From contig NZ_CP119677.1 in NCBI RefSeq assembly GCF_029318685.1, forward strand, positions 2,595,001 to 2,659,000: a stretch of DNA of 64,000 nt. The letters are read 5' to 3'. The first letter of the stretch is position 1, and each line of letters opens with the position of its first letter. The notes below the pieces were generated by a model. It saw nothing but the letters and a program-made list of their open reading frames with translations. It was not told the DNA's origin and did no database searches. The DNA is from Ruminiclostridium papyrosolvens DSM 2782 (lineage in GTDB: Bacteria; Bacillota; Clostridia; Acetivibrionales; DSM-1351). A program made the position numbers and the translations under genes. Below are positions 1-64,000 of this stretch, one piece after another.

Positions 1-40
1 GATACTGACTGATAGCGTACTCTATTTCACTTTTATCCAT
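1..40 (-). CDS. 5' end of an unidentified gene, possibly a small carrier protein
   Basis: Only the first 13 codons are inside the window (MDKSEIEYAISQY), beginning with ATG at 38-40. A strong GGGGG ribosome site precedes it, and the start lies 2 bases beyond the stop of the upstream adenylating enzyme, so the two are surely co-transcribed. A carrier protein would be the natural partner of a stand-alone DltA-like ligase, and the short charged start fits one. No phosphopantetheine site is visible here, so that identity is inference. Confidence 0.5.
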   Translation of the reverse strand, partial: MDKSEIEYAISQY

Positions 41-42
41 TT

Positions 43-1551
43 TTATTTCCCCCACGTATCCAGTAATTTTGCTCTATCAATTTTCCCATTCGCAGAAACA
101 GGCAATTCAGATAATGCAATAAATGTCTTCGGAATCATATATCCAGGTAAGGATTCGTGCATTTTATTTTTAACTTGTACACTTTCCATACATCCAACAT
201 AAAAAGCTATAATCTGGTTTTTGTTGGTATCTAAAACACAGCAGGCTCTATCGATTCCTGGGTAACTATTAATTATCAACTCAATTTCTTCCAATTCAAT
301 ACGGTGTCCCATATATTTAATCTGAAAATCTTTTCTGCCTGCAAAACAAAGATTACCGTCTTTGTTGTAAAATGCATCATCTCCTGTTTTATAAATGAGC
401 TCTATATAACGTGAATTCGATGGATTCTGCACAAATACATTTTTCGTTTGCTCAAGGTTATTATAGTAACCTAAAGCCAGAGCTGTACCAGATACACAAA
501 GCTCACCAATTGTCTCTTTATCTTTGATTTTCTTGCCATTTATGTCTAATAAAAACACTTTTTCATTTGGAAATGGTTTTCCAATAGGTATCTTTTCATC
601 TAGCCCGAACTCTTTATCAATTATATAGTAGGTACAATTACATGTAATTTCCGTTGGGCCGTATAAATTTGCATAAACCACGTTTGGCAAATATTTCTGC
701 CATAATTTAAGATGCTTGACAGGCATCGGCTCTCCGCTGAATAATATTTTATTAACCTCTGAAGGTACCCTGTATGTCAATCCTTTAAGTTGAGTGACCA
801 TGCATAATGCAGAAACTGCCCATATCATTGTTGTCACTTTTCGCTCACAAATATAGTCAAGCAACTGCACCGGAATTGAGAAAAACCTTTTAGGTATGAT
901 GACCATAGTAGCTCCAACTTTGAGTGTTGAATAGATATCCTTAACGGAAACATCAAAGTCAAACGGCGCTTGATTTCCTATGATATCTTTTTCGGTTATA
1001 TTAAATATGGAAGGGAAATACTCCATAAAATCAATGACAGAGCGGTGACTTATTAAAACACCTTTTGGAACTCCGGTAGTGCCTGAAGTGAAATTACAAT
1101 ATAACGGGTCAATATCCTGAGACAAAGCTCTGATATACTGCAATCTTTCTTCTGCTATTTCATTTCTTACAATATCGTAATAATCAAGTACCTTTCCTGT
1201 AAATCCAATTTGATGCAGCATATCTGCGTTATCACCGAGTGTTATAATACAATTTGGCTGTGCAACCTGCAATATCTGAACAACTCGTGCAGCAGGCTGT
1301 TCCGGGCTAATTGAAATATAAAAGCATCCAGCATAGACAATCCCCATAAACGCAGTTACCGTCTCAACGCTTTTATCCATATATACAATAATTGGGTTTC
1401 CAGGCAATTCAAAGGCTGACAAAGCACTGCCGATGCTCTTGGCATTTTGTAGCAGTTCCTTATACATGCAGTTGCTTTTTGTATCTTCCACAACTGTTTT
1501 ATCTGCATATCTTTCAGCAGATTGCTCAAGATACTCCAATACATTTTTCAT
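43..1551 (-). CDS. Stand-alone amino-acid adenylating enzyme (DltA-like A domain)
   Basis: A 502-residue free-standing adenylation domain of the ANL superfamily. It should activate an amino acid as the aminoacyl-AMP and load it on a carrier protein in the cytosol. Visible motifs are the P-loop-like NFTSGTTGVPKG near residue 153, FDFDVSVKDIY near 197 with the Asp that binds an alpha-amino group, NLYGPTEIT near 293, GRKDFQIKYMGHRIELEE near 405 and the C-terminal catalytic Lys in SANGKIDR near 487. The DFQIK...GHRIELEEIE block and the overall length resemble DltA (D-alanine ligase) more than an NRPS module. It begins with ATG behind AAGGAG and lies in one run with pssA, a GNAT gene and the gene starting at 40. 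No DltB/DltD-like partner is seen in the window, so the acceptor is unknown. Confidence 0.8.
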   Translation of the reverse strand: MKNVLEYLEQSAERYADKTVVEDTKSNCMYKELLQNAKSIGSALSAFELPGNPIIVYMDKSVETVTAFMGIVYAGCFYISISPEQPAARVVQILQVAQPNCIITLGDNADMLHQIGFTGKVLDYYDIVRNEIAEERLQYIRALSQDIDPLYCNFTSGTTGVPKGVLISHRSVIDFMEYFPSIFNITEKDIIGNQAPFDFDVSVKDIYSTLKVGATMVIIPKRFFSIPVQLLDYICERKVTTMIWAVSALCMVTQLKGLTYRVPSEVNKILFSGEPMPVKHLKLWQKYLPNVVYANLYGPTEITCNCTYYIIDKEFGLDEKIPIGKPFPNEKVFLLDINGKKIKDKETIGELCVSGTALALGYYNNLEQTKNVFVQNPSNSRYIELIYKTGDDAFYNKDGNLCFAGRKDFQIKYMGHRIELEEIELIINSYPGIDRACCVLDTNKNQIIAFYVGCMESVQVKNKMHESLPGYMIPKTFIALSELPVSANGKIDRAKLLDTWGK

Positions 1552-1611
1552 TTATACTCACTCCTTAATGCTAAGTTCAATCAATTTGTTAAACAATTTC
1601 TGAAGCTTCGA

Positions 1612-2094
1612 TTATTTCATAACTTTTTCAAACACAAACATTGATTCAACGCTTTTGGGTTCTTCTACTTTAATAATATGAAAGCCGCATTTATTTACAT
1701 AAAAATGTACATTTCTCATCAAACAAGTCGGCGTTACCGTATTCCACGTCTTAGTCTGCGGATACTTCTTCTCTATTTCCAGCCATGACCTATGGCCGAT
1801 CCCGTTGTCAATGCATTGCCAATCTATATAAAACAGCTCCAATGTATTATTATTGTCTTCATTAATATTTAAAACTGCACCTCCTACCATATTATCTTCC
1901 AGATAAAAAACTAATGGTGTCGCCTCAGGTCTATCAAGTACGCCTTCTAAAGAAGGGCCTTCGTCTACTTCATCATTATCCACTTCAAAATTTTCCGGAA
2001 AGTCTTTCATAGAAGCAGCAAAAGATTCTTCCATCATAATTTTTGCTTCCTCAAAGTTTTCACTATTCATTGGTACTAAAATTAACTCCTGCAT
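1612..2094 (-). CDS. GNAT-family N-acetyltransferase
   Basis: A 160-residue protein with the usual size and layout of a GNAT acyltransferase, which moves an acyl group from acyl-CoA to an amine. The acyl-CoA-binding segment is recognisable as CIDNGIGHRSWLEIEKKYP near residues 94-112, followed by the late-fold segment NVHFYVNKCGF near residues 128-138. The start ATG follows GGGAGG. The gene lies 52 bases after pssA and about 60 bases before the adenylating enzyme, all on one strand, so they probably form one transcript. The substrate cannot be read from sequence; an amino-group donor or acceptor used by the neighbouring ligase is one possibility. Confidence 0.7.
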   Translation of the reverse strand: MQELILVPMNSENFEEAKIMMEESFAASMKDFPENFEVDNDEVDEGPSLEGVLDRPEATPLVFYLEDNMVGGAVLNINEDNNNTLELFYIDWQCIDNGIGHRSWLEIEKKYPQTKTWNTVTPTCLMRNVHFYVNKCGFHIIKVEEPKSVESMFVFEKVMK

Positions 2095-2146
2095 AAATTG
2101 TACCGCCTCCCTTAATGACTTATTTTTATGTGTATAAAATTGTAAT

Positions 2147-2668
2147 CTAAATTTTCTTGAATTTAAATTTCGATACCATTAAATAACCAAGTATCATCAA
2201 TAAAAATATTGACGAAATCGATGAACTGCTTTTAACAGGCATAATTAGTACATATAATGCCACAATAAAACCGGCAAGTGTTATCGGTACTCCAGTAAAA
2301 ATACCATTAAATTCGCTAATATTATATTTTGCCAATCTATAGGAACCACATATTATGTATAGCAATAAAGAACAAATGCCAATAGTTCTTAAATTGTCAA
2401 AACCCAAAAAACTGAATTTATTAAACACTAACAAAGCCGGTGCAACTCCAAAAGAAACTAAATCCGATAAGGAATCCAGTTCTTTGCCGAATTCACTAGA
2501 TACTTCCAGAGCTCTTGCAATTCTGCCGTCATATCTGTCCATTAAAGCTGCAATAAGTATAAATATAGCACTTATAAAGAAATTTCCTTTTAACGTTTCA
2601 AGTATTGAAAGTACTCCAAATGATAAATTTAATAATGTAAGTAAAACAGGTATCCTTTTCTTAAACAT
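2147..2668 (-). CDS. pssA: CDP-diacylglycerol-serine O-phosphatidyltransferase
   Basis: A 173-residue multi-pass membrane enzyme of the CDP-alcohol phosphatidyltransferase family. The family signature DG-x2-AR-x8-G-x3-D-x3-D is intact at residues about 46-68 (DGRIAR, then GKELDSLSD), supplying the metal-binding aspartates. Hydrophobic segments at roughly 10-42, 72-110 and 125-162 fit the family. The short length and the SDLVSFGVAPA stretch after the signature are typical of bacterial type II PssA, which makes phosphatidylserine. No decarboxylase (psd) is present in this window. ATG follows GGAGG. It is first in a run with a GNAT protein and an adenylating enzyme, and its promoter carries the same three 11-bp boxes as the VTC-DUF4956-cotH operon, which suggests a shared envelope role. 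Confidence 0.85.
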   Translation of the reverse strand: MFKKRIPVLLTLLNLSFGVLSILETLKGNFFISAIFILIAALMDRYDGRIARALEVSSEFGKELDSLSDLVSFGVAPALLVFNKFSFLGFDNLRTIGICSLLLYIICGSYRLAKYNISEFNGIFTGVPITLAGFIVALYVLIMPVKSSSSISSIFLLMILGYLMVSKFKFKKI

Positions 2669-2733
2669 ATTCCTCCAAGTCTGATAAATCTATTTATCCA
2701 GTATCTAAGATTTACTTCTTCCTACAAAAACTA

Positions 2734-2776
2734 ATTATGCACTTTACTTCTTAACATTTCCTTAAAGAAATCTTAA
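2734..2776 (-). promoter_or_regulatory. pssA promoter with three 11-bp response-regulator boxes
   Basis: On the plus strand CTTAA occurs at 2750, 2761 and 2772, exactly 11 bp apart (TTAAG on the coding strand). A CATAAT -10 element lies at 2734-2739, ten bases from the nearest box. Direct repeats at 11-bp pitch ending just upstream of -10 are the classic layout of OmpR/PhoB-family activation sites, where the boxes replace a -35. The same arrangement recurs at 5817-5859. Binding by the response regulator at 7215-7931 is inferred. Confidence 0.7.
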
Positions 2777-2799
2777 AAAATATGAAAATACTATTTGTT

Positions 2800-2836
2800 T
2801 TAGAAATAATAGAGGCGTAAGCTTTCGCCTACGCCT
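2800..2836 (-). terminator. Terminator after cotH
   Basis: Read on the minus strand, a 10-bp stem (arms 2827-2836 and 2813-2822, one G-U pair) closes a GAAA tetraloop and is followed by a T-rich run. It ends the VTC-DUF4956-cotH transcript before the pssA promoter. The 3' tract is interrupted, so efficiency is uncertain. Confidence 0.65.
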
Positions 2837-2895
2837 TTATACAAGTATTATGAATGTTATTGTAAATACCTTTAATGCTTTAAATCATATGAGGA

Positions 2896-4386
2896 TTAAT
2901 TACTCGTATCCACCAATATTCCCATATCTGATATTGATATACCCGAAGCATCAATCAGTCTGCTTTTAGCGGCCGACTGCCCTTCTAGAGTAGAAGGAAT
3001 TTTTCCGTCAAGCTGTCCTCTTATACTTTCTGAGCGCAGTTTACAAAACGTCTTTAAAGTGTCTGCACCCACAATAAACTTTTCCGTAGAACAAAATTTA
3101 GTTGGATCCTTTTTTACATAAGGTGCAATCAGATTCTCTGTTTCTTCAATAATACTTTTAATATCTATGGATTTTAGAAAATCATTATAATACTGATGAT
3201 ACATCTTTGTGTATTTTTGGTTTGCAAAAATCCATGCAAGCATAGGTCGTTCACTGAGCTTGGGTATGCGTAACGGAGTATCAATCGGGTCGTTAACTGC
3301 ATTTATTGCGGTTGTTTCATCATAAGCGCCAAATGCAAGATTATAATCCCATGGCAGCATAGACAATACACCATCTTTTTCGTACAAGTAATAATTATGA
3401 GAAGTGTCTCCATTATAACTGTCGCCGTTCACCACATAATTATGGACTATAAAATACCTAAGAACCTTATCTACATTTATAGCACTTTCTATTTTTTTAT
3501 TACAGCTAATATCTTTAAGAGATTTAATAAGTCGTAACTTATCCGATGTTTTTATCTTTGTCTTTGCAGATTCAAATATTTCAGCATAGCTTTCCACATT
3601 TTCATCTTTAAATACTAATTTTGTAGCATCAAGTGCCGATTCTTTTTCATCCCACATATTCAATGCAGTGTCACTATCAGCATTTCCCCCTAAATCAGAA
3701 TTATCCTCTTGAGAATCTGCAGCAGCGTTCTCCTTATTATCTTGTGCATCAGGCCGTTCTTCAATGTCATTAGTTTCCCCCGGTTTGTACAGATTTCCAT
3801 AATTACTGCCATAGTTTCTTTTAAGGAACTTTTTATCCACACCTTCCAATGCCAGATATAGCCCCCAGTGCTTACCATTTACCGAAATAGCAGTATAGCT
3901 GCAAAGAGGCGCGGGAACACTAAACTCCCGCATCAATCGATATGTAAGATAGTCTTTCATATACGTATTATCAAAAATCATATTGTTCAGGGATAGTTTC
4001 TCAAGTCCATGATATTTTATAGCTTTATCGTACTGGTTGAATTTTATCTTAAGGCTGTACCTGCTACTTTTCATTTTTGAAACAGATGTAAGCGAAGTAT
4101 CACCCTTTGCGCAGATTCCAACATTTTTGTAGTTCTCCCCGTCAATAATAACCGAACAGGCAGAATACTTCTTATTTTCACAGCTTTTTAGAAAGCTATC
4201 CCAATTATCCGTAACAATGTTTATTTTATGAACCTTTGATGTATCAAACAGACGACTTTCGTAATCACTAGTTTTACCAATAGATTTTATTCCCAAGCTT
4301 TTTCCATTCATGAATACTACCGCAAACGTCAGAGCCAAGACCATTGCTGTAATGCAGATTTTAGAAAAGTGTTTATTGGTTGACAT
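2896..4386 (-). CDS. CotH-family protein kinase-like, membrane-anchored or exported
   Basis: A 496-residue CotH-domain protein. CotH of Bacillus spores is an atypical kinase that phosphorylates coat proteins; many CotH proteins outside spores act at the cell surface. An N-terminal hydrophobic segment (about 10-27) predicts export or a membrane anchor. The CotH core is visible from HKINIVTDNWDSF near residue 53 to NGDSYNGDTSHNYYLY near 321 and LPWDYNLAFG near 343, with the Asp/Asn residues expected of the nucleotide/metal site. An Asp/Glu/Asn-rich linker (about 208-245) interrupts the domain. It overlaps the DUF4956 gene by 58 bases; GGAG lies 8 bases before this ATG, supporting the overlapping start. 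The CotH-DUF4956-VTC trio is a recurring association. Confidence 0.85.
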   Translation of the reverse strand: MSTNKHFSKICITAMVLALTFAVVFMNGKSLGIKSIGKTSDYESRLFDTSKVHKINIVTDNWDSFLKSCENKKYSACSVIIDGENYKNVGICAKGDTSLTSVSKMKSSRYSLKIKFNQYDKAIKYHGLEKLSLNNMIFDNTYMKDYLTYRLMREFSVPAPLCSYTAISVNGKHWGLYLALEGVDKKFLKRNYGSNYGNLYKPGETNDIEERPDAQDNKENAAADSQEDNSDLGGNADSDTALNMWDEKESALDATKLVFKDENVESYAEIFESAKTKIKTSDKLRLIKSLKDISCNKKIESAINVDKVLRYFIVHNYVVNGDSYNGDTSHNYYLYEKDGVLSMLPWDYNLAFGAYDETTAINAVNDPIDTPLRIPKLSERPMLAWIFANQKYTKMYHQYYNDFLKSIDIKSIIEETENLIAPYVKKDPTKFCSTEKFIVGADTLKTFCKLRSESIRGQLDGKIPSTLEGQSAAKSRLIDASGISISDMGILVDTSN

Positions 4387-5069
4387 TCTACCAGCTCCAA
4401 TCCCATGTATTCCCCGTTAAAACTGACAAGCATGGCTCTATTTACTCCACTTATTTCTCCAAGTGTATTAACAAAATCCGTATTATCATCTTTCAGACGA
4501 ATTTCCATATTAAGCTCAATCATACCTCTTTGCGTGGTCTTACTTTTTACTGCCAAATGTGAGACATGGCTCTTTAGAAACTCTCTTGCTTTCATTTCTG
4601 AGCCAGTATCTTCACACTGCATAACTACAATATATGGATTTAAATGTGATTTTTTGTTTACAAGTACAAACAAACACAAACCAATAATAGCGCATCCAAA
4701 AACCGCAAGTGGAATCATTCCTGCTGCCAGTACTATACCAGCTGCGATTGACCAAAATAAAAATGCAATATCCAGAGGTTCCTTGACGGCAGTTCTAAAA
4801 CGTACTATGGATAATGCACCCACCATACCAAGTGACAATACAACATTAGAAGTAACTGCAAGCATTATAACTGTTGTGATTAGCGACATTGCTACTAATG
4901 TTACTCCAAAACTGGAAGAATACATTACACCCTGATATGTCTTTTTATAAACGAAAAATATAAATAAGCCAAGCATTAAAGCTAACAACAAAGACAAAAC
5001 TACATCCATCATGCTGACATTAGTCACGTTGTCTATAAATCTGGATTTAAAAATTTCCTTAAAAGTCAT
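4329..5069 (-). CDS. DUF4956 membrane protein
   Basis: A 246-residue membrane protein of the DUF4956 family, function unknown. Hydrophobic segments lie at about 22-42, 55-75 and 98-137, with the conserved family motif GALSIVRFRTAVKEP at about 84-98 between them. A soluble C-terminal half of about 105 residues follows. Such proteins are regularly encoded next to VTC-domain and CotH-domain proteins, as here, where the gene lies 47 bases after the VTC gene and overlaps cotH. A membrane partner or channel for the VTC enzyme is a reasonable guess, but nothing in the sequence proves it. Confidence 0.8.
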   Translation of the reverse strand: MTFKEIFKSRFIDNVTNVSMMDVVLSLLLALMLGLFIFFVYKKTYQGVMYSSSFGVTLVAMSLITTVIMLAVTSNVVLSLGMVGALSIVRFRTAVKEPLDIAFLFWSIAAGIVLAAGMIPLAVFGCAIIGLCLFVLVNKKSHLNPYIVVMQCEDTGSEMKAREFLKSHVSHLAVKSKTTQRGMIELNMEIRLKDDNTDFVNTLGEISGVNRAMLVSFNGEYMGLELVECQPINTFLKSALQQWSWL

Positions 5070-5116
5070 TATAAATTCTCCTTTTCTCTATAGCCTTATG
5101 TAAAACATTTTAGTCA

Positions 5117-5788
5117 TTAGCCATATATACGGCAGATTGCGTACTTTGAAAATGCCGCGGAACGTCGGCTCTCCAGCCGGACAGCATCTCTTATAATATC
5201 AGGAAGAAACTCGTCCCATTTTACTTCAAGGATAATCTTAGGTTCTCCTGCAGGCATTGTAGGGCAATCTGTGTTTAAAAAATCAGTACAACTGAGTCCT
5301 GTTCTAATATCATAGTCTAGTGTAACTCTTACGTTTCCAGCGTAAAACACATAAGGTTCTCTGGTATAATCAACAATTGTTTTCGGTTTAAGACCTTGTA
5401 TACACATTTTTCTATGTAGTTCCTGAATAAGAGGTTTATCATTTTCTTTCATCCAGTCTATCCGCCCGTCTACAATGTCCTGCGCTTGCTCGTTTGTAAG
5501 TGCAGCTTTTTGCTTATTCCCAACACCTGCTACCTTGCTTTTTTTCTCCAGATAAATCTTTGATGTATCTAAATTATAGTAGCGAATTCGAAATTTCTCT
5601 CGCCTGCTCACCCCATCTTGCTTCTCACGTAATGCCTTGTCTGTTATAGTTTCAAAATATAAGCTGCGTATCATATACTTGCCATCTTTTGCGTACGAAT
5701 CCGGTTTTGCAACTGCACACAACCTATGGCGAAGTGCTATCATGTCCGAATATGTAATCTCGTGTTTTAGCTCATGCCTAAACTTCAA
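5117..5788 (-). CDS. VTC-domain protein (polyphosphate polymerase-like)
   Basis: About 223 residues forming one VTC domain, the catalytic fold that makes polyphosphate from nucleotide in yeast vacuoles (triphosphate tunnel fold). Tunnel residues are in order: FRHELKH at the start, RREKFRIRYY, YLEKKSK, VDYTREPY, VRVTLDYDIR, ILEVKWDEFLP and FSKYAICR at the end. No membrane segment is present, so it should act in the cytosol beside the DUF4956 membrane protein. A longer reading begins with GTG at 5797, but that codon lies inside the GGAGGTG ribosome site, so TTG at 5788 is preferred. It is first in a three-gene operon behind the 11-bp-box promoter. Confidence 0.8.
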   Translation of the reverse strand: MKFRHELKHEITYSDMIALRHRLCAVAKPDSYAKDGKYMIRSLYFETITDKALREKQDGVSRREKFRIRYYNLDTSKIYLEKKSKVAGVGNKQKAALTNEQAQDIVDGRIDWMKENDKPLIQELHRKMCIQGLKPKTIVDYTREPYVFYAGNVRVTLDYDIRTGLSCTDFLNTDCPTMPAGEPKIILEVKWDEFLPDIIRDAVRLESRRSAAFSKYAICRIYG

Positions 5789-5816
5789 AATAAGCACCTC
5801 CTTCCTTCAAGAACTA

Positions 5817-5859
5817 ATTATGCACTTTACTTCTTAACATTTCCTTAACAAAACCTTAA
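5817..5859 (-). promoter_or_regulatory. VTC operon promoter with three 11-bp response-regulator boxes
   Basis: CTTAA occurs at 5833, 5844 and 5855 (11-bp pitch), with CATAAT as -10 at 5817-5822, ten bases from the first box. The predicted transcript starts about 20 bases before the VTC start codon. The layout matches 2734-2776 base for base in the two proximal boxes, while the distal box and its spacer differ. Conservation of pitch despite sequence drift argues for a functional site. Confidence 0.7.
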
Positions 5860-5889
5860 TAAATATAAAAAAATACCATTTATTCCAAT

Positions 5890-5922
5890 AAAAAACAAAG
5901 ACGTAAGCTTTCGCCTACGCCT
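5890..5922 (-). terminator. Terminator overlapping the histidine kinase stop codon
   Basis: The minus strand forms a stem (arms 5913-5922 and 5899-5908) with a GAAA loop, followed by TTTGTTTTTTATT. The kinase stop codon TAG (5915-5917) lies inside the upstream arm, so a terminating ribosome would cover the hairpin. Confidence 0.75.
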
Positions 5923-7231
5923 TTACACAAGGAAACATCAATGTTATTTTATATAGAGCATCTGTTTGTTCAGATATACATGTTCCATTCATTTTCAACA
6001 TCATATTCTTTATACTTTGAATACCAATTCCAGTACTATCTCCATTTTCTCTGATTGCTTTTACATGGTTCTCAAAAGAAATTCCAAGCATATTTTCAGA
6101 AAACAGATTTGATATCCGTATAGATTGTTCTGTGTCTGCATACTTTACAATATTAGAGGTTATGTTGTCCATGATACGTGAAATACAGTCCAAATTCACC
6201 TCAATGTACTCATTGCTCCATCCTCCGGACAGTTCAGTTTTAAATCCGTTTTGCTCCAGATAATTGCACGTTTCTGATATAAGATCATAAAAAACTACTT
6301 CATAAGACTCAGTAGTTTCACTTAATAGCTCCGTATTTTCAGCTATCAATGAGTACTCAAACAAGTTATCCGTCTGCTGCTTCATACGATGTGCTATCCG
6401 GTCAATTTTGTCCAAATACTCAATCAGTTGCCTTTCCTCTTTATAGCCGCCTTTTTTTATTATTTCTATATATAGCATAATTGCTGTTAGAGGAGTTCTA
6501 AGGTCATGTGACATTTCGGTTATAATTTTCTGATTTTCCTGAACAAGATTTGCTTCTAACTTCACTTGCTCACAAAATGACTTGCGCATACTGTCAAGCC
6601 CCGATGCTAATGCAGCTAATTCATCTTTTCCGGTAACAGTAATCTCATACTCTAGATTCCCTCCCTCTAAAATACCAATTTCATCACTTAGCTGCCTTAT
6701 ATAATGCATTTTTTTTCTGATTCCGATTAATACAAGCATAAGAAAAACAACAAAAGTTAATATTAATTCAATAATAAAGGAATAAGTATAAATTCTGTAA
6801 TCATACATTCCGTTTATATGCACCTGAACCTGTCCGTCAGAAAATGTTACAGGATAGTATTGTTTGCGTGAAAAGCTGCTAGTATCCATATTCTCTGGCT
6901 CTAGGTTTTCCTCATTAGGATAATCAGAGTCATATATCAAAATCTTATTTCTATAAAGCTGAATCGAAAGTATTTTTTGCTTTTTTACCCAAGTGGTTAA
7001 TTCTTTTAGATTTTTAGCTGTTAATTTATACGCAATTACATGTTCCTGAAGCTTTGCGATATATTCCTTGTTCTTTTGTTCCACATATTTGGGGTTAGAG
7101 TAATAGGTATCAATATAATACCCTGTTACAGTATTTACAATTACAAATAGAATTCCTGAAAGCACTGCTGAAACAGCCAGAAGTCGAAATAATGAAAAAT
7201 ATATAGAATTTCTTTCACTCGGCCTGCACAT
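5915..7231 (-). CDS. Sensor histidine kinase of the envelope two-component system
   Basis: About 438 residues. Transmembrane segments lie at roughly 15-33 and 150-170 and enclose an extracytoplasmic sensor of about 115 residues. A HAMP-like linker follows, then the phospho-acceptor helix MSHDLRTPLTAI near residue 252 (His is the phosphorylation site) and an ATPase domain with NITSNIVKYA near 358 and GDSTGIGI near 402. The start codon overlaps the response regulator gene; ATG at 7231 is preferred over the TTG one codon earlier. The stimulus cannot be read. The gene lies just upstream of the VTC operon, whose promoter carries tandem 11-bp boxes. Confidence 0.9.
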   Translation of the reverse strand: MCRPSERNSIYFSLFRLLAVSAVLSGILFVIVNTVTGYYIDTYYSNPKYVEQKNKEYIAKLQEHVIAYKLTAKNLKELTTWVKKQKILSIQLYRNKILIYDSDYPNEENLEPENMDTSSFSRKQYYPVTFSDGQVQVHINGMYDYRIYTYSFIIELILTFVVFLMLVLIGIRKKMHYIRQLSDEIGILEGGNLEYEITVTGKDELAALASGLDSMRKSFCEQVKLEANLVQENQKIITEMSHDLRTPLTAIMLYIEIIKKGGYKEERQLIEYLDKIDRIAHRMKQQTDNLFEYSLIAENTELLSETTESYEVVFYDLISETCNYLEQNGFKTELSGGWSNEYIEVNLDCISRIMDNITSNIVKYADTEQSIRISNLFSENMLGISFENHVKAIRENGDSTGIGIQSIKNMMLKMNGTCISEQTDALYKITLMFPCVKA

Positions 7232-7931
7232 CAAATTTGTACCCCTTTCCCCAAATAGTTTTGATATATTTGGGATCTTGCGGATTGCTCTCTATCTTCA
7301 CGCGAAGCTTACGAATATGAACCATTACGGTACTGTTACATGAATAGAAATACGGTTCTTTCCATACACTTTCATATAGGTTTTGTGCAGAAAATATTTT
7401 TTTAGAATTCTGCATCATTAAAAGGAGAATGTTATATTCAATATCAGATAGCTCTTTCTCTTTTCCATTTACAAGCACTTCGTTAAATTGTTGATGAATC
7501 TTTATTCCCCCGATTTCTATATAAGGGCTTTCTTTATCATTACTTTCTGAAGGTTTACCCTGATATTCACGGTATCGCCTGACCAATGCTTTTACCCTGC
7601 CTAACAATTCTGCATAGGTAAAGGGCTTAGTAAGATAATCATCCCCACCAGCCATAAGACCAATTAACTTATCAGACTCCTGTGCTTTTGCCGTCAAAAA
7701 AAGAACAGGCAGGAAGGAAACTTTTCTAATTTCTTCACAAGTTCTTAGACCTGACATTCCGGGCATCATAATATCTAAAATCACCAAATCCATAAGCGTA
7801 TCTAATTTTTCCAATCCTGTCATTCCATTTTCCGCTTCTATCACTTCATAGTTTTCGCTTTCCAAAAGAATACGGATTCCTTCACGTATGTCATAATCGT
7901 CTTCGATTATTAGAATTCGTCCCCTGCTCAC
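7215..7931 (-). CDS. OmpR/PhoB-type response regulator
   Basis: A 238-residue regulator. The receiver domain (1-120) has the acidic pair EDD near 10-12, the phospho-acceptor Asp in LVILDIMMPGMSG near residue 53, Thr in LFLTAKA near 80 and Lys in DDYLTKPF near 102. A winged-helix DNA-binding domain follows (about 140-235), ending in the typical YIKTIWGKGYKF. The start is GTG; an in-frame stop two codons upstream excludes a longer form. It overlaps the kinase gene by about 17 bases. The two promoters with three 11-bp boxes nearby (2734-2776, 5817-5859) are the natural targets for this type of regulator; its own upstream region lacks the motif. Confidence 0.9.
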   Translation of the reverse strand: MSRGRILIIEDDYDIREGIRILLESENYEVIEAENGMTGLEKLDTLMDLVILDIMMPGMSGLRTCEEIRKVSFLPVLFLTAKAQESDKLIGLMAGGDDYLTKPFTYAELLGRVKALVRRYREYQGKPSESNDKESPYIEIGGIKIHQQFNEVLVNGKEKELSDIEYNILLLMMQNSKKIFSAQNLYESVWKEPYFYSCNSTVMVHIRKLRVKIESNPQDPKYIKTIWGKGYKFDVQAE

Positions 7932-8106
7932 TTTTTATCAAAATCCTTTCAGTTAGTATCATATCAATAGTATCACTTAAAACTGTTTTGTTAAATGACT
8001 AATTCCAAAATCCGATTTTTCGGTTAAAAGTCGATACTCTAATGCTGCTTTTGTTATCATAAGATATGATGAAGCTTCACAAACTGTTTTCTTTTACAAA
8101 CACCTC

Positions 8107-9960
8107 TTATTTATCTTTCACGACCTTACTTGCAAACTGGCTGTTATAAAGCTTCTCATAAAGCCCTTTTTGGTTCAGAAGCTCCTGATGTTTTCCCTTT
8201 TCTATGATTGTCCCGTTTTGCATGACCAGAATCAAATCAGCGTCACGAATCGTTGACAGTCTGTGTGCGATTACAAAGCTGGTCCTACCCTGCATAAGCT
8301 GATTCATGGCTTTTTGAATTTCCGCTTCTGTTCTTGTGTCAACGCTAGAGGTTGCTTCGTCAAGAATAAGTATAGACGGATTCGCAAGAATAGCTCTTGC
8401 TATCGTCAGCAATTGTTTTTGCCCTTGAGATACGTTCGACCCGTCCTCATTTAAAATGGTTTGATACCCTTGCGGTAAAGTACGGATAAAATGATCCGCT
8501 CGAGCAGCCTTAGCCGCAAGAATCACTTCATCCAGGCTTGCGTCCGGCCGGCTGTAGGCGATGTTGTCCTTTATGCTTCCTTGAAAAATCCATGTGTCCT
8601 GCAGAACCATGCCGAACATCTTCCGCAAAGTCCCACGACTAAATTCTTTAATGTTCACATTATCAATCGTAATTCTTCCGCCCTGAATTTCATAAAACCG
8701 CATCATCAGATTAACCAAAGTGGTTTTTCCTGCTCCGGTTGAGCCTACGATGGCAATCGTATCCCCTGAATTAAAATGGATATTGATATCTTCCATCAAA
8801 ACCTTGTCCTTAAGATATCCAAATCTCACATGTTCGAAGGCTATTTCCCCTCGGGGGTTTTTAAGCTGTTTGCTGTTCTGAAGATCCGGCACTTCTTCTT
8901 CCTCATCCAGAAGTTCAAAAACACGCTCCGCTGATGCAACAGCAGATTGCAACATATTCAGTATATAGGAAATCTGTGTCATGGGTTCCGAGCACATGTC
9001 GATATACTGAATAAATGCCTGAACATTTCCCAGAGTCATGGTTCCTTGCACCGCAAAAATACCACCGACAACTGCGACAATGACATATCCGATTTTTCCG
9101 ATAAACCGTATCAGTGGTTCTATGGAAAAAGCGGTAAACTGTGCCTTTCTATTTGCGTCACATAGCTGTCCGTTCACTTTTTGAAAGGCTTTCACCGATT
9201 TTGCTTCCCCGCTAAAGGCTTTTATCACAACTTGACCGGTAAACGCTTCTTCTATTGTGCTGTTTAATTCACCAAGATATTTTTGGTTATCAGCAAAATG
9301 GCCTTCGACCCTATGTGCTATTTTAGTGGTGATAAACATGGATAAAGCGAGTGTAAAAACCGTAATCAGCGCAAGAAGAGGATGAATGCTCAGCATAATT
9401 ACAATAGCAGCTACAATAGTAACTGACGAAGAGATAAGCTGCATCATCCCTTGCTGAAGGCTGTCGGCTACTCTCTCCAGATCACTGGTAGCACGGCTTA
9501 ATATATCTCCTTTTTTATGGCAATCATAATATCTTAACGGCAAACGGTTTAGTTTTTGGCTAAGTTCTTTCCGCAAGCCCAAAGTAAGAGTTTGTGCCAC
9601 TCCTGATATCAAATATTGCCCAAAGTATATAAATAATGAAGTTAAGATATAAATAACAAGCAAAAGAATTACGGTTCTTCCGATTGTATTGAAATCCACA
9701 ATGAATTTGATTCCGGTTGTCAGTGACTCTTTTATTCCCTTAGTCAACTGATCAATCACTTGACCCATCACCAGAGGAGCCACAAGGTTAAGCGCGGAAC
9801 TTACCAGTACGGTAATCAAAACCGCTAAAAGTTTAAACTTCTGCTTTGCTAGGTATTTCAGCAAGCGTCTGGACGTGGCTTTGGCATTTTTAGCTCTGTC
9901 AACGGAATTGTCCATGCCAATATCAAAGGTTTCTATTTCTTGATTTATATTCTCGTTCAT
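8107..9960 (-). CDS. ABC exporter half-transporter, canonical-site subunit
   Basis: A 617-residue fused membrane and ATPase subunit. Six hydrophobic segments occupy about 45-335. The ATPase carries Walker A VGSTGAGKTT near residue 402, the Q-loop in VLQDTWIF near 445, a signature variant VSQGQ near 504, Walker B ILILDEATSS near 523 with the catalytic Glu, and H-loop IAHRLST near 558. It pairs with the next-upstream subunit, 17 bases away, to form a heterodimeric type IV exporter of the BmrC/BmrD or LmrC/LmrD kind. The MerR gene and its promoter control both genes. Drug or peptide export is likely; a link to the nearby NRPS product is possible but not shown. Confidence 0.85.
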   Translation of the reverse strand: MNENINQEIETFDIGMDNSVDRAKNAKATSRRLLKYLAKQKFKLLAVLITVLVSSALNLVAPLVMGQVIDQLTKGIKESLTTGIKFIVDFNTIGRTVILLLVIYILTSLFIYFGQYLISGVAQTLTLGLRKELSQKLNRLPLRYYDCHKKGDILSRATSDLERVADSLQQGMMQLISSSVTIVAAIVIMLSIHPLLALITVFTLALSMFITTKIAHRVEGHFADNQKYLGELNSTIEEAFTGQVVIKAFSGEAKSVKAFQKVNGQLCDANRKAQFTAFSIEPLIRFIGKIGYVIVAVVGGIFAVQGTMTLGNVQAFIQYIDMCSEPMTQISYILNMLQSAVASAERVFELLDEEEEVPDLQNSKQLKNPRGEIAFEHVRFGYLKDKVLMEDINIHFNSGDTIAIVGSTGAGKTTLVNLMMRFYEIQGGRITIDNVNIKEFSRGTLRKMFGMVLQDTWIFQGSIKDNIAYSRPDASLDEVILAAKAARADHFIRTLPQGYQTILNEDGSNVSQGQKQLLTIARAILANPSILILDEATSSVDTRTEAEIQKAMNQLMQGRTSFVIAHRLSTIRDADLILVMQNGTIIEKGKHQELLNQKGLYEKLYNSQFASKVVKDK

Positions 9961-9977
9961 AACGGCCTCCTTTCCTA

Positions 9978-11705
9978 TTAAACCAATTCTTCTTCACTGA
10001 GTTGTGACGCCGCAATTTGTCTATACACATCACATTTCTTCATCAAGTCACCGTGTCTGCCTATGCCCGCTATTTTTCCGTCATCCAATACAATAATCCG
10101 GTCGGCATCCATGATTGAACTGACGCGCTGTGCTATAATTACTACTGTGGAGCTTCCGGTTTCACTCTTCAAGGCTCTTCTAAGCTTTGCGTCTGTATTG
10201 AAATCGAGGGCAGAAAAGCTGTCATCAAAAATATAAAACTCCGGTTTCCGAATCAGAGCGCGGGCAATTGCCAGGCGCTGCTTCTGCCCACCAGACAGAT
10301 TGCTTCCCCCCTGTGCCACATGAGAATGATATCCTTGCTCCATTTCGGTAATAAAATCATGTGCCTGGGCAACTTTAGCAGCATGCTCAACTTGTTGTTG
10401 TGTAGCATTTTCTGTGCCGTACCGGATGTTTTCTAATATTGTCCCACTGAAGAGAAATGTTTTCTGAGGGACAAATCCTATTTTATCTCGCAGTTCTTTT
10501 TGAGACAGCTCCCGGATGTCGATACCGTCAAGCAAAATACAGCCCCTTTCGATTTCAAAAAAGCGGAGTATTAAACTTGCTATGGTTGATTTTCCAGCTC
10601 CTGTGCCTCCAATAATTGCGGTAACTTCTCCAGAGCTTGATTCGAAGCTCAAATTGGAGAGTACCGGCTCTTCTGCATTCGGATATCGGAACGTAACGTC
10701 CCGGAATTCCAGATGTGCGTATTCTTTCCTTCCAGAATGAGGTACTGCCATGTCTGAAATTTCCGGATTTATCATAAGAATCTCATTAATTCTGTCGGCG
10801 CAGGCCTGTGCACGGGGAATATACATAAACATCATAACACCCATAATTAGAAATATCAGAATCAAAAAGCAGTACTCCACCATGGCCATAATGTCACCGA
10901 TTTGCACAGCACCTTCCGCAGCCCTTACTCCTCCAAGCCATAAGATGCCGATGATGCCGCAATTGATAATCATCATCGCAATTGGCTGCAAAACTGCTAT
11001 CATCTTATTAATACGAATTGCATTGTCCGCATAATCGGAAGATGCCGCGTCAACTCTGCTTTTTTCATATTTTTCGCGGTTAAACGCACGGATTACGCGC
11101 ACGCCGATTACATTTTCCCGAAGGGTTCGGTTAATATTGTCCATTTTTATCTGAATCAGTTTAAATAGAAGAATTACTTTTTTCCCTAACAGAGCAGCTA
11201 AAAGTAAAAAGACAACCATAGTTGCCACAATAATCAGCGCAAGTACCCTATCCTTCGCAAAGGTAAGACATAATCCTCCGATTGCCATGACTGGCGCAGG
11301 CAGCAGCATCAAAATAAACATAATCGTGGTATCCCCGATTAAGGTTACATCGCTGGTTGCCCTTGTAATCATAGAAGCCGTTCCAATTTTGTTAAAATCG
11401 GTAATTGAAAATGATTGTACTTTTACAAATACTGCCTCGCGGATATCCCGAGCCAGTCCTGCGGATAAATTCGTAGCTAACCGGTTAATAAAAACATTGA
11501 CTGCTCCAGTCAAAGCCGATATCAGCAGCATAAAGACTCCGGCTTTTATTATATAAGGAATATCTCCCTTCATTACTCCTTTGTTCACAATTTCGGCGGT
11601 GAGAGTGGGAATAAATAATGTACCGAGCGTCAACAAAAATGTGAGCAATATTACAGCCACAAGCGTGACTTTATAAGGTTTTAAAAAGTGAAACAGTTTT
11701 AGCAT
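9978..11705 (-). CDS. ABC exporter half-transporter, degenerate-site subunit
   Basis: A 575-residue membrane-ATPase fusion, first gene of the exporter pair. Walker A IGGTGAGKST near residue 365, Q-loop FVPQKTFLFSG near 407 and signature NLSGGQ near 468 are intact. Walker B reads FYIFDDSFS, with Asp instead of the catalytic Glu, and the switch His is Gln in IAQRVSS. This is the pattern of the non-hydrolysing site in heterodimeric exporters, and the partner at 8107 supplies the competent residues. ATG at 11705 follows GGAGAA. Transcription starts from a MerR-type promoter at 11745-11775. Confidence 0.85.
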   Translation of the reverse strand: MLKLFHFLKPYKVTLVAVILLTFLLTLGTLFIPTLTAEIVNKGVMKGDIPYIIKAGVFMLLISALTGAVNVFINRLATNLSAGLARDIREAVFVKVQSFSITDFNKIGTASMITRATSDVTLIGDTTIMFILMLLPAPVMAIGGLCLTFAKDRVLALIIVATMVVFLLLAALLGKKVILLFKLIQIKMDNINRTLRENVIGVRVIRAFNREKYEKSRVDAASSDYADNAIRINKMIAVLQPIAMMIINCGIIGILWLGGVRAAEGAVQIGDIMAMVEYCFLILIFLIMGVMMFMYIPRAQACADRINEILMINPEISDMAVPHSGRKEYAHLEFRDVTFRYPNAEEPVLSNLSFESSSGEVTAIIGGTGAGKSTIASLILRFFEIERGCILLDGIDIRELSQKELRDKIGFVPQKTFLFSGTILENIRYGTENATQQQVEHAAKVAQAHDFITEMEQGYHSHVAQGGSNLSGGQKQRLAIARALIRKPEFYIFDDSFSALDFNTDAKLRRALKSETGSSTVVIIAQRVSSIMDADRIIVLDDGKIAGIGRHGDLMKKCDVYRQIAASQLSEEELV

Positions 11706-11744
11706 AAATATTCTCCTTGCTTGAATTCGTTCATTACCTATCCT

Positions 11745-11775
11745 ATAATAAGGTATAACGTAACCAGATAGTCAA
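11745..11775 (-). promoter_or_regulatory. MerR-type promoter of the ABC exporter operon
   Basis: On the minus strand TTGACT (11770-11775) and TATTAT (11745-11750) are separated by 19 bp, the over-long spacing that MerR-family activators correct by twisting DNA. The spacer holds GGT...ACC arms, a weak dyad. It sits directly upstream of the divergent MerR gene, so that protein is the probable activator. Confidence 0.7.
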
Positions 11776-11796
11776 TAGGGAGAGAAAATAAAAATT

Positions 11797-12615
11797 ATGA
11801 TGAAAAAATCGAGCAATTATTTCACAACAGGAGAATTTGCAAAGCTTTGTGGTGTAAACAAAAGAACTCTTTTTCACTATGATGACATCGGACTTTTCAA
11901 GCCTGACATCACGGATAATAACGGGTACCGATATTATTCCTACCGCCAATTTGAAGTTTTTTTAATTATATCAATACTAAAAGAACTAAATCTTCCATTA
12001 ATTGAGATGAAAAAATATTTAGATGAAAGATCACCTGAACACTTGCTTTATTTGTCAAGTCAAAAAATCAAAGAAATTGACCAAAAAATAAAAAAGTTAA
12101 ATCAAATAAAGCATTTATTAGAAGAAACAATTGTTTTTACAAATAAAGGGATGAATGCAAACTATGAAGAAATAACTGTTGAGGAACTGGAAGAAGAAAA
12201 AATCGTCCGAAGCGAACTTCTCAACGAAGAGAATACGAAAGATTATATCAGGTGGATGCTGGAATTCACCAATTTTGAGAACAGAACTATGTCAAAAGAC
12301 TCATCTTTCGTAGGTACTATGTTAAGCAAAGAGAATATTAAAAATGGTAACTACATTAATAACTCTTACTTCTTTGTGAAAACAACCGATGAAAGCATTT
12401 CAAATGCAATAAAACCAAAAGGTTTATATGCAGTAGCTTACCATCACGGGAGTTTTGAAACTATTGGCAAAACCTATGATAAATTGATGAAGTTTTGTGA
12501 TAAAGCTCATTTACGTCTGGGAGACTTTGCATATGAAGAAAATCTTTTAGACAGTGTTGCAGTTAGAAATGAGGATGATTATGTTGTGCAGATTACAATT
12601 GCAGTTGAAAAGTAA
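11797..12615 (+). CDS. MerR-family transcriptional activator with effector domain
   Basis: 272 residues. The N-terminal MerR winged helix is clear in YFTTGEFAKLCGVNKRTLFHYDDIGLFKP (written here only as the span of residues 8-36) and continues to YYSYRQFEVF. A coiled-coil dimer helix rich in Lys/Glu/Gln occupies about 80-118. The C-terminal region (about 130-272) fits a GyrI-like/BmrR-type ligand pocket (GLYAVAYHHGSFE, DFAYEE). It is transcribed divergently from the ABC exporter and overlaps that promoter region. By family precedent it senses a drug or amphiphile and switches on the exporter. The ligand is unknown. Confidence 0.85.
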   Translation: MMKKSSNYFTTGEFAKLCGVNKRTLFHYDDIGLFKPDITDNNGYRYYSYRQFEVFLIISILKELNLPLIEMKKYLDERSPEHLLYLSSQKIKEIDQKIKKLNQIKHLLEETIVFTNKGMNANYEEITVEELEEEKIVRSELLNEENTKDYIRWMLEFTNFENRTMSKDSSFVGTMLSKENIKNGNYINNSYFFVKTTDESISNAIKPKGLYAVAYHHGSFETIGKTYDKLMKFCDKAHLRLGDFAYEENLLDSVAVRNEDDYVVQITIAVEK

Positions 12616-12630
12616 CCTTTCTACCAAAAA

Positions 12631-12677
12631 AAGGGAACTTATACAAGCTTTTAACTCTTGTTAAGTTCCCTTCTTTA
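12631..12677. terminator. Bidirectional terminator between merR and the PepSY-like gene
   Basis: Inverted repeat with 11-bp arms (AAGGGAACTTA at 12631-12641; its complement at 12662-12672), with A-rich and T-rich flanks on both sides. It sits between convergent genes and can stop transcripts from either. Confidence 0.75.
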
Positions 12678-12698
12678 TATGTGAGACTATATTATTTT

Positions 12699-13589
12699 TT
12701 ACTTTTCTCCTGTTATTACAAGTGTGGGAGCTTGTGTTTCACTGGCAGAGGCAGCTGATTTCTGTCGAGTTGCAGCATTTGCCTGTGCCTCCTGCTCCAA
12801 TTTTCTTATTGCTTCCAGAGTATACTTATATGAGGTGTTATAGCTGATACCTAGTAGAGCCTTGTCATATCTTGAAAAAACCATTAAAGCAATCTCTCCG
12901 TTTTCACCTATGACATTCAATGAAATTGAAGGGTCGTTGTTGCTGTAGCCTTGTCCGTTGTATTCAACTGACGCAACCTTGTCGTGAACGACATTGAACT
13001 TTTCTGCAGTTTTCTTTGCCAGCTCCACATACTCCTGGGGATTTTTGTCAAGAGCCTCGTCAAAGGCTATGGATACATTTTTGTCAAGTGTTCTGCTGTA
13101 GTTTAAAGCAAATAATTCTCCGGTAACGGAATCCACCTCAAAGCTATAACTAATCTTACCTTTAAGGACATCCGCATACCATCTCGAACGAGGGATATTG
13201 TCTGTTGCCGAATTATAACCCATTTCAACCACCTTACCCTCCAAGCTTAAGCCATATACACTCCATAAGGCCTGTGCTCCTATTTCGGCAGCATCTTTCC
13301 TTGCCATATCCTTGCTTGTGGGTTTTTGATTGCGGTAATACTCCAGATTAATGTCCCCTATTGAATAATTTGCTTTCTTGTAACCTTGTCGCACACTGTT
13401 CTTCGCTGTGCCGGATGTCTGACCCATGTAACTTACGTAGCTTGTATGAACCGTATTTGTTTTGTTATATTCCGCCGCTACGGGTAACTGTGTAATCCCC
13501 TGAAATACCATTGTGCTTACCCCGATAATCATTGCAGCTGCTATAACAGACTTTTTGACATGCTTACTTTCCGATTTGTTTGCTTTCAT
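12699..13589 (-). CDS. Exported protein with PepSY-like domain
   Basis: 296 residues with a basic N-terminus and a hydrophobic stretch (about 12-38) ending in AAE, consistent with a signal peptide or anchor. The segment KISYSFEVDSVTGELFAL near residues 145-162 follows the PepSY pattern (a strand, then VDSVTGE), and a second weaker repeat follows near 190-240. PepSY domains often inhibit or tune extracellular peptidases. The C-terminus is Ala/Gln/Ser-rich and low in complexity. It lies downstream of a two-component system in the same direction, separated by a 24-bp perfect palindrome, so it is probably a target of that system. No specific function is assigned. Confidence 0.6.
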   Translation of the reverse strand: MKANKSESKHVKKSVIAAAMIIGVSTMVFQGITQLPVAAEYNKTNTVHTSYVSYMGQTSGTAKNSVRQGYKKANYSIGDINLEYYRNQKPTSKDMARKDAAEIGAQALWSVYGLSLEGKVVEMGYNSATDNIPRSRWYADVLKGKISYSFEVDSVTGELFALNYSRTLDKNVSIAFDEALDKNPQEYVELAKKTAEKFNVVHDKVASVEYNGQGYSNNDPSISLNVIGENGEIALMVFSRYDKALLGISYNTSYKYTLEAIRKLEQEAQANAATRQKSAASASETQAPTLVITGEK

Positions 13590-13613
13590 GTTAATCTCCC
13601 CTTATTGTTTTAT

Positions 13614-13637
13614 TGGTAACTGTGATCACAGTTACCA
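13614..13637. promoter_or_regulatory. 24-bp perfect palindrome upstream of the PepSY-like gene
   Basis: The half site TGGTAACTGTGA is followed by its exact reverse complement. It lies 24 bases upstream of the PepSY-like start codon and 39 bases after the histidine kinase gene. No T-run follows, so a dimeric regulator site is at least as likely as an RNA hairpin. Confidence 0.55.
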
Positions 13638-13675
13638 GTATATAGGGCCTGAATTATAGAATCGTAATAAAGTTA

Positions 13676-15073
13676 TTATTGAGTTGTAAAAGTTATTTTT
13701 GCCGTTGTACCTTCACCGGGACGGCTGCTAAAGCTCAGCTCTGCGTTGTGGCTTGAAGTTATCTGCTTGCACAGAGAAAGCCCCAATCCGGCACCGCCGT
13801 CGCTCCGATTCCGGGATTTTTCTCCGCGGTAGAAAGGTTCCGTAATCTGCGCAAGAACTTCGGGAGTCATACCTTTCCCGTTGTCTCGGACACTAATGGT
13901 TTTTCTTCCGGCCTCCTTGGCAGCGTTTACAATAATATGTCCGCCCTTACTGCACGCCCGTATGGCGTTATCAAGGAGATTGATGAGCATACTCTCCATA
14001 AGACAGAAGTCTCCACGGATTGTCTCTATCTGACTGTGAAATTCTATCTGAACATCTTTTCCTGACAGCTTACCATACAGCGTTTGCCTGACTGCTTCAA
14101 ACAAGCCGGATACCTTCAGTTCTTCAAAGGTAATCTGATTATTCTGAAGATTTGCAAGTTCCAGCAATTGATATGCTACTGTTTGCAGTCTGCGGCTTTC
14201 GGACATGATATAATTTAGTGCCGAAAGTCTGTCGTCCTCAGATAACACAGCCTTTTGCATATATTCAGCGTATCCGTAGATAGCAGTCAGCGGTGTACGA
14301 AGCTCATGTGCAAAATTATCGACAAACTGCTGCTTTTTATCTGCGGCGTCCTTTAGCTCTGTCATATGACGCTGTATTTCCTCTGCCATATAATTAAAGC
14401 TATGGGACATCTCAGTTAGTTCATCATGGCCGGATATGGAAAGTCTGGTTTCATACGCACCGTTTGCAATATCCTTAGAGGTCTGGGTTATCTGTTTGAG
14501 AGGCCTGAATATCCGGTTCAGCACAAGAAGAAGTCCGAGAGCAAGCAGAACAGAGAGGACAAAGCCGGCGATAAACAATAGGTTTTTCAAGTCACTCCAT
14601 GAGTTTATGGCTTCCGTGGTATCGTATTGATACACAAGTGTATAGGAAGCATATGGGGAGGGAAGCTTTCCTGAGACGATAACATAAGTTTTTTTGTCAA
14701 CTTTCCGTATCGTTACCAAGCGGTTCCCATTACTCGGTGGTATTAAGAAATTGCTTCTTTGTACATCCGTATCCTTACTTGAATAGATAAGTTGATTATT
14801 TTTGTAAAATGCCAGCCCCACCTTGTTATCTCCGGAGAGATAACTGTAAGGCTGAAGCAGGGAGCTTAAAGACCCGTCTATTTTTGTTCCCCGGCTTTCA
14901 ACAGCTTTAATATCCTTTATCAGAGCAGAGGCTATAAAATAGTGCTCCCCCAGACTCCTGTCCTCCGCTCGCTTTACCGTATCCTTGAACATTGCAACGG
15001 AAACAATAAATATTCCAAGATTAAAAAAGAGGAGAAAAAGTGCAAGAGTTGTCAAAAATGTCCTCTGCTTCAT
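13676..15073 (-). CDS. Sensor histidine kinase (HAMP type)
   Basis: 465 residues. Two transmembrane segments (about 8-30 and 162-185) flank an extracytoplasmic region of about 130 residues. HAMP follows (about 187-240). The phospho-acceptor helix is FAHELRTPLTAI near 255, the N box LINLLDNAIRA near 365, and G boxes DNGKGM near 397 and GGAGLGLSL near 427. All catalytic features are intact. The ATG overlaps the response regulator stop by 4 bases (ATGA), so the two are translationally coupled. The exported PepSY-like gene downstream is the likely output or accessory factor. Confidence 0.9.
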   Translation of the reverse strand: MKQRTFLTTLALFLLFFNLGIFIVSVAMFKDTVKRAEDRSLGEHYFIASALIKDIKAVESRGTKIDGSLSSLLQPYSYLSGDNKVGLAFYKNNQLIYSSKDTDVQRSNFLIPPSNGNRLVTIRKVDKKTYVIVSGKLPSPYASYTLVYQYDTTEAINSWSDLKNLLFIAGFVLSVLLALGLLLVLNRIFRPLKQITQTSKDIANGAYETRLSISGHDELTEMSHSFNYMAEEIQRHMTELKDAADKKQQFVDNFAHELRTPLTAIYGYAEYMQKAVLSEDDRLSALNYIMSESRRLQTVAYQLLELANLQNNQITFEELKVSGLFEAVRQTLYGKLSGKDVQIEFHSQIETIRGDFCLMESMLINLLDNAIRACSKGGHIIVNAAKEAGRKTISVRDNGKGMTPEVLAQITEPFYRGEKSRNRSDGGAGLGLSLCKQITSSHNAELSFSSRPGEGTTAKITFTTQ

Positions 15074-15723
15074 CGGCTGACCTCCAGACGATAGCCCAAT
15101 TTGTAAACTGTTTTTATTCTATCTTCCCATTCCAGCTTTTTCCGAAGCTTCTGTATATGTACGTCCACGGTTCGGGTGTCTCCTTCAAAATCGTAACCCC
15201 AGACCAACTCCAGCAGTCTTTCTCTGGACAGAGCAATATTACGGTTGTTCACAAGGACTTCTAATAATTCGTATTCCTTTGGAGTACATTCCACCGATTG
15301 TCCATTATGAAATACCTGATGGCTGCTAAAATCAATTTTTACGTTTCCTGCTTCAAAACAACTTGCTGTCCTCTGTGTCCTTCGAAGAACCGCTTCAACA
15401 CGAGCCAACAGTTCAAGCATCTCAAAAGGCTTTGTAAGATAATCATCCGCTCCCATTGAAAAGCCCTTGATACGGTCAGGCATACTGTTTTTCGCAGACA
15501 GAAAAATTGTAGGCGTTTTATTAGCTTGCTCTATCACCTCAAACCCGTCGAGTCCGGGCAGCATGATATCCAGAATAATCAAATCATAGGAGCGACACTG
15601 TATTTCCTGGACAGCAGCATTTCCGTCAAAAACTGAGTTACATTGGTGTCCCACAAGCTGCAGATTCCTTTTTACAAGCTCATTAATTGCCACTTCGTCC
15701 TCAACAATTAAAATAGATGCCAA
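15070..15723 (-). CDS. OmpR-type response regulator
   Basis: 217 residues. Receiver residues are the acidic pair VEDE near 7-10, the phospho-acceptor Asp in LIILDIMLPGLDG near 51, Ser in FLSAKN and Lys in DDYLTKPF near 98. A winged-helix domain follows (about 120-215), including GYDFEGDTRTVDVHIQKLRKKL (spanning residues about 173-194) and the terminal YKLGYRLE. The start is TTG at 15723 behind AAGGAGGTGG. It is co-transcribed with the kinase, and a 32-codon ORF lies immediately upstream. The 24-bp palindrome at 13614 is a candidate target. Confidence 0.9.
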   Translation of the reverse strand: MASILIVEDEVAINELVKRNLQLVGHQCNSVFDGNAAVQEIQCRSYDLIILDIMLPGLDGFEVIEQANKTPTIFLSAKNSMPDRIKGFSMGADDYLTKPFEMLELLARVEAVLRRTQRTASCFEAGNVKIDFSSHQVFHNGQSVECTPKEYELLEVLVNNRNIALSRERLLELVWGYDFEGDTRTVDVHIQKLRKKLEWEDRIKTVYKLGYRLEVSR

Positions 15724-15746
15724 CTAGCTCCACCTCCTTATGTTAA

Positions 15747-15845
15747 TTATATTATCAACATAATGTTATGGAGTTGTAAAGCCCTGAATATTTGAGCACT
15801 GGCACTGATTGCAACAGTAGTGGCTGCCAGATTAATTTTACCCAT
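15747..15845 (-). CDS. 32-residue peptide ORF upstream of the two-component system
   Basis: ATG at 15843-15845 is preceded by a near-perfect GGAGGTG ribosome site 6 bases away; the stop is TAA at 15747. The peptide begins MGKINLAATTVAISASAQIF and has a short hydrophobic centre. It lies 23 bases before the response regulator start and in the same direction. It could be a leader ORF, a small membrane peptide or a signal. No homologue is recognised; the strong ribosome site is the main support. Confidence 0.45.
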   Translation of the reverse strand: MGKINLAATTVAISASAQIFRALQLHNIMLII

Positions 15846-15884
15846 TTTGACACCTCCATTAATGCGTTTTAATTTTTTCTTAAT

Positions 15885-15936
15885 AAAAAAGACTATTTCC
15901 TTTTCGCTGAAAAATCAGCAAATATAGAAACAGTCT
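15885..15936 (-). terminator. Terminator of the NRPS operon
   Basis: Nested hairpins: outer arms 15890-15899 and 15927-15936 (one G-U pair) and inner arms GCTGA / TCAGC. On the minus strand a T-run follows (complement of the A6 at 15885-15890). It lies 85 bases past the last gene of the NRPS operon. Confidence 0.75.
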
Positions 15937-16020
15937 CTAATTTGTTTAGTACACAAGTTTAATTTTATTTATTATAATCGCAAATCCATATAAGTAAATA
16001 TGAATACTATGTTATTTTGA

Positions 16021-16704
16021 TTATGTAGCACTTTTAATTATCTTTTTTAAATCGCTTTCGGTTTCTCCATTTCTTTTGTATCGGAAATTACAACAATCAT
16101 CTCCTCTGCCCAGTGCTTTATCTAATTTCATTCCAGCCTTCATTTTCACAAACATACAATGATCAGTGGCACAAATGTACGGCATAATTTCCGATTGGTT
16201 ATTTTCGCGAAAGAAATCATTAATCCCACATCGTTTGTAATCTATTCCCCATTCAAAGTCTTTCCCGTTTCCATCAACTATGTCAAATACCCAATTGAAA
16301 ATATGGTCCCTTGTTTTTGAGTATCTTGCAAGTTCTCTCATATAAGCAATATGTTTTTTTGAAAATTGCTTTCGTTTCATAAGCTTCATTATAAAAGACG
16401 GATAATTGTCAATAAAGGTTTTGAAACCATAATAAATTATATCCCCTATTTGCTCCATACTTAAATCTTCCATTAAGAGATTCTCATAAATAATGTGAAC
16501 TATAAATGCAAAATCCATTGTTTTCTGGAATGCATTCATATCCATTCCTATATCAGGCATATCGTCATAGCTCTTCTCTAACTTATGCATACTTTTTTCA
16601 GCAATACGCTGGTTTGCACTAACGCCTATTTTTTCTTCAATAAAGGGTTTAAAAATCTTTAAGAATTTTTTCATTTGCTTGGTTATAATCTTTTTTCTAT
16701 TCAC
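16021..16704 (-). CDS. ATC hydrolase-like protein (L-2-amino-thiazoline-4-carboxylate hydrolase family)
   Basis: 227 residues, no signal peptide. The C-terminal half carries the family signature: ICATDHCMF near residues 176-184, then ALGRGDDCCNFRYKRNG near 195-215, where the Cys of the GDxC motif is the expected catalytic or ligand residue. The founding member opens the ring of L-2-amino-thiazoline-4-carboxylate on the way to cysteine. Here the gene is the last of the NRPS operon, 27 bases after the reductase-terminated synthetase. Since the first NRPS module is predicted to load Cys and the product is predicted to form a thiazolidine, a tailoring, proofreading or immunity role on a sulfur ring is attractive, but inferred. 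Family assignment rests on the C-terminal motif alone. Confidence 0.65.
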   Translation of the reverse strand: MNRKKIITKQMKKFLKIFKPFIEEKIGVSANQRIAEKSMHKLEKSYDDMPDIGMDMNAFQKTMDFAFIVHIIYENLLMEDLSMEQIGDIIYYGFKTFIDNYPSFIMKLMKRKQFSKKHIAYMRELARYSKTRDHIFNWVFDIVDGNGKDFEWGIDYKRCGINDFFRENNQSEIMPYICATDHCMFVKMKAGMKLDKALGRGDDCCNFRYKRNGETESDLKKIIKSAT

Positions 16705-16731
16705 GTCCTGCTACCTCCCTAAGATTTTTAT

Positions 16732-19700
16732 TTATAAATTGATAATATCTTTATCCAGATAGTTAACATCAATACAGTGTTCTAACATCTTTTCTATATG
16801 TATCTGTTCTAAATCAATCCATTGAAATCCCAGTTGATTAAGAATGAAATTAGTCTTCATATTATATGCAGTATACTGTTTGCTGATATTCAACTCCTTT
16901 CTTAGCAGCCCATAATTAACAAGTATACTATTTGCTTCGTTTCTGAGTTTTTTATTTTCATAGCAATTATACAAATAATCGAGAAAATCATTGGCAGAAT
17001 ATTTTTGCATTGTACATCCGCATTTAGAAAATAGTTCTGCAAGTTTATTTAGTTGAACATATTTATCATTAAAGATATGATACGTCTCATTTGTAAGATT
17101 ACTTTTGTTAAATAGTTTTATGATAGATGCGGAAACATAGTCAACAAAGGAAAAATCATACCTAATTGACATATCGGGAATAACTTTCATCTTTAAATAT
17201 GCCTTCAACACCGAGTAAAATGCATTTTCTTCAATATTCTCCTGAAATTTTCCGTTTTCAGAATCAAACACAATATTCCCAATTCTATATATATTTACTT
17301 TTAGCCCTTTTTCTCTGGCTTCTTGAATACGTTCTTCCGCTATTGCTTTTGTTTTCCCATAAAAATTCTCAATTGTATTACTGTCAGCATAGTCGTATTC
17401 ATTAAAAATAGCATCTCCTGAGTGGTTGTCGTAACTTGCAAAAACTCCAATTGTTGAAATATGATTTAAATCAATCCTTCTTTCACCCATACAGAATTCC
17501 AGTATGCGCTCAACACCTCTGACATTAATTTCATAAAAGTCGTTGTAATTTCCATAATGCTTTACATTCGCAGCAGAATTTATTACACAGTCAATATGCT
17601 CTGAAAGCTCTTTGTATAAAGTAACAGGCATTCCTAAAAAGGTCTGGGTCAAATCGCCTTGTACAATATGAAGCCTTTGCTTATTTTCTTCCATAATATC
17701 TTTTGATAAATAGTACATTGCTTTTTCTTTAAGTCTTGTTTCACATTCCTCCATTGACTGTCCGTGTACTAAGAGAAAAATTTCGCTTTCGGTCTCTTTT
17801 AATAACTGTCTCAAAATATATATTCCCAGATAACCGGTACATCCAATCAATAAAATATTTTTATATTTTTTTTCCGCCAGTACATCCAGTTGTTTATATT
17901 TTAATTTGGTTTTTTTATTATACTCAGCTCGTTTTGGAGAAGAATTAATATTGACATCTGCCGCTTTCTCCTCCATAGAGTTCAACATTTCTTTCATTAT
18001 ATTAATTTTATTTCTTAATAAATCTTTAGAATAAAATATATTTTTCGCTAATTGCTCAATGGTTCTGTAATTAAATATATCATTAATTTCCACAACAAAT
18101 TCTTTGGATAATTCAGATATAACTCTTATTATCTTAATGGAATTTCCACCTATTCTGAAGAAATCTTCATGAATGCCTACACGCTTGAGTTCTAATACTT
18201 CCTTCCAGACCTCTGCTATTTTCCTTTCTGTCTCATTACGTGGAGCCATATAATTCTTTAAGCTATTCCCGCTATTATCTATCTGCAATAATTTCTTTCT
18301 GTCAATTTTTCCATTACTGTTAAGGGGAATCCTATTGAGTTGTATAAAGTCAGACGGTATCATATATTCCGGAAGCTTTTCTTGCAGATATTGTTTCAAA
18401 TTTGGAATAACATTTTCGATGAATTTAGCCCTAACGGGATTGTTTGCATAATCTGATAATTTTCCGTAAGTTTGTACCGAATCACCTCCACAAATGCAGG
18501 TATGATATCCTTTCTGAGGGTTAAGTGCTTTTTGATAGCACACTATATCGAAATATTCATCTTTACCAACTCCCGACCAAACTGCTTCAACTGCATAACC
18601 GGGATAGTTTAATGTGTAAAATTCTTCCGGAGTACAACCTGCTTCCTCAAAATCATTCCTAAGTCGCTGCCTGAACTCCTCCATAGTTGTAACGGTGTTT
18701 TCCTCCAGCAGAGCCATTTCATTAAAAGACATCTCCAGACGTCTATTTCTTATATTACGTAATCTCAAAACTTCCGGTTTTCTCTCTTCCAAAATAATTT
18801 TTATTTCTTCTGCAGCAGTTATTTCTTTTCCCCAATCAAACATTAGTATTGCAGGATTTTTCACCTGTGTATGTATGTACAAAACAGCATCATATCTGAA
18901 TCTGTTTAATTCGTTCTCAATTGTTCCCCCTTTATGAAGAATTTCAATATGTGTAATATCCGGAATTTCCTTCATAAGAGCGTAGAAAAATTCAGGTGAA
19001 ACTAATAATTCTGTCTCGGTTAACATGCGATTTTCAATATGCTCTCTGCAAGCATCAATAGTAATGTTATTTGAAGCTTGAAATATTTCAACGGAAGTAT
19101 GAAATGCCCTCAATAGCGAAAAGTTTCTGATATCACCCAAGAATACGGCGCCTTCACCTTCAATACACCTGATAGCGTTTTTTAATACATTAACAAAATA
19201 CTCTGTATTAGAGAAATATTGAGCAACAGAATTGATAATCACTGTATCAAATTTATTCCCTGAAATTTCTTTAAAATCATGGGCACTTTTATTTAAAAGG
19301 GTTAATTTATGATGAACCTCTTTATTCTTTGCTACTTTTGCAACATATTCCAGAATTTTTGTAGATATATCCGTTCCCATATAGCTTTCACACTTATCAA
19401 TCAATCTGAATAACAGCATTCCCGTACCGCAACCGATTTCAAGTACTCTCTTAGGGTTCAATGCCTTAATTCGTCCAATAGCGGTATCTAACCATTCCCT
19501 CATTTCCAATTCTGATATCTGCTCACCGTTATAGCTACTCATCCATCCTGCAATATTAAAAGAATCCTCCATGCTCTTGGGTTCCAATAGGTTAATGCTA
19601 TTCCATACAACTTGCCAGTCCTCCAACTGTCGCTGCTCCTCTTTTTTGATTTCCTTCTCGAACTCTTTCATGTCTTCTTTCAACACCAGATATGAAGTAA

Positions 19701-22700
19701 GGCTTGAATCACCGAAGCTGTCAATTTTAGCTGTAACTACATTCTCTTTTATAGCGAAGAACTGATTTGTAACTGCTTCAATTTCTCCTAGTTCTATTCT
19801 GTGGCCTCTGATTTTTACCTGATGGTCTAATCTCCCTAAATATTCAATATTTCCATCAGAAAGCCATCTGCACAAATCACCTGTTCGATATAATCTTTCT
19901 CCTGCCACAAAAGGATTCTGCAAAAATTTAGTATTGGTTAGTTCGGGATTGTTGAGATAGCCCCTTGCTAAGCCCACTCCTGATAAGCATAATTCTCCCT
20001 CAACACCAATGGGAGTAATCTGCTTATTGAAGTCTAAAATAAATGCATTTAAATTTTGAATAGGTTTTCCGATTGGTATAAAGGTCTTATGGCAGTCATT
20101 TTCCGTAATAGAATATCTTGTAGCATATACTGTAGCTTCTGTGGGCCCATATAGATTTTCTAATTGTACATGAGGTATGATTTCAAAAAACCTTCTCACA
20201 GTATCTGTGCTAATTGCTTCTCCTGCGGAAAATACATATTTCAGGCAGCTTAATTTTTTCGCTTCATCTTTATTTATTGTTCCAAGAAATACATTCAGCA
20301 TAGAAGGAACAAAATTAATATGTGTCACGTCATTTTTAACTATTTCAGCTAAAATTTCGGAAGGATTTTTTTCATCACCTTTGTTCAATATAGCCAATCT
20401 CCCGCCACCAAAGAACCAACCGAATATTTCAGTCACCGATACATCAAAGGTGTAATTCGTTTTTAGTAAGTAGGTATCATTTTCAGAAACCGGGTATTGC
20501 TCCTGCATATAATACAGCAGATTTACAGCACTGTAGTTTTCTACTGTTACCCCTTTGGGATTACCGGTTGAGCCTGAGGTATAAATCATATAAGCCAGGT
20601 CATGAGGTCTGCTTTCTATTGCATTGACTCCTCCATTTTTGTTGTCATGGCATTTATTATCTATAGATAAATTCTCGCTATCTAAGCAATAAATAGCTAA
20701 ACTATGGTTTGATAACGTTTCACACAAAGTGTCATAATATTGTTTCGTCGTTAACAATATAGCTATATCACTGTCTTTCAAGATAAATTGGAGCCTGTCT
20801 TTAGGACATGCGGAATCAATGGGTACATATGCACATCCGGCCTTCAAAATTGATAAAATACCAAGAATCATTTCGGGGCAGCGCTCCATTAATATTCCTA
20901 TTTTCCCACCCTGCTTTGAACCACTACTCAATAACTTTTCTGCCATTACGGAAGAATAATCATGAACCTGTTTATATGTAGTCTGTTTGTCTTTATAGAC
21001 AAGTGCAGTATTATCCGGTGTCTTTTGAGCTTGTTCCACAAAGATATCTATAATGGTTTTATTTTCGGGAAAGTCTTCTTTTGTGTCATTAAATTCATTA
21101 ATCAGTTTGTCTTTTTCTTTTTCGTTCAATAGAATTATATCGGATACTTTCATATCCTCAGCTGCAAGAAGCTGTTCCACAACGGACAGCACATGTTTCG
21201 ATATACGTTGAATATACTCATGGTCGTACAGACAGGAATTATAACTAAACCGAAAAATTATGTCTTCTGCCGGTCCCACCATAATATTGAAATCATAATT
21301 TATTTGTTCGTATACATCGTTTGTGTCAAGGCTTATTTCGATTTCAGATGCAACTTTACTATGTTCTGATATATCCTGAATGGGATAGTTTTCAAAGGCA
21401 ATAATGTGGTTTAACAATTTGTCCTTTAACTCTGAATCTGTCTGTATTTCTACCAGTGGGTAATAGGAATACTTCAATGACTTTATAGCATTGTTTTGAA
21501 TATTTTCCAATAATTGCAAAACAGTCGTATTCCCTTCCGATTTTACCCTTACGGGAAGAGTATTCACAAAAAGGCCTACCATTTTCTCTATTCCTTCAAT
21601 TTCAGAAGGTCTTCCAGATACCACCGAGCCAAAAACAACATCATTTGTATTGTTATACTTTTGAAGAATAATTGCCCAGATTAAATGTATTACATTACTT
21701 AATGTTGCATGATTTTTTGAAGCAAAGTTTTTCAACTGCAACGTTAAGTCTTTGTTGATTCTGAATATGTATTCTTCTTTGCTGTATTCTCTTACTTTAC
21801 CCGTCGATTTTAAAGCCATTATACCTGTTAACTGCTCATAGCCTCCAAGATATTCTTTCCAGTAATCTCTTGCTTCATTATTATCTTGTTTGTCTATCCA
21901 ATCAACATAGTTCTTATATTCATTTATCGGAGTTAATTTCAATGGGGCACCTTTACTAAGTGTATTGTAAATGCTGAAAAACTCGTTGAATACAATTCCA
22001 AGACACCATCCATCCATTATAATGTGATGAAAACTCCAAATAATTATTTTTGTAGCTTTAGCAAAATCCAATATGGAGAGACGGATTAAATTATCATTCG
22101 ATAAGTCAAACCCACGCTCCCTATCTTTATTTTTACACTTTCTTATATATTCTGACTTTTCTTCTTCCTGCATATATGAAATATCTTTATAGTAAACTTC
22201 AGAGGTTCTGTTCTTTAAAACTAGTTGCTTTGGTTTCTTTAAATCTTTATAAACAATGGAACTTCTGAAAATGTCGTAGCGCTGCATTAAAATATCAAAG
22301 CTTTTCTCAAAATTCTTAACGTTTGCTTTTCCTGTGATTTTTACACTGAACTGTTCAAAGTAAACCGATGATTTCGTATCCTTCAGGTAATGGAATAACA
22401 TTCCCTCCTGCATGGGAGTGAGACTGTAAATACTTTTAATTTCTTCTGCCGGATAGCTCTTGCAGATTTCGTCAAAATCTTCTATTGAAACATAGGATGC
22501 CCCTACATCGTAGGGTGTATACTCTTTAATCTTTTTTTGGGCACAGTGATTGATAATAATCAGCAGATTTTCTTTAAACATTCTTGTAAAATCCAATATA
22601 CTATCTTCCTTATATTCGTTTTTATTGAAGCTTACAAGAAACTGCAATTTATCATCCATAACACTTCCGTTAATACTGATTTTTCCTAAACTTTCGCTGT

Positions 22701-25700
22701 CAGGACTTAAATAGTCACCTGCACTATATGGAGAAATACCTATAAATCCTTTATCCATGCCCCCATCAAACTGTCCCAGATAATTAAAAGTAATTTCGTT
22801 CTCGTACTCTAACTTCTCTCTTATCGTGTAGTCGGCATTATTCTTGAGTAACTGATATCCCACTCCCTTATCCGGTATGTGACGGATTGCCTCTTTCACT
22901 GTTTTAATTGCATGGGAAATATCCTCTGCTTTCTCCATATCCAATAGCAAAGGGTATTGGGAAGTAAACCAGCCCACTGTTCTGGTTACATCTATATTTT
23001 TAGCTATATTTTCTCTTCCGTGTCCCTCCATGCTAATCAAAATATGGTCAAGATTCTTCCATGCTTTAATTGAAACTCCTAATGCAGTAAGTAAAATATC
23101 ATTTGCCTCTGTGTTGTATGCTCTGTTGGTTTCCTTTAAGAAGCGATATGTGTCTTCTTTACTTAGAGAAAGCTTGCATTCCCTATTGTCTCTTATTTTT
23201 CTTGTTTGGATTTCATTGTCTACCGGTAACTTACATTGTCTTGAAACGATATTTTCCCAATATCTTCTCTGCCTTCCTGCTTCTTTTGAATTTCCGTACT
23301 CTTCTAAAGCCATTGCCCACTGGCGGTAAGAACAGGTTTTATCTGAAAATCCAAAATCCGTTCCATTTTGCAATTGTTCATATCCAGCTTTAAAATCCTC
23401 AAGAATAATTCTAAAGGAAACTGCATCCACCACTAAGTGATGTATGGCAATGATAAAATGATCCCCCTGATTGGTTTTAAACAACCCCAGTTTTACCAAA
23501 GGGCCCGTTTCAAGGTTTATTCCGGCTTGAATTTTTCCAGCTTCCTTTTCGATTACATCTTGACAACTCTCGTTATCATAAATCTCTTTTACATCAATTG
23601 AAAATAGGTTTTCACTATCAATGCTTCTGATGTACTGAAGGACTTGTCCGTCTTTTTCTGTAAATTTTGCCCGGAGTATATCGTGGTGCTTTACTATATT
23701 TTCAAAGACCTTTTTCACGATTTTTTCATCAAACCCATATGGGTTATATAAAAACATTGCCTGATTGAAATGATGACGGTTTGTAAAATTACATTCAAAA
23801 AACCATTTTTGTATAGGTGTCAACGGGGCTTCTCCCTCTGAGATTTCCTCGGCATAATTTGCATCGGAACTTTCATTTACAAAGGTCGCTGTACCTCTAA
23901 CTGTAGGATTGCTAAGTAAATCCTTGATTTCCAGTTTCATTTTATATTTATTCAGTCTGGAGGAAACCTGTATTGCCTTGATGGAATCACCGCCACAATC
24001 AAAAAAGCTGTCGTCAATTCCAACCCTTTTAACCCCCAGAACTTCCTGCCATATTTTACATAGTTTTTCTTCTATGTGATTTGTTGGAGGCTGATATTCC
24101 AGCTCACTGTCTGGACTTGTGGGAATAGGTAGCTCAAGCAAAGCTTTTCGGTCAACCTTCCCATTCTGTGTCAATGGCATGGTGTCTATTTTCACAATAT
24201 AAGAAGGTATCATATAGTCAGGCAGTTTTTCAGATAACACCTTTTTAAGCTTGGCAGGGTCTATTTCCTGAGTACCTGTATAATAAGCAATAAGATATTT
24301 ATTTTCATTACTATCTTCTTTATCTAAAACAACAACTTCTTTTATGGACTCAATCTTCTGGAATTGTATTTCTACTTCACTCAGTTCAATACGGTAACCT
24401 CTAATTTTAACCTGTTTATCCATCCTGCCCAGAAATTCGATATTTCCGTCAGGCAGCCATCTTGCAAGGTCTCCTGTCAGATATAGTTTTTCACCCGGCT
24501 GATAGGGGTTATCCACAAACTTTTCTTTCGTCAGTTCATCTTGATTCAAGTAGCCTTTTGCCAAGCTGTCTCCACTAATACAAAGCTGACCTATTGCTCT
24601 CACAGGAACTAAATTATTCCTTTTGTCTAAAATAAAGATTTTTATATTTGAAATAGGTTTTCCAATGGGTATGTTTTCGTAAGCTTTATCAACACAGAAG
24701 CTTGTGGCCACAACTGTGTTCTCGGTTGGTCCATAATTATTGACTAATTGATAATTGTTTTTTGTATAGCTCTTAATCTTATCTCCGCCAGTCAATAAAA
24801 ATCTCAAACTCTTATTTTCAAGCTTCATGAACTGTTCACATAATTGCGTCGGTAAAAAACTTATGGTAACTTTGTTTTCCTCAAAATAATCATTAAGTTT
24901 TTTAATATCTAAACGTATTTCATCACTGATAATGTGAAGTGACGCTCCTTTAATAAGGTAAGGGAATATTTCCCATACGGATGCATCAAAGCCAACCCCC
25001 GAATATTTTGTGGCTGCATCCTCTGCCTTAATCTGATAATAAGTATTATGCCAGAAACACAAATTAATCAGAGATTTATGGCTTACAATTACTCCTTTAG
25101 GATTTCCAGAAGAACCTGAGGTATAAATCACATACGCTGCATCGTCAGGAAGTAATCCGGCTTTGGGATTATGTGCTGCAACAGAATAAAGGGTCTCATC
25201 ATTCAGATTAAGCACAGTACCCTCAAACACTAAGTACTCCATATGCTTCTCTTGTGTCAGTAAGATACGGGGTTTGCTGTCCTCCAACATATATCGTATA
25301 CGTTGTGCAGGATATGAAGGGTCAATGGGCAAATAAGGGCATCCTGATTTCAGCACAGCTATTATAGCAATTATCATTTCCAAGGAATGTTCTGCTATGA
25401 TTCCTACTATCTCACCTGATTGCAGACCATTTTCTTTTAAATGTAAAGCCACCTGATTGGCCTTTTCATTTAACTCCTTGTATGTCAGAGTTCTATTTTG
25501 AAATACAACTGCAATAGCATTTGGGGATTTTTCAACTATTTCTTCAAATAGCTGCTTTACTGTTTTGTCTTTGGGATATTCTGATGTTGTTTTATTAAAT
25601 TCACAGATTAGCTGTAATCTTTCTTCTGCCGAGAGAATATCTATATCCTCAAGTCTAATATTAAAATCTTCAGTAACAGTCAGGAACACCTGCTTTAAAT

Positions 25701-26349
25701 GGTTAAAAATCTCATTTATAATGCTTTGTTCAAATAAGCGGGAATCATATTCAATTCTAACTGTTAAAGAATTTACCATACTAAATATAATCTTTACGGG
25801 GCAGTATATATTTTCTAGTAATTTAAAAGCATGAAGCTCTTCCAGTGCCACAATTATTTTATATATATTTTGCTCCGTCCCATAGCTTTTTCCCCATATA
25901 TATTCAAAGGGATAGTTTGATTTTTCATATGCTTCATGTATTGTATTTTTAACCTCTATAATCAACTCTTTAAAAGCTTTATCCTGTAATACCGTTCTTA
26001 TGGGAATAAGTTCATTTAAACTCTTTTCTTCCTCACCCTTGTACACGGGTACACCTACTAAAATATCAGCACTGTTGGTATAGCGGTTCAATATTATCTG
26101 TGTAACTGCTAACAGAATAACATAAGCCATATGATATGAATTATTACTGACTTTCATGATTGCTTGATAAACTTTATCCGGCAGTTTATACTCAGAACGG
26201 CTAATTTTGCTTGTCTTTTTATTGCTTACTGCAAAGTCAGGAAGAAATCCGCACATTTCAGTGCTTCCGGACAATTTTTTCTCCCAATATTCCTGTTCTG
26301 CTTGAAAGCTATTATTTTTTATAATAATATTTCTCGTAATCTTATCCAT
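16732..26349 (-). CDS. NRPS subunit 3: [C-lobe]-A6-T-E-C-A7(nMT)-T-reductase
   Basis: 3205 residues; modules 6 and 7 plus release. Order: a C-terminal half of a condensation domain without HHxxxDG (about 1-250); A6 (about 260-750, core TSGSSGNPKG at 413); T (FFDCGGDSIKA, 786); epimerase (IHHLVVDAVSF, 971; EGHGRE, 1110); D-L condensation (FHHIIMDGW, 1444); A7 (TSGSTGNPKG, 1926) interrupted after GRLDHQVKIRGHR (2178) by a SAM methyltransferase (LEIGCGTG, 2306) and resuming to NSNGKIDRKK (2680); T (FFRIGGNSIK, 2731); thioester reductase (LLIGCTGYLG, 2836; YGKTK, 2998). The A6 code reads DAWFLGNVVK, the known Leu code. The A7 code DVTNFALVYK is unassigned, with weak likeness to Ala codes. The inserted methyltransferase position is that of N-methylating modules. 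Reductive release should give a peptide aldehyde or alcohol. Confidence 0.9.
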   Translation of the reverse strand: MDKITRNIIIKNNSFQAEQEYWEKKLSGSTEMCGFLPDFAVSNKKTSKISRSEYKLPDKVYQAIMKVSNNSYHMAYVILLAVTQIILNRYTNSADILVGVPVYKGEEEKSLNELIPIRTVLQDKAFKELIIEVKNTIHEAYEKSNYPFEYIWGKSYGTEQNIYKIIVALEELHAFKLLENIYCPVKIIFSMVNSLTVRIEYDSRLFEQSIINEIFNHLKQVFLTVTEDFNIRLEDIDILSAEERLQLICEFNKTTSEYPKDKTVKQLFEEIVEKSPNAIAVVFQNRTLTYKELNEKANQVALHLKENGLQSGEIVGIIAEHSLEMIIAIIAVLKSGCPYLPIDPSYPAQRIRYMLEDSKPRILLTQEKHMEYLVFEGTVLNLNDETLYSVAAHNPKAGLLPDDAAYVIYTSGSSGNPKGVIVSHKSLINLCFWHNTYYQIKAEDAATKYSGVGFDASVWEIFPYLIKGASLHIISDEIRLDIKKLNDYFEENKVTISFLPTQLCEQFMKLENKSLRFLLTGGDKIKSYTKNNYQLVNNYGPTENTVVATSFCVDKAYENIPIGKPISNIKIFILDKRNNLVPVRAIGQLCISGDSLAKGYLNQDELTKEKFVDNPYQPGEKLYLTGDLARWLPDGNIEFLGRMDKQVKIRGYRIELSEVEIQFQKIESIKEVVVLDKEDSNENKYLIAYYTGTQEIDPAKLKKVLSEKLPDYMIPSYIVKIDTMPLTQNGKVDRKALLELPIPTSPDSELEYQPPTNHIEEKLCKIWQEVLGVKRVGIDDSFFDCGGDSIKAIQVSSRLNKYKMKLEIKDLLSNPTVRGTATFVNESSDANYAEEISEGEAPLTPIQKWFFECNFTNRHHFNQAMFLYNPYGFDEKIVKKVFENIVKHHDILRAKFTEKDGQVLQYIRSIDSENLFSIDVKEIYDNESCQDVIEKEAGKIQAGINLETGPLVKLGLFKTNQGDHFIIAIHHLVVDAVSFRIILEDFKAGYEQLQNGTDFGFSDKTCSYRQWAMALEEYGNSKEAGRQRRYWENIVSRQCKLPVDNEIQTRKIRDNRECKLSLSKEDTYRFLKETNRAYNTEANDILLTALGVSIKAWKNLDHILISMEGHGRENIAKNIDVTRTVGWFTSQYPLLLDMEKAEDISHAIKTVKEAIRHIPDKGVGYQLLKNNADYTIREKLEYENEITFNYLGQFDGGMDKGFIGISPYSAGDYLSPDSESLGKISINGSVMDDKLQFLVSFNKNEYKEDSILDFTRMFKENLLIIINHCAQKKIKEYTPYDVGASYVSIEDFDEICKSYPAEEIKSIYSLTPMQEGMLFHYLKDTKSSVYFEQFSVKITGKANVKNFEKSFDILMQRYDIFRSSIVYKDLKKPKQLVLKNRTSEVYYKDISYMQEEEKSEYIRKCKNKDRERGFDLSNDNLIRLSILDFAKATKIIIWSFHHIIMDGWCLGIVFNEFFSIYNTLSKGAPLKLTPINEYKNYVDWIDKQDNNEARDYWKEYLGGYEQLTGIMALKSTGKVREYSKEEYIFRINKDLTLQLKNFASKNHATLSNVIHLIWAIILQKYNNTNDVVFGSVVSGRPSEIEGIEKMVGLFVNTLPVRVKSEGNTTVLQLLENIQNNAIKSLKYSYYPLVEIQTDSELKDKLLNHIIAFENYPIQDISEHSKVASEIEISLDTNDVYEQINYDFNIMVGPAEDIIFRFSYNSCLYDHEYIQRISKHVLSVVEQLLAAEDMKVSDIILLNEKEKDKLINEFNDTKEDFPENKTIIDIFVEQAQKTPDNTALVYKDKQTTYKQVHDYSSVMAEKLLSSGSKQGGKIGILMERCPEMILGILSILKAGCAYVPIDSACPKDRLQFILKDSDIAILLTTKQYYDTLCETLSNHSLAIYCLDSENLSIDNKCHDNKNGGVNAIESRPHDLAYMIYTSGSTGNPKGVTVENYSAVNLLYYMQEQYPVSENDTYLLKTNYTFDVSVTEIFGWFFGGGRLAILNKGDEKNPSEILAEIVKNDVTHINFVPSMLNVFLGTINKDEAKKLSCLKYVFSAGEAISTDTVRRFFEIIPHVQLENLYGPTEATVYATRYSITENDCHKTFIPIGKPIQNLNAFILDFNKQITPIGVEGELCLSGVGLARGYLNNPELTNTKFLQNPFVAGERLYRTGDLCRWLSDGNIEYLGRLDHQVKIRGHRIELGEIEAVTNQFFAIKENVVTAKIDSFGDSSLTSYLVLKEDMKEFEKEIKKEEQRQLEDWQVVWNSINLLEPKSMEDSFNIAGWMSSYNGEQISELEMREWLDTAIGRIKALNPKRVLEIGCGTGMLLFRLIDKCESYMGTDISTKILEYVAKVAKNKEVHHKLTLLNKSAHDFKEISGNKFDTVIINSVAQYFSNTEYFVNVLKNAIRCIEGEGAVFLGDIRNFSLLRAFHTSVEIFQASNNITIDACREHIENRMLTETELLVSPEFFYALMKEIPDITHIEILHKGGTIENELNRFRYDAVLYIHTQVKNPAILMFDWGKEITAAEEIKIILEERKPEVLRLRNIRNRRLEMSFNEMALLEENTVTTMEEFRQRLRNDFEEAGCTPEEFYTLNYPGYAVEAVWSGVGKDEYFDIVCYQKALNPQKGYHTCICGGDSVQTYGKLSDYANNPVRAKFIENVIPNLKQYLQEKLPEYMIPSDFIQLNRIPLNSNGKIDRKKLLQIDNSGNSLKNYMAPRNETERKIAEVWKEVLELKRVGIHEDFFRIGGNSIKIIRVISELSKEFVVEINDIFNYRTIEQLAKNIFYSKDLLRNKINIMKEMLNSMEEKAADVNINSSPKRAEYNKKTKLKYKQLDVLAEKKYKNILLIGCTGYLGIYILRQLLKETESEIFLLVHGQSMEECETRLKEKAMYYLSKDIMEENKQRLHIVQGDLTQTFLGMPVTLYKELSEHIDCVINSAANVKHYGNYNDFYEINVRGVERILEFCMGERRIDLNHISTIGVFASYDNHSGDAIFNEYDYADSNTIENFYGKTKAIAEERIQEAREKGLKVNIYRIGNIVFDSENGKFQENIEENAFYSVLKAYLKMKVIPDMSIRYDFSFVDYVSASIIKLFNKSNLTNETYHIFNDKYVQLNKLAELFSKCGCTMQKYSANDFLDYLYNCYENKKLRNEANSILVNYGLLRKELNISKQYTAYNMKTNFILNQLGFQWIDLEQIHIEKMLEHCIDVNYLDKDIINL

Positions 26350-26374
26350 TCTAAGTACTTCCCCCTAATCTCAG

Positions 26375-29300
26375 TTAAAAAATAAAATCCAGCTCATTTA
26401 AATTGTCCAGCTTATGACTTGTTAAATTTTCTCCAACCAAATTAATATCACCAATGAGCTGTTCCCTGTTTTTAACCATAGCTTCAACAATTTTACCGTA
26501 GTGTATTGTCATTTGTTCAATGGTATCTCTCTTATAGAGTCCAATGCAATATTCAACATCAAAATAAAGACTTTCATTTTGTTCTACCCCATTAAAGGTT
26601 ATATCAAATTTTGATATTTTAAGAGATACTTCGTAGTCCTCAAAAACTAAATTATCTATATTCAGAGAAGTAATTTCAATATTTTGCAGTACAAACATAG
26701 TATCAAATAATGGATTTCTGCCTGCTGCTTTTTTTATATCAAGATTATTTAGAAGGGTTTCAAATTCATAATCCTGATTTTCCAACACATTGAGTACCTT
26801 TTCTCTTACTTCACCAAGGTACTGAATAATGGTTTTTTCCTTTGTGGGATAATTACGAATTGCAATGGTATTTACAAACATACCAACCGTATCCTGTATA
26901 TCCGGATGATTCCTTCCCGATACAATTGAGCCTACAATAATATCTTCTTCACCGGAATACTTATGAAGCAATATGGTGTAGGCTGCTAACAGAATCATAT
27001 ACAGAGTTGAGCCTGTTTCTTTTGCCAGAATATTCAATTTTTCTGTAGTTGCTTTATCTATGGCAAACTGTATACGATTACCTTCATACTGCTGTATAGC
27101 ACCTCTTTCATAATCCAGAGGCAATTCAAAATCAGGTAGTTTCCCCTTGAGCTCCTTTGTCCAGAATTCCTCCTGCTGTCCTTTATCTCGATTTTTTTCT
27201 TTCCACTCTGTAAAATCCTTATATTGAACACGATTTTTCGGTAGTATCTGACCTTGATGTAATCCTGCCATTTCCCTTAAAATGATATTCATAGATACTC
27301 CGTCACATATAATGTGATGCATATCTATCATCATAAAATGTTCGTTCTGGCTCTTCATTATAAATCTGATACGAATTAGTGATTCATCTTTCAACTGAAA
27401 AGGTCTTATAAATTCGCATATGGCAGAATCAATGGTTTCATTTTCTTTTAAATCCTTCCAATCAAATGCTGTGGCTACTTTATCATGGATTTTTTGATAA
27501 ATTTCATCCCCTACCATCTCAAAGGATGTTCTAAGTGCCTCATGTCTCTGAACAATTGTTTCAAAGATATTCTTAAATTTCAGATAATCAACTTCTCCCT
27601 TTATTTTCATAACAAAAGGCATATTATAAACAAGGGATTCTTTATCAATCATATTTATTGTGAACAACCTCTTTTGCACTGAAGAAACCAAATAGTATTC
27701 TCTTTTTTCTATAGAAGCTATAGGGCAATATATGGTTTTATCACAATTCTTTATGTATGCCGCTATTTCTTTTACTGCTTGCAGAATATACAGCTGTTTT
27801 ATTGGAATCTCTACATTGAACTCCTTGTATATCCTTGAAAGAAGTACTGTGGCTTTCAAAGAATGTCCGCCTATTTCAAAAAAGTTATCGTTGATTCCTA
27901 CTTTATCGCTACCAAGTATTTCTTTCCATATCGCTAAAATTTTTTCTTCAGTAGTGTTTCCTGCAACTTCAAAATCAGAAGCCTCTATTCTCTCAATACC
28001 TTCAGTAAGCAAAGCTTTCCTGTCTATTTTTCCATTGCGGGTCAACGGCATTTTGGACAAATAAACGAAGTAGGAAGGTATCATGTAATCCGGCAAATCA
28101 GCAATCAAAACTTTTTTGATTTCACTCTTTTCAAGTTCCTGATTAGCTGTATAATATGCAACAAGATACCTGTTTCCGGCACTATCTTCTTTATCAATTA
28201 CAGCAACCTCATTTATCTGTTCATGCTTAAGCATACTTGCTTCAATTTCTCCAAGTTCAATACGAAATCCCCGTATTTTTACCTGATAATCCATTCTTCC
28301 TAAAAATTCAAGATTACCGTCAGGCAGCCATCTTGCAAGATCCCCGGTCAGATACATTTTTTCTCCAAGGAGGAATGGGTTAGGTATAAATTTTTCATTT
28401 GTCATCTTTTCCTGATTCAGGTATCCTTTTGCAAGCCCAACTCCACTGATGCAAAGTTGACCTGCTACCCCTTTGGGAACTAACCTGTGAAATTTGTCTA
28501 AGACATAAACCTTGAAATTTGATATGGGTTTACCGATAGATAAACGATTCTGCTGTTTTGAACAATCGGTGCAAACAGTTGCGCATACCGTTGTTTCTGT
28601 AGGCCCATATGCATTAATGTATTCTGTTGTTTTACTCCATTTATCAACAATTGCTTCTGAGGTCTCAGAACCGGCAGTTATTAATTTACGCAACGAATGA
28701 ATTTTATCACTTTCCAAATACGTCACATACGCCGGAGGAAATGTGGCAATTGTTATATTGTTTTTGTTTATATAAGCTCCCAGTTTACTAAAATCACCAA
28801 TTGTATCGTTACTTGGAATAGAAAGTGTTCCCCCAATTAAAAGTGCCATGGTAAATTCCCATACCGAGGCGTCAAAGGACAAATTTGCGAATTGCAATAT
28901 ATTATCACTTTGGAGTATTTTTAAATCCTTTTGGAAGTAATCCTTCAAATTCGCAACTCCAATATGGTTTACCATAACTCCTTTAGGTTTACCCGTAGAA
29001 CCTGAGGTATAGATAACATATGCCGTGTCTTCTGCTTTGCTCCTTATTGAACCTTCACCAAAATACTCATTCACAGAAGAGGCATTAATGTCTGTGTAAT
29101 ATACGATTTTTCCATCAAACTTCATATTACATTCAATATCTGAACAGCAAAGAAGAATATCCGTTTTACTATCCTGTAGCATATAATCTATTCGATGCAC
29201 GGGATAGGTATAATCAACTGGAAGATACGCTCCTCCTGCTTTTAGTATTCCTAAGATTCCAATAATAACCTCAACAGTACGTTCTCCGGTGACAGCTACT

Positions 29301-32300
29301 ATTTTCCCCTTTTCCACTCCCATTTTCACCAAAAAATCTGCTACAGTATTGGCTTTTTCATTTAATTCGATATATGTAAGTTTTTTATCTTCATCTTGTA
29401 CTGCTATATAATCAGGCTTCTGTTTAACTACTTCTTCAAATAATTCCTGAATGGTTTTATCTTTTATAAACTGGCGTTCTGTATTGTTAAAATCAATCAA
29501 AAGTTCTTTCTTTTCATTTTCAGTAAGAATATCTAAACTATCAAGTTCCTCTAAGGGGTTCTTAATGATTTTTACTATTAACTGCTGAAAGTGCCCTGCC
29601 ATTTCAGTAATACTATATTGGTCATACATCCTTTTGTTATAACTGAACTTTATAATTGTTTCTTCCCCAGGCCCTATAATGATATTAAAATCATAATTTG
29701 CCTGTTCATGAGCTTCAATTTTGCTCAGATGTACTCCGAAGTGTTCGGCATTCATTTCAACGGGATAATTTTCAAACACCATTATATGATTAATTAAACT
29801 GTCGTTCGGTGCCGTAAGGGACTGTATATCCGCCAAAGAGCAATAAGAATATTCATTGGATATCATAAAATCACTGTTAACCTTTTTTAGTAATTCTATA
29901 AAAGTTATTTCTTTTTCTGATTTAACACGAACCGGAAGGGTATTAATAAATAATCCTACCATATCTTCAATACCCTCAATTGCTGTCGGTCTGCAAGATA
30001 CTACAGAACCAAAAGCCACGTCTTCTGAATTATTATAGCGTTGCAAGAGAATTGCCCAAACCGAAAGAAAAACTGAGTTTAAAGTCACCTGATTTTTCTG
30101 TGCTATATTTATTAAATCCGTTGTAGTATCCTTGTCCAAACTGAACAAATATTCTCCTTTTGCATAGCCTTTATCTTTTTTACGCATATGTAACGGTTTA
30201 GCAGGTTGGGCATACTCCTCCAGATAGTTTTTCCAATATCTGATTGCAATTTCCTTATCCTGCTTCTCAATCCACTCAATATAGTTTTTGTATTCAGTCA
30301 CAGGTGTATGCTTTATCTCTTTTCCCAAAGCCAAACTGCCATAAGCTTCAAAAAAGTCTTTTAATATGATTCCCAGACACCAGCCGTCCATAATGATATG
30401 ATGAAAATTCCATATCATCTTAAATTCATTTACCCTTACCTTAATAATAGAAAGCCTCACTAACTTCTCTCTAGTAATGAAAAAACCACGGTCTATTTCT
30501 TGTTTTTTGACTTTTTCTATATACTTTTCTTTTTCTATTTCAGTGTAATTGCTTATATTCTGATAGCTAACCTTGCTTTCCATATTCTTAAAAACAATTT
30601 GAAGTGCATTTTCTACATTCTTATAAATAAATAATGTACGAAAAACATCATATTTCTGTGTGAGATAATTAAAGCTTTTTTGAATAATGTCAGGGTTAAG
30701 CTCTTCCACGTTCATAGTCAACTGTTCAAAATATAGAGCCGGATTCTCATCTTTCAGATAATGAAAAAACAGGCCTTCTTGCATGGGGGTTAATCTATAT
30801 ATACTTTGAATTTCATTTAAGGGATATTGTCTCCCTATTTCTTCAAAATCAGTGAGACTTATTTTTGATGCTCCCACATCATATGGAGTCAATTCTCTTT
30901 CCTTCTTATTCACACAATGACTGATAACCGCTAAAAGTTCATTCATATAGATTTTTGCAAACTCAGAAATATTGTCCTCTTTGTATTCTCTCATGTCATA
31001 GTTAATCTGAAATTTTAACTTGCTCCCTGTTATGCTTCCATTTATACTGATTTTCCATAAACTTTCGTTATCAGTACTGCTGCATTCACCTACTCCGAAA
31101 TCTGATATTTCAACTACTTCTTTATCAATATCCTGTCCGAATTCTCCCAGATAATTAAAAGAAATCTCATTTGCATATGCCAATTCTTTGTAATCAGTAT
31201 CTTCTCCGAGATACTTGATTATCTGATATCCTATTCCCTTGTCAGGTATATTGCGTATGGTTTCCTTTGTCTTTTTAATAATGCAGGATATATAAGTGTT
31301 TTTCATATCCAAAAGCAACGGGTATTGCGTGGTAAACCATCCCACCGTTCTTGACACATCTATGTACTTTCCTATCTTTTCCCTTCCATGTCCTTCCATA
31401 CTGACAAGAATGCTGTTAATGCCAATCCACTTCTTTAGTGCAAGCCCCAGTGCTGACAAGAGAAGGTCATTGGCTTCTGTGTTGTATGCCTTATGCGCTT
31501 CTCTGAGAAACTGTTTTGTTTCTGTTTCACCTAATACGATTTCAATATTATTGCTATTGCAGACTTTTCTTGTAATTACTTCATTATCTACAGGCAAGGG
31601 AGAATATTGTGCTACTATATTCTTCCAATATTGTTTTTCTCCCTGTAACTCTTTAGCTTTGACATAATCCCTTAATGCATTAGTCCATTGCCTATAAGAA
31701 CAGGTCTTATCAAACAACTCCACTTTCCTGCCTGCCTGTATTTGCTTATAACCGTGGACAAAGTCCTCCATGATAATGCGGAAGGATACTGCATCTACAA
31801 CTAAGTGGTGTATGACGATTAATAGATAAGCACCCTTATGTGTTTGAAACAGTCCCAACTTAACCATAGGCCCTTTTTCCAAATCAAGCTCCTTCTGTAT
31901 TCCGGTTGCGGTCTTTTCAATAAAAGCTTTGATATTTTCTTCAGGAGCAATATTTTGTACTTCGTAGGTATAAAGTGGTTCTTTTAGAGGATTTTTTAAA
32001 TACTGCCGCACTTTATCTTTATCTCTTGTATATGTCATTCTTAATGCATCATGCTGCTTTATTATTTTGTCAAAAACTCTTTTTACTATATCCTCAGAGA
32101 AACCTTCAGATTTATATAAAAGTACCGCCTGATTCCAATGATTTTCTTTTTTAAGTTTCTGTTCAAAAAACCATTCTTGAATTGGTGAGAGAGCAACTTC
32201 ACCCTCTAAAGCTTCGTCCACAATACTTGCTGCCCCTATCTCTCTTACATAGAAGGCTACTTCTCTTATTGTGGGATTACTCAATAAATCCTTTATTTCA

Positions 32301-35300
32301 AGTTTCATTTTGTACTTATTTAATCTGGACGCAATCTGAATTGCTTTTATTGAATCACCACCTAAATCAAAGAAACTATCATCTATTCCTATTTGTTTTG
32401 CGTTTAATATTTGCTTCCATATTTTACATAAATTTGATTCAACTTTATTTCTAGGCTCTGCATACTCAGTATTTTCGCCATTACCAGTCTCAAATTGCAG
32501 CTCCAACAGAGCATTCCGGTCTACCTTTCCATGCTGTGTTAAAGGCATCTCCTCTGTCTTAACAAAATAAGAGGGTATCATATAATCCGGAAGTTCTTTT
32601 GATAAATGCCTTTTTATATAAGCTGCATCCAATTCCTTGATTCCGGTATAAAAAGCAACCAGATATTTATTGTTGTTACTGTCTTGTTTATCTAAAACAA
32701 TAGTCTCTTTTATTTGCTCAATTTTTAGAAGTTGTTCTTCTATTTCACCTAATTCAATACGAAAGCCTCTTATTTTTACTTGATAGTCCTGCCTTCCCAT
32801 GAATTGAATTAATCCGTCCGGCGTCCATTTTCCAACGTCCCCGGTCAAATACATTTTCTCATTGGGCAGAAACGGATGCTCAATGAATTTTATTCTCGTC
32901 AGCTCCGGCTGATTCAAATAGCCTTTTGCCAAACCATCTCCACTGATACATATCTGGCCTCTTACACCTATTGGTACCAATTGATTCTTTTTATCCAGTA
33001 TGTATACTTTTGTATTCGGTATGGGTTTACCAATTGAAATAACCTCAGTGTTCGCTTCATTTGCCCTCCAATACGTTGCGCAAACAGTAGTCTCAGTAGG
33101 GCCATAAGCGTTAATATATTGAAGTTTGCTGCTCCATTTTTTTACAATGGCATCAGTTGTTTCAGACCCGGCTGTAATAAGTAACTTCAAAGCATGAATG
33201 TTGTCACTCTCCAAATGGACAGCATATGCAGGCGGTAATGTTGCGACAGTTATGTTATTGTCATTGATGAATTTTTCCATCTTCCTTAAATCATTAATAG
33301 TATCTTTCCTTGGAATGTATAAAGTGCCTCCTATTAATAGAGCCATCATGATTTCCCATACTGATGCGTCAAAAGATATACTTGCAAACTGTAAAATGTT
33401 GTCCTCTTTATTAATGTTCAAATCATGTTCAAAGTAGCTTTTCAGATTGGCTATTCCAATATGACCTACCATAACTCCTTTTGGCTTACCTGTGGAGCCG
33501 GAAGTATAAATAACATATGCTAAGTCTTGAGGAGTACTTCTTCCAACCAAACTGCAAGTTTCACCAAAAACAGTTTCCCTCAGCATTTCATCCATAATCA
33601 GAAATTCCCCATTAAATTCAGGTGTATACTCCAGTTTGGAGGTGCACAGCAAAATTGTAGTTTTGCTGTCTTCCAGCATATATTCAACACGGCTCTTTGG
33701 ATAATTGTCCGAAATGGGTAAATACGCTCCTCCTGCCTTTAAAATCCCAATAATCCCAATTATCATTGTTGCAGAAGGTTCACCGGTAACAGCAACTAAA
33801 GTTCCGGATGTTACCCCTTTTTTTACTAATATTTTAGCAACTTGATTAGCTTGTGTATTTATAAGACTATAGGTCAATTTCTTATCTTCATCAAAAACTG
33901 CTATTTTCTCAGGTACTTCCTTTGCTTGCTCCTCAAACAGTTCTTGTATTGTTTTTTCTTTATTATAATCTCTGTCAGTGCTGCAAAAATCCTCAAGTAA
34001 TTGTCTTTTCTCCTGACTGGCGAGGATATTAAGGTTTTCCAGCGTCTCGTGGGGATTATGAAGTATACTTGTAATTAACTCCTGCAAGTGAACCGTCAGC
34101 CTTTTTATGGTATCCCGGGCAAATAGTTTAACGCAATATTCTATTTGAAAATGAAGCCTATTGTTTTCTTCAGATGCAATAAGTGTTAAGTCAAACTTTG
34201 AAAACTTAAACCGCTTATTGTATTTCTTGAAAACAAGCCCACCAAGCTGTATTGAAGTATTTGCCACATCTTCAAAAACGAACATTGTATCAAAAAGGGG
34301 ATTTCTGCTCATGTCTCTCTTTGATGGCAATTTATCTGTTAAAAATTCAAATTGGCAGTCTTGGTTATCAAAAGCTTTCAAAGTAGTCTGCTTCATTTCT
34401 TCCAAGTATTGTAAAAATGTTTTTTTACCTTCAGGATAGCTTCTGATTGCAATGGTGTTTACAAACATTCCTATTATATCCTGTAAATCTGCGTGTGTCC
34501 TTCCCGAAACAGGAGTACCTACTACAAGGTCTTCTTGTGAGGTATATTTATACATTAGTATGTTATATACGCAAAATAGCAGCATGTATAATGTAGTTCC
34601 GGTTTTTGCGGTGAGTCCCTTTAGCATCTCCGTAGTTTTCTGACTAAGCACAAAATCTATTCTGTCACCTTCAAAGGATTGAATAAGAGGTCTTTTATAG
34701 TCCATAGGCAGCTCAAGTATAGGCACAGGTTCAGAAAAGACTTTTTTCCAATAGTCTTGCTGCTTCTTAAAAAGACCTTTTTTAGTACTTTCATTTTGCC
34801 ATATTGCATAATCCCTGTATTGCAGTCTTAATGGCTGCAAAGGCCTTCCCTCATAGAGTTCCTTTAAATCTGACAACATTATATCAACTGATATTCCATC
34901 TGCTGCAATATGATGAACATCAATAACAATTATGTGCTGATTTTCGTTCTTCTGTATAACAGTTACTCTTATTAAGGGAGCAGTACTTAAATCAAAAGGC
35001 CGGATAGCAGCATCAATAAATTTCTCCTCATTTTCTCCTGCCTGCAATTCAACAAAATTAACCCTTAGCACTAAATCTTCATTTATTTTCTGTACAACCC
35101 TATCATCCTGTATTTCAAAATATGTCCTCAAAGACTCATGTCTTCGTACTATCGCACAAAACGCATCCTGAAGTCTTCTTTTATCCAAATAACCTTCTAT
35201 CTCCATAATTAACGGTATATTGTACACCGTACCTGTTCCATCCAATTGACATACGGTAAATATTCTTTTTTGGCTTGAGGACACAATATAGTATTCCTGT

Positions 35301-35461
35301 TTGTCCAATGCCTGTATATCAGTAAATTCAGCAGCCTCCTCCTGATTGAATTCGTCCGTTTCCTGAACCAATTCCTCTAAACTATATCCCAGTTCTTCCT
35401 CCAATTCTTTTCTTTGTTCATATGTCAGCTTTTGTATTCTATTTAATAAATCCTTGTCCAT
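26375..35461 (-). CDS. NRPS subunit 2: C-A4-T-E-C-A5-T-C
   Basis: 3028 residues; modules 4 and 5 plus the condensation domain for module 6. Order: L-L condensation (VHHIAADG, 185); A4 (TSGSTGKPKG, 657); T (FFDLGGDSIKA, 1034); epimerase (IHHLVVDAVSF, 1220; EGHGRE, 1357); D-L condensation (FHHIIMDGW, 1688); A5 (2152); T (FFEIGGHSLKA, 2529); L-L condensation (MHHIICDG, 2717). Both A domains read DAWTIAAVCK, the established Phe code, so it should add D-Phe then L-Phe. A4 and A5 are very alike and probably arose by duplication. The N-terminus (about 1-50) is Glu-rich and may be a docking helix for subunit 1. NRPS1 ends 34 bases upstream and NRPS3 begins 25 bases downstream. The C-terminal condensation domain must act with A6 in the next protein. 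Confidence 0.9.
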   Translation of the reverse strand: MDKDLLNRIQKLTYEQRKELEEELGYSLEELVQETDEFNQEEAAEFTDIQALDKQEYYIVSSSQKRIFTVCQLDGTGTVYNIPLIMEIEGYLDKRRLQDAFCAIVRRHESLRTYFEIQDDRVVQKINEDLVLRVNFVELQAGENEEKFIDAAIRPFDLSTAPLIRVTVIQKNENQHIIVIDVHHIAADGISVDIMLSDLKELYEGRPLQPLRLQYRDYAIWQNESTKKGLFKKQQDYWKKVFSEPVPILELPMDYKRPLIQSFEGDRIDFVLSQKTTEMLKGLTAKTGTTLYMLLFCVYNILMYKYTSQEDLVVGTPVSGRTHADLQDIIGMFVNTIAIRSYPEGKKTFLQYLEEMKQTTLKAFDNQDCQFEFLTDKLPSKRDMSRNPLFDTMFVFEDVANTSIQLGGLVFKKYNKRFKFSKFDLTLIASEENNRLHFQIEYCVKLFARDTIKRLTVHLQELITSILHNPHETLENLNILASQEKRQLLEDFCSTDRDYNKEKTIQELFEEQAKEVPEKIAVFDEDKKLTYSLINTQANQVAKILVKKGVTSGTLVAVTGEPSATMIIGIIGILKAGGAYLPISDNYPKSRVEYMLEDSKTTILLCTSKLEYTPEFNGEFLIMDEMLRETVFGETCSLVGRSTPQDLAYVIYTSGSTGKPKGVMVGHIGIANLKSYFEHDLNINKEDNILQFASISFDASVWEIMMALLIGGTLYIPRKDTINDLRKMEKFINDNNITVATLPPAYAVHLESDNIHALKLLITAGSETTDAIVKKWSSKLQYINAYGPTETTVCATYWRANEANTEVISIGKPIPNTKVYILDKKNQLVPIGVRGQICISGDGLAKGYLNQPELTRIKFIEHPFLPNEKMYLTGDVGKWTPDGLIQFMGRQDYQVKIRGFRIELGEIEEQLLKIEQIKETIVLDKQDSNNNKYLVAFYTGIKELDAAYIKRHLSKELPDYMIPSYFVKTEEMPLTQHGKVDRNALLELQFETGNGENTEYAEPRNKVESNLCKIWKQILNAKQIGIDDSFFDLGGDSIKAIQIASRLNKYKMKLEIKDLLSNPTIREVAFYVREIGAASIVDEALEGEVALSPIQEWFFEQKLKKENHWNQAVLLYKSEGFSEDIVKRVFDKIIKQHDALRMTYTRDKDKVRQYLKNPLKEPLYTYEVQNIAPEENIKAFIEKTATGIQKELDLEKGPMVKLGLFQTHKGAYLLIVIHHLVVDAVSFRIIMEDFVHGYKQIQAGRKVELFDKTCSYRQWTNALRDYVKAKELQGEKQYWKNIVAQYSPLPVDNEVITRKVCNSNNIEIVLGETETKQFLREAHKAYNTEANDLLLSALGLALKKWIGINSILVSMEGHGREKIGKYIDVSRTVGWFTTQYPLLLDMKNTYISCIIKKTKETIRNIPDKGIGYQIIKYLGEDTDYKELAYANEISFNYLGEFGQDIDKEVVEISDFGVGECSSTDNESLWKISINGSITGSKLKFQINYDMREYKEDNISEFAKIYMNELLAVISHCVNKKERELTPYDVGASKISLTDFEEIGRQYPLNEIQSIYRLTPMQEGLFFHYLKDENPALYFEQLTMNVEELNPDIIQKSFNYLTQKYDVFRTLFIYKNVENALQIVFKNMESKVSYQNISNYTEIEKEKYIEKVKKQEIDRGFFITREKLVRLSIIKVRVNEFKMIWNFHHIIMDGWCLGIILKDFFEAYGSLALGKEIKHTPVTEYKNYIEWIEKQDKEIAIRYWKNYLEEYAQPAKPLHMRKKDKGYAKGEYLFSLDKDTTTDLINIAQKNQVTLNSVFLSVWAILLQRYNNSEDVAFGSVVSCRPTAIEGIEDMVGLFINTLPVRVKSEKEITFIELLKKVNSDFMISNEYSYCSLADIQSLTAPNDSLINHIMVFENYPVEMNAEHFGVHLSKIEAHEQANYDFNIIIGPGEETIIKFSYNKRMYDQYSITEMAGHFQQLIVKIIKNPLEELDSLDILTENEKKELLIDFNNTERQFIKDKTIQELFEEVVKQKPDYIAVQDEDKKLTYIELNEKANTVADFLVKMGVEKGKIVAVTGERTVEVIIGILGILKAGGAYLPVDYTYPVHRIDYMLQDSKTDILLCCSDIECNMKFDGKIVYYTDINASSVNEYFGEGSIRSKAEDTAYVIYTSGSTGKPKGVMVNHIGVANLKDYFQKDLKILQSDNILQFANLSFDASVWEFTMALLIGGTLSIPSNDTIGDFSKLGAYINKNNITIATFPPAYVTYLESDKIHSLRKLITAGSETSEAIVDKWSKTTEYINAYGPTETTVCATVCTDCSKQQNRLSIGKPISNFKVYVLDKFHRLVPKGVAGQLCISGVGLAKGYLNQEKMTNEKFIPNPFLLGEKMYLTGDLARWLPDGNLEFLGRMDYQVKIRGFRIELGEIEASMLKHEQINEVAVIDKEDSAGNRYLVAYYTANQELEKSEIKKVLIADLPDYMIPSYFVYLSKMPLTRNGKIDRKALLTEGIERIEASDFEVAGNTTEEKILAIWKEILGSDKVGINDNFFEIGGHSLKATVLLSRIYKEFNVEIPIKQLYILQAVKEIAAYIKNCDKTIYCPIASIEKREYYLVSSVQKRLFTINMIDKESLVYNMPFVMKIKGEVDYLKFKNIFETIVQRHEALRTSFEMVGDEIYQKIHDKVATAFDWKDLKENETIDSAICEFIRPFQLKDESLIRIRFIMKSQNEHFMMIDMHHIICDGVSMNIILREMAGLHQGQILPKNRVQYKDFTEWKEKNRDKGQQEEFWTKELKGKLPDFELPLDYERGAIQQYEGNRIQFAIDKATTEKLNILAKETGSTLYMILLAAYTILLHKYSGEEDIIVGSIVSGRNHPDIQDTVGMFVNTIAIRNYPTKEKTIIQYLGEVREKVLNVLENQDYEFETLLNNLDIKKAAGRNPLFDTMFVLQNIEITSLNIDNLVFEDYEVSLKISKFDITFNGVEQNESLYFDVEYCIGLYKRDTIEQMTIHYGKIVEAMVKNREQLIGDINLVGENLTSHKLDNLNELDFIF

Positions 35462-35495
35462 TTGGTAACCTCTTTCTATAGCAAAAAATTCAAAG

Positions 35496-38400
35496 TCATA
35501 TTCCCAAATCGATTAACTTTTTCATTAACAATTCTTTTTTTTTCTTTCGCTCTAAGGCTGCATGTATCAATTCAGATATTTCTTGAATAGTTTGCTTTTG
35601 GAAAAAATCTTCAATTTTTAACTTTATATTTATTTCTTTGAATATTCTATTTACCAGCAATGTTGTTTTTAATGAATTTCCCCCATGTTCAAAGTAATTG
35701 TTGTTTATTCCAAATTGGCTCACTCCCAACACTTTCTTGTAAATACTCACTAATTTTTCTTCTATTTGATTTCTTGGTGCTACATAATCCAATTCTGTAT
35801 TTGCTTCAAGCATTGGCAAAGCGAACTTGTCCAGTTTCCCATTTGAGGTAATTGGTATTCTATCTAAAATCACAATTCTAGAAGGTACTTTATATGTCGG
35901 GAGCTGCTGCAATAAATATCCTCTTATTTCTGATAACGTAATGCCCTGTTTCCCTGTGACATAAGCTACAAGAAATTTATTATCAGCTTTATCTTCATTA
36001 ACAACAACAATCGCTTCATTTATACCCTCATACCTGGATAGTAAGGTTTCAATTTCTTGTAATTCAATCCGAAATCCACGTATCTTTACTTGATCATCTG
36101 CTCTTCCCAGATATTCAATTACTCCATTCTCCAACCATCTGCCAATATCGCCTGAGCGGTATATAAAGTCTCCAATCACAAATGGATTTTCAATAAATCT
36201 CTCTTTTGTCAGTTCTTCTTTGTTTAAATAGCCCATGGCAACTCCGGCACCGCCAATATACAACTCACCGGATACTCCAATTGGCTGAACTTTTAAGTTA
36301 TTATCCAAGATATAAATCTGTGTATTAGATATCGGGAACCCAATAGGGATGGACAACATATCAGAATGAATAGCATCAATTGGATACGCTGTTGCAAAAA
36401 CAGTAGTTTCAGTAGGCCCATAGACATTGATTAATTTTCCTTTGCCCAATTGTGCAAGGGCTTTTCTCACATGTTCTACAGAAGCGGCTTCCCCTCCGAA
36501 AACTATCTTTCTTACATCTTTAAAAATTTGCAAATCAATGTCAACAAGCATGTTAAATAACAGTGTGGTTAGAAATAATACAGATATTTCTTCTTTTCTT
36601 ATGGTAGTTGAAAGGTCACTTAATTCCAGTACATTTTCAATCAAAACTAATTTTGCGCCATTTAATAATGCTCCAAAAATATTGAAGGTAGAGCCGTCAA
36701 AGGAATAGTTCGAGGTTTGAAGTACACTGTCCTTTTCGCAAAGCTCAATATAATTTGTATTTTTGACAACTCTTATTATATTAGAATGATTTGTCCTGAT
36801 TCCTTTTGCTTCTCCTGTTGTTCCTGAAGTATACATAATGTATGCACAGTTTTTTGCCGAATAATTATTTTTTATGCTTCTTATACTATTCTCTGGTTTA
36901 TTTAAATCTTTAATATAAAGTAACTCTACCCCCAAGGGTTCAGTATTAATAACCTCTTTTGCCGTTACCAGAATATTGACATCACAGTCTTCCAGCATGT
37001 AGTGTACACGGCTTAACGGCAGCTTTGAATCTATTGGCAGATATGCTGCCCCCGATTTTAGTATGCCTAAGATACTTACTATCATTTCAACACAACTGTT
37101 TAATAAAATAGCTACAATATCTCCTGCTTTTACTCCCTGATTAATTAAATGCCTTGACAATTCCTCTGCCCTTTCATTTAACTCACCATAAGTCAAGCTT
37201 TGCTCTTTATAAACAACTGCTGTTTTTTGTGGCTGCTTATTAGCATATTCTTCAAATATTTCAGGAATTGTTTTCTCTTTTCCATAGTCAGTCTCATTGT
37301 CATTGAATTCAAACAGCAATGTATTCTTTTCTGTTTCCGTTAAAATATCAATATCCTGCAGCCTTTCATGGATATTATTGATAATAGCCTTCATTATATT
37401 CCGAATATGGCCTTCCAGCCTGCTTAGCAGCTTTTTATCATATAAGCTTGGATTATATTTAAGTTTTATTTTCAAGGAATCCCCTGTCTGAACAATTACA
37501 TTCAGGTCATAACTTGTTTGCTCTACAGCTTCTATACTATTTTTCTGGTATATGATTCCATTGTTTTGGGGATTTTCATAGTAATCCACAGGATAGTTTT
37601 CAAAAGCAATAATATGATTAAATAAACCTCTCTGTAATTTTAATGCTCCCTGTATTTCATCCAATGAATAATACGCATACTTGGTTGACTCAATTGACAT
37701 TTTTTGAAGCTGTCTTACATAGTTCAAAAAAGTCGTGTTTCCCCCTGCCTTTATTCTCATTGGAATAGTATTTATAAATAATCCCACCATCTCTTCTATT
37801 CCATCAATATCAGCCTGTCTGCCTGATACCACGGTACCAAACACTACATCATCAGTATTGTTATAGCTTCTCAGCAATATTGACCATATTCCCTGAAAAA
37901 CACTATTTAACGTTAATCCATATTGGTTTGATAAATCTTTTAATTGCTTTGTTTGACTTTCGTCCACAATGATGACAAAATCTTCACAAGCCTGCACTTC
38001 TGAATTACTTTTTTCAGACCGAGAAGGTATTCCAACATAGTTTTCATAATCCTGCAAATAATCCATCCAATATCGTTCTGCTTGCTCTTTATCTTGCTGT
38101 TCAAGCCAACCAATATAATCTCCAAAGTCCATGTTTTCCTCAGAGCTGAACATGCTATTTTGGGCAAGGTGATTATAAATATTCTTCCACTCTTTGAGAA
38201 TTATCTCAAAGCTCCAACCATCCAGTATGATATGATGGAAGCTGAAAACCGCTTTATATACTGACTCTGAAACTCTTATTATCCCAAGACGAAGCAAGGT
38301 GTCCTTTGTAAAATCAAAACCTCGCTCCTTATCCTTCTCCATAAAATCCTCTATGAACTTGTTTTGCTCTTCTAAAGCTTTGTCTTTATTATCGTAATAA

Positions 38401-41400
38401 TAAATTTCAGCATTTCTTTCTTTCAAAATAACCTGTACGCCGGTGTCAAGTTTGTCATAAAAAATGCCGGTTCTCAATACGTCATATTTTTGAACTAACA
38501 ACCCAAAACTTTTTTCTAATAAGGATTTCTGAATTTTACCGAGAATATTTATACTGATTTGTTCAAAATAATCCCTTGTTTTTTCATTTTTCAGACAATG
38601 AATCAGCATTCCTGCTTGTAAGGGCGTTAAACAATAAATATTTTTAATGTTATCCATGCTATATTCCTTGCAGATAATATCGAAATCCCTTAAACTGAGT
38701 TTTACTCTTCCAACATCGTAAGGTGTTATCTCTTCATTTCTCTGTCGAACACAATGCTTTATAACTTCTTTTAGCTTGTTAATTAAAATACAGGCGAATT
38801 TATTGATGTTATCCTGCAGAAATTCATTTTTGTCATACTCAATCTGGAATTTGAGACATCCATCTATAACAAGACTGTTTACGCTTAGCTTACTTATATT
38901 TTTATTTTTAATACTCATTGAATCAGCGTGCATAAACTGTTGAATTTTGAAGACATCCTGTCCTCTGTCCTGACCAAATTGACCAAGATAATTAAAAGAT
39001 ATCTCAGCGTCATAGTCTAAATTGCTGCTTTTTTCACTTTGCATATATCTTAATAATTGATAGCCAAAGCCCTTAAAAGGAATATGTCTCAAGGATTCTT
39101 TTACCGCTTTTATAACATAGGACAAGTCCTCTATATTTGATAAGTCAAGATGGATTGGATATTGGGAAGTAAACCACCCCACTGTACGGGTGATATCTAT
39201 ATTCTTTACTGCCTCCTCCCGTCCATGTCCCTCCATATTAATTACAATGGAATTTATTCCTTGCCACTCTTTTATGGCCAAACCAAGGGCTACTAACAAA
39301 AGGTCGTTTATTTCCGTATGGAAAGCCCTGTTTGAATTTTTAACCAATTGTTGTGTATCAGCTTCAGATAACTCTGTACTGATATTTGATATATTTCCTA
39401 CTTTCCTGTCCTTTACAGCAAAATCCGTGGTAAGAGGTTTTTGGTTTTTTACAATTTCCTCCCAATATTCTCTTTGAGCCAATACTTCTTTTGTTTTGGC
39501 GTATTCCTTTAATTTTTTTGCCCATGCTTTATATGAATTTGTTTTGTTGTCAAAAGATATTTTCTGCTTGCTTAATCCCTGCAAATAACCCCTTGAAATA
39601 TCTTCAAATAATATTCTCCAAGAGACACCATCAATAACCAGATGATGTATAGCAATAAAAAGGTAGTCCCCGACACTTGCTTTAAACAAAATCAAGCGAA
39701 CAAGAGGCCCTTGCCCTAAATCCATCCCACTCTGAATATGCTTACTCTCTATATCCATTGCTTTGTTGTCATCTTCTGCACCAACTATATTACAGACCTT
39801 CAGAGAATATAATTCTCCTTCATTCAAATCCCGGATATATTGTTTTACTTGGTTCCCCTCAACTGTATAGCACATTCTCAGTGCATCGTGATGTTCCAGT
39901 AGCTTTTTAAATAAGTCATGTAATATATTTTCTTCAAGACGCTCCTTGCAAAACAACGTAACGCTCTGATTAAAATGCTGCGGTTCTGTAAATTTCTGTT
40001 CAACGAACCACTTTTGAATAGGCGTTATATTGACTTCTCCTGTAATAATATCCTGAGATAAATTTTCTTTCTCATTTACTTTTATACAACCCCTTAGTTT
40101 TCGGATTTTGGTTTTTTGCAACAAATCTTTTACTTCTAGTTTAAGTCCATATTTTTGTATTCTTGAAATAATCTGTATTGCTTTGATTGAGTCTCCTCCT
40201 ATGCAGAAGAAATCATCTTCTATTCCGACTTTATCTACACCCAGAACTTCTTGCCATACATTTACTAATATTCTTTCCTGTTCATCCCTTGGCTCTGCAT
40301 AATCAGCATTATCATAAAATTCCGATTCATATTGTGACAATGCAAGGCGGTCTACCTTCCCATTTGCATTTATTAAAATTTCCGGCAGACAAATAAAGTC
40401 AAGGGGTATCATATAAGCCGGTAAGCTATTCCCGAGGATATCCCTTATTTCTTCTTTTGGTATATCCATACGGGCAGTATAGAATGCAAGCAGATATTTA
40501 TTACCTTCCTTGTCTTCTTTGTCTATAACAACTGCTTCTTTTATTCCGTCAATTTGAGAAATATGCGTTTCAATCTCGCCTAATTCAATACGGTATCCCC
40601 TAATTTTAACCTGTTTATCAATTCTGCCTAAGAATAATATTGCTCCATCCAAAGTCCATTTTCCCAAATCTCCTGTTCGATACATCTTTTGTCCCGCAAT
40701 TACCGGATTTGGAACGAACTTAGCTTTTGTAAGACCTTCACGGTTCAAGTACCCTTTTGCCAGACTTTCTCCTGATATGCATATTTCGCCCTGTACGCCA
40801 ATTGGTACTACATTATTATCTTTGTCCAGAATATAAACCTGTGTATTTGTTATAGGCTTTCCAATAGGTATATTCGCAGATAATTCATTTACTTCATATG
40901 AAGTTGTAACCACTGTATTTTCTGTGGGGCCATAATTATTTATTAATTTATAGTTTCCGTTTACTCTGAATTCCTTTAATTTATCTCCTCCGGTCAAAAG
41001 ATATCGAAGGGACTTATTTTTAAACTTCATAAATTGCTCACATAGTTGAGTAGGCAAAAAGCTGATGGTTATATTGTTTTCTTCAAAGTATTCATTGAGA
41101 CTCTCAATATCCAGCTTTAGCTCATCTTTTAATATGTGTAGAGTTGCACCCTTAATAAAATATGGGAAAATTTCCCATACAGATGCATCAAAACCAAAGC
41201 CCGCATATTTTGTGCTATTATCCTTATCAGTTACATTAAAGTTCTTATTATGCCAATAACACAGGTTCACCAAAGACTTATGCTCAACCATTACTCCTTT
41301 AGGCTTTCCTGTGGAACCCGAGGTATAAATAACATAAGCTAAATCATTCTGTTTGCAATTTGCAGGCAGATTATCGTCAGATAAACTATGCCAGTCATTG

Positions 41401-44400
41401 CTTTCCAGAGAATAAAGTTCACCCTTGTATTCCAGTCCTTTTACTAATCTTTTGTGGGTCAATAATATCTGCGCTTTGCTATCATCCAGAATAAACTTAA
41501 TTCTCTGATGAGGATATTGAGGGTCAATTGGCAGATATGCTGCTCCTGATTTAATTATCCCAAGTATTCCAATTATCATATCAAAAGATGGTTCTGCCAT
41601 AATAGCAATAATGGGATTTACTTTATTAAACTTACTACTCAAGTACTTTGCCAATTGGTTGGATTTTTGATTCAGCTCCGAGTATGTCATTGTTACACCG
41701 CAATATACTACGGCTGCTTTATCCGGCGTTCTTTCTGCCTGCATTTCAAACAATTCTTTAATTGTTTGATTTTTTTCAAAACACTCAGCAGTATTATTAA
41801 ATTCATATAATATTTTGTTCATTTCTTCACTTGTCAAAATATTAATGCTTTTAAGTGAAATATCAGAATTTACGGCTACTGAATGCAAAAGATTTTTCAA
41901 ATGCTCAGCCATTCTTTCAATTGTTTCTCTTTTGAATAATTTGCTACAGTACACTAATTTCACTTTCAGACACCCGTCTGTTTCCTGTACACTGATTGTA
42001 ATGTCGAATTTGGCAATATCGGGAATATTATCTGAATTAATAAACTTTGTATTGTCAACTTCCAAAGCTGTAATCCCTGTATTCTGAAAATCAAACATTG
42101 TGTCAAAGACAGGATTTCTGCCCATATCACGTCTTATGTTCAAATCCTTTATTATATCATCAAATTGGTAGCTCTGATTTTCGTATGCATTTAAAAATAC
42201 CTCTTTTACTTCCTTTATGTAAGCTGTAAAAGATTTATCACCCATAGGATAGCTTCTGATAGGTACTGTGTTTACAAACATACCAACGATCTTCTGTAAA
42301 TCAGGTTGGTTTCTTCCTGCAAAGACCGTTCCAACAATAATGTCTTCGTCATTAGTGTATTTGTACAATAAAGCTTTATAGGCAGATAATAAAACCACAT
42401 ATAAGGTTGAATCCGTCTTTCTCGCCACTTGGTTTAATTTACTTGTTATAGCTTCACTAATGTAAGTAACTACATGATTTCCTTCATAGCTTTGGTACAA
42501 AGGCCTTTCATAATCATAAGGCAGATTTAAAACAGGAAGTTCACTCTTTAAATTTTCCATCCAATATTTTTTTTGATTTACTATATTATCCTGCATCCAT
42601 ACCCTATTCTGCCACGCAGCATAGTCTTTATATTGCACTGTAATTGGTTCAAGCTCTTCATTAGCATATAATTTCATGATTTCTTTAAATAGAATATCCA
42701 TGGAGGTACCATCCGTAATAATGTGATGGCTGTCAAGCAATAGAAAATATCTGCTCCCCGAATAAATTAATCTTCCTCGAATCAGTGGTGCTGTGTTTAA
42801 ATCAAAGGGCTTTACAAATTCTTCTGCCTTCAAGGCTTCATCAAAGGGTTCTTGTATTTCAAAATACTCCAGTGAAAACTTTATGTTCTGATGGACTCTC
42901 TGAAACAGTTCTCCATCAGTCATGTGAAATGAAGTTCTTAATGCCTCATGGCGATTCACCATTTGTTGGAAGGCATATTCCAATTTTTCTTTATTAATCT
43001 TTCCTTCTGTAATCATCAAAAAGGGTACATTATAATTCGTTTCTGACTGTTGGCGAGTCCAAATAGAATACAATCTTTTTTGTGCAGAAGAAGCTATGTA
43101 ATAATCACTTTCCTCTATAGGAGTTATTGATAATTGCCGGCAATTATCCGCATTATCAATGAGTTGAGCCATTTCTCTTAATGTTGGAGCTTCAAAAATG
43201 TGACGAATGGATATATCACATTGAAATTCTCTTTGAATGAAGTGAACTAATACTGTTGCTTTTAAAGAATGTCCCCCTAATTCAAAAAAATTGCTGGCAG
43301 CTCCTATCCTTTGCTTGTCCAGCAGTTCCATCCAAATATCGGCTAATTTTATTTCCGTTTCACTTGACAAGGCTAAATCTTCTTGGGTATTATTTATACC
43401 ACCCTCGATTTTCACCAGAGCTTTTCTGTCAATTTTACCGTTTAATGTAATGGGCATTGTCTCCAATTGTATAAAACAGGAAGGTATCATATATTCAGGC
43501 AGCTTTTTCAATAGGTATTCTTTTATCTCACCACCTGAAATTTGCTGTTTTGCCGTATAATAAAGATTAAGATATTTTAGTCCTTGATTATCAGTTTTAT
43601 CTATAACAACTGCTTCTTTTATTAATTGATTTTGCAAGATTTGATTTTCAATTTCTCCAAGTTCAATTCGATAACCTCTTATCTTAACCTGATAATCTAT
43701 TCTTCCTGAAAATTCAATATTGCCATCCGGCATCATTCGTCCCTTATCACCGGTTTTATATAGCTTATCTCCATTGACACCGAAAACAATATCTTCTATA
43801 AAGGAGTCGCTTGTCTTAGAGTCATCATTTATATATCCTCTGGCAACGCCAATTCCTCCAATATATAGTTCGCCCGCTTGTCCGACAGGAACCGGCTTTC
43901 TATCATTATCCAGAATATAGAACTGATTATTATCCAAGGGTTTCCCATATGGTATGCTATGACTATAGTTTTGAGAGGGATTAATGACATAGTAAATAGA
44001 CCATACTGTTCCCTCGGTAGCACCGCCTAAGCTAACGATTTTGGTATTCGGAAAGTAAGATGTCATTCTGGCAGGAAGCGAAACAGGTATCCAGTCTCCA
44101 CTCATAAAAACAAGTCTGAGATGGGGATATTCACAGCTTTCTCCGCTTAATTCAAGCTCATTTACCAAATGATTCATTGTTGATGGAACAGAATCCCAGA
44201 AAGTTATTTTTTCTTCTTTCAGAAGTTTTTTCAACTCCTTAGGGTCCTGTACCTGCTCTTTCTCCGCAATTACAACCTTACCTCCGGCTGCAAGAATTCC
44301 AAATATATCGTACACGGACAAGTCGAAGCACATGGATGTGATAAATAGTAAGGTATCCTTTTCTGTTACATAAAATTTATTATTAATGCTTGTAATGAGA

Positions 44401-45002
44401 TTTACGGCAGAATGATGCTCAATCATTACCCCTTTTGGCAACCCCGTTGAACCCGAAGTATAGATAATATATGCTAAACTTTTGGAGTCTCCCTCCAAAG
44501 CTAAATTATTGGTGTTATATTTGCTTAATTCCTTTTGGTCAATTCTTATAACATTTTGAAAATCTATTTCATTATCCTGTCCAACCACCACTACTGATAA
44601 GCCGGAATTCTCTATTATATGTTTTATTCGATATTCCGGATAACTAGGGTCAATTGGTACATAAGCTCCTCCAGATTTTAAAGTGGCCAACATTCCAACT
44701 ATCATTTCAAAAGACCTGTCACAGATAATACCTACAGTATCTCCCGTTTTAACATTATGCGCTTCCAAACTTCTTGCCAAGGCATTTGATTGCCGGTTCA
44801 GCTCATTATAAGTCATAGTTTTTCTTCTATATACCAAAGCAATATTATCGGGTGTTTTTATTACCTGTTCCTCAAATAATTGATACATCATCTTCCAACT
44901 GTGGTAATCAACATGTGTGTTATTATAATTTGATAATAATTTTCTATCCTCCTTTGAAAGCCCCTGAAAGAATGTTGTATCACCATTTACCTTAAACCCC
45001 AT
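35496..45002 (-). CDS. NRPS subunit 1 (initiating): A1-T-C-A2-T-E-C-A3-T
   Basis: 3168 residues; modules 1-3, first gene of the operon. It begins directly with an A domain after a 40-residue linker, with no starter condensation domain, so the first residue keeps a free amine. Order: A1 (TSGSTGLPKG, 184); T (FFELGGHSLKA, 574); L-L condensation (HHIITDGTS, 760); A2 (1231); T (FFCIGGDSIKA, 1604); epimerase (IHHLVIDGVSW, 1787; EGHGRE, 1926); D-L condensation (FHHIILDGW, 2259); A3 (TSGTTGEAKG, 2727); T (YFEHGGNSLKT, 3106). Codes read by hand against GrsA: A1 DLYDFSLVWK, close to Cys codes and with the Cys-type SLGGATEG block; A2 DAWFLGNVVK = Leu; A3 DGFFVGVVFK, closest to Ile with Val possible. 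The C-terminus is Lys-rich (ERKKKKELLMKKL), suited to docking with the acidic start of subunit 2. Confidence 0.9.
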   Translation of the reverse strand: MGFKVNGDTTFFQGLSKEDRKLLSNYNNTHVDYHSWKMMYQLFEEQVIKTPDNIALVYRRKTMTYNELNRQSNALARSLEAHNVKTGDTVGIICDRSFEMIVGMLATLKSGGAYVPIDPSYPEYRIKHIIENSGLSVVVVGQDNEIDFQNVIRIDQKELSKYNTNNLALEGDSKSLAYIIYTSGSTGLPKGVMIEHHSAVNLITSINNKFYVTEKDTLLFITSMCFDLSVYDIFGILAAGGKVVIAEKEQVQDPKELKKLLKEEKITFWDSVPSTMNHLVNELELSGESCEYPHLRLVFMSGDWIPVSLPARMTSYFPNTKIVSLGGATEGTVWSIYYVINPSQNYSHSIPYGKPLDNNQFYILDNDRKPVPVGQAGELYIGGIGVARGYINDDSKTSDSFIEDIVFGVNGDKLYKTGDKGRMMPDGNIEFSGRIDYQVKIRGYRIELGEIENQILQNQLIKEAVVIDKTDNQGLKYLNLYYTAKQQISGGEIKEYLLKKLPEYMIPSCFIQLETMPITLNGKIDRKALVKIEGGINNTQEDLALSSETEIKLADIWMELLDKQRIGAASNFFELGGHSLKATVLVHFIQREFQCDISIRHIFEAPTLREMAQLIDNADNCRQLSITPIEESDYYIASSAQKRLYSIWTRQQSETNYNVPFLMITEGKINKEKLEYAFQQMVNRHEALRTSFHMTDGELFQRVHQNIKFSLEYFEIQEPFDEALKAEEFVKPFDLNTAPLIRGRLIYSGSRYFLLLDSHHIITDGTSMDILFKEIMKLYANEELEPITVQYKDYAAWQNRVWMQDNIVNQKKYWMENLKSELPVLNLPYDYERPLYQSYEGNHVVTYISEAITSKLNQVARKTDSTLYVVLLSAYKALLYKYTNDEDIIVGTVFAGRNQPDLQKIVGMFVNTVPIRSYPMGDKSFTAYIKEVKEVFLNAYENQSYQFDDIIKDLNIRRDMGRNPVFDTMFDFQNTGITALEVDNTKFINSDNIPDIAKFDITISVQETDGCLKVKLVYCSKLFKRETIERMAEHLKNLLHSVAVNSDISLKSINILTSEEMNKILYEFNNTAECFEKNQTIKELFEMQAERTPDKAAVVYCGVTMTYSELNQKSNQLAKYLSSKFNKVNPIIAIMAEPSFDMIIGILGIIKSGAAYLPIDPQYPHQRIKFILDDSKAQILLTHKRLVKGLEYKGELYSLESNDWHSLSDDNLPANCKQNDLAYVIYTSGSTGKPKGVMVEHKSLVNLCYWHNKNFNVTDKDNSTKYAGFGFDASVWEIFPYFIKGATLHILKDELKLDIESLNEYFEENNITISFLPTQLCEQFMKFKNKSLRYLLTGGDKLKEFRVNGNYKLINNYGPTENTVVTTSYEVNELSANIPIGKPITNTQVYILDKDNNVVPIGVQGEICISGESLAKGYLNREGLTKAKFVPNPVIAGQKMYRTGDLGKWTLDGAILFLGRIDKQVKIRGYRIELGEIETHISQIDGIKEAVVIDKEDKEGNKYLLAFYTARMDIPKEEIRDILGNSLPAYMIPLDFICLPEILINANGKVDRLALSQYESEFYDNADYAEPRDEQERILVNVWQEVLGVDKVGIEDDFFCIGGDSIKAIQIISRIQKYGLKLEVKDLLQKTKIRKLRGCIKVNEKENLSQDIITGEVNITPIQKWFVEQKFTEPQHFNQSVTLFCKERLEENILHDLFKKLLEHHDALRMCYTVEGNQVKQYIRDLNEGELYSLKVCNIVGAEDDNKAMDIESKHIQSGMDLGQGPLVRLILFKASVGDYLFIAIHHLVIDGVSWRILFEDISRGYLQGLSKQKISFDNKTNSYKAWAKKLKEYAKTKEVLAQREYWEEIVKNQKPLTTDFAVKDRKVGNISNISTELSEADTQQLVKNSNRAFHTEINDLLLVALGLAIKEWQGINSIVINMEGHGREEAVKNIDITRTVGWFTSQYPIHLDLSNIEDLSYVIKAVKESLRHIPFKGFGYQLLRYMQSEKSSNLDYDAEISFNYLGQFGQDRGQDVFKIQQFMHADSMSIKNKNISKLSVNSLVIDGCLKFQIEYDKNEFLQDNINKFACILINKLKEVIKHCVRQRNEEITPYDVGRVKLSLRDFDIICKEYSMDNIKNIYCLTPLQAGMLIHCLKNEKTRDYFEQISINILGKIQKSLLEKSFGLLVQKYDVLRTGIFYDKLDTGVQVILKERNAEIYYYDNKDKALEEQNKFIEDFMEKDKERGFDFTKDTLLRLGIIRVSESVYKAVFSFHHIILDGWSFEIILKEWKNIYNHLAQNSMFSSEENMDFGDYIGWLEQQDKEQAERYWMDYLQDYENYVGIPSRSEKSNSEVQACEDFVIIVDESQTKQLKDLSNQYGLTLNSVFQGIWSILLRSYNNTDDVVFGTVVSGRQADIDGIEEMVGLFINTIPMRIKAGGNTTFLNYVRQLQKMSIESTKYAYYSLDEIQGALKLQRGLFNHIIAFENYPVDYYENPQNNGIIYQKNSIEAVEQTSYDLNVIVQTGDSLKIKLKYNPSLYDKKLLSRLEGHIRNIMKAIINNIHERLQDIDILTETEKNTLLFEFNDNETDYGKEKTIPEIFEEYANKQPQKTAVVYKEQSLTYGELNERAEELSRHLINQGVKAGDIVAILLNSCVEMIVSILGILKSGAAYLPIDSKLPLSRVHYMLEDCDVNILVTAKEVINTEPLGVELLYIKDLNKPENSIRSIKNNYSAKNCAYIMYTSGTTGEAKGIRTNHSNIIRVVKNTNYIELCEKDSVLQTSNYSFDGSTFNIFGALLNGAKLVLIENVLELSDLSTTIRKEEISVLFLTTLLFNMLVDIDLQIFKDVRKIVFGGEAASVEHVRKALAQLGKGKLINVYGPTETTVFATAYPIDAIHSDMLSIPIGFPISNTQIYILDNNLKVQPIGVSGELYIGGAGVAMGYLNKEELTKERFIENPFVIGDFIYRSGDIGRWLENGVIEYLGRADDQVKIRGFRIELQEIETLLSRYEGINEAIVVVNEDKADNKFLVAYVTGKQGITLSEIRGYLLQQLPTYKVPSRIVILDRIPITSNGKLDKFALPMLEANTELDYVAPRNQIEEKLVSIYKKVLGVSQFGINNNYFEHGGNSLKTTLLVNRIFKEINIKLKIEDFFQKQTIQEISELIHAALERKKKKELLMKKLIDLGI

Positions 45003-45028
45003 TTTTTCTTATCATTCCTTTCCATTCA

Positions 45029-45079
45029 CTAAAACGTCCAAAATAGCCATGAAGAAATATTTGTAGCAAAATTTGACAT
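45029..45079 (-). CDS. Possible 16-residue aromatic leader peptide before the NRPS genes
   Basis: ATG at 45077-45079 follows a GGGGG ribosome site (45084-45088); the stop TAG lies 26 bases before the NRPS start. The peptide MSNFATNISSWLFWTF has three Phe and two Trp among 16 residues. Because the NRPS incorporates two Phe, an attenuation or coupling role is conceivable. There is no terminator hairpin between the two, so translational coupling is the simpler idea. Confidence 0.35.
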   Translation of the reverse strand: MSNFATNISSWLFWTF

Positions 45080-45300
45080 AGAACCCCCTATATCAGATGA
45101 TTTGTCACGTTTGTAACCATCCTTTTTTCAAAGGTACCCGTTTACAAGCACCAGCTTTATTTTTTTATTTTATTCATTCATAAATAAATATCTTATTAAA
45201 TTATTATTCCGAATTGTATTAGATATTTTATTTATTGACATTATTAGCAAATACATGCGTTGTTATTGCGCCAGCAAAAGCCAATAACTATTATTTTTAC
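45080..45300 (-). other. Long 5' leader of the NRPS operon
   Basis: About 220 bases between the predicted transcript start and the leader ORF. It holds a hairpin at the very 5' end (arms 45262-45268 and 45282-45288, 7 bp), an A/T-rich middle and a small CCTTT-GAAA-AAAGG tetraloop hairpin near 45120-45135 flanked by TTGTAA and TTACAA. It matches no riboswitch class that I recognise. Confidence 0.35.
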
Positions 45301-45304
45301 CATA

Positions 45305-45333
45305 ATTGTATACTTTTGGGGTGTATTTTTCAA
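45305..45333 (-). promoter_or_regulatory. Promoter of the NRPS operon
   Basis: Minus-strand TTGAAA (45328-45333), a 17-bp spacer and TACAAT (45305-45310) make a good housekeeping-type promoter. It lies between the terminator of the sugar operon and the NRPS genes, so the NRPS operon is an independent unit with a leader of about 300 bases. Confidence 0.65.
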
Positions 45334-45393
45334 CAATAAATGCTAAAATTACCAATAATTTTAAATTTGAGTATTTATAAAAATTGGAGCTAT

Positions 45394-45450
45394 AAAAAAA
45401 GGTATCTGTACTTAAATCAGAAAAATGATTATCAGTACAGATACCTTTTT
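45394..45450. terminator. Terminator of the sugar operon
   Basis: Perfect 12-bp arms (45401-45412 and 45434-45445) with an A7 run before and a T5 run after, thus effective in both directions. It ends the kinase transcript 8 bases past the stop codon. Confidence 0.85.
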
Positions 45451-45456
45451 GACGCC

Positions 45457-46947
45457 TTATATTGTTAACACTCTACTTACCGAAGCCTTCCAGCCTTCAT
45501 AATACCTATCTCTCGTAGTTTTATCCATAACAGGGGTATAAGACTGCCCTTCACTTCTCAGCTGCAATATTTCTTCCTTACTCTTCCATAACCCTACGGC
45601 AAGGCCTGCCAGATATACCGAACCCATTGAAGATAACTCTGCAATCTCAGTGCTTACGACCTTATGGTTCAGCATATCAGCCTGAAATTGCATAAGAAAC
45701 TCATCTTTTGTGGGACCTCCGTCAACACGTAATTCCTTGGTTTTAATTCCGGATTCCAGTTCCATTTTGTCAACAGCATCCTTTATCTGATATGCAGTAG
45801 ACTCTATTGCAGCTCTGACAAGGTGCTCTTTTCTTGTCCCTCTGGACATACCGACAACTGCTGCCCTGGCGTCTGAATCCCAATGGGGTATACCCAAACC
45901 TACAAATGCAGGAACCATATATACGCCTTCGTTGCTATCAAGGGAGTTTACCATAGCCCTTGCTTCTTCAAAGCTGTTAAACAGCATCAGATTGTCTTTC
46001 ACCCATTTTAATGCATCTCCGGTACAGTGTACAATCCCTTCTAACACATATTCCACTCTGCCGCTGATACCCCATGCAACTGACGTTACTAATCCGCTGC
46101 CGGTCTCCTTTATTTGTTCTCCTATATGCATCATAATAGAAGAACCGGTTCCATATGTAGCCTTTACCATTCCGGGGTTAAAGCAATTCTGTCCGAATAA
46201 CGCTCCTTGGGAATCGCCTATAATACCTGATATTGGTAATTCTATGTCCGGCAATTCTTCTGTATCGGTGTAACCTACCATATCATTGGACGACTTGATT
46301 TCCGGCAGCATACACCGGGGTATGCCAAAGATTTCTAACAGTTCACTGTCCCATTGCAGTGTTCTTATATTGAAGAGGAGTGTACGGCTGGCATTTGTGT
46401 AATCAGTTACATGGGCTTTTCCATGGGTAAGTTTCCAAACAAGCCATGAGTCTATTGTTCCTAAAAGTAATTGCCCCTTCTCAGCCTTCGCTCTCGCGCC
46501 TTCTACATGGTCTAATATCCACTTTACCTTTGTTGCTGAAAAATACGGGTCAAGGAGCAGTCCTGTCTTTTGCCGTACCTTTTCTTCCACACCCTGTTTT
46601 TTTAGTTGGGAGCACATTTCCGAGGTTCTTCTGCATTGCCACACTATTGCATTATATATGGGCAAGCCTGTATTTTTATCCCATACAAGAATGGTCTCTC
46701 TTTGGTTTGTTATGGCAAGTGCTGCCATATCATCTGCTTTCACTTTTGATATCAGCATTGCTTCTTTTAAAACTTTTTTTACATTTTCATATATCTCCAT
46801 GGGGTCGTGTTCAACCCAACCCGGATTGGGATAATATTGTTTATGCTCCATAGAGCTTTTTGATAAGATATTTCCATTTTTGTCGACCACCATGGCCTTT
46901 GAACCCGATGTACTCTGATCCAAAGCCAGAATATACCCTTTTTCCAT
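45457..46947 (-). CDS. FGGY carbohydrate kinase, glycerol kinase-like with altered pocket
   Basis: 496 residues, full length for the family and strongly GlpK-like: LDQSTSGSKA at the start, ITNQRETILVWDK near 78, NAIVWQCRRT near 96, LLLDPYFSATKVKWIL near 129, TDYTNASRTLLFNI near 179 and ATYGTGSS near 263. Of the residues that hold glycerol in E. coli GlpK, Arg83, Glu84, Trp103, Tyr135 and Asp245 have counterparts, but Gln246 is Ser (GDSQGAL) and Phe270 is Ser (YGTGSS). The pocket should thus be larger and more polar. It is the last gene of an operon with an isomerase and a split transketolase, 10 bases after the latter, so a ketose such as apulose or xylulose is a likelier substrate than glycerol. 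Automated annotation would probably call it GlpK. Confidence 0.75.
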   Translation of the reverse strand: MEKGYILALDQSTSGSKAMVVDKNGNILSKSSMEHKQYYPNPGWVEHDPMEIYENVKKVLKEAMLISKVKADDMAALAITNQRETILVWDKNTGLPIYNAIVWQCRRTSEMCSQLKKQGVEEKVRQKTGLLLDPYFSATKVKWILDHVEGARAKAEKGQLLLGTIDSWLVWKLTHGKAHVTDYTNASRTLLFNIRTLQWDSELLEIFGIPRCMLPEIKSSNDMVGYTDTEELPDIELPISGIIGDSQGALFGQNCFNPGMVKATYGTGSSIMMHIGEQIKETGSGLVTSVAWGISGRVEYVLEGIVHCTGDALKWVKDNLMLFNSFEEARAMVNSLDSNEGVYMVPAFVGLGIPHWDSDARAAVVGMSRGTRKEHLVRAAIESTAYQIKDAVDKMELESGIKTKELRVDGGPTKDEFLMQFQADMLNHKVVSTEIAELSSMGSVYLAGLAVGLWKSKEEILQLRSEGQSYTPVMDKTTRDRYYEGWKASVSRVLTI

Positions 46948-46957
46948 AGGAGCACCC

Positions 46958-47896
46958 CTATTTTTTCTTTATAATTTCTAAGGCAATACTACTGATATTG
47001 TCAGCAGTTAAACCGTAATGTTTGAATACTTCCTCGGATTTACCGGGAATTGCCGGCTCGTCGGGAACACCAACAATTTTCATGGGAACCGGACTATTCT
47101 GTGTTACTACCTCTGATACGGCAGCCCCAAGGCCTCCATAAATGCTATGTTCTTCCACCGTAATGATACAGCCGGTTTCTTTAGCAGCCTTTATGATTTC
47201 TGCCTCATCCAAGGGTTTTATGGTATGCATGTTTAACACCCTGCAACTAACTCCTTTTTTCTTTAACACACCAGCTGCATCCATGGCTATCTTCACTGTT
47301 TCCCCTGCTGCAATTATGGTAATATCAGTTCCCTCTGACATGGTTACTGCTTTGCCGATTTCAAAACCATATTCGTCTGATGAGTAAACATCTGCCACAG
47401 GGTTTCGACCTATTCTTATGTAGGTTGGCTCAGTATTTTTGGCCAATGCTTCTATCATTTTTTTAGTCTCATGCTTATCTGCAGGAAGAATTATATTTAT
47501 TCCCGGAATAGCTCTCATTACTGCGATATCCTGCAAAGAATGATGGGACATTCCAAGAGCTCCGTAGCTTAATCCACCGCTGATACCAATCAGCTTAACA
47601 TTGGTCTTTGAATATGCAACATCCACCTTTACCTGCTCGATACTCCTCATACTTAAAAAACATGCAGGTGAAGCAATATACGGTTTTTTACCTGATGCAG
47701 CCAGACCCGCAGCTATCCCCACAATATTCTGCTCTGCGATACCAACCTCCACAAACTGCTCCGGCAGTTCCTTTGCAAAGTTCGTCATGGACGCTGAACC
47801 TCTGGAATCACTTGTCAGCACCACAATATCCTTGTCCTTCCCTCCTAACTCAATGAGGGTATCACATATTACTTGTCTGTTTGGAATACTATTCAT
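46958..47896 (-). CDS. Transketolase-like protein, C-terminal subunit
   Basis: 312 residues from ATG at 47896, which follows GGGAGG; a longer frame to 47929 lacks such a site. It holds the pyrimidine-binding and C-terminal domains of transketolase: the catalytic-type Glu in FVEVGIAEQNIVGIAAG near 47-63, GLSYGALGMSHHSLQDIA near 110-127 and the C-terminal fold with VEEHSIYGGLG near 246. Its start overlaps the stop of the N-terminal subunit by 8 bases, so the two halves are coupled and should assemble into one thiamine-diphosphate enzyme. Split transketolases often serve specialised sugar pathways; here it shares an operon with an isomerase and a kinase. Confidence 0.85.
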   Translation of the reverse strand: MNSIPNRQVICDTLIELGGKDKDIVVLTSDSRGSASMTNFAKELPEQFVEVGIAEQNIVGIAAGLAASGKKPYIASPACFLSMRSIEQVKVDVAYSKTNVKLIGISGGLSYGALGMSHHSLQDIAVMRAIPGINIILPADKHETKKMIEALAKNTEPTYIRIGRNPVADVYSSDEYGFEIGKAVTMSEGTDITIIAAGETVKIAMDAAGVLKKKGVSCRVLNMHTIKPLDEAEIIKAAKETGCIITVEEHSIYGGLGAAVSEVVTQNSPVPMKIVGVPDEPAIPGKSEEVFKHYGLTADNISSIALEIIKKK

Positions 47897-48725
47897 CGCA
47901 ATCGCCTCCCAATCTGGCAGATAATTCACTCAATGCCATATCCATTTGTTCCCGACTGGGTACTCCGTGATGCCATTTGGCTACATTTTCCATAAATGAA
48001 ACACCTTTTCCTTTTGTTGTGTACGCCATAACAAGTGTAGGCTTTCCTTTGGTTTTGGGAGTATTTCCAAGTACCTCCAAAAGTTGCTTATAGTCGTGTC
48101 CGTCCACCTGAATAACTTCCCAGCCGAAGCTCCTCCATTTATCCTCCAGAGAGTCCAAAGACATAACTTCTTCAGTAGACCCGGAAATCTGAAGTTTGTT
48201 TCGGTCAACAATGGCGGTCAAATTATCAAGCTTGTAATGTGCAGCTGACATGGCCGCTTCCCAAACAGACCCTTCCGCTTGCTCTCCATCCCCCATTAGT
48301 GTGAATACCCTGTAGCTTCTCCCGTCCATTTTTGCAGCAAGGGCCATACCTACAGAAATAGAAAGCCCATGCCCTAATGCACCTGTATTCATTTCAACAC
48401 CCGGAACCTTATTATTGGGGTGTCCTATAAATTTAGAGCCGAACTGTGAAAAGGTTTTCAGCTCTTCTTTGGGAAAGAAACCTTTATCTCCCAGTATGCA
48501 ATAATACCCCTCTACCGAATGACCCTTGCTCAGAATAAACCTGTCACGATTCTCCCAGTTTAGATTGGCAGGATCAACATTCATGACTCCGTAATATAAA
48601 GTAGTCAATATATCCGTACAGGAAAGTGCCCCTCCGGTATGTCCGGTTTTCCCTTCATAAATCATTGTTAATAAATCCATTCTGATTTTAGTAGCCTTTT
48701 TTTCTAAAAAATTTATATCAACCAT
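47889..48725 (-). CDS. Transketolase-like protein, N-terminal subunit
   Basis: 278 residues, the thiamine-diphosphate-binding half of transketolase. Recognisable are GKTGHTGGALSCTDIL near 25-40, RDRFILSKGHSVEGYY near 60-75, GALGHGLSISVGMALAAK near 114-131 and the cofactor/metal motif GDGEQAEGSVWEAAM near 145-159, ending IVDRNKLQ. It transfers a two-carbon ketol unit together with the downstream subunit. It lies 24 bases after the isomerase gene. Housekeeping transketolase can also be split in some Firmicutes, but the operon context argues for a dedicated pathway enzyme. Confidence 0.85.
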   Translation of the reverse strand: MVDINFLEKKATKIRMDLLTMIYEGKTGHTGGALSCTDILTTLYYGVMNVDPANLNWENRDRFILSKGHSVEGYYCILGDKGFFPKEELKTFSQFGSKFIGHPNNKVPGVEMNTGALGHGLSISVGMALAAKMDGRSYRVFTLMGDGEQAEGSVWEAAMSAAHYKLDNLTAIVDRNKLQISGSTEEVMSLDSLEDKWRSFGWEVIQVDGHDYKQLLEVLGNTPKTKGKPTLVMAYTTKGKGVSFMENVAKWHHGVPSREQMDMALSELSARLGGDCDE

Positions 48726-48749
48726 ATAATCAACTCCAAAATTCTAATT

Positions 48750-50177
48750 TTACTTACCTCTAAGCCACGACTGTATCTGTGCCTCAGTTGGATCAACAGG
48801 ATCTGGTTTCAGCCCCGGTATATAGTTACAAGCTTCATATAAAGCAGGTATTACATCTGCATGTATTCCGGTGCAATGGTGAACATATGGCCCTTTGACA
48901 AGTTTTTCTTCCCATAATGGCCAGTCATTTACCTCTACCCATAGATAAGACCCTCTGCTAAAAGGTCCTTTAATTCCTTTTGCTTTTCCAAGAAACAGAG
49001 AATAATCGCTGTGATCCCCGTCAAATCTGGCAATAGAAACATCTCCTCCTTGAATCTCACTCTCCTGTGTTCCCGGTGCATGGGAATCAAACAGGAAGTG
49101 CTTACGGAATTTAGGACGACAGCCGTCTGCTACCAAGGATACAGGGAAATTCCCGCAGTGGAACAGAAGTTCTCCATTCTCATTCTGTGTACTGCGAACT
49201 GTTAAATCTGCAAAGAAGGGTGCTTTTCTGCCCATTGCTGCAGCTTGTGCCATAACTGAAGTAATTGCTCCGTGAATATCTGTCTCACAAGCTACAGGAA
49301 TTCCCTCATCTGTGAGGAGTGAATTAGCAAGACATGGCATAATTCCCATAGCATCCTGCATTGCATTCCAACATTGGATGGCAACTGCGGAGCAGCCATG
49401 GTCTTTTACAAAATTGAGCATAGCAATTTTTAAGGCAGCTACCTTTTTAATGGCAATTTCATCTACCTCACTACAATCAAGCTTAGATTGAATAAATTCC
49501 ACAACATTTCTGAGTTCGGAGCCGTTTTCCTTTTCTATAGCTATTGTGGCATTCTGTATATCTATAAGTGTTATTGGATAAACCTCAATTCCGAATCTTT
49601 CAAGCAATTCTCCTTCGTTGCAAATCATGGTCCAGAAACCTGAAGGTCTTGTGTCAATTTGCAAAACCCTGAGTTTTCGAAAAGCTTTTACAACATTGGC
49701 AGCAGAAATGAAATTTGTCAGACCTCTATCAAAAACAGTACTATCCAAGGTACTGTTTACGATGTATGTATAGGGTACATTAAATCTCCTCAATACTTTT
49801 CCCGTGGCAAAAAGTCCGCACTGGGTATCACGAAGACGGAAACCATCTTCCAATGGAGCTTCGTCCCTTGGCCCCCAAAGCAGAACCGGTTTACCAACTG
49901 CTTTTGCCACACGTGAGACTGTATCTTCTGTCCCGAAATTACAATGGGGGAAAAATACCGCATCTACATCTTCAGCTTTAAACCGCTTAATGATTTTATC
50001 TGCATCCCCATCATTATCGTAAAGCAATCCTTCCTCGTTAATTCCCTCTAAATCCACAATTTCAATTCCGTAATCTTTAATTTTATCTCTGGTCAGGTTC
50101 TTAAATTTAAAAGCATCTTCCTTACTGAATACAAATCTCCTCGTTGGAGCAAACCCAATTTTAAATCCGTTATTCAT
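48750..50177 (-). CDS. L-fucose/L-arabinose isomerase-like protein
   Basis: 475 residues with the three-part layout of the L-fucose isomerase superfamily. An N-terminal Rossmann-like region contains AVFFPHCNFGTED near 74; a middle region holds IQCWNAMQD near 266 and ACETDIHGAITS near 297; and a C-terminal lid ends with YVHHCTGIHAD near 434. Glu and Asp in CETD and His in the C-terminal segment are candidates for the Mn2+ site. It should interconvert an aldose and ketose in the cytosol. First gene after the LacI-type promoter at 50307-50335, so it begins the catabolic transcript. Substrate unknown; fucose is not implied, since no aldolase follows. Confidence 0.75.
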   Translation of the reverse strand: MNNGFKIGFAPTRRFVFSKEDAFKFKNLTRDKIKDYGIEIVDLEGINEEGLLYDNDGDADKIIKRFKAEDVDAVFFPHCNFGTEDTVSRVAKAVGKPVLLWGPRDEAPLEDGFRLRDTQCGLFATGKVLRRFNVPYTYIVNSTLDSTVFDRGLTNFISAANVVKAFRKLRVLQIDTRPSGFWTMICNEGELLERFGIEVYPITLIDIQNATIAIEKENGSELRNVVEFIQSKLDCSEVDEIAIKKVAALKIAMLNFVKDHGCSAVAIQCWNAMQDAMGIMPCLANSLLTDEGIPVACETDIHGAITSVMAQAAAMGRKAPFFADLTVRSTQNENGELLFHCGNFPVSLVADGCRPKFRKHFLFDSHAPGTQESEIQGGDVSIARFDGDHSDYSLFLGKAKGIKGPFSRGSYLWVEVNDWPLWEEKLVKGPYVHHCTGIHADVIPALYEACNYIPGLKPDPVDPTEAQIQSWLRGK

Positions 50178-50306
50178 TGTAAAGCCTCCTATATTTCAGT
50201 ATTTACAGTGTGTTTTCACCTAAAAAATTTTTGCGATTGGTTTTAAGTTGTATGGAAAACAATTTCGGGCTTAGAAAATATGACTTGACATAATGCTGAT
50301 GACTTA

Positions 50307-50335
50307 ATTATAGTATCTTTAATTAAAACGTTCAA
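50307..50335 (-). promoter_or_regulatory. Promoter of the isomerase-transketolase-kinase operon with LacI-type operator
   Basis: Minus-strand TTGAAC (50330-50335), a spacer of exactly 17 bp and TATAAT (50307-50312). The -35 overlaps AACGTT with A/T-rich arms (50323-50336), a centre-CG dyad typical of LacI-family operators, so the adjacent LacI protein could block RNA polymerase here. Confidence 0.7.
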
Positions 50336-50410
50336 TACATTTTACTAAATTATTTAGTATTTTTATATAAAATATTTATATAAAAACTTTATATTTCACA
50401 CAAAACACAA

Positions 50411-50447
50411 AAAAAGTGCGCTTTCATGGCATGAAAACGCACTTTTT
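50411..50447. terminator. Bidirectional terminator after lacI
   Basis: Long inverted repeat centred near 50429 with a GTGCG/CGCAC core, extended by TTTCAT/ATGAAA across one mismatch, and A and T runs at both ends. It separates the glycosidase-lacI transcript from the isomerase promoter. Confidence 0.8.
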
Positions 50448-50484
50448 TCAACACTCTATATTCAGTTTTGGCGTTGTAAAAACA

Positions 50485-51501
50485 CTATTTTTTACTTGCT
50501 GCTGTCAAATCCCTTACACTGTCTCTTTCAATAAATTCTGTACATACCTGTATCTTGGTATGTATCATATCTTCGCTTTCCATCATATCTATGATTCTTC
50601 TCACTGCCAGACGTCCCATTTCCTGCTTTGGAACCCGTAAGCTGGTTAGCCTTGGGAAAGATATCTCGCAAAAGGGCAAATCATCAAATCCAATCACGGA
50701 AACATCCTCAGGAATCCTATATCCCATTTCCTGCAAAGCTCTAATGGCACCCAACGCAATCATATCGTTGTCCGCAAAAAAAGCAGTGGGCAGGTCAGGC
50801 TTATTCTTTAAGTAATCAAGCATATCTGCATAGGCTCCATTCATGGTAGTACTAAGATCAATAGTATATTTGGGATTAACCTCTAAACCGATGTCTCTCA
50901 TCTCAGAATAATATCCCATTTCTCTTTGGCGAAAACCTAATATTTTAAATTTTCCGCCAAGGTGTCCTATCTTTGTATGACCTTTACCATATAAATAATT
51001 TATAGCCATTCTGACAGAATCAGAGTTATTGATAATAACCCCGCTAAAATCCATATCTAAACTCCAATAATCCAATAAAAGAAACGGACACTTAGCATTC
51101 TTAAATACCTTGAGCCCTTCCGGTGACAATTCTGTGCCCAGAAGTATAATGGCTGTATCCGGTTCATTGATCATCTGTTTTGCCTGCTCCAAATATCCGG
51201 GACTTCTCGCATCCAGATTGCTTATCATCATTTCATATCCCGAAGAGCTGCATTCCTGCTCAATGCCGTTAATCAGTAACGTAAAAAATGGTGTGTCATC
51301 TATAATTAGTCCATTCTCCTTATAGATAACCAATTTAATTTTACTGATATTATTATTATCCAGATACCCTATTTCCCTTGCAACACGGAATATTCTGTCA
51401 GAAGTTTCCCAGCTGACTCCTTTTTTTCGATTTAGAGCATTTGATATGGTAGCAGGGGAAAAACCCGTTATTTTACTGATTTGCTTGATTCCTGTTTTCA
51501 A
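50485..51501 (-). CDS. LacI-family transcriptional regulator
   Basis: 338 residues. The N-terminal helix-turn-helix and hinge are plain: IKQISKITGFSPATISNALN (residues 4-23), then ETSDRIFRVAREIGYLDN. The periplasmic-binding-protein-like effector domain follows, with YLYGKGHTKIGHLGG near 167, FFADNDMIALGAIRALQEMG near 238 and VSVIGFDDLPF near 263. It starts with TTG behind GAGG. It lies 33 bases after the glycosidase gene in the same direction, and faces the isomerase operon whose promoter holds a LacI-type dyad. It probably represses until the sugar or a derivative is present. Confidence 0.9.
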   Translation of the reverse strand: MKTGIKQISKITGFSPATISNALNRKKGVSWETSDRIFRVAREIGYLDNNNISKIKLVIYKENGLIIDDTPFFTLLINGIEQECSSSGYEMMISNLDARSPGYLEQAKQMINEPDTAIILLGTELSPEGLKVFKNAKCPFLLLDYWSLDMDFSGVIINNSDSVRMAINYLYGKGHTKIGHLGGKFKILGFRQREMGYYSEMRDIGLEVNPKYTIDLSTTMNGAYADMLDYLKNKPDLPTAFFADNDMIALGAIRALQEMGYRIPEDVSVIGFDDLPFCEISFPRLTSLRVPKQEMGRLAVRRIIDMMESEDMIHTKIQVCTEFIERDSVRDLTAASKK

Positions 51502-51534
51502 TAAAAAGCCTCATTTCTTATTAACATAATATAT

Positions 51535-53079
51535 CTAAGTTTCCTTAATTTTGCGGATTCGTATGGCCATGTATTCTTTCCCCGGCAGATCAATTCTGAA
51601 TTTTCCGCTAAAGGTCCCTTTTTCTTCAATAGTCATCTCCCAAGTGTCGATAACCTCAGCAACAAATTTGCTTTTATCGTCAAAATAAAAGTCCCTGAAT
51701 GAAGGTCTCATAAAACTATAGTAATATATATAATAATTGTTTTCAATACTCATAGGAGAAATGGGGCTTTGTGTTGTAGCCACTACTTCATCCCAGGAAG
51801 ACGCAAGAGGCTTCAACCCTACACCCGGGGTTTCTTTTAATACAGAATACAAGAATTTCAGACGCTCAGCGCTCTCCCCATGCAGCTTACCGCCGTGTGA
51901 CCACCAGATAACATCATTGGTGTTCATAAAAGTTTCGCCATGTCCGGCGTATCCTCCCCGGCAAGTCGCCTCCCAAAATCTGCGTACAAGCTCTTTTCCG
52001 CTGATATTGCCCCAACCGTGCTGAATATTTCCTTCATAAGCAATTTCATCTAATACAATTGGTTTTTTATACTGCTCTCTCCACTCCGCTACAAGCTCTG
52101 CTGATTTATATAAATCCTGTCTCTGTATACAGCAGTGTGTAATCCAAGGCTGCGAATAGTTATAAAATGGTATGCAGTTATGAATTGAGCGCAAGTGTGA
52201 ATATGGATCGCACTGACAAACAATTTCGGCAAACCTTTCCCAATCCTGAATAGATTTTTGAGGCATAAGATCATATTCATTAGCCAAAGACCACCATACA
52301 TTACGATACGCAGCAAACCTTGCTACAACATATCTTAAATATAGTTCGTCGTTTTCAGCACTCATAGAACTGAAGCCCCATCTGTCGTAAGGGTGCATAA
52401 GAATTAAATCCGCTTCTATAGATAACTCGCATAATTTCTGTATGCATTCTTCCAAATGACGGAAATGTTCAGGGTTAAACCTGGTATAGTCCCAATCGTT
52501 TCCTTCAAAAGAAGAATAATATTTTGAAAAATTCTCCTTGGTAATATTTGAACTGTCACAGGGCGTTCCAACATATGGATAAGAAATAGGTTCTTTGAAG
52601 TTGTAATCGTAGTGCTTAGGAAATATACAAAATCTAATTTTATTAAAAGCAGTGTCCCTCAATGTATTCAGAGTTTCTTCCTGTACTTCCTGAGGCTGTA
52701 AAGCCCATACATAGCAGGTAGTCCCCACCGGGTAATACGGAGTCCCGTCCTCGTATGCAAAATGATATGTGTTTGCAGTCCGAACCGGACCATGATTGTC
52801 CTCCACAGAAGGCAGTACGGTAAAACTGCCACTGTATTGTTCATTTGAGAAATTTCCTGTAATCTCAAAAGTATATTCTTCTTCAAAGGAAGGCATAAAC
52901 CGAACTTTATAAATGCCGTTTCCATCGTAAAATCCATCTACTTCGACAGTTTGGTTTTTACTTTTAAATATGCCTTTAATTTTGAAATCAACAAAAGGAT
53001 TCCCGGTAGAGTGTCCTTTACATATTACTTCCTGCAACCCCCATTTTTCCACTTGCCTTAAATACGTAAAATTGTCCAT
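51535..53079 (-). CDS. Intracellular glycoside hydrolase, DUF5060-DUF4038 (apiosidase-like)
   Basis: 514 residues, no signal peptide, so it acts on sugars after uptake. An N-terminal beta-sandwich (about 10-95: VEKWGLQEV, GNPFVDFKIKGIF, GIYKVRFMPSFEEEYTFE) fits DUF5060. A TIM barrel follows from DGTPYYPVGTTCYVW near 110 through LMHPYDRWGF near 226, VWWSLANEYD near 258 with a candidate acid/base Glu, and PIVLDEIAYEG near 340 with a candidate nucleophile Glu. A small C-terminal beta domain resembles DUF5605. DUF4038 barrels include GH140 apiosidases, and the operon's isomerase, kinase and transketolase pair suit apiose. Related proteins with other activities exist, so substrate is a hypothesis. 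Confidence 0.7.
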   Translation of the reverse strand: MDNFTYLRQVEKWGLQEVICKGHSTGNPFVDFKIKGIFKSKNQTVEVDGFYDGNGIYKVRFMPSFEEEYTFEITGNFSNEQYSGSFTVLPSVEDNHGPVRTANTYHFAYEDGTPYYPVGTTCYVWALQPQEVQEETLNTLRDTAFNKIRFCIFPKHYDYNFKEPISYPYVGTPCDSSNITKENFSKYYSSFEGNDWDYTRFNPEHFRHLEECIQKLCELSIEADLILMHPYDRWGFSSMSAENDELYLRYVVARFAAYRNVWWSLANEYDLMPQKSIQDWERFAEIVCQCDPYSHLRSIHNCIPFYNYSQPWITHCCIQRQDLYKSAELVAEWREQYKKPIVLDEIAYEGNIQHGWGNISGKELVRRFWEATCRGGYAGHGETFMNTNDVIWWSHGGKLHGESAERLKFLYSVLKETPGVGLKPLASSWDEVVATTQSPISPMSIENNYYIYYYSFMRPSFRDFYFDDKSKFVAEVIDTWEMTIEEKGTFSGKFRIDLPGKEYMAIRIRKIKET

Positions 53080-53445
53080 ATATAATCTCCTTCAATCAAG
53101 ATTTAACAGCACCAGCCATGCCTTCTTAACAGCCCCAAAATATAAGATAGACAATAAAAATTATATGTAACTTTTATTATCTGATGATGCCAGAATACCA
53201 TATAGTATTATGAAATTCAAGATTAATTGAATCACGAATTAAAAATTTTATATTCCATGCCATCCCTTATATACACATAAAATACAACTGATTTTGTAAC
53301 TTATTTATTAAAATAATTTATAAATATTTTATATTGATATACTTTTGAGAAATATTGTTATGATTTGTTGATTAAACCTGATATTTATGGTTTTACTAAT
53401 TCATTTGTGTTAAAATATGTTAAATGGATAAAGGAGACTATAAAA
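53080..53445. other. Intergenic region between the glycosidase and the MFS leader
   Basis: 366 bases of very AT-rich sequence holding the outward promoters of two divergent units. I find no ORF with a convincing ribosome site and no strong hairpin here. A TTTACT / TATGTT pair upstream of the leader peptide is a weak promoter candidate. Confidence 0.4.
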
Positions 53446-53484
53446 ATGAAATTCTGTATTGTTACTGCTCCGTGCAAGGACTGA
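53446..53484 (+). CDS. Leader peptide of the MFS efflux gene (MKFCIVTAPCKD)
   Basis: ATG follows AAAGGAG by 8 bases, and the 12-codon ORF stops at TGA 53482-53484. Its last third lies within the 5' arm of the hairpins at 53467-53535, the classic geometry of ribosome-stalling attenuators before antibiotic-resistance genes. A ribosome slowed on this peptide would change which hairpin forms. Confidence 0.65.
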   Translation: MKFCIVTAPCKD

Positions 53485-53535
53485 ACCGGACGAAACAGCA
53501 CGGAGCGGATTGAATTCGTCCGTTCGGCTTTGCAC
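53467..53535 (+). promoter_or_regulatory. Alternative hairpins between leader peptide and MFS gene (attenuator)
   Basis: Two mutually exclusive folds are visible. Hairpin A pairs GCTCCGTGC (53467-53475) with GCACGGAGC (53498-53506). Hairpin B pairs GTGCAA (53472) through CGGACGAA (53487-53494) with TTCGTCCG (53515-53522) through TTGCAC (53530-53535). Both use the end of the leader ORF. No strong T-run follows B, so control may act on translation or on a weak terminator; CTTTCAA near 53535 can also pair with TTGAAAG beside the MFS ribosome site. Confidence 0.65.
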
Positions 53536-53579
53536 TTTCAATAAATTGTAAAAATTCTATTTGAAAGAGGAGCAAAGTC

Positions 53580-54878
53580 ATGATTAAAAAAATAAAAGCT
53601 AACATCAGGGAACTTCATACTTTCCTTTTGTTATGGATTACGCAGTCATTTTCGACACTTGGTAGTGCAATGACTAACTTTGCACTGGTGATTTGGTCTT
53701 ATCAGCAGCAAGGGTCTGCCCTTACCACTTCGTTACTGGCTATTTGTTCTTATGCACCTTATGTTCTGTTAAGTATATTCGCAGGAGCACTTAGCGACCG
53801 CTGGAACAAGAAGACCACCATGCTTATTAGCGACAGCTTTGCGGCATTTTGTACCGTTTCGGTACTGCTTCTTTTGACAACGGGTAAACTTCAGATTTGG
53901 CACCTGTATTTGATTAACACATTGAATGGATTGATGAACACAGTACAACAACCGGCATCAGAAGTCACCGTCAGCTTGTTGACTCCTAAAAAGCACTATC
54001 AGAAGGTCAGTGGTATGCGCTCCTTCTCCAATTCGCTGGTTACAATACTTACACCTGTAATTGCAACGGCATTGCTTTCTTTTACAAGCATTAAGTTCGT
54101 AATCCTATTTGATTTGATTACATATTTCACGGCATTTGTTGCGCTGTTATGCTTTATCAAAATCCCTAAAGTAATTGAACATAGCAATACTGTCAAAGAG
54201 ACGGTGCTGCAGTCTGCAAAAAGTGGATTTCAATATCTCAAGGATAATCGTGGAATTCTGGATTTGATATTGTTTTTGGCGGTAATCAATTTTACTGCCT
54301 CCATCTTCAATGCTGCGTTGCCTGCAATGATGCTCTCACGCACCGGAGGAGGAGAGGTTGCCCTTGGTATGGTAAATACCGTAACCGGAATAGCAACCCT
54401 GGTTGGAAGTATTTTAGTTTCTGTTCTGCCACCTCCAAAAAGTAGGGTTAGGGTTATTTGTAATTCCTTGCTTTTTGCCATGAGTACAGAAAATTTCATT
54501 CTTGCTTTCGGCAGGTCTACGTGGGTTTGGTGTTTAGGTGCGACATTAGGTTGGATATTTATCCCTGTTATGGGAGCAAATATGGATGTGCTTTTCCGTT
54601 CAAAGATACCTATTGAAATGCAGGGACGTGTCTATTCCGTGAGGAATACATTACAGTTTTTCACCATCCCTTTAGGATATCTGTGTGGCGGTATTTTTGT
54701 TGACAGAGTGTTTGAACCATTTATGGCAGAGCAACCCATAAGTAGTATATGGGTTACATTGTTCGGCTCCGGAAAAGGCTCAGGAGCAGCTCTGCTGTTT
54801 TTTGTAATCGGAATTTTCGGCTCATTGTCCTGTCTGCCATTTCGAAGGGACAAACATATCTGGAAATTGGAAAAATAG
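53580..54878 (+). CDS. MFS drug efflux protein, MefA-like (DHA3 type)
   Basis: 432 residues with about twelve hydrophobic segments. The N-terminal FLLLWITQSFSTLGSAMTNFAL (residues about 16-37) and the loop GALSDRWNKKTTMLISD near 72-88 carry the conserved cytoplasmic motif of the macrolide-efflux branch (G-x3-D-R-x-x-(R/K)). A second such loop, SGMRSFSNSL, is near 143, and a late loop MQGRVYSVRN is near 346. Proton-driven export of a ribosome-targeting drug is the family expectation, and the upstream stalling leader supports induction by such a drug. ATG follows GAGGAG. It is one of the few plus-strand genes here and is ended by a terminator at 54899-54931. Confidence 0.85.
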   Translation: MIKKIKANIRELHTFLLLWITQSFSTLGSAMTNFALVIWSYQQQGSALTTSLLAICSYAPYVLLSIFAGALSDRWNKKTTMLISDSFAAFCTVSVLLLLTTGKLQIWHLYLINTLNGLMNTVQQPASEVTVSLLTPKKHYQKVSGMRSFSNSLVTILTPVIATALLSFTSIKFVILFDLITYFTAFVALLCFIKIPKVIEHSNTVKETVLQSAKSGFQYLKDNRGILDLILFLAVINFTASIFNAALPAMMLSRTGGGEVALGMVNTVTGIATLVGSILVSVLPPPKSRVRVICNSLLFAMSTENFILAFGRSTWVWCLGATLGWIFIPVMGANMDVLFRSKIPIEMQGRVYSVRNTLQFFTIPLGYLCGGIFVDRVFEPFMAEQPISSIWVTLFGSGKGSGAALLFFVIGIFGSLSCLPFRRDKHIWKLEK

Positions 54879-54898
54879 TGTAACTATAAACTAAAAAC

Positions 54899-54931
54899 AA
54901 GGGGTTGTTGTGCTATATTCAACAGCCCCTT
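54899..54931. terminator. Terminator between the MFS gene and the MshEN-fusion gene
   Basis: Inverted repeat AAGGGG-x-TGTTG / CAACA-x-CCCCTT with a short loop, between convergent genes. Moderate T content follows on the plus strand and A/T-rich sequence on the other side. Confidence 0.7.
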
Positions 54932-54944
54932 ACTTCTATTGGTT

Positions 54945-56966
54945 TCAATATGCTACAAGGGCTTCCAGAGTTTCCAATATAATTAACGCATCTGCCAGAG
55001 TATCCTGTGAGGCAATTAAATTATTACGAATAAGGTCAAGCAGGGGTATAGCCTGTGTTGCGACTTCCAACGTCAACCAATCTTTTGTCTTATGGGTAAT
55101 ATAGTTTGAGTGATATAATAGCTCCAATAAATCAGGTAACTTATGCTCATACCGCTCTCTTCTTTCTATAGCTTTAATGGCTGCGGAAAGACCCTTTATT
55201 AAGTTTGCCATATCTCTATTGATTATATTGTTACGCAACATCCAGCTTAAAATATTTTCCTTCTCCGGTATCTGGATTAAAAGGTTGGCGTCTAAAAAGC
55301 CCAGAGCCTTTAGAAATAATTCCTGACGCAAGTATCCTCGGTGGTAGGAATCTATAAAGTGTTTTCTGTCTTCTTCTCCCATTCGTTTATTGGGGTCTTT
55401 TTCTACAGGGTCAGAAATTACATCATTTTTCTTTTCCGTCTCATTTTTCTCTATGGCTTCAAGAATCTCATAGATTGCAGAAGGTCTTGAAGCTACGATG
55501 TGAACCTTCCGGTTAAAAATCTCCTGCAAGACATCAGTAATTCCTTCTCTGGAGGTTTGACTGCAGGCAATCACCAATCTTTCATCGGAACTTACGCCTA
55601 AAGGAATTGCCATAAGGGCTTTTGCCTGTCGGACGCTTAGCTTATCTATCCATTTTGTGTCAACTTTCTCTTTTTCAGGGTTTAATTCATAATAATCAAT
55701 CGCACTTTGCGAAGCAAGGGTACTATATAGTCCTGTTTCATCAATATAACCCAGTGCAAGCAAGCTTTCCCCCAGACGTATTCCAAATTTTTTCTGATGA
55801 TAAAGACCAATTTCAAGCTGTTCCGGCTTAATTAGTTCCCTATCAAGAAGTAATTTTCCCAATTGCTGTTTATTCTCCAGAATTGAATTGGTTTTTTCTG
55901 TATCATAAATATATACAATATCTTCTGCCAATACATAGTAACGATTAACTTTAGAATCATAGATTACCCGTTTATCCAAATCAATGGCCAAATCAACAAG
56001 ACCCTCCAAAGAAAGTATCTGAATGTCTTGTCTGTCCTTTACCTCAACACTGCCATCTGTAATCCATTCTTTAAAACGGGTATGATCCTTCGCCGCTTTT
56101 GGTTTTCCCATTTGCTTCAAAATGTAAAGAGCAACCAGCAATAACAACAAAATAAAGTCTATGACAAAGGGAATTATATTAAACTGTATTATTCGAAGAA
56201 GGTTTTCTGTCAAGGCAGGGACCTTACCTTCCGCTATCAAAGAAATTTTCGAGGTGATTTCTTGCGATTTTGGTATGGTAAAGCTTGTTTGTTGCAAATT
56301 AATAGGAAGAGTATGAACAATACTTTTTTCAATAGGTACACCATTTACGGTACCGCTTACTTTAATATCTGAAACTACAAGCAACTGAAAGAGACCGCTT
56401 TGAAACAGCAGCTCTTCACCAATTTTGGTAACCTTACTGTAAGCGTCAGGTATATCCAGAACCATTCCCGAATTTTGATTAAAAGCTTTTCCTGAAGATA
56501 ATGTAAATTCGTTCAGCGGGGATTCATTAAGTTTATGGCTCCAATAAATCTGTGATTTTTCATCAATTGACTGTATTAAAACTCTGGATTTAAAAGTTCC
56601 ATGAATTAAGCCTTCATTCATGCCATTAATTTTTATGATAGGTGTTGTTGTTATCTTTGGTTTAGCTGCATAGAAGTAAGCTGCTCTTCCTTGTTCAAAA
56701 ATGGTACCCTTTGGCCATACTGTTAAGTCCGTTCCCGATTCAATTTTATATTCAGGGATTACGGACAGAGTAACGCCCGGCATCGGTACCTCAGTTGGAT
56801 TGGACTTAAAATTGATATATGTCCACGCAACTGAAACTACTAGTCCGATACCGACAATAAAAATAAGTAATTGTCTGTTTCGACTTTCCATCAAAGAATT
56901 ACCTGCACTTTCTGCATATAATCTATTTCTGAATGATGTAATATACTCAAAAGGATAATTAAGCAC
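54945..56966 (-). CDS. Membrane protein fusing a DUF5305-like domain to an MshEN-like cytoplasmic domain
   Basis: 673 residues. A first membrane segment lies at about 33-51, then an extracytoplasmic beta-rich region (about 55-262) resembling DUF5305, a domain seen beside SipW-type peptidases; a second membrane segment lies at about 265-288. The cytoplasmic part holds an MshEN-like module at about 366-500: LGKLLLDRELIKPEQLEIGL, then LGESLLALGYIDE, the spaced LG/L pattern that binds c-di-GMP in MshE. The C-terminal 170 residues are helical and unassigned. It is last in the run with a SipW-like peptidase and TasA-like proteins. A c-di-GMP-gated receptor for surface-fibre assembly is a reasonable inference. 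Confidence 0.6.
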   Translation of the reverse strand: MLNYPFEYITSFRNRLYAESAGNSLMESRNRQLLIFIVGIGLVVSVAWTYINFKSNPTEVPMPGVTLSVIPEYKIESGTDLTVWPKGTIFEQGRAAYFYAAKPKITTTPIIKINGMNEGLIHGTFKSRVLIQSIDEKSQIYWSHKLNESPLNEFTLSSGKAFNQNSGMVLDIPDAYSKVTKIGEELLFQSGLFQLLVVSDIKVSGTVNGVPIEKSIVHTLPINLQQTSFTIPKSQEITSKISLIAEGKVPALTENLLRIIQFNIIPFVIDFILLLLLVALYILKQMGKPKAAKDHTRFKEWITDGSVEVKDRQDIQILSLEGLVDLAIDLDKRVIYDSKVNRYYVLAEDIVYIYDTEKTNSILENKQQLGKLLLDRELIKPEQLEIGLYHQKKFGIRLGESLLALGYIDETGLYSTLASQSAIDYYELNPEKEKVDTKWIDKLSVRQAKALMAIPLGVSSDERLVIACSQTSREGITDVLQEIFNRKVHIVASRPSAIYEILEAIEKNETEKKNDVISDPVEKDPNKRMGEEDRKHFIDSYHRGYLRQELFLKALGFLDANLLIQIPEKENILSWMLRNNIINRDMANLIKGLSAAIKAIERRERYEHKLPDLLELLYHSNYITHKTKDWLTLEVATQAIPLLDLIRNNLIASQDTLADALIILETLEALVAY

Positions 56967-56984
56967 TCAGAAACCGGCATCAAA

Positions 56985-57512
56985 TTAGTAACAGACTATA
57001 TTACGCGGAGTATTGATTTTATCCGTTAACTGTGCAGAGTATGAGCCATCTGTATTAGTAGCTGTAAATTGAAATGACGTTCTCAAACTTGTGACATTGT
57101 TTACCAAAGAGGCAGCTGCATTTACTGTCTGTCCGGGGTTTAAGGTTATTACAATCTTCTTAGGTGAACTGAAGAGATAACTGAATTCCCCTTCCTCATT
57201 TCCAATTTTCACCCTGAAAGTACTTAGGGCATTCATCCAGCTTATTTCAGGACATACTATAACAGTTAATTTCACAATCTGCATTGTATTATTTGTTATT
57301 GTGCCAAAGTTTGCATACTTATTATTCATATTATAGAGTTTATTTTGAAAGCCATCCACTTTCAATATTCCTTTATCATCACTGACTATTTTCGCAGAGG
57401 CAGTTCTCTCCAGCTTACCTGTGCTGAGAGCACCACTGTAAGGCATGGAAACTACAGCAAATATTAAACTTAATATAAAAAATAGGAGGTAAGTTTTTCT
57501 TTTTGTTCTCAT
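56985..57512 (-). CDS. Exported TasA/camelysin-like protein (second putative SipW substrate)
   Basis: 175 residues with a signal-type N-terminus (RTKRK, hydrophobic about 8-24, cleavage-like SGALS). The mature start, LERTASAKIVSDDKGILKVDGF (residues about 34-55), mirrors the opening of the TasA-like protein in the same operon (FDRSVKAGKILVDTDD), a pattern of TasA/camelysin and DUF1102 proteins processed by SipW. The remainder is beta-rich with SFQFTATNTDG near the end, and a single late Cys. It sits 1 base after the peptidase gene and 18 bases before the fusion gene. Distant homology is judged by eye only. Confidence 0.5.
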   Translation of the reverse strand: MRTKRKTYLLFFILSLIFAVVSMPYSGALSTGKLERTASAKIVSDDKGILKVDGFQNKLYNMNNKYANFGTITNNTMQIVKLTVIVCPEISWMNALSTFRVKIGNEEGEFSYLFSSPKKIVITLNPGQTVNAAASLVNNVTSLRTSFQFTATNTDGSYSAQLTDKINTPRNIVCY

Positions 57513-57513
57513 C

Positions 57514-58620
57514 TTATTTTACTCTCCTTTTCCCTTTCCCTAATAGCTTTGCTCTTGAACGTTTAATACGGCGCTGAAAAAGCTTATCCTTTATAGTTTT
57601 TAAAGGTATCCAAGCCTCAAAGCCATGAACCTGCTTCAGAAGTTTCAGAAAAACCCACACCAAAAATGCCATGGTAAAACCAACTGCCAGCATAGCAAAA
57701 ACAGGACTTGCCCTGTGCAGCACCAAAATCAATGTTCTGGGTAATAACATAGGATAGTTGTATGTCTGAACATACCCCCGATACATACCAATCTTCTTTT
57801 GTGGTGCAACATCAAGTATAACTTTACCTTCTGAACGTATCCAAAGATATTCCGGTGCTTCATGAACACTCAAAGGCTGTATACATGAAATAATAGTCCA
57901 CACAGGAATAACAGCGTCATTTTTAATCTTCATCATAAGCTGATCTGATTTATTCAATTGAATTTGGTCGCCCAAAGTTCCCGGGTATTCGCTGACCAGA
58001 TATTTTATCTCTGTTACTCTTGAGCCAATATATATGCTTAAAATGACAGATATGGCTGATAGGATTATAATGACACGATACAAATGCCTGAGTCTCCACC
58101 TGTTTCGAGACTTGCGTTTTCTTACTCGCCCCTTTCCCAGAGAAAAAGACAATATTCCCAGTGTTAAGAATATCCACGACAGATACTTTGAATAATTTCC
58201 CAAATAAGAATTTAAATATGCCGATGCTTTACCAATACCCGGAATAATAAGAGGCTGCCCATTTATAGTCAGAACTTTTCCGGAAATCCTGTCTCCGGTA
58301 ACCTCCGGTTCTCCACTGTCCTGATCCTTGTAGGGAGAATTATCACCTTTTGTAATATAACCTTCTTCTCCCACAGCAATGATTCTATGAGTTATATATG
58401 GTGCTTTCAGTACCATTGGTCGATAAGTAATAATATCTCCAACTTTGGGATTTTTTTCAGGCCAGACAAGGAAAGCATCGTTCACATTAATTAATGGTAC
58501 CATACTATTAGAATAAACATATGTCAAAATATGAGCACCCTTGGTTTTACCATTGACGCCAATTACAATGGCGATTACAATAGCAAAACCAATAAGTGCT
58601 CCATAGAATAGTTTTTTCAT
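57514..58620 (-). CDS. SipW-like signal peptidase I (Ser-His type) with long C-terminal extension
   Basis: 368 residues, about twice the length of Bacillus SipW. A membrane segment lies at about 5-22. The catalytic Ser is in SNSMVPLINVNDAF near 38 and the base is His, not Lys, in YITHRIIAVGEEGY near 75, the mark of the ER/archaeal/SipW type; KGDNSPYKDQDSG near 91 completes the active site. Further membrane segments near 145-160, 182-200 and 300-322 flank a beta-rich outer region with no assigned function. It follows the TasA-like gene and precedes a second substrate candidate, matching the SipW-TasA relation in biofilm formers. Confidence 0.8.
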   Translation of the reverse strand: MKKLFYGALIGFAIVIAIVIGVNGKTKGAHILTYVYSNSMVPLINVNDAFLVWPEKNPKVGDIITYRPMVLKAPYITHRIIAVGEEGYITKGDNSPYKDQDSGEPEVTGDRISGKVLTINGQPLIIPGIGKASAYLNSYLGNYSKYLSWIFLTLGILSFSLGKGRVRKRKSRNRWRLRHLYRVIIILSAISVILSIYIGSRVTEIKYLVSEYPGTLGDQIQLNKSDQLMMKIKNDAVIPVWTIISCIQPLSVHEAPEYLWIRSEGKVILDVAPQKKIGMYRGYVQTYNYPMLLPRTLILVLHRASPVFAMLAVGFTMAFLVWVFLKLLKQVHGFEAWIPLKTIKDKLFQRRIKRSRAKLLGKGKRRVK

Positions 58621-58690
58621 TTTTTTTATACCAGATAGCCCATATTATTTAATAAACAAGGCTTTATATTTCTTTCGGCGTAAATTGCCC

Positions 58691-59206
58691 TTACTTTGCT
58701 TCTACATGCAATACACCATTTAATGTCTTAGAAGGTTCCAATCCGGTAGTATTGATTGTAAAGTAAAAATCACCGGAACCGCCAACATTAATGGTATTAT
58801 TGCCATTATTTACAGGAGTGAGAGCTATAGCATTATTATTACCCGATTCGTTAATAATTGATACACTTACAGGAGCATCTGAATTATTTTTAATCTTTAT
58901 TACGCCGCTAGAAGTTGAACCTATGGTAAAAATAGCATCTGTGTTAAAACCACTGTTTGTGTTTGAATTGCTATTAATGGCTTCGTTTATGTTTATAGAA
59001 ACCTTACCTTTACTATCTGCTTTAACTAGTCCTTGATATTTAGATATATTTGTGATTTGTATTGCTACATTATCATCTGTATCCACAAGAATCTTTCCTG
59101 CTTTAACACTACGGTCAAAGGACACACTGGATAAAGCGGCAGAACCGACAGCAGCAATCGCAACAGCTACAACTACTAGTAGAACACTTAATTTAAGTTT
59201 TTTCAT
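58691..59206 (-). CDS. TasA/camelysin-like secreted fibre protein
   Basis: 171 residues from ATG at 59206, which has GGAGG 7 bases upstream; a longer frame to 59293 has no such site. The signal peptide is MKKLKLSVLLVVVAVAIAAV (first 20 residues), with cleavage near GSAALSS. The mature N-terminus SFDRSVKAGKILVDTDDNVA fits TasA/camelysin family proteins processed by SipW. The rest is Ser/Asn/Gly-rich and beta-forming, with no Cys. First gene of the operon containing the SipW-like peptidase. By analogy it forms extracellular fibres or a surface coat, possibly helping adhesion to plant fibre alongside the cellulosome. Confidence 0.65.
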   Translation of the reverse strand: MKKLKLSVLLVVVAVAIAAVGSAALSSVSFDRSVKAGKILVDTDDNVAIQITNISKYQGLVKADSKGKVSININEAINSNSNTNSGFNTDAIFTIGSTSSGVIKIKNNSDAPVSVSIINESGNNNAIALTPVNNGNNTINVGGSGDFYFTINTTGLEPSKTLNGVLHVEAK

Positions 59207-59529
59207 GTATAAACCTCCACGTAGAAATGTTATATTGAAGAGTGCAATGTTGTTTACAAAAATCATTCTACAGTAATAATATTCAGTTCTCAATGCACGA
59301 ATATTGCCAGTAGAGTAACTGTTTACCCTTACTGCTAAAGTTACTCAAAAGATTCTGCATACACGCCTATCCCATTTGCTCATATTCTTTCTCCGTCTAT
59401 TATCAATCTGGCAGCATTTTTTACGCATAATAAAATACAATTCCCGTATCAGCCTCATAAAATGAAGGGCTTAAAGCTCTGTTATTCATGATTTTCCGAT
59501 AACGAGAATTGTATTTTATTGATATCTAT
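59207..59529 (-). other. Intergenic region upstream of the TasA-like operon
   Basis: 323 bases. It contains two inverted repeats: GAGTAACT / AGTTACTC (59313-59320, 59339-59346), placed as a regulator site or 5' hairpin for the TasA-like operon, and a larger one at 59431-59518 next to the GH9 stop. No ORF with a credible start was found and no clear -35/-10 pair stands out. Confidence 0.4.
59431..59518 (-). terminator. Long-armed hairpin after the GH9 gene, probable terminator
   Basis: Arms of 13 bp (59431-59443 and 59506-59518), extended imperfectly by GATACGG and TTATCGG, enclose a loop of about 60 bases. It lies 12 bases past the GH9 stop codon. The following tract on the minus strand is only moderately T-rich, so an mRNA 3'-stabilising structure is an alternative. 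Confidence 0.5.
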
Positions 59530-62004
59530 TTATATTTCTGCCTTTAACAACAACATCTTCAGTTGAGCAAAATCTATGGAATTGACCTCGCCATCTCCGT
59601 TCATGTCTGCCGCTTTTAGAGCATTACCTGTAAGAATCTCCCCGTTAAGTATAATTTTTTTCAGCAAAGCCAAGTCGATAGAATTAATTTCGCCGTCACA
59701 ATTTACATCTCCAACTTTTATTGGAATCTCACCTTGAAAGTTACTGTTGGCAAATGCGGTAATAAACTCGAGAGTGGAAGTGGAACCAATAGCGTGTTCA
59801 TTTGTGGTCCATTCATCTGCACTGTCCAAATAGCATTTTGCCGGAAAGTTCGAAAGACCAATACCTTGATACCTGTTAGGTCCTAGCGGCATAAAACCCT
59901 TGGCTATACCTGCTTTTCCATCACTATTAAAAGTAGAGAATATGGTTTTTATGCAATCGTCACCGTAACCCGACACAAAGCTCTTTCTTAAAGGATTTGC
60001 TCCAAGTATCCAATTTAATGAAGAAAGTGCCATATTGTTAATTGTATCGGTATTTGTTCCCAGAAGTCTGGAACCAATCAGTGCTTCCATGCACATACCC
60101 ATTATTTGGTTGTTACTGCCCCAGTAATAGTTTGCGTTTGTAATTGCGTTACCCCAGGCACTGCTTTTGTAACGTTCGATTTTGTTGTTCACCCAAATTC
60201 CAAACTCGTTATTGAACCACTTTTCAGCATCAATGTTTCGGTTTGCTGCTTTCATATAAGCGAAAAATGCAAAATTCCAGTTACCTACCCAATCTCCTGA
60301 TGCATTCTCATAAGCATCTTTTCCCTTGGAATAGTTTGCCACAAAGTAATTGTCATACTTTGCTTCACCAGTAGCCCTATACAAGGCTGCTGCTGCTAAA
60401 AGTCTGCTGCTTATATCATTGTCAGAATTATAAGGTCCGTTTGGAGATTTAATATTGTTGGGATTTTGTTCAAGATACGACCACGCACTCTTTGCTGCAT
60501 TCAGACAGGTAAGTGCAAACGCTGGATCATAGTTTGAATATATAATGGAAGCGTGAGCTAAGGCAGCAGCTGCACATGCAGTATCTTCTGTCGGTCTTAT
60601 ATTTGTGGTGTCACCCTCTTTATCCTTTATAATCCTTTTTGTTATATTGCCATCATCATCTGATTGAACCCTTGCATAAAAACCGCCGCTTGCAGTATCC
60701 TGCATTTTTAGAATCCATTCAAGTTCCCATTTTGACTCATCAAGTATATCCGGTACACCATTTCCGCTTTCAGGAATATTAAACTGATTATCCTGATATA
60801 GCTCCGGGAACATATCGTAAGCCCAAAAAAGATTTATTAAAGTCCCAGCTCCAGTACTTACATACTTTCCAAGATCACCTGCATCAAACCATCCTTTAGA
60901 TACATCCCTTGTCTTTCCGTAGTTGGAGTCAAAGACAGCAGTCGTATCCTGAGGTGTTCTGTCTTTTCTTGGATAATCGGGACAGTATGTAGCCGTAAGG
61001 TCTACTCCTGAACGCTGATAATAAAAATATCTTGCTACATCCGTCAAAAGAGATTTGTAAACATCATTTCCAATCTTAAACTTAGGTGATTTTTCTATAC
61101 CTGATGTATTAACTGTAATATAATATTCGCCCGGTTGATTAAGGTCTGTAAACACAGCTTTAAACACTCTTTCACCCGAATCCTGATCATAATCCTTCAC
61201 AAGAGCCAACTGACCACTATAAGCAACGGAATCGTCAGAAACTCTTTTTACCTGAAATTGAGTACCAGTAGTGGCCGTTAGCTCATCCTCAAATCCTGAA
61301 ACATAGGCATATTTTTCTGCAGTTTCACGGAACCCTACCTGGTTCAACTTAATGGCCGGATATGCCTTTTCTTTATCTGGAGAAGTCAACTTCAGTTGAT
61401 TAATCCAGACGCAGAAGGGATCAAGAGTTACTTTATCAAGTACAATTGCCTTTGCATTGTATGGATCCATACCCAGTGATGGGTCTAAAATATCTTTTAA
61501 GGGTATTTTCACATGTTGCCACTCAGTTGTAACCGTACAGTAATCGGTTATGGGCTTTGTAATTTTCTGCTCAACACCCGATACACGCTCGCTTACATGG
61601 TCAACTGCACCGATTACAAACTGCTCCCCTCCTTTTTCACCCTTTACATTAAATTCCAAATATCCATTCGGAACATACTGGGATACATCATGACAGTTCC
61701 ATTCCGCTAATGTAAGTATTACTGACATCCAATACGAGTTAAGCTGTGTTTGAAGATTCAATCGTAAAGAAGGTAAACTTTGGTATGTGACTTGGGTATC
61801 AATCGGTAAGTTTCCGTTTACTGTTTCCAATTCTCCGGCACCGCTCCCTGACCATCCGCTTATTTTATCCTTAAATACATAAAAATCCTGAAGGTTCCTC
61901 CAGCCCTGAGGAGCACTTGCATTGATAGCAATCATTGATGTAATCAATGATGTACATATTATTGCAACACATAAAAATAAAGCAAGTAATTTTTTTTGTT
62001 TCAT
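59530..62004 (-). CDS. Cellulosomal GH9 endoglucanase: CBM-Ig-GH9-dockerin I
   Basis: 824 residues. The signal peptide is about 1-31 (cleavage near INASA). An N-terminal carbohydrate-binding beta-sandwich (about 35-210, NGYLEFNVKGEKGGEQF) looks like CBM30 or CBM4. An Ig-like CelD_N domain follows (about 220-315, IKLNQVGFRETAEKYA). The GH9 (alpha/alpha)6 barrel (about 320-750) shows GWFDAGDLGKYVSTG near 367 with the catalytic Asp, and NEHAIGSTSTLEF near 733 with the acid Glu. A type I dockerin closes the protein with two calcium repeats, DVNCDGEINSIDLALLKK and DMNGDGEVNSIDFAQLKM. The enzyme should cleave cellulose or mixed glucan while attached to a scaffoldin. A divergent AraC regulator lies upstream. 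Confidence 0.92.
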   Translation of the reverse strand: MKQKKLLALFLCVAIICTSLITSMIAINASAPQGWRNLQDFYVFKDKISGWSGSGAGELETVNGNLPIDTQVTYQSLPSLRLNLQTQLNSYWMSVILTLAEWNCHDVSQYVPNGYLEFNVKGEKGGEQFVIGAVDHVSERVSGVEQKITKPITDYCTVTTEWQHVKIPLKDILDPSLGMDPYNAKAIVLDKVTLDPFCVWINQLKLTSPDKEKAYPAIKLNQVGFRETAEKYAYVSGFEDELTATTGTQFQVKRVSDDSVAYSGQLALVKDYDQDSGERVFKAVFTDLNQPGEYYITVNTSGIEKSPKFKIGNDVYKSLLTDVARYFYYQRSGVDLTATYCPDYPRKDRTPQDTTAVFDSNYGKTRDVSKGWFDAGDLGKYVSTGAGTLINLFWAYDMFPELYQDNQFNIPESGNGVPDILDESKWELEWILKMQDTASGGFYARVQSDDDGNITKRIIKDKEGDTTNIRPTEDTACAAAALAHASIIYSNYDPAFALTCLNAAKSAWSYLEQNPNNIKSPNGPYNSDNDISSRLLAAAALYRATGEAKYDNYFVANYSKGKDAYENASGDWVGNWNFAFFAYMKAANRNIDAEKWFNNEFGIWVNNKIERYKSSAWGNAITNANYYWGSNNQIMGMCMEALIGSRLLGTNTDTINNMALSSLNWILGANPLRKSFVSGYGDDCIKTIFSTFNSDGKAGIAKGFMPLGPNRYQGIGLSNFPAKCYLDSADEWTTNEHAIGSTSTLEFITAFANSNFQGEIPIKVGDVNCDGEINSIDLALLKKIILNGEILTGNALKAADMNGDGEVNSIDFAQLKMLLLKAEI

Positions 62005-62211
62005 ACTTTTCCTCCTATAATATTATCTACTTCTACCAATATGCCTGAAGAAATAATATCCACCCCCTTTTCTATTAATAATGTAAAAAGCATATCAGTT
62101 GAACTTTAGAACCAGAGATATAATTACACTCTTGTTTTGATGTGTATATTGTAATTGATAAGAGTCAGATTAACTTTTATTTAAATATATAACAAAAATA
62201 TACAATATTCC

Positions 62212-62246
62212 TTGACTTTCTAGTCTAAAAATAGCATTATTTAGAC
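62212..62246 (+). promoter_or_regulatory. Promoter of the AraC gene with overlapping dyad
   Basis: TTGACT (62212-62217), 17-bp spacer, CATTAT (62235-62240). The inverted repeat GTCTAAA / TTTAGAC (62223-62229, 62240-62246) covers the -10, which would suit autoregulation or control by another dimeric protein. Confidence 0.6.
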
Positions 62247-62261
62247 AAGGAGATGAAATAA

Positions 62262-63152
62262 ATGGAGTATATGTATCTTCATTATTTTACGCAAGACCCC
62301 AGCTTTCCCTTTTTTATTCAGTATGGATTCCATGACGATGCTATGCCTGAACATTTCCACCACGATTTTTTTGAACTTGTGATAGTTTTAAACGGAACCG
62401 CCACTCATATTGTCAATTCAGAGGAATTCTTTATAAAAAAAGGTGATGTTTTTGTTTTTAATATGGATTTATCTCACGGGTATAAAGATCCACATAACTT
62501 TAAAATAATAAATATAATGTACAAACCAGAACGGCTCGACGAAATCTGTAATGATATAAAGAAATCTCCCGGTTACCAGGCTCTTTTTGTATTGGAGCCT
62601 TTTTTCAGAAAAAAGTACAGTTTCAGTAATACCCTGTCACTCTCTATTTCCAGTCTGGAATATGTAGCAGAACTTGGAGCTCGTATTAACGAAGAATACA
62701 AAAGAAAAGATCAGGGCTATCAAACCATGATCTACGCTCGTTTTATGGAAATGGTTGTATACTTATCAAGACAATACATTATTGAAAATAAACTCTTGCA
62801 CGATACATTTGTACATCTGGCAAAAGCTATATTGTTTTTAGAAGATAATTACCTTAACCCGATAAAACTTGAAAAGTTAGCAGATGAAGCACATATGTCC
62901 GTAAGGCATTTTAACAGAATATTTAAGGAGAATTATGGAACTACCCCCTTTAATTGTATTCTGCACCTCAGGGTTAATCATGCCTGTTCACTGCTTAAAA
63001 ACAGCAACTTATGTATTGCTGATATAGCACTGGAGAGCGGCTTTTCTGACAGCAACTATTTTTCAAGGCAATTCAAGAAGATTACCGGTATAACCCCCAA
63101 GGAATACCGGGCAAGGTATAAATTAATTTATTCAAATATAGATTTAAATTAA
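62262..63152 (+). CDS. AraC-family regulator with cupin sensor domain
   Basis: 296 residues. The N-terminal cupin-like sugar-binding domain is seen in MPEHFHHDFFELVIVLNG near residues 28-45 and FFIKKGDVFVFNMDLSHGY near 58-76. The C-terminal pair of helix-turn-helix motifs is clear: LEKLADEAHMSVRHFNRIFK near 205-224 and IADIALESGFSDSNYFSRQF near 251-270, then KKITGITPKEYR. It is divergent from the dockerin GH9 gene, with 257 bases between start codons, and probably controls it in response to an oligosaccharide. Direction of control is unknown. Confidence 0.85.
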   Translation: MEYMYLHYFTQDPSFPFFIQYGFHDDAMPEHFHHDFFELVIVLNGTATHIVNSEEFFIKKGDVFVFNMDLSHGYKDPHNFKIINIMYKPERLDEICNDIKKSPGYQALFVLEPFFRKKYSFSNTLSLSISSLEYVAELGARINEEYKRKDQGYQTMIYARFMEMVVYLSRQYIIENKLLHDTFVHLAKAILFLEDNYLNPIKLEKLADEAHMSVRHFNRIFKENYGTTPFNCILHLRVNHACSLLKNSNLCIADIALESGFSDSNYFSRQFKKITGITPKEYRARYKLIYSNIDLN

Positions 63153-63157
63153 AATTA

Positions 63158-64000
63158 TTAAATTTTTCTCCGTTTAATTAGTTTTACGATTTCCCACCAC
63201 ATTGTAGCCACAACTGAAACAGCTATAGCAAACAAGAAATTTTTTGCACTAAGTGGCGCAGTTTGTACAATCCCATTTATTGTCGGTACATAGGTTATGA
63301 TAATCAGTACTGCAATTATTATAGAATTAACAGTTATAACAACCTTATCCTTAAAATTAACCATATTTCTGAAAGCAAACTCTGTATCTGATTGGTTTAT
63401 GTAAACAAGTAACAAATTGGATATACCCAGTACAAGCACCGCGAAGGTTCTTGCTTCCGGCTCACCTGCACCACTTTTAAAGAAGTAGGTAAATGCTCCG
63501 AAAGCCGCAGCAAAAATTATCAGTCCCTGTAATATAGATTTTAATATAAGCGAGCCGGTTATAAGTGCTTCGTTATTGGATCGTGGTTTTCTATGCATAA
63601 TGTCCTTTTCTGCCGGCAATCGTTCAAATACAATAGAACAGGTAGGGTCTATAATGAGTTCCAGCAAAACGACGTTTACAGGCAATAAAACCAAAGGCAT
63701 GTGAAGCAGTGGTGCCAAAAGCGCTATTAAAGCTATTGGTATATGTATTACAAGGATATATTCTATTGCTTTTCGGATGTTATCGTAAATTCTTCTTCCA
63801 TCCCCAACCGATTCGACAATGGTAGTAAAATTATCATCCAGAAGAATCATATCCGAGGCTTCCTTGGCAACACCTGTTCCCCTTTTACCCATGGCTATTC
63901 CGATATCAGCATACTTTAAGGCAGGTGCATCATTTACACCATCTCCTGTCATTGCAACGATTTCCCCATTATCACGCAGGGCCTTTACAATCCGCATCTT
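63158..64000 (-). CDS. P-type cation ATPase, C-terminal part (runs off the window)
   Basis: The visible 280 residues are the 3' end of a type II P-type ATPase, probably a Ca2+ pump. The hinge motif AMTGDGVNDAPALKYADIGI is near the left edge of the protein fragment, followed by GTGVAKEASDMILLDDNF. Membrane segments follow, including IPIALIALLAPLL, NVVLLELIIDPTCSIVFE (the ion-site helix with Glu and Asp) and three more to the C-terminus, RRKI. The phosphorylated-Asp motif DKTGT lies beyond position 64000. Convergent with the AraC gene, 5 bases between stops. Confidence 0.85.
   Translation of the reverse strand, partial: KMRIVKALRDNGEIVAMTGDGVNDAPALKYADIGIAMGKRGTGVAKEASDMILLDDNFTTIVESVGDGRRIYDNIRKAIEYILVIHIPIALIALLAPLLHMPLVLLPVNVVLLELIIDPTCSIVFERLPAEKDIMHRKPRSNNEALITGSLILKSILQGLIIFAAAFGAFTYFFKSGAGEPEARTFAVLVLGISNLLLVYINQSDTEFAFRNMVNFKDKVVITVNSIIIAVLIIITYVPTINGIVQTAPLSAKNFLFAIAVSVVATMWWEIVKLIKRRKI

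Follow-up and report, generated by a model that had tools for sequence, protein, structure and literature searches.

A seven-module NRPS line of Ruminiclostridium papyrosolvens predicted to assemble a lugdunin-type thiazolidine macrocycle

The window analysed here, a 64-kb stretch (64,000 nucleotides) of the Ruminiclostridium papyrosolvens DSM 2782 genome, encodes an NRPS line of three minus-strand genes, N1-N2-N3 (16732-45002; all coordinates below are on the same strand), which we marginally favour as a seven-module line of the lugdunin kind building Cys - D-Leu - Ile/Val - D-Phe - Phe - D-Leu - N-Me-Ala (or N-Me-Gly) and closed as a thiazolidine macrocycle. Module number and order are read directly from the sequence: N1 (3168 aa, 35496-45002) is A1-T1-C2-A2-T2-E2-C3-A3-T3 (modules 1-3), N2 (3028 aa, 26375-35461) is C4-A4-T4-E4-C5-A5-T5-C6 (modules 4 and 5, and the C domain of 6), and N3 (3205 aa, 16732-26349) is half-C-A6-T6-E6-C7-A7(MT)-T7-R (modules 6 and 7). 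In total there are seven A, seven T, six complete C and three E domains, one methyltransferase and one reductase, so that the A-T modules over the three genes equal in number the seven residues of a lugdunin-type peptide. Domain motifs look intact throughout, with the GG[HDN]S serine present in every T domain; PF00668 scores reach 410.8 bits within the window, so chance is no concern for the NRPS call. The first-pass annotation had described three collinear genes with exactly seven A-T modules, and we find the same modules and support for their collinearity, but it had missed both the C-domain split between N2 and N3 and a fourth gene (16021-16704). Nor is the end of its span, 45333, a gene boundary: N1 starts at 45002, and 45333 is the first base of a promoter-like match, which is not evidence of function.

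The lugdunin-type reading hinges on the identity of A1 (43410-44888), the starter domain, which has no C domain upstream and carries the Cys-like code DLYDFSLVWK, extracted at the GrsA positions by eye and then by script, and identical to the code first reported for it. In-frame stops lie directly 5' of the N1 start and leave no room there for a concealed starter C or formylation domain; the absence of a starter C domain had already been noted. The Lug starter module presumably also lacks a C domain. We consider it likely from sequence comparison that A1 activates cysteine. A tree of 65 A domains unites the 13 DLYD with the 10 DLYN codes in a single clade (support 100/100), and the solved relative nearest to the A1 active-site stretch is BmdB (123.4 bits, the next enzyme scoring 101.3), the bacillamide A domain, which we take to be Cys-specific. 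When the tree is rooted on the remaining A domains, the DLYN group, mostly found behind Cy domains, is nested among the DLYD rows at 91/88, below the tool's star. Clade and nearest relative speak for the Cys-like reading, but the code is a variant, of a type that lies behind a Cy domain in none of its legible cases.

It is possible, though unlikely, that A1 instead loads 2,3-diaminopropionate, alanine, serine or another small residue, in which case the amine only would capture the aldehyde, giving a cyclic imine like koranimine or nostocyclopeptide or, from diaminopropionate, a nitrogen five-ring. Asp278 in place of Asn278 points in this direction, acids at 278 holding side-chain amines in Lys and Orn codes, as does the finding that a Cy domain precedes 0 of the 14 DLYD domains whose upstream neighbour is legible, against 17 of 21 such DLYN domains. 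In the canonical DLYN domain of locus L118, however, the preceding domain is also a C domain, HHALYDG, which by score and motif resembles the [QH]HA..DG type that precedes 10 of the 14 DLYD domains, and A1 lies in the cysteine-type clade. Serine presumably has its own A-domain code among the loci compared, and a threonine start of the koranimine type is disfavoured, A1 falling outside the clade of the DFWN code, which we take to be that of Thr. Glycine likewise has its own code among these loci, assigned on passages of PMC12283262. The same passages give Asn278 and Leu/Met299 for the main Cys code cluster, where A1 has Asp278 and Phe299, and describe DLYNLSGVWK as able to accommodate Ala, so that the DLY..S..W group is not cysteine-only; koranimine, in excerpts of PMC9640594 a heptapeptide cyclic imine made with reductive release, provides a precedent for the imine outcome. 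A Cy partner as proof of cysteine was considered and rejected: the weak C-like matches beside A1 relatives align as [QH]HA[IV]LDG, not as DxxxxD.

Diaminopropionate, suggested by Asp278, is disfavoured as far as the SbnB-type precursor enzyme goes: the host genome holds no convincing match to the SbnB family (the best scores 20.4 bits, the cut-off being 326.9). At 1e-20, 12 of 58 genomes of the order match SbnB, none of them among the nine in which a DLYD module was found; the survey covered the order and, outside it, Cohnella, not G249, G612 or the other DLYD genomes there. Cohnella, which has DLYD modules, does possess an SbnB-family gene with, by eye, an SbnA-like neighbour, but on a different contig from its NRPS locus (L061). 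The genes neighbouring the NRPS in three relatives (Cohnella, G612 and G006), inspected by eye, offer nothing bearing on the A1 substrate, one frame excepted. This is a cystathionine-gamma-synthase-like frame about 10 kb from the G612 NRPS, and it is not decisive.

The codes of the remaining A domains predict Leu for both A2 (40335-41762) and A6 (24133-25560), which share DAWFLGNVVK, in A2 noted as identical to the code of thermoactinoamide ThdA_A1 (Leu), and Ile/Val for A3 (35811-37268, DGFFVGVVFK). DAWTIAAVCK, found in A4 (32501-33949) and A5 (28004-29452), we take to be a Phe code, and A7 (19603-21054, DVTNFALVYK), whose nearest solved A domain is LgrA module 2, is predicted to activate a small residue of the Ala/Gly type. 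The chain earlier proposed, Cys - D-Leu - Ile/Val - D-Phe - L-Phe - D-Leu - N-Me-Xaa-al, is on these predictions better read X - D-Leu - Ile/Val - D-Phe - L-Phe - D-Leu - N-Me-Ala/Gly-al, in which Cys is the likeliest X.

The condensation and epimerisation domains fall into three clean classes: C2 (41808-43115, HHIITDG), C4 (33995-35302) and C6 (26414-27709, HHIICDG) are of LCL class and 39-42% identical, C3 (37308-38651, HHIILDG), C5 (29492-30817) and C7 (21094-22446) of DCL class and 39-46% identical, and E2 (38709-40037, HHLVIDG), E4 (30872-32200, HHLVVDA) and E6 (22501-23832, HHLVVDA) 45-51% identical, compared with 19-29% between classes. This fits the alternate epimerisation pattern L-D-L-D-L-D-L, with the epimerases after modules 2, 4 and 6 exactly where they had been annotated. 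D,L-alternation is a prediction from sequence, not from chemistry.

C6 lies complete at the C terminus of N2, while N3 opens with a half-C head (25564-26349) that has just the C-terminal portion of a C domain, without HHxxxDG, and by its sequence is a relict; its structure model, from three sequences, has a mean pLDDT of 57.5 and is too poor for fold searching. Since C6 closes N2 and A6 follows the half-C head on N3, so that the two sit on different proteins, modules might be used out of strict order, skipped or iterated, and excerpts of the literature have both lugdunin and koranimine loading more residues than they have A domains. We regard this as improbable here, as the same junction recurs (wherever a half-C head has an NRPS gene immediately before it, four cases out of four, the protein of that gene ends in a complete C, and locus L140 has two more such junctions by eye) and gene order fits the D/L order.

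Module 7 carries the annotated N-methyltransferase (18430-19632), inserted in A7 and bearing the SAM motif LEIGCGTG, and N3 ends in the thioester reductase R (16735-17877), also as annotated. The Rossmann and Thr/Tyr/Lys motifs of R align with solved NRPS, PKS and MxaA reductases (6vtj, 8v1x and MxaA), the AusA reductase being a further match, although the NCBIfam thioester-reductase model scores 191.6 bits, below its cut-off of 213.35. Release by R would be a two-electron step. The seven modules would each add one residue in the order N1, N2, N3, and R would use NAD(P)H to free the chain with an aldehyde at its C terminus. The amine and thiol of an N-terminal cysteine readily condense with an aldehyde, and here the free pair would do so unaided by any enzyme, closing a thiazolidine macrocycle of the lugdunin type with an N-methyl beside the ring. 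That the aldehyde would stay linear, be reduced on to the alcohol or act as a protease inhibitor, with no macrocycle in the cell, seems quite unlikely given this general chemistry and a ring size equal to that of lugdunin, though MxaA, a close solved relative of R (106.7 bits), is reportedly a four-electron reductase. Excerpts of published work also propose a linear variant of lugdunin on mass-spectrometric grounds and report koranimine in an open form with its aldehyde free.

The operon has a fourth gene, a PF14196 ATC_hydrolase homologue (16021-16704) lying 27 bases after N3. Its name carries little weight, as the four homologues that turned up in the order share 23-28% identity and the stretches opened around them hold no NRPS domain, and it was for these reasons dropped as a marker of cysteine chemistry; a literature search on ATC hydrolase found nothing relevant. 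By position, the genes immediately downstream (13676-15723), for a response regulator of the OmpR type and a histidine kinase, are candidate regulators, and two genes for fused, MsbA-like ABC exporters (9978-11705 and 8107-9960) a candidate export and immunity pair that may carry the product out, where lug, compared by description, encodes ATPase and permease separately. The genes scanned in the window include no set shaped like lugIEFGH and no PPTase or type II thioesterase family; a PPTase is present elsewhere in the genome, outside the window.

The closest parallel in chemistry is lugdunin (LugABCD, Staphylococcus lugdunensis), which in passages of PMC8210680 and PMC7927808 has Cys first, reductive release and a thiazolidine, and which the latter calls the founding member of the fibupeptides. 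Set against published descriptions, not the LugA-D sequences, our line shares seven residues, alternating D/L configuration and a terminal reductase, and is predicted to share the cysteine and the thiazolidine, but it has seven A domains rather than five and no iterative module, and differs in its N-methylated residue 7, Phe-Phe core, differently shaped transporters and anaerobic host. Koranimine (KorABCD, Bacillus/Peribacillus) is likewise a hydrophobic heptapeptide with Phe and Leu, released reductively and macrocyclised from the terminal aldehyde, but starts with Thr and so forms an imine, using five or six A domains for its seven residues in the source excerpts. Aureusimine synthetase AusA has a reductase related to R, and as a further likeness the NRPS model NF047350 scores high on N1, N2 and N3, though below its cut-off; AusA itself has two modules and a pyrazinone product. 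Thermoactinoamide ThdAB shares the identical Leu code, near-identical Ile/Val codes and a truncated C at a subunit start, which there stands on the starter module of a six-module, Leu-started line. Nostocyclopeptide is said to be a heptapeptide imine, not a thiazolidine. A reductase domain, a peptide aldehyde and macrocyclisation feature in parts of PMC7551626, for a cyanobacterial system. No matching cluster appeared among the loci opened, which cover part of the matches; towards a comparison with LugABCD, a genome-contig scan gave five loci, none of Staphylococcus, and a plasmid search (limit 1e-100) 210 records, all below 60% identity. In the open-access literature, titles and abstract openings among the matches listed yielded no second natural fibupeptide. 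It is probable that the locus makes a hitherto undescribed variant of the lugdunin kind, its ring and activity being predicted; the label fibupeptide would imply a ring, a membrane pore and antibacterial activity, all putative for this locus.

In passages of PMC11045845, N-methylation of 3,6-ditryptophan-lugdunin at position 3, 4 or 6 disordered the membrane sheet, an observation on lugdunin analogues that counts against the proposed fibupeptide, and N-methylation may weaken tube formation. The host is a cellulose-degrading anaerobic bacterium. It would be a long step from here, and a doubtful one, to a fibupeptide assembled with strict collinearity by a cellulolytic anaerobe, whose N-methyl group beside the thiazolidine would cap the growing tube and whose five-membered N,S ring would be the target of the ATC-hydrolase homologue, which might open, set or spare it, for instance in self-protection. 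If the lugdunin-type reading is true, the plan of lugdunin extends to an anaerobe, and one could ask how a natural N-methyl affects the tube model. As the lugdunin line has fewer A domains than residues, a collinear seven-module relative would offer a simpler starting point for engineering.

The three NRPS genes, N1 (35496-45002), N2 (26375-35461) and N3 (16732-26349), lie on the minus strand of the window, part of a host genome that is a single contig of 5,027,861 bases and belongs to the genus of genome G006, and are separated by gaps of 34 and 25 bases. Their domains are ordered A1-T-C2-A2-T-E2-C3-A3-T in N1, C4-A4-T-E4-C5-A5-T-C6 in N2 and half-C-A6-T-E6-C7-A7(MT)-T-R in N3. The serine is present in all seven T domains and HHxxxDG in all six complete C domains and in E2, while E4 and E6 carry HHLVVDA. 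Pairwise identities define three separate groups, C2/C4/C6, C3/C5/C7 and E2/E4/E6, as expected where a D-accepting C domain comes after every E domain. Domain order, motifs and identity groups thus bear out the NRPS anatomy claimed in the first-pass annotation. The residue pattern predicted from the domains is L-D-L-D-L-D-L, the same order as the alternation of L and D residues reported for lugdunin (PMC11045845).

The A-domain codes were first read by eye at the GrsA positions, after which an alignment was used to extract them; the same procedure, run as a control on a 2.6-Mb genome (G447), gave five codes that agree exactly, in order, with codes one to five of the published thermoactinoamide set of six (PMC7253712). 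The predicted residue is Leu for A2 and A6 and Ile/Val for A3. The A4 and A5 codes we take to be those of Phe. The A7 code is DVTNFALVY, and the closest solved A domain is LgrA module 2 (403.6 bits vs 253.8 for LgrA module 1), which loads Gly; in the tree A7 clusters with two similar codes, adjoining a DVWHFSL clade whose code we take to be that of Ser. Residue 7 is, with low certainty, predicted as N-Me-Ala or N-Me-Gly.

The first 260 or so residues of N3 (25564-26349) align with C domains over the C-terminal portion alone (residues 169-436 of C2; residue 268 onwards of TycC), and N2 ends in the complete domain C6 (26414-27709), both on the minus strand. Such half-C heads occur on 8 distinct NRPS proteins among 20 stretches examined. 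Four are immediately preceded, within the stretch, by an NRPS gene, whose protein in every case ends in a complete C domain 12-20 residues from its stop; three have no NRPS gene upstream in the stretch and one follows a frame without NRPS domains. The recurrence of the junction, in all four testable cases and in two more seen by eye in locus L140, speaks against a frameshift as the origin of the half-C head. The pairing of complete C and half-C looks instead like a recurring manner of splitting an NRPS line between subunits, and might be a docking device. The heads from the window, L050, L054, L056 and L140 are mutually homologous. A truncated C domain has been described on the thermoactinoamide starter ThdA (PMC7253712), whereas here the half-C heads N3.

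Starting 27 bases past N3, in the same operon, is a 227-residue PF14196 protein (16021-16704, minus strand), an ATC-hydrolase homologue with 23-28% identity to four others in the order, beside which the stretches opened contain no NRPS genes. The NRPS genes have 34.4-34.9% G+C, vs 37.6 and 38.0% in the flanking window DNA (one value per side). Downstream, 13676-15723 encodes a two-component system, 11797-12615 a MerR regulator and 8107-11705 two fused ABC exporters. In the lugdunin cluster, by contrast, ATPase and permease are split between genes (LugE/G and LugF/H, plus LugI; PMC7927808), and no gene set of LugEFGH/LugI shape was seen among the surrounding window genes. A 296-residue protein (12699-13589), encoded next to the histidine kinase gene, looks exported by eye and matches no model in Pfam or NCBIfam at 0.001. 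Further off, a stand-alone amino-acid adenylation enzyme (43-1551; AA-adenyl-dom, 318.1 bits) adjoins GNAT and CDP-alcohol phosphatidyltransferase genes, and a GH9-dockerin gene in the window fits a cellulosome-forming host. A PPTase-family frame of 248 residues and two shorter ones lie elsewhere in the genome.

The R motifs GCTGYLG, ISTIG and YGKTK line up with their counterparts in 6vtj, 8v1x and MxaA. R matches Pfam NAD_binding_4 at 167.6 bits (cut-off 20.1) and the NCBIfam thioester-reductase domain at 191.6, below the cut-off of 213.35; release by this terminal reductase would be either a two- or a four-electron step. Relatives of R at E <= 1e-60 occur in 9/58 genomes of the order, own genome included (best other, 47% identity), and the window's module set is absent around them in five of the eight other genomes (L051, L052, L058, L059, L060), in stretches of up to 20 kb each, shorter than the window's cluster. 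Relatives of A1 number 12/58 genomes of the order at 1e-140 (best other, 61%) and 6/391 of the class at 1e-145, own genome included in both, and 62/398 of the class of Cohnella at 1e-120, own genome outside the tally, with at most three candidates scored per genome in the two class-wide tallies. On this non-exhaustive search the cluster looks rare. In G012 (L024, L058) an NRPS reductase match carries one in-frame TAA, possibly a decayed line. A T domain and a reductase directly follow Cys-type A domains (DLYNMSLIW or DLYDFSLIW) in L059, L100 and L130; the predicted end of these lines would be a cysteine-type aldehyde.

The specificity of A1 (code DLYDFSLVWK), for whose active site BmdB is closest among solved structures, is less simply read. 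A1 falls into a single clade with 22 further DLYD/DLYN domains (support 100/100), but the main Cys code cluster has Asn278 and Leu/Met299 (PMC12283262), from which A1 departs with Asp and Phe. Phe299 alone is less odd, since it is paired with Asn278 in L063 (behind a heterocyclisation domain, Cy) and in the L117 starter. DLYNLSGVWK, for its part, can accommodate Ala (PMC12283262). We tallied the upstream domains of distinct A domains from loci selected largely because they resemble A1, a non-random sample, with identical cores counted once and matches of 400 residues or fewer excluded. Of 25 DLYN domains, a class including two codes non-standard for Cys, 17 lie behind Cy (at least three, in L038, L114 and L115, by a loose match to the script's pattern, with proper DxxxxDxxS motifs seen in L114 and L115), 4 behind C, 2 are starters and 2 unclear; among the 20 DLYD domains, the window's included, Cy precedes none and C precedes 14, and there are 2 starters (window, L096), 3 unclear (one, in L053, showing QHAILDG in alignment) and 1 cut (Fisher's exact p ~1.6e-6 for Cy vs C, inflated by relatedness of the domains). 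DLYD domains would therefore be either cysteine domains retained for uncyclised cysteine or domains for another substrate.

In Clostridia and Bacilli a C subtype, [QH]HA[IVL]LDG(WS), in which Gln often replaces the first catalytic His, stands ahead of DLYDFSL[VI]W modules (L049, L053-L057, L061; also L050, L112, L140), and [QH]HA..DG precedes 10/14 legible DLYD domains. The module before it is Thr-type (DFWN) in L049, L053-L057 and L061, and DVWSIAMVH in L140.

The sharpest alternative is that A1 loads diaminopropionate, for which SbnB is a precursor enzyme. Cohnella, with a DLYD module in L061, does own an SbnB-family gene next to an SbnA-like frame, but on a different contig from that NRPS locus, and an SbnB-family match is found in none of the nine genomes of the order that have a DLYD module, against 12/58 in the order overall (1e-20), a result that argues against diaminopropionate within the order. 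Cysteine-type starters are not unique to the window's locus, as DLYNLSLIW in L099 and DLYNFSLVW in L117 show. The step from anatomy to thiazolidine, as concluded in the first-pass annotation, depends on the single A1 code, cysteine-like but non-canonical; a Cys-started heptapeptide aldehyde closing to a lugdunin-type thiazolidine is nevertheless the most likely product, with a computed ring mass of 805.4560, 791.4404 or 777.4247 by a formula that gives 782.451 for lugdunin.
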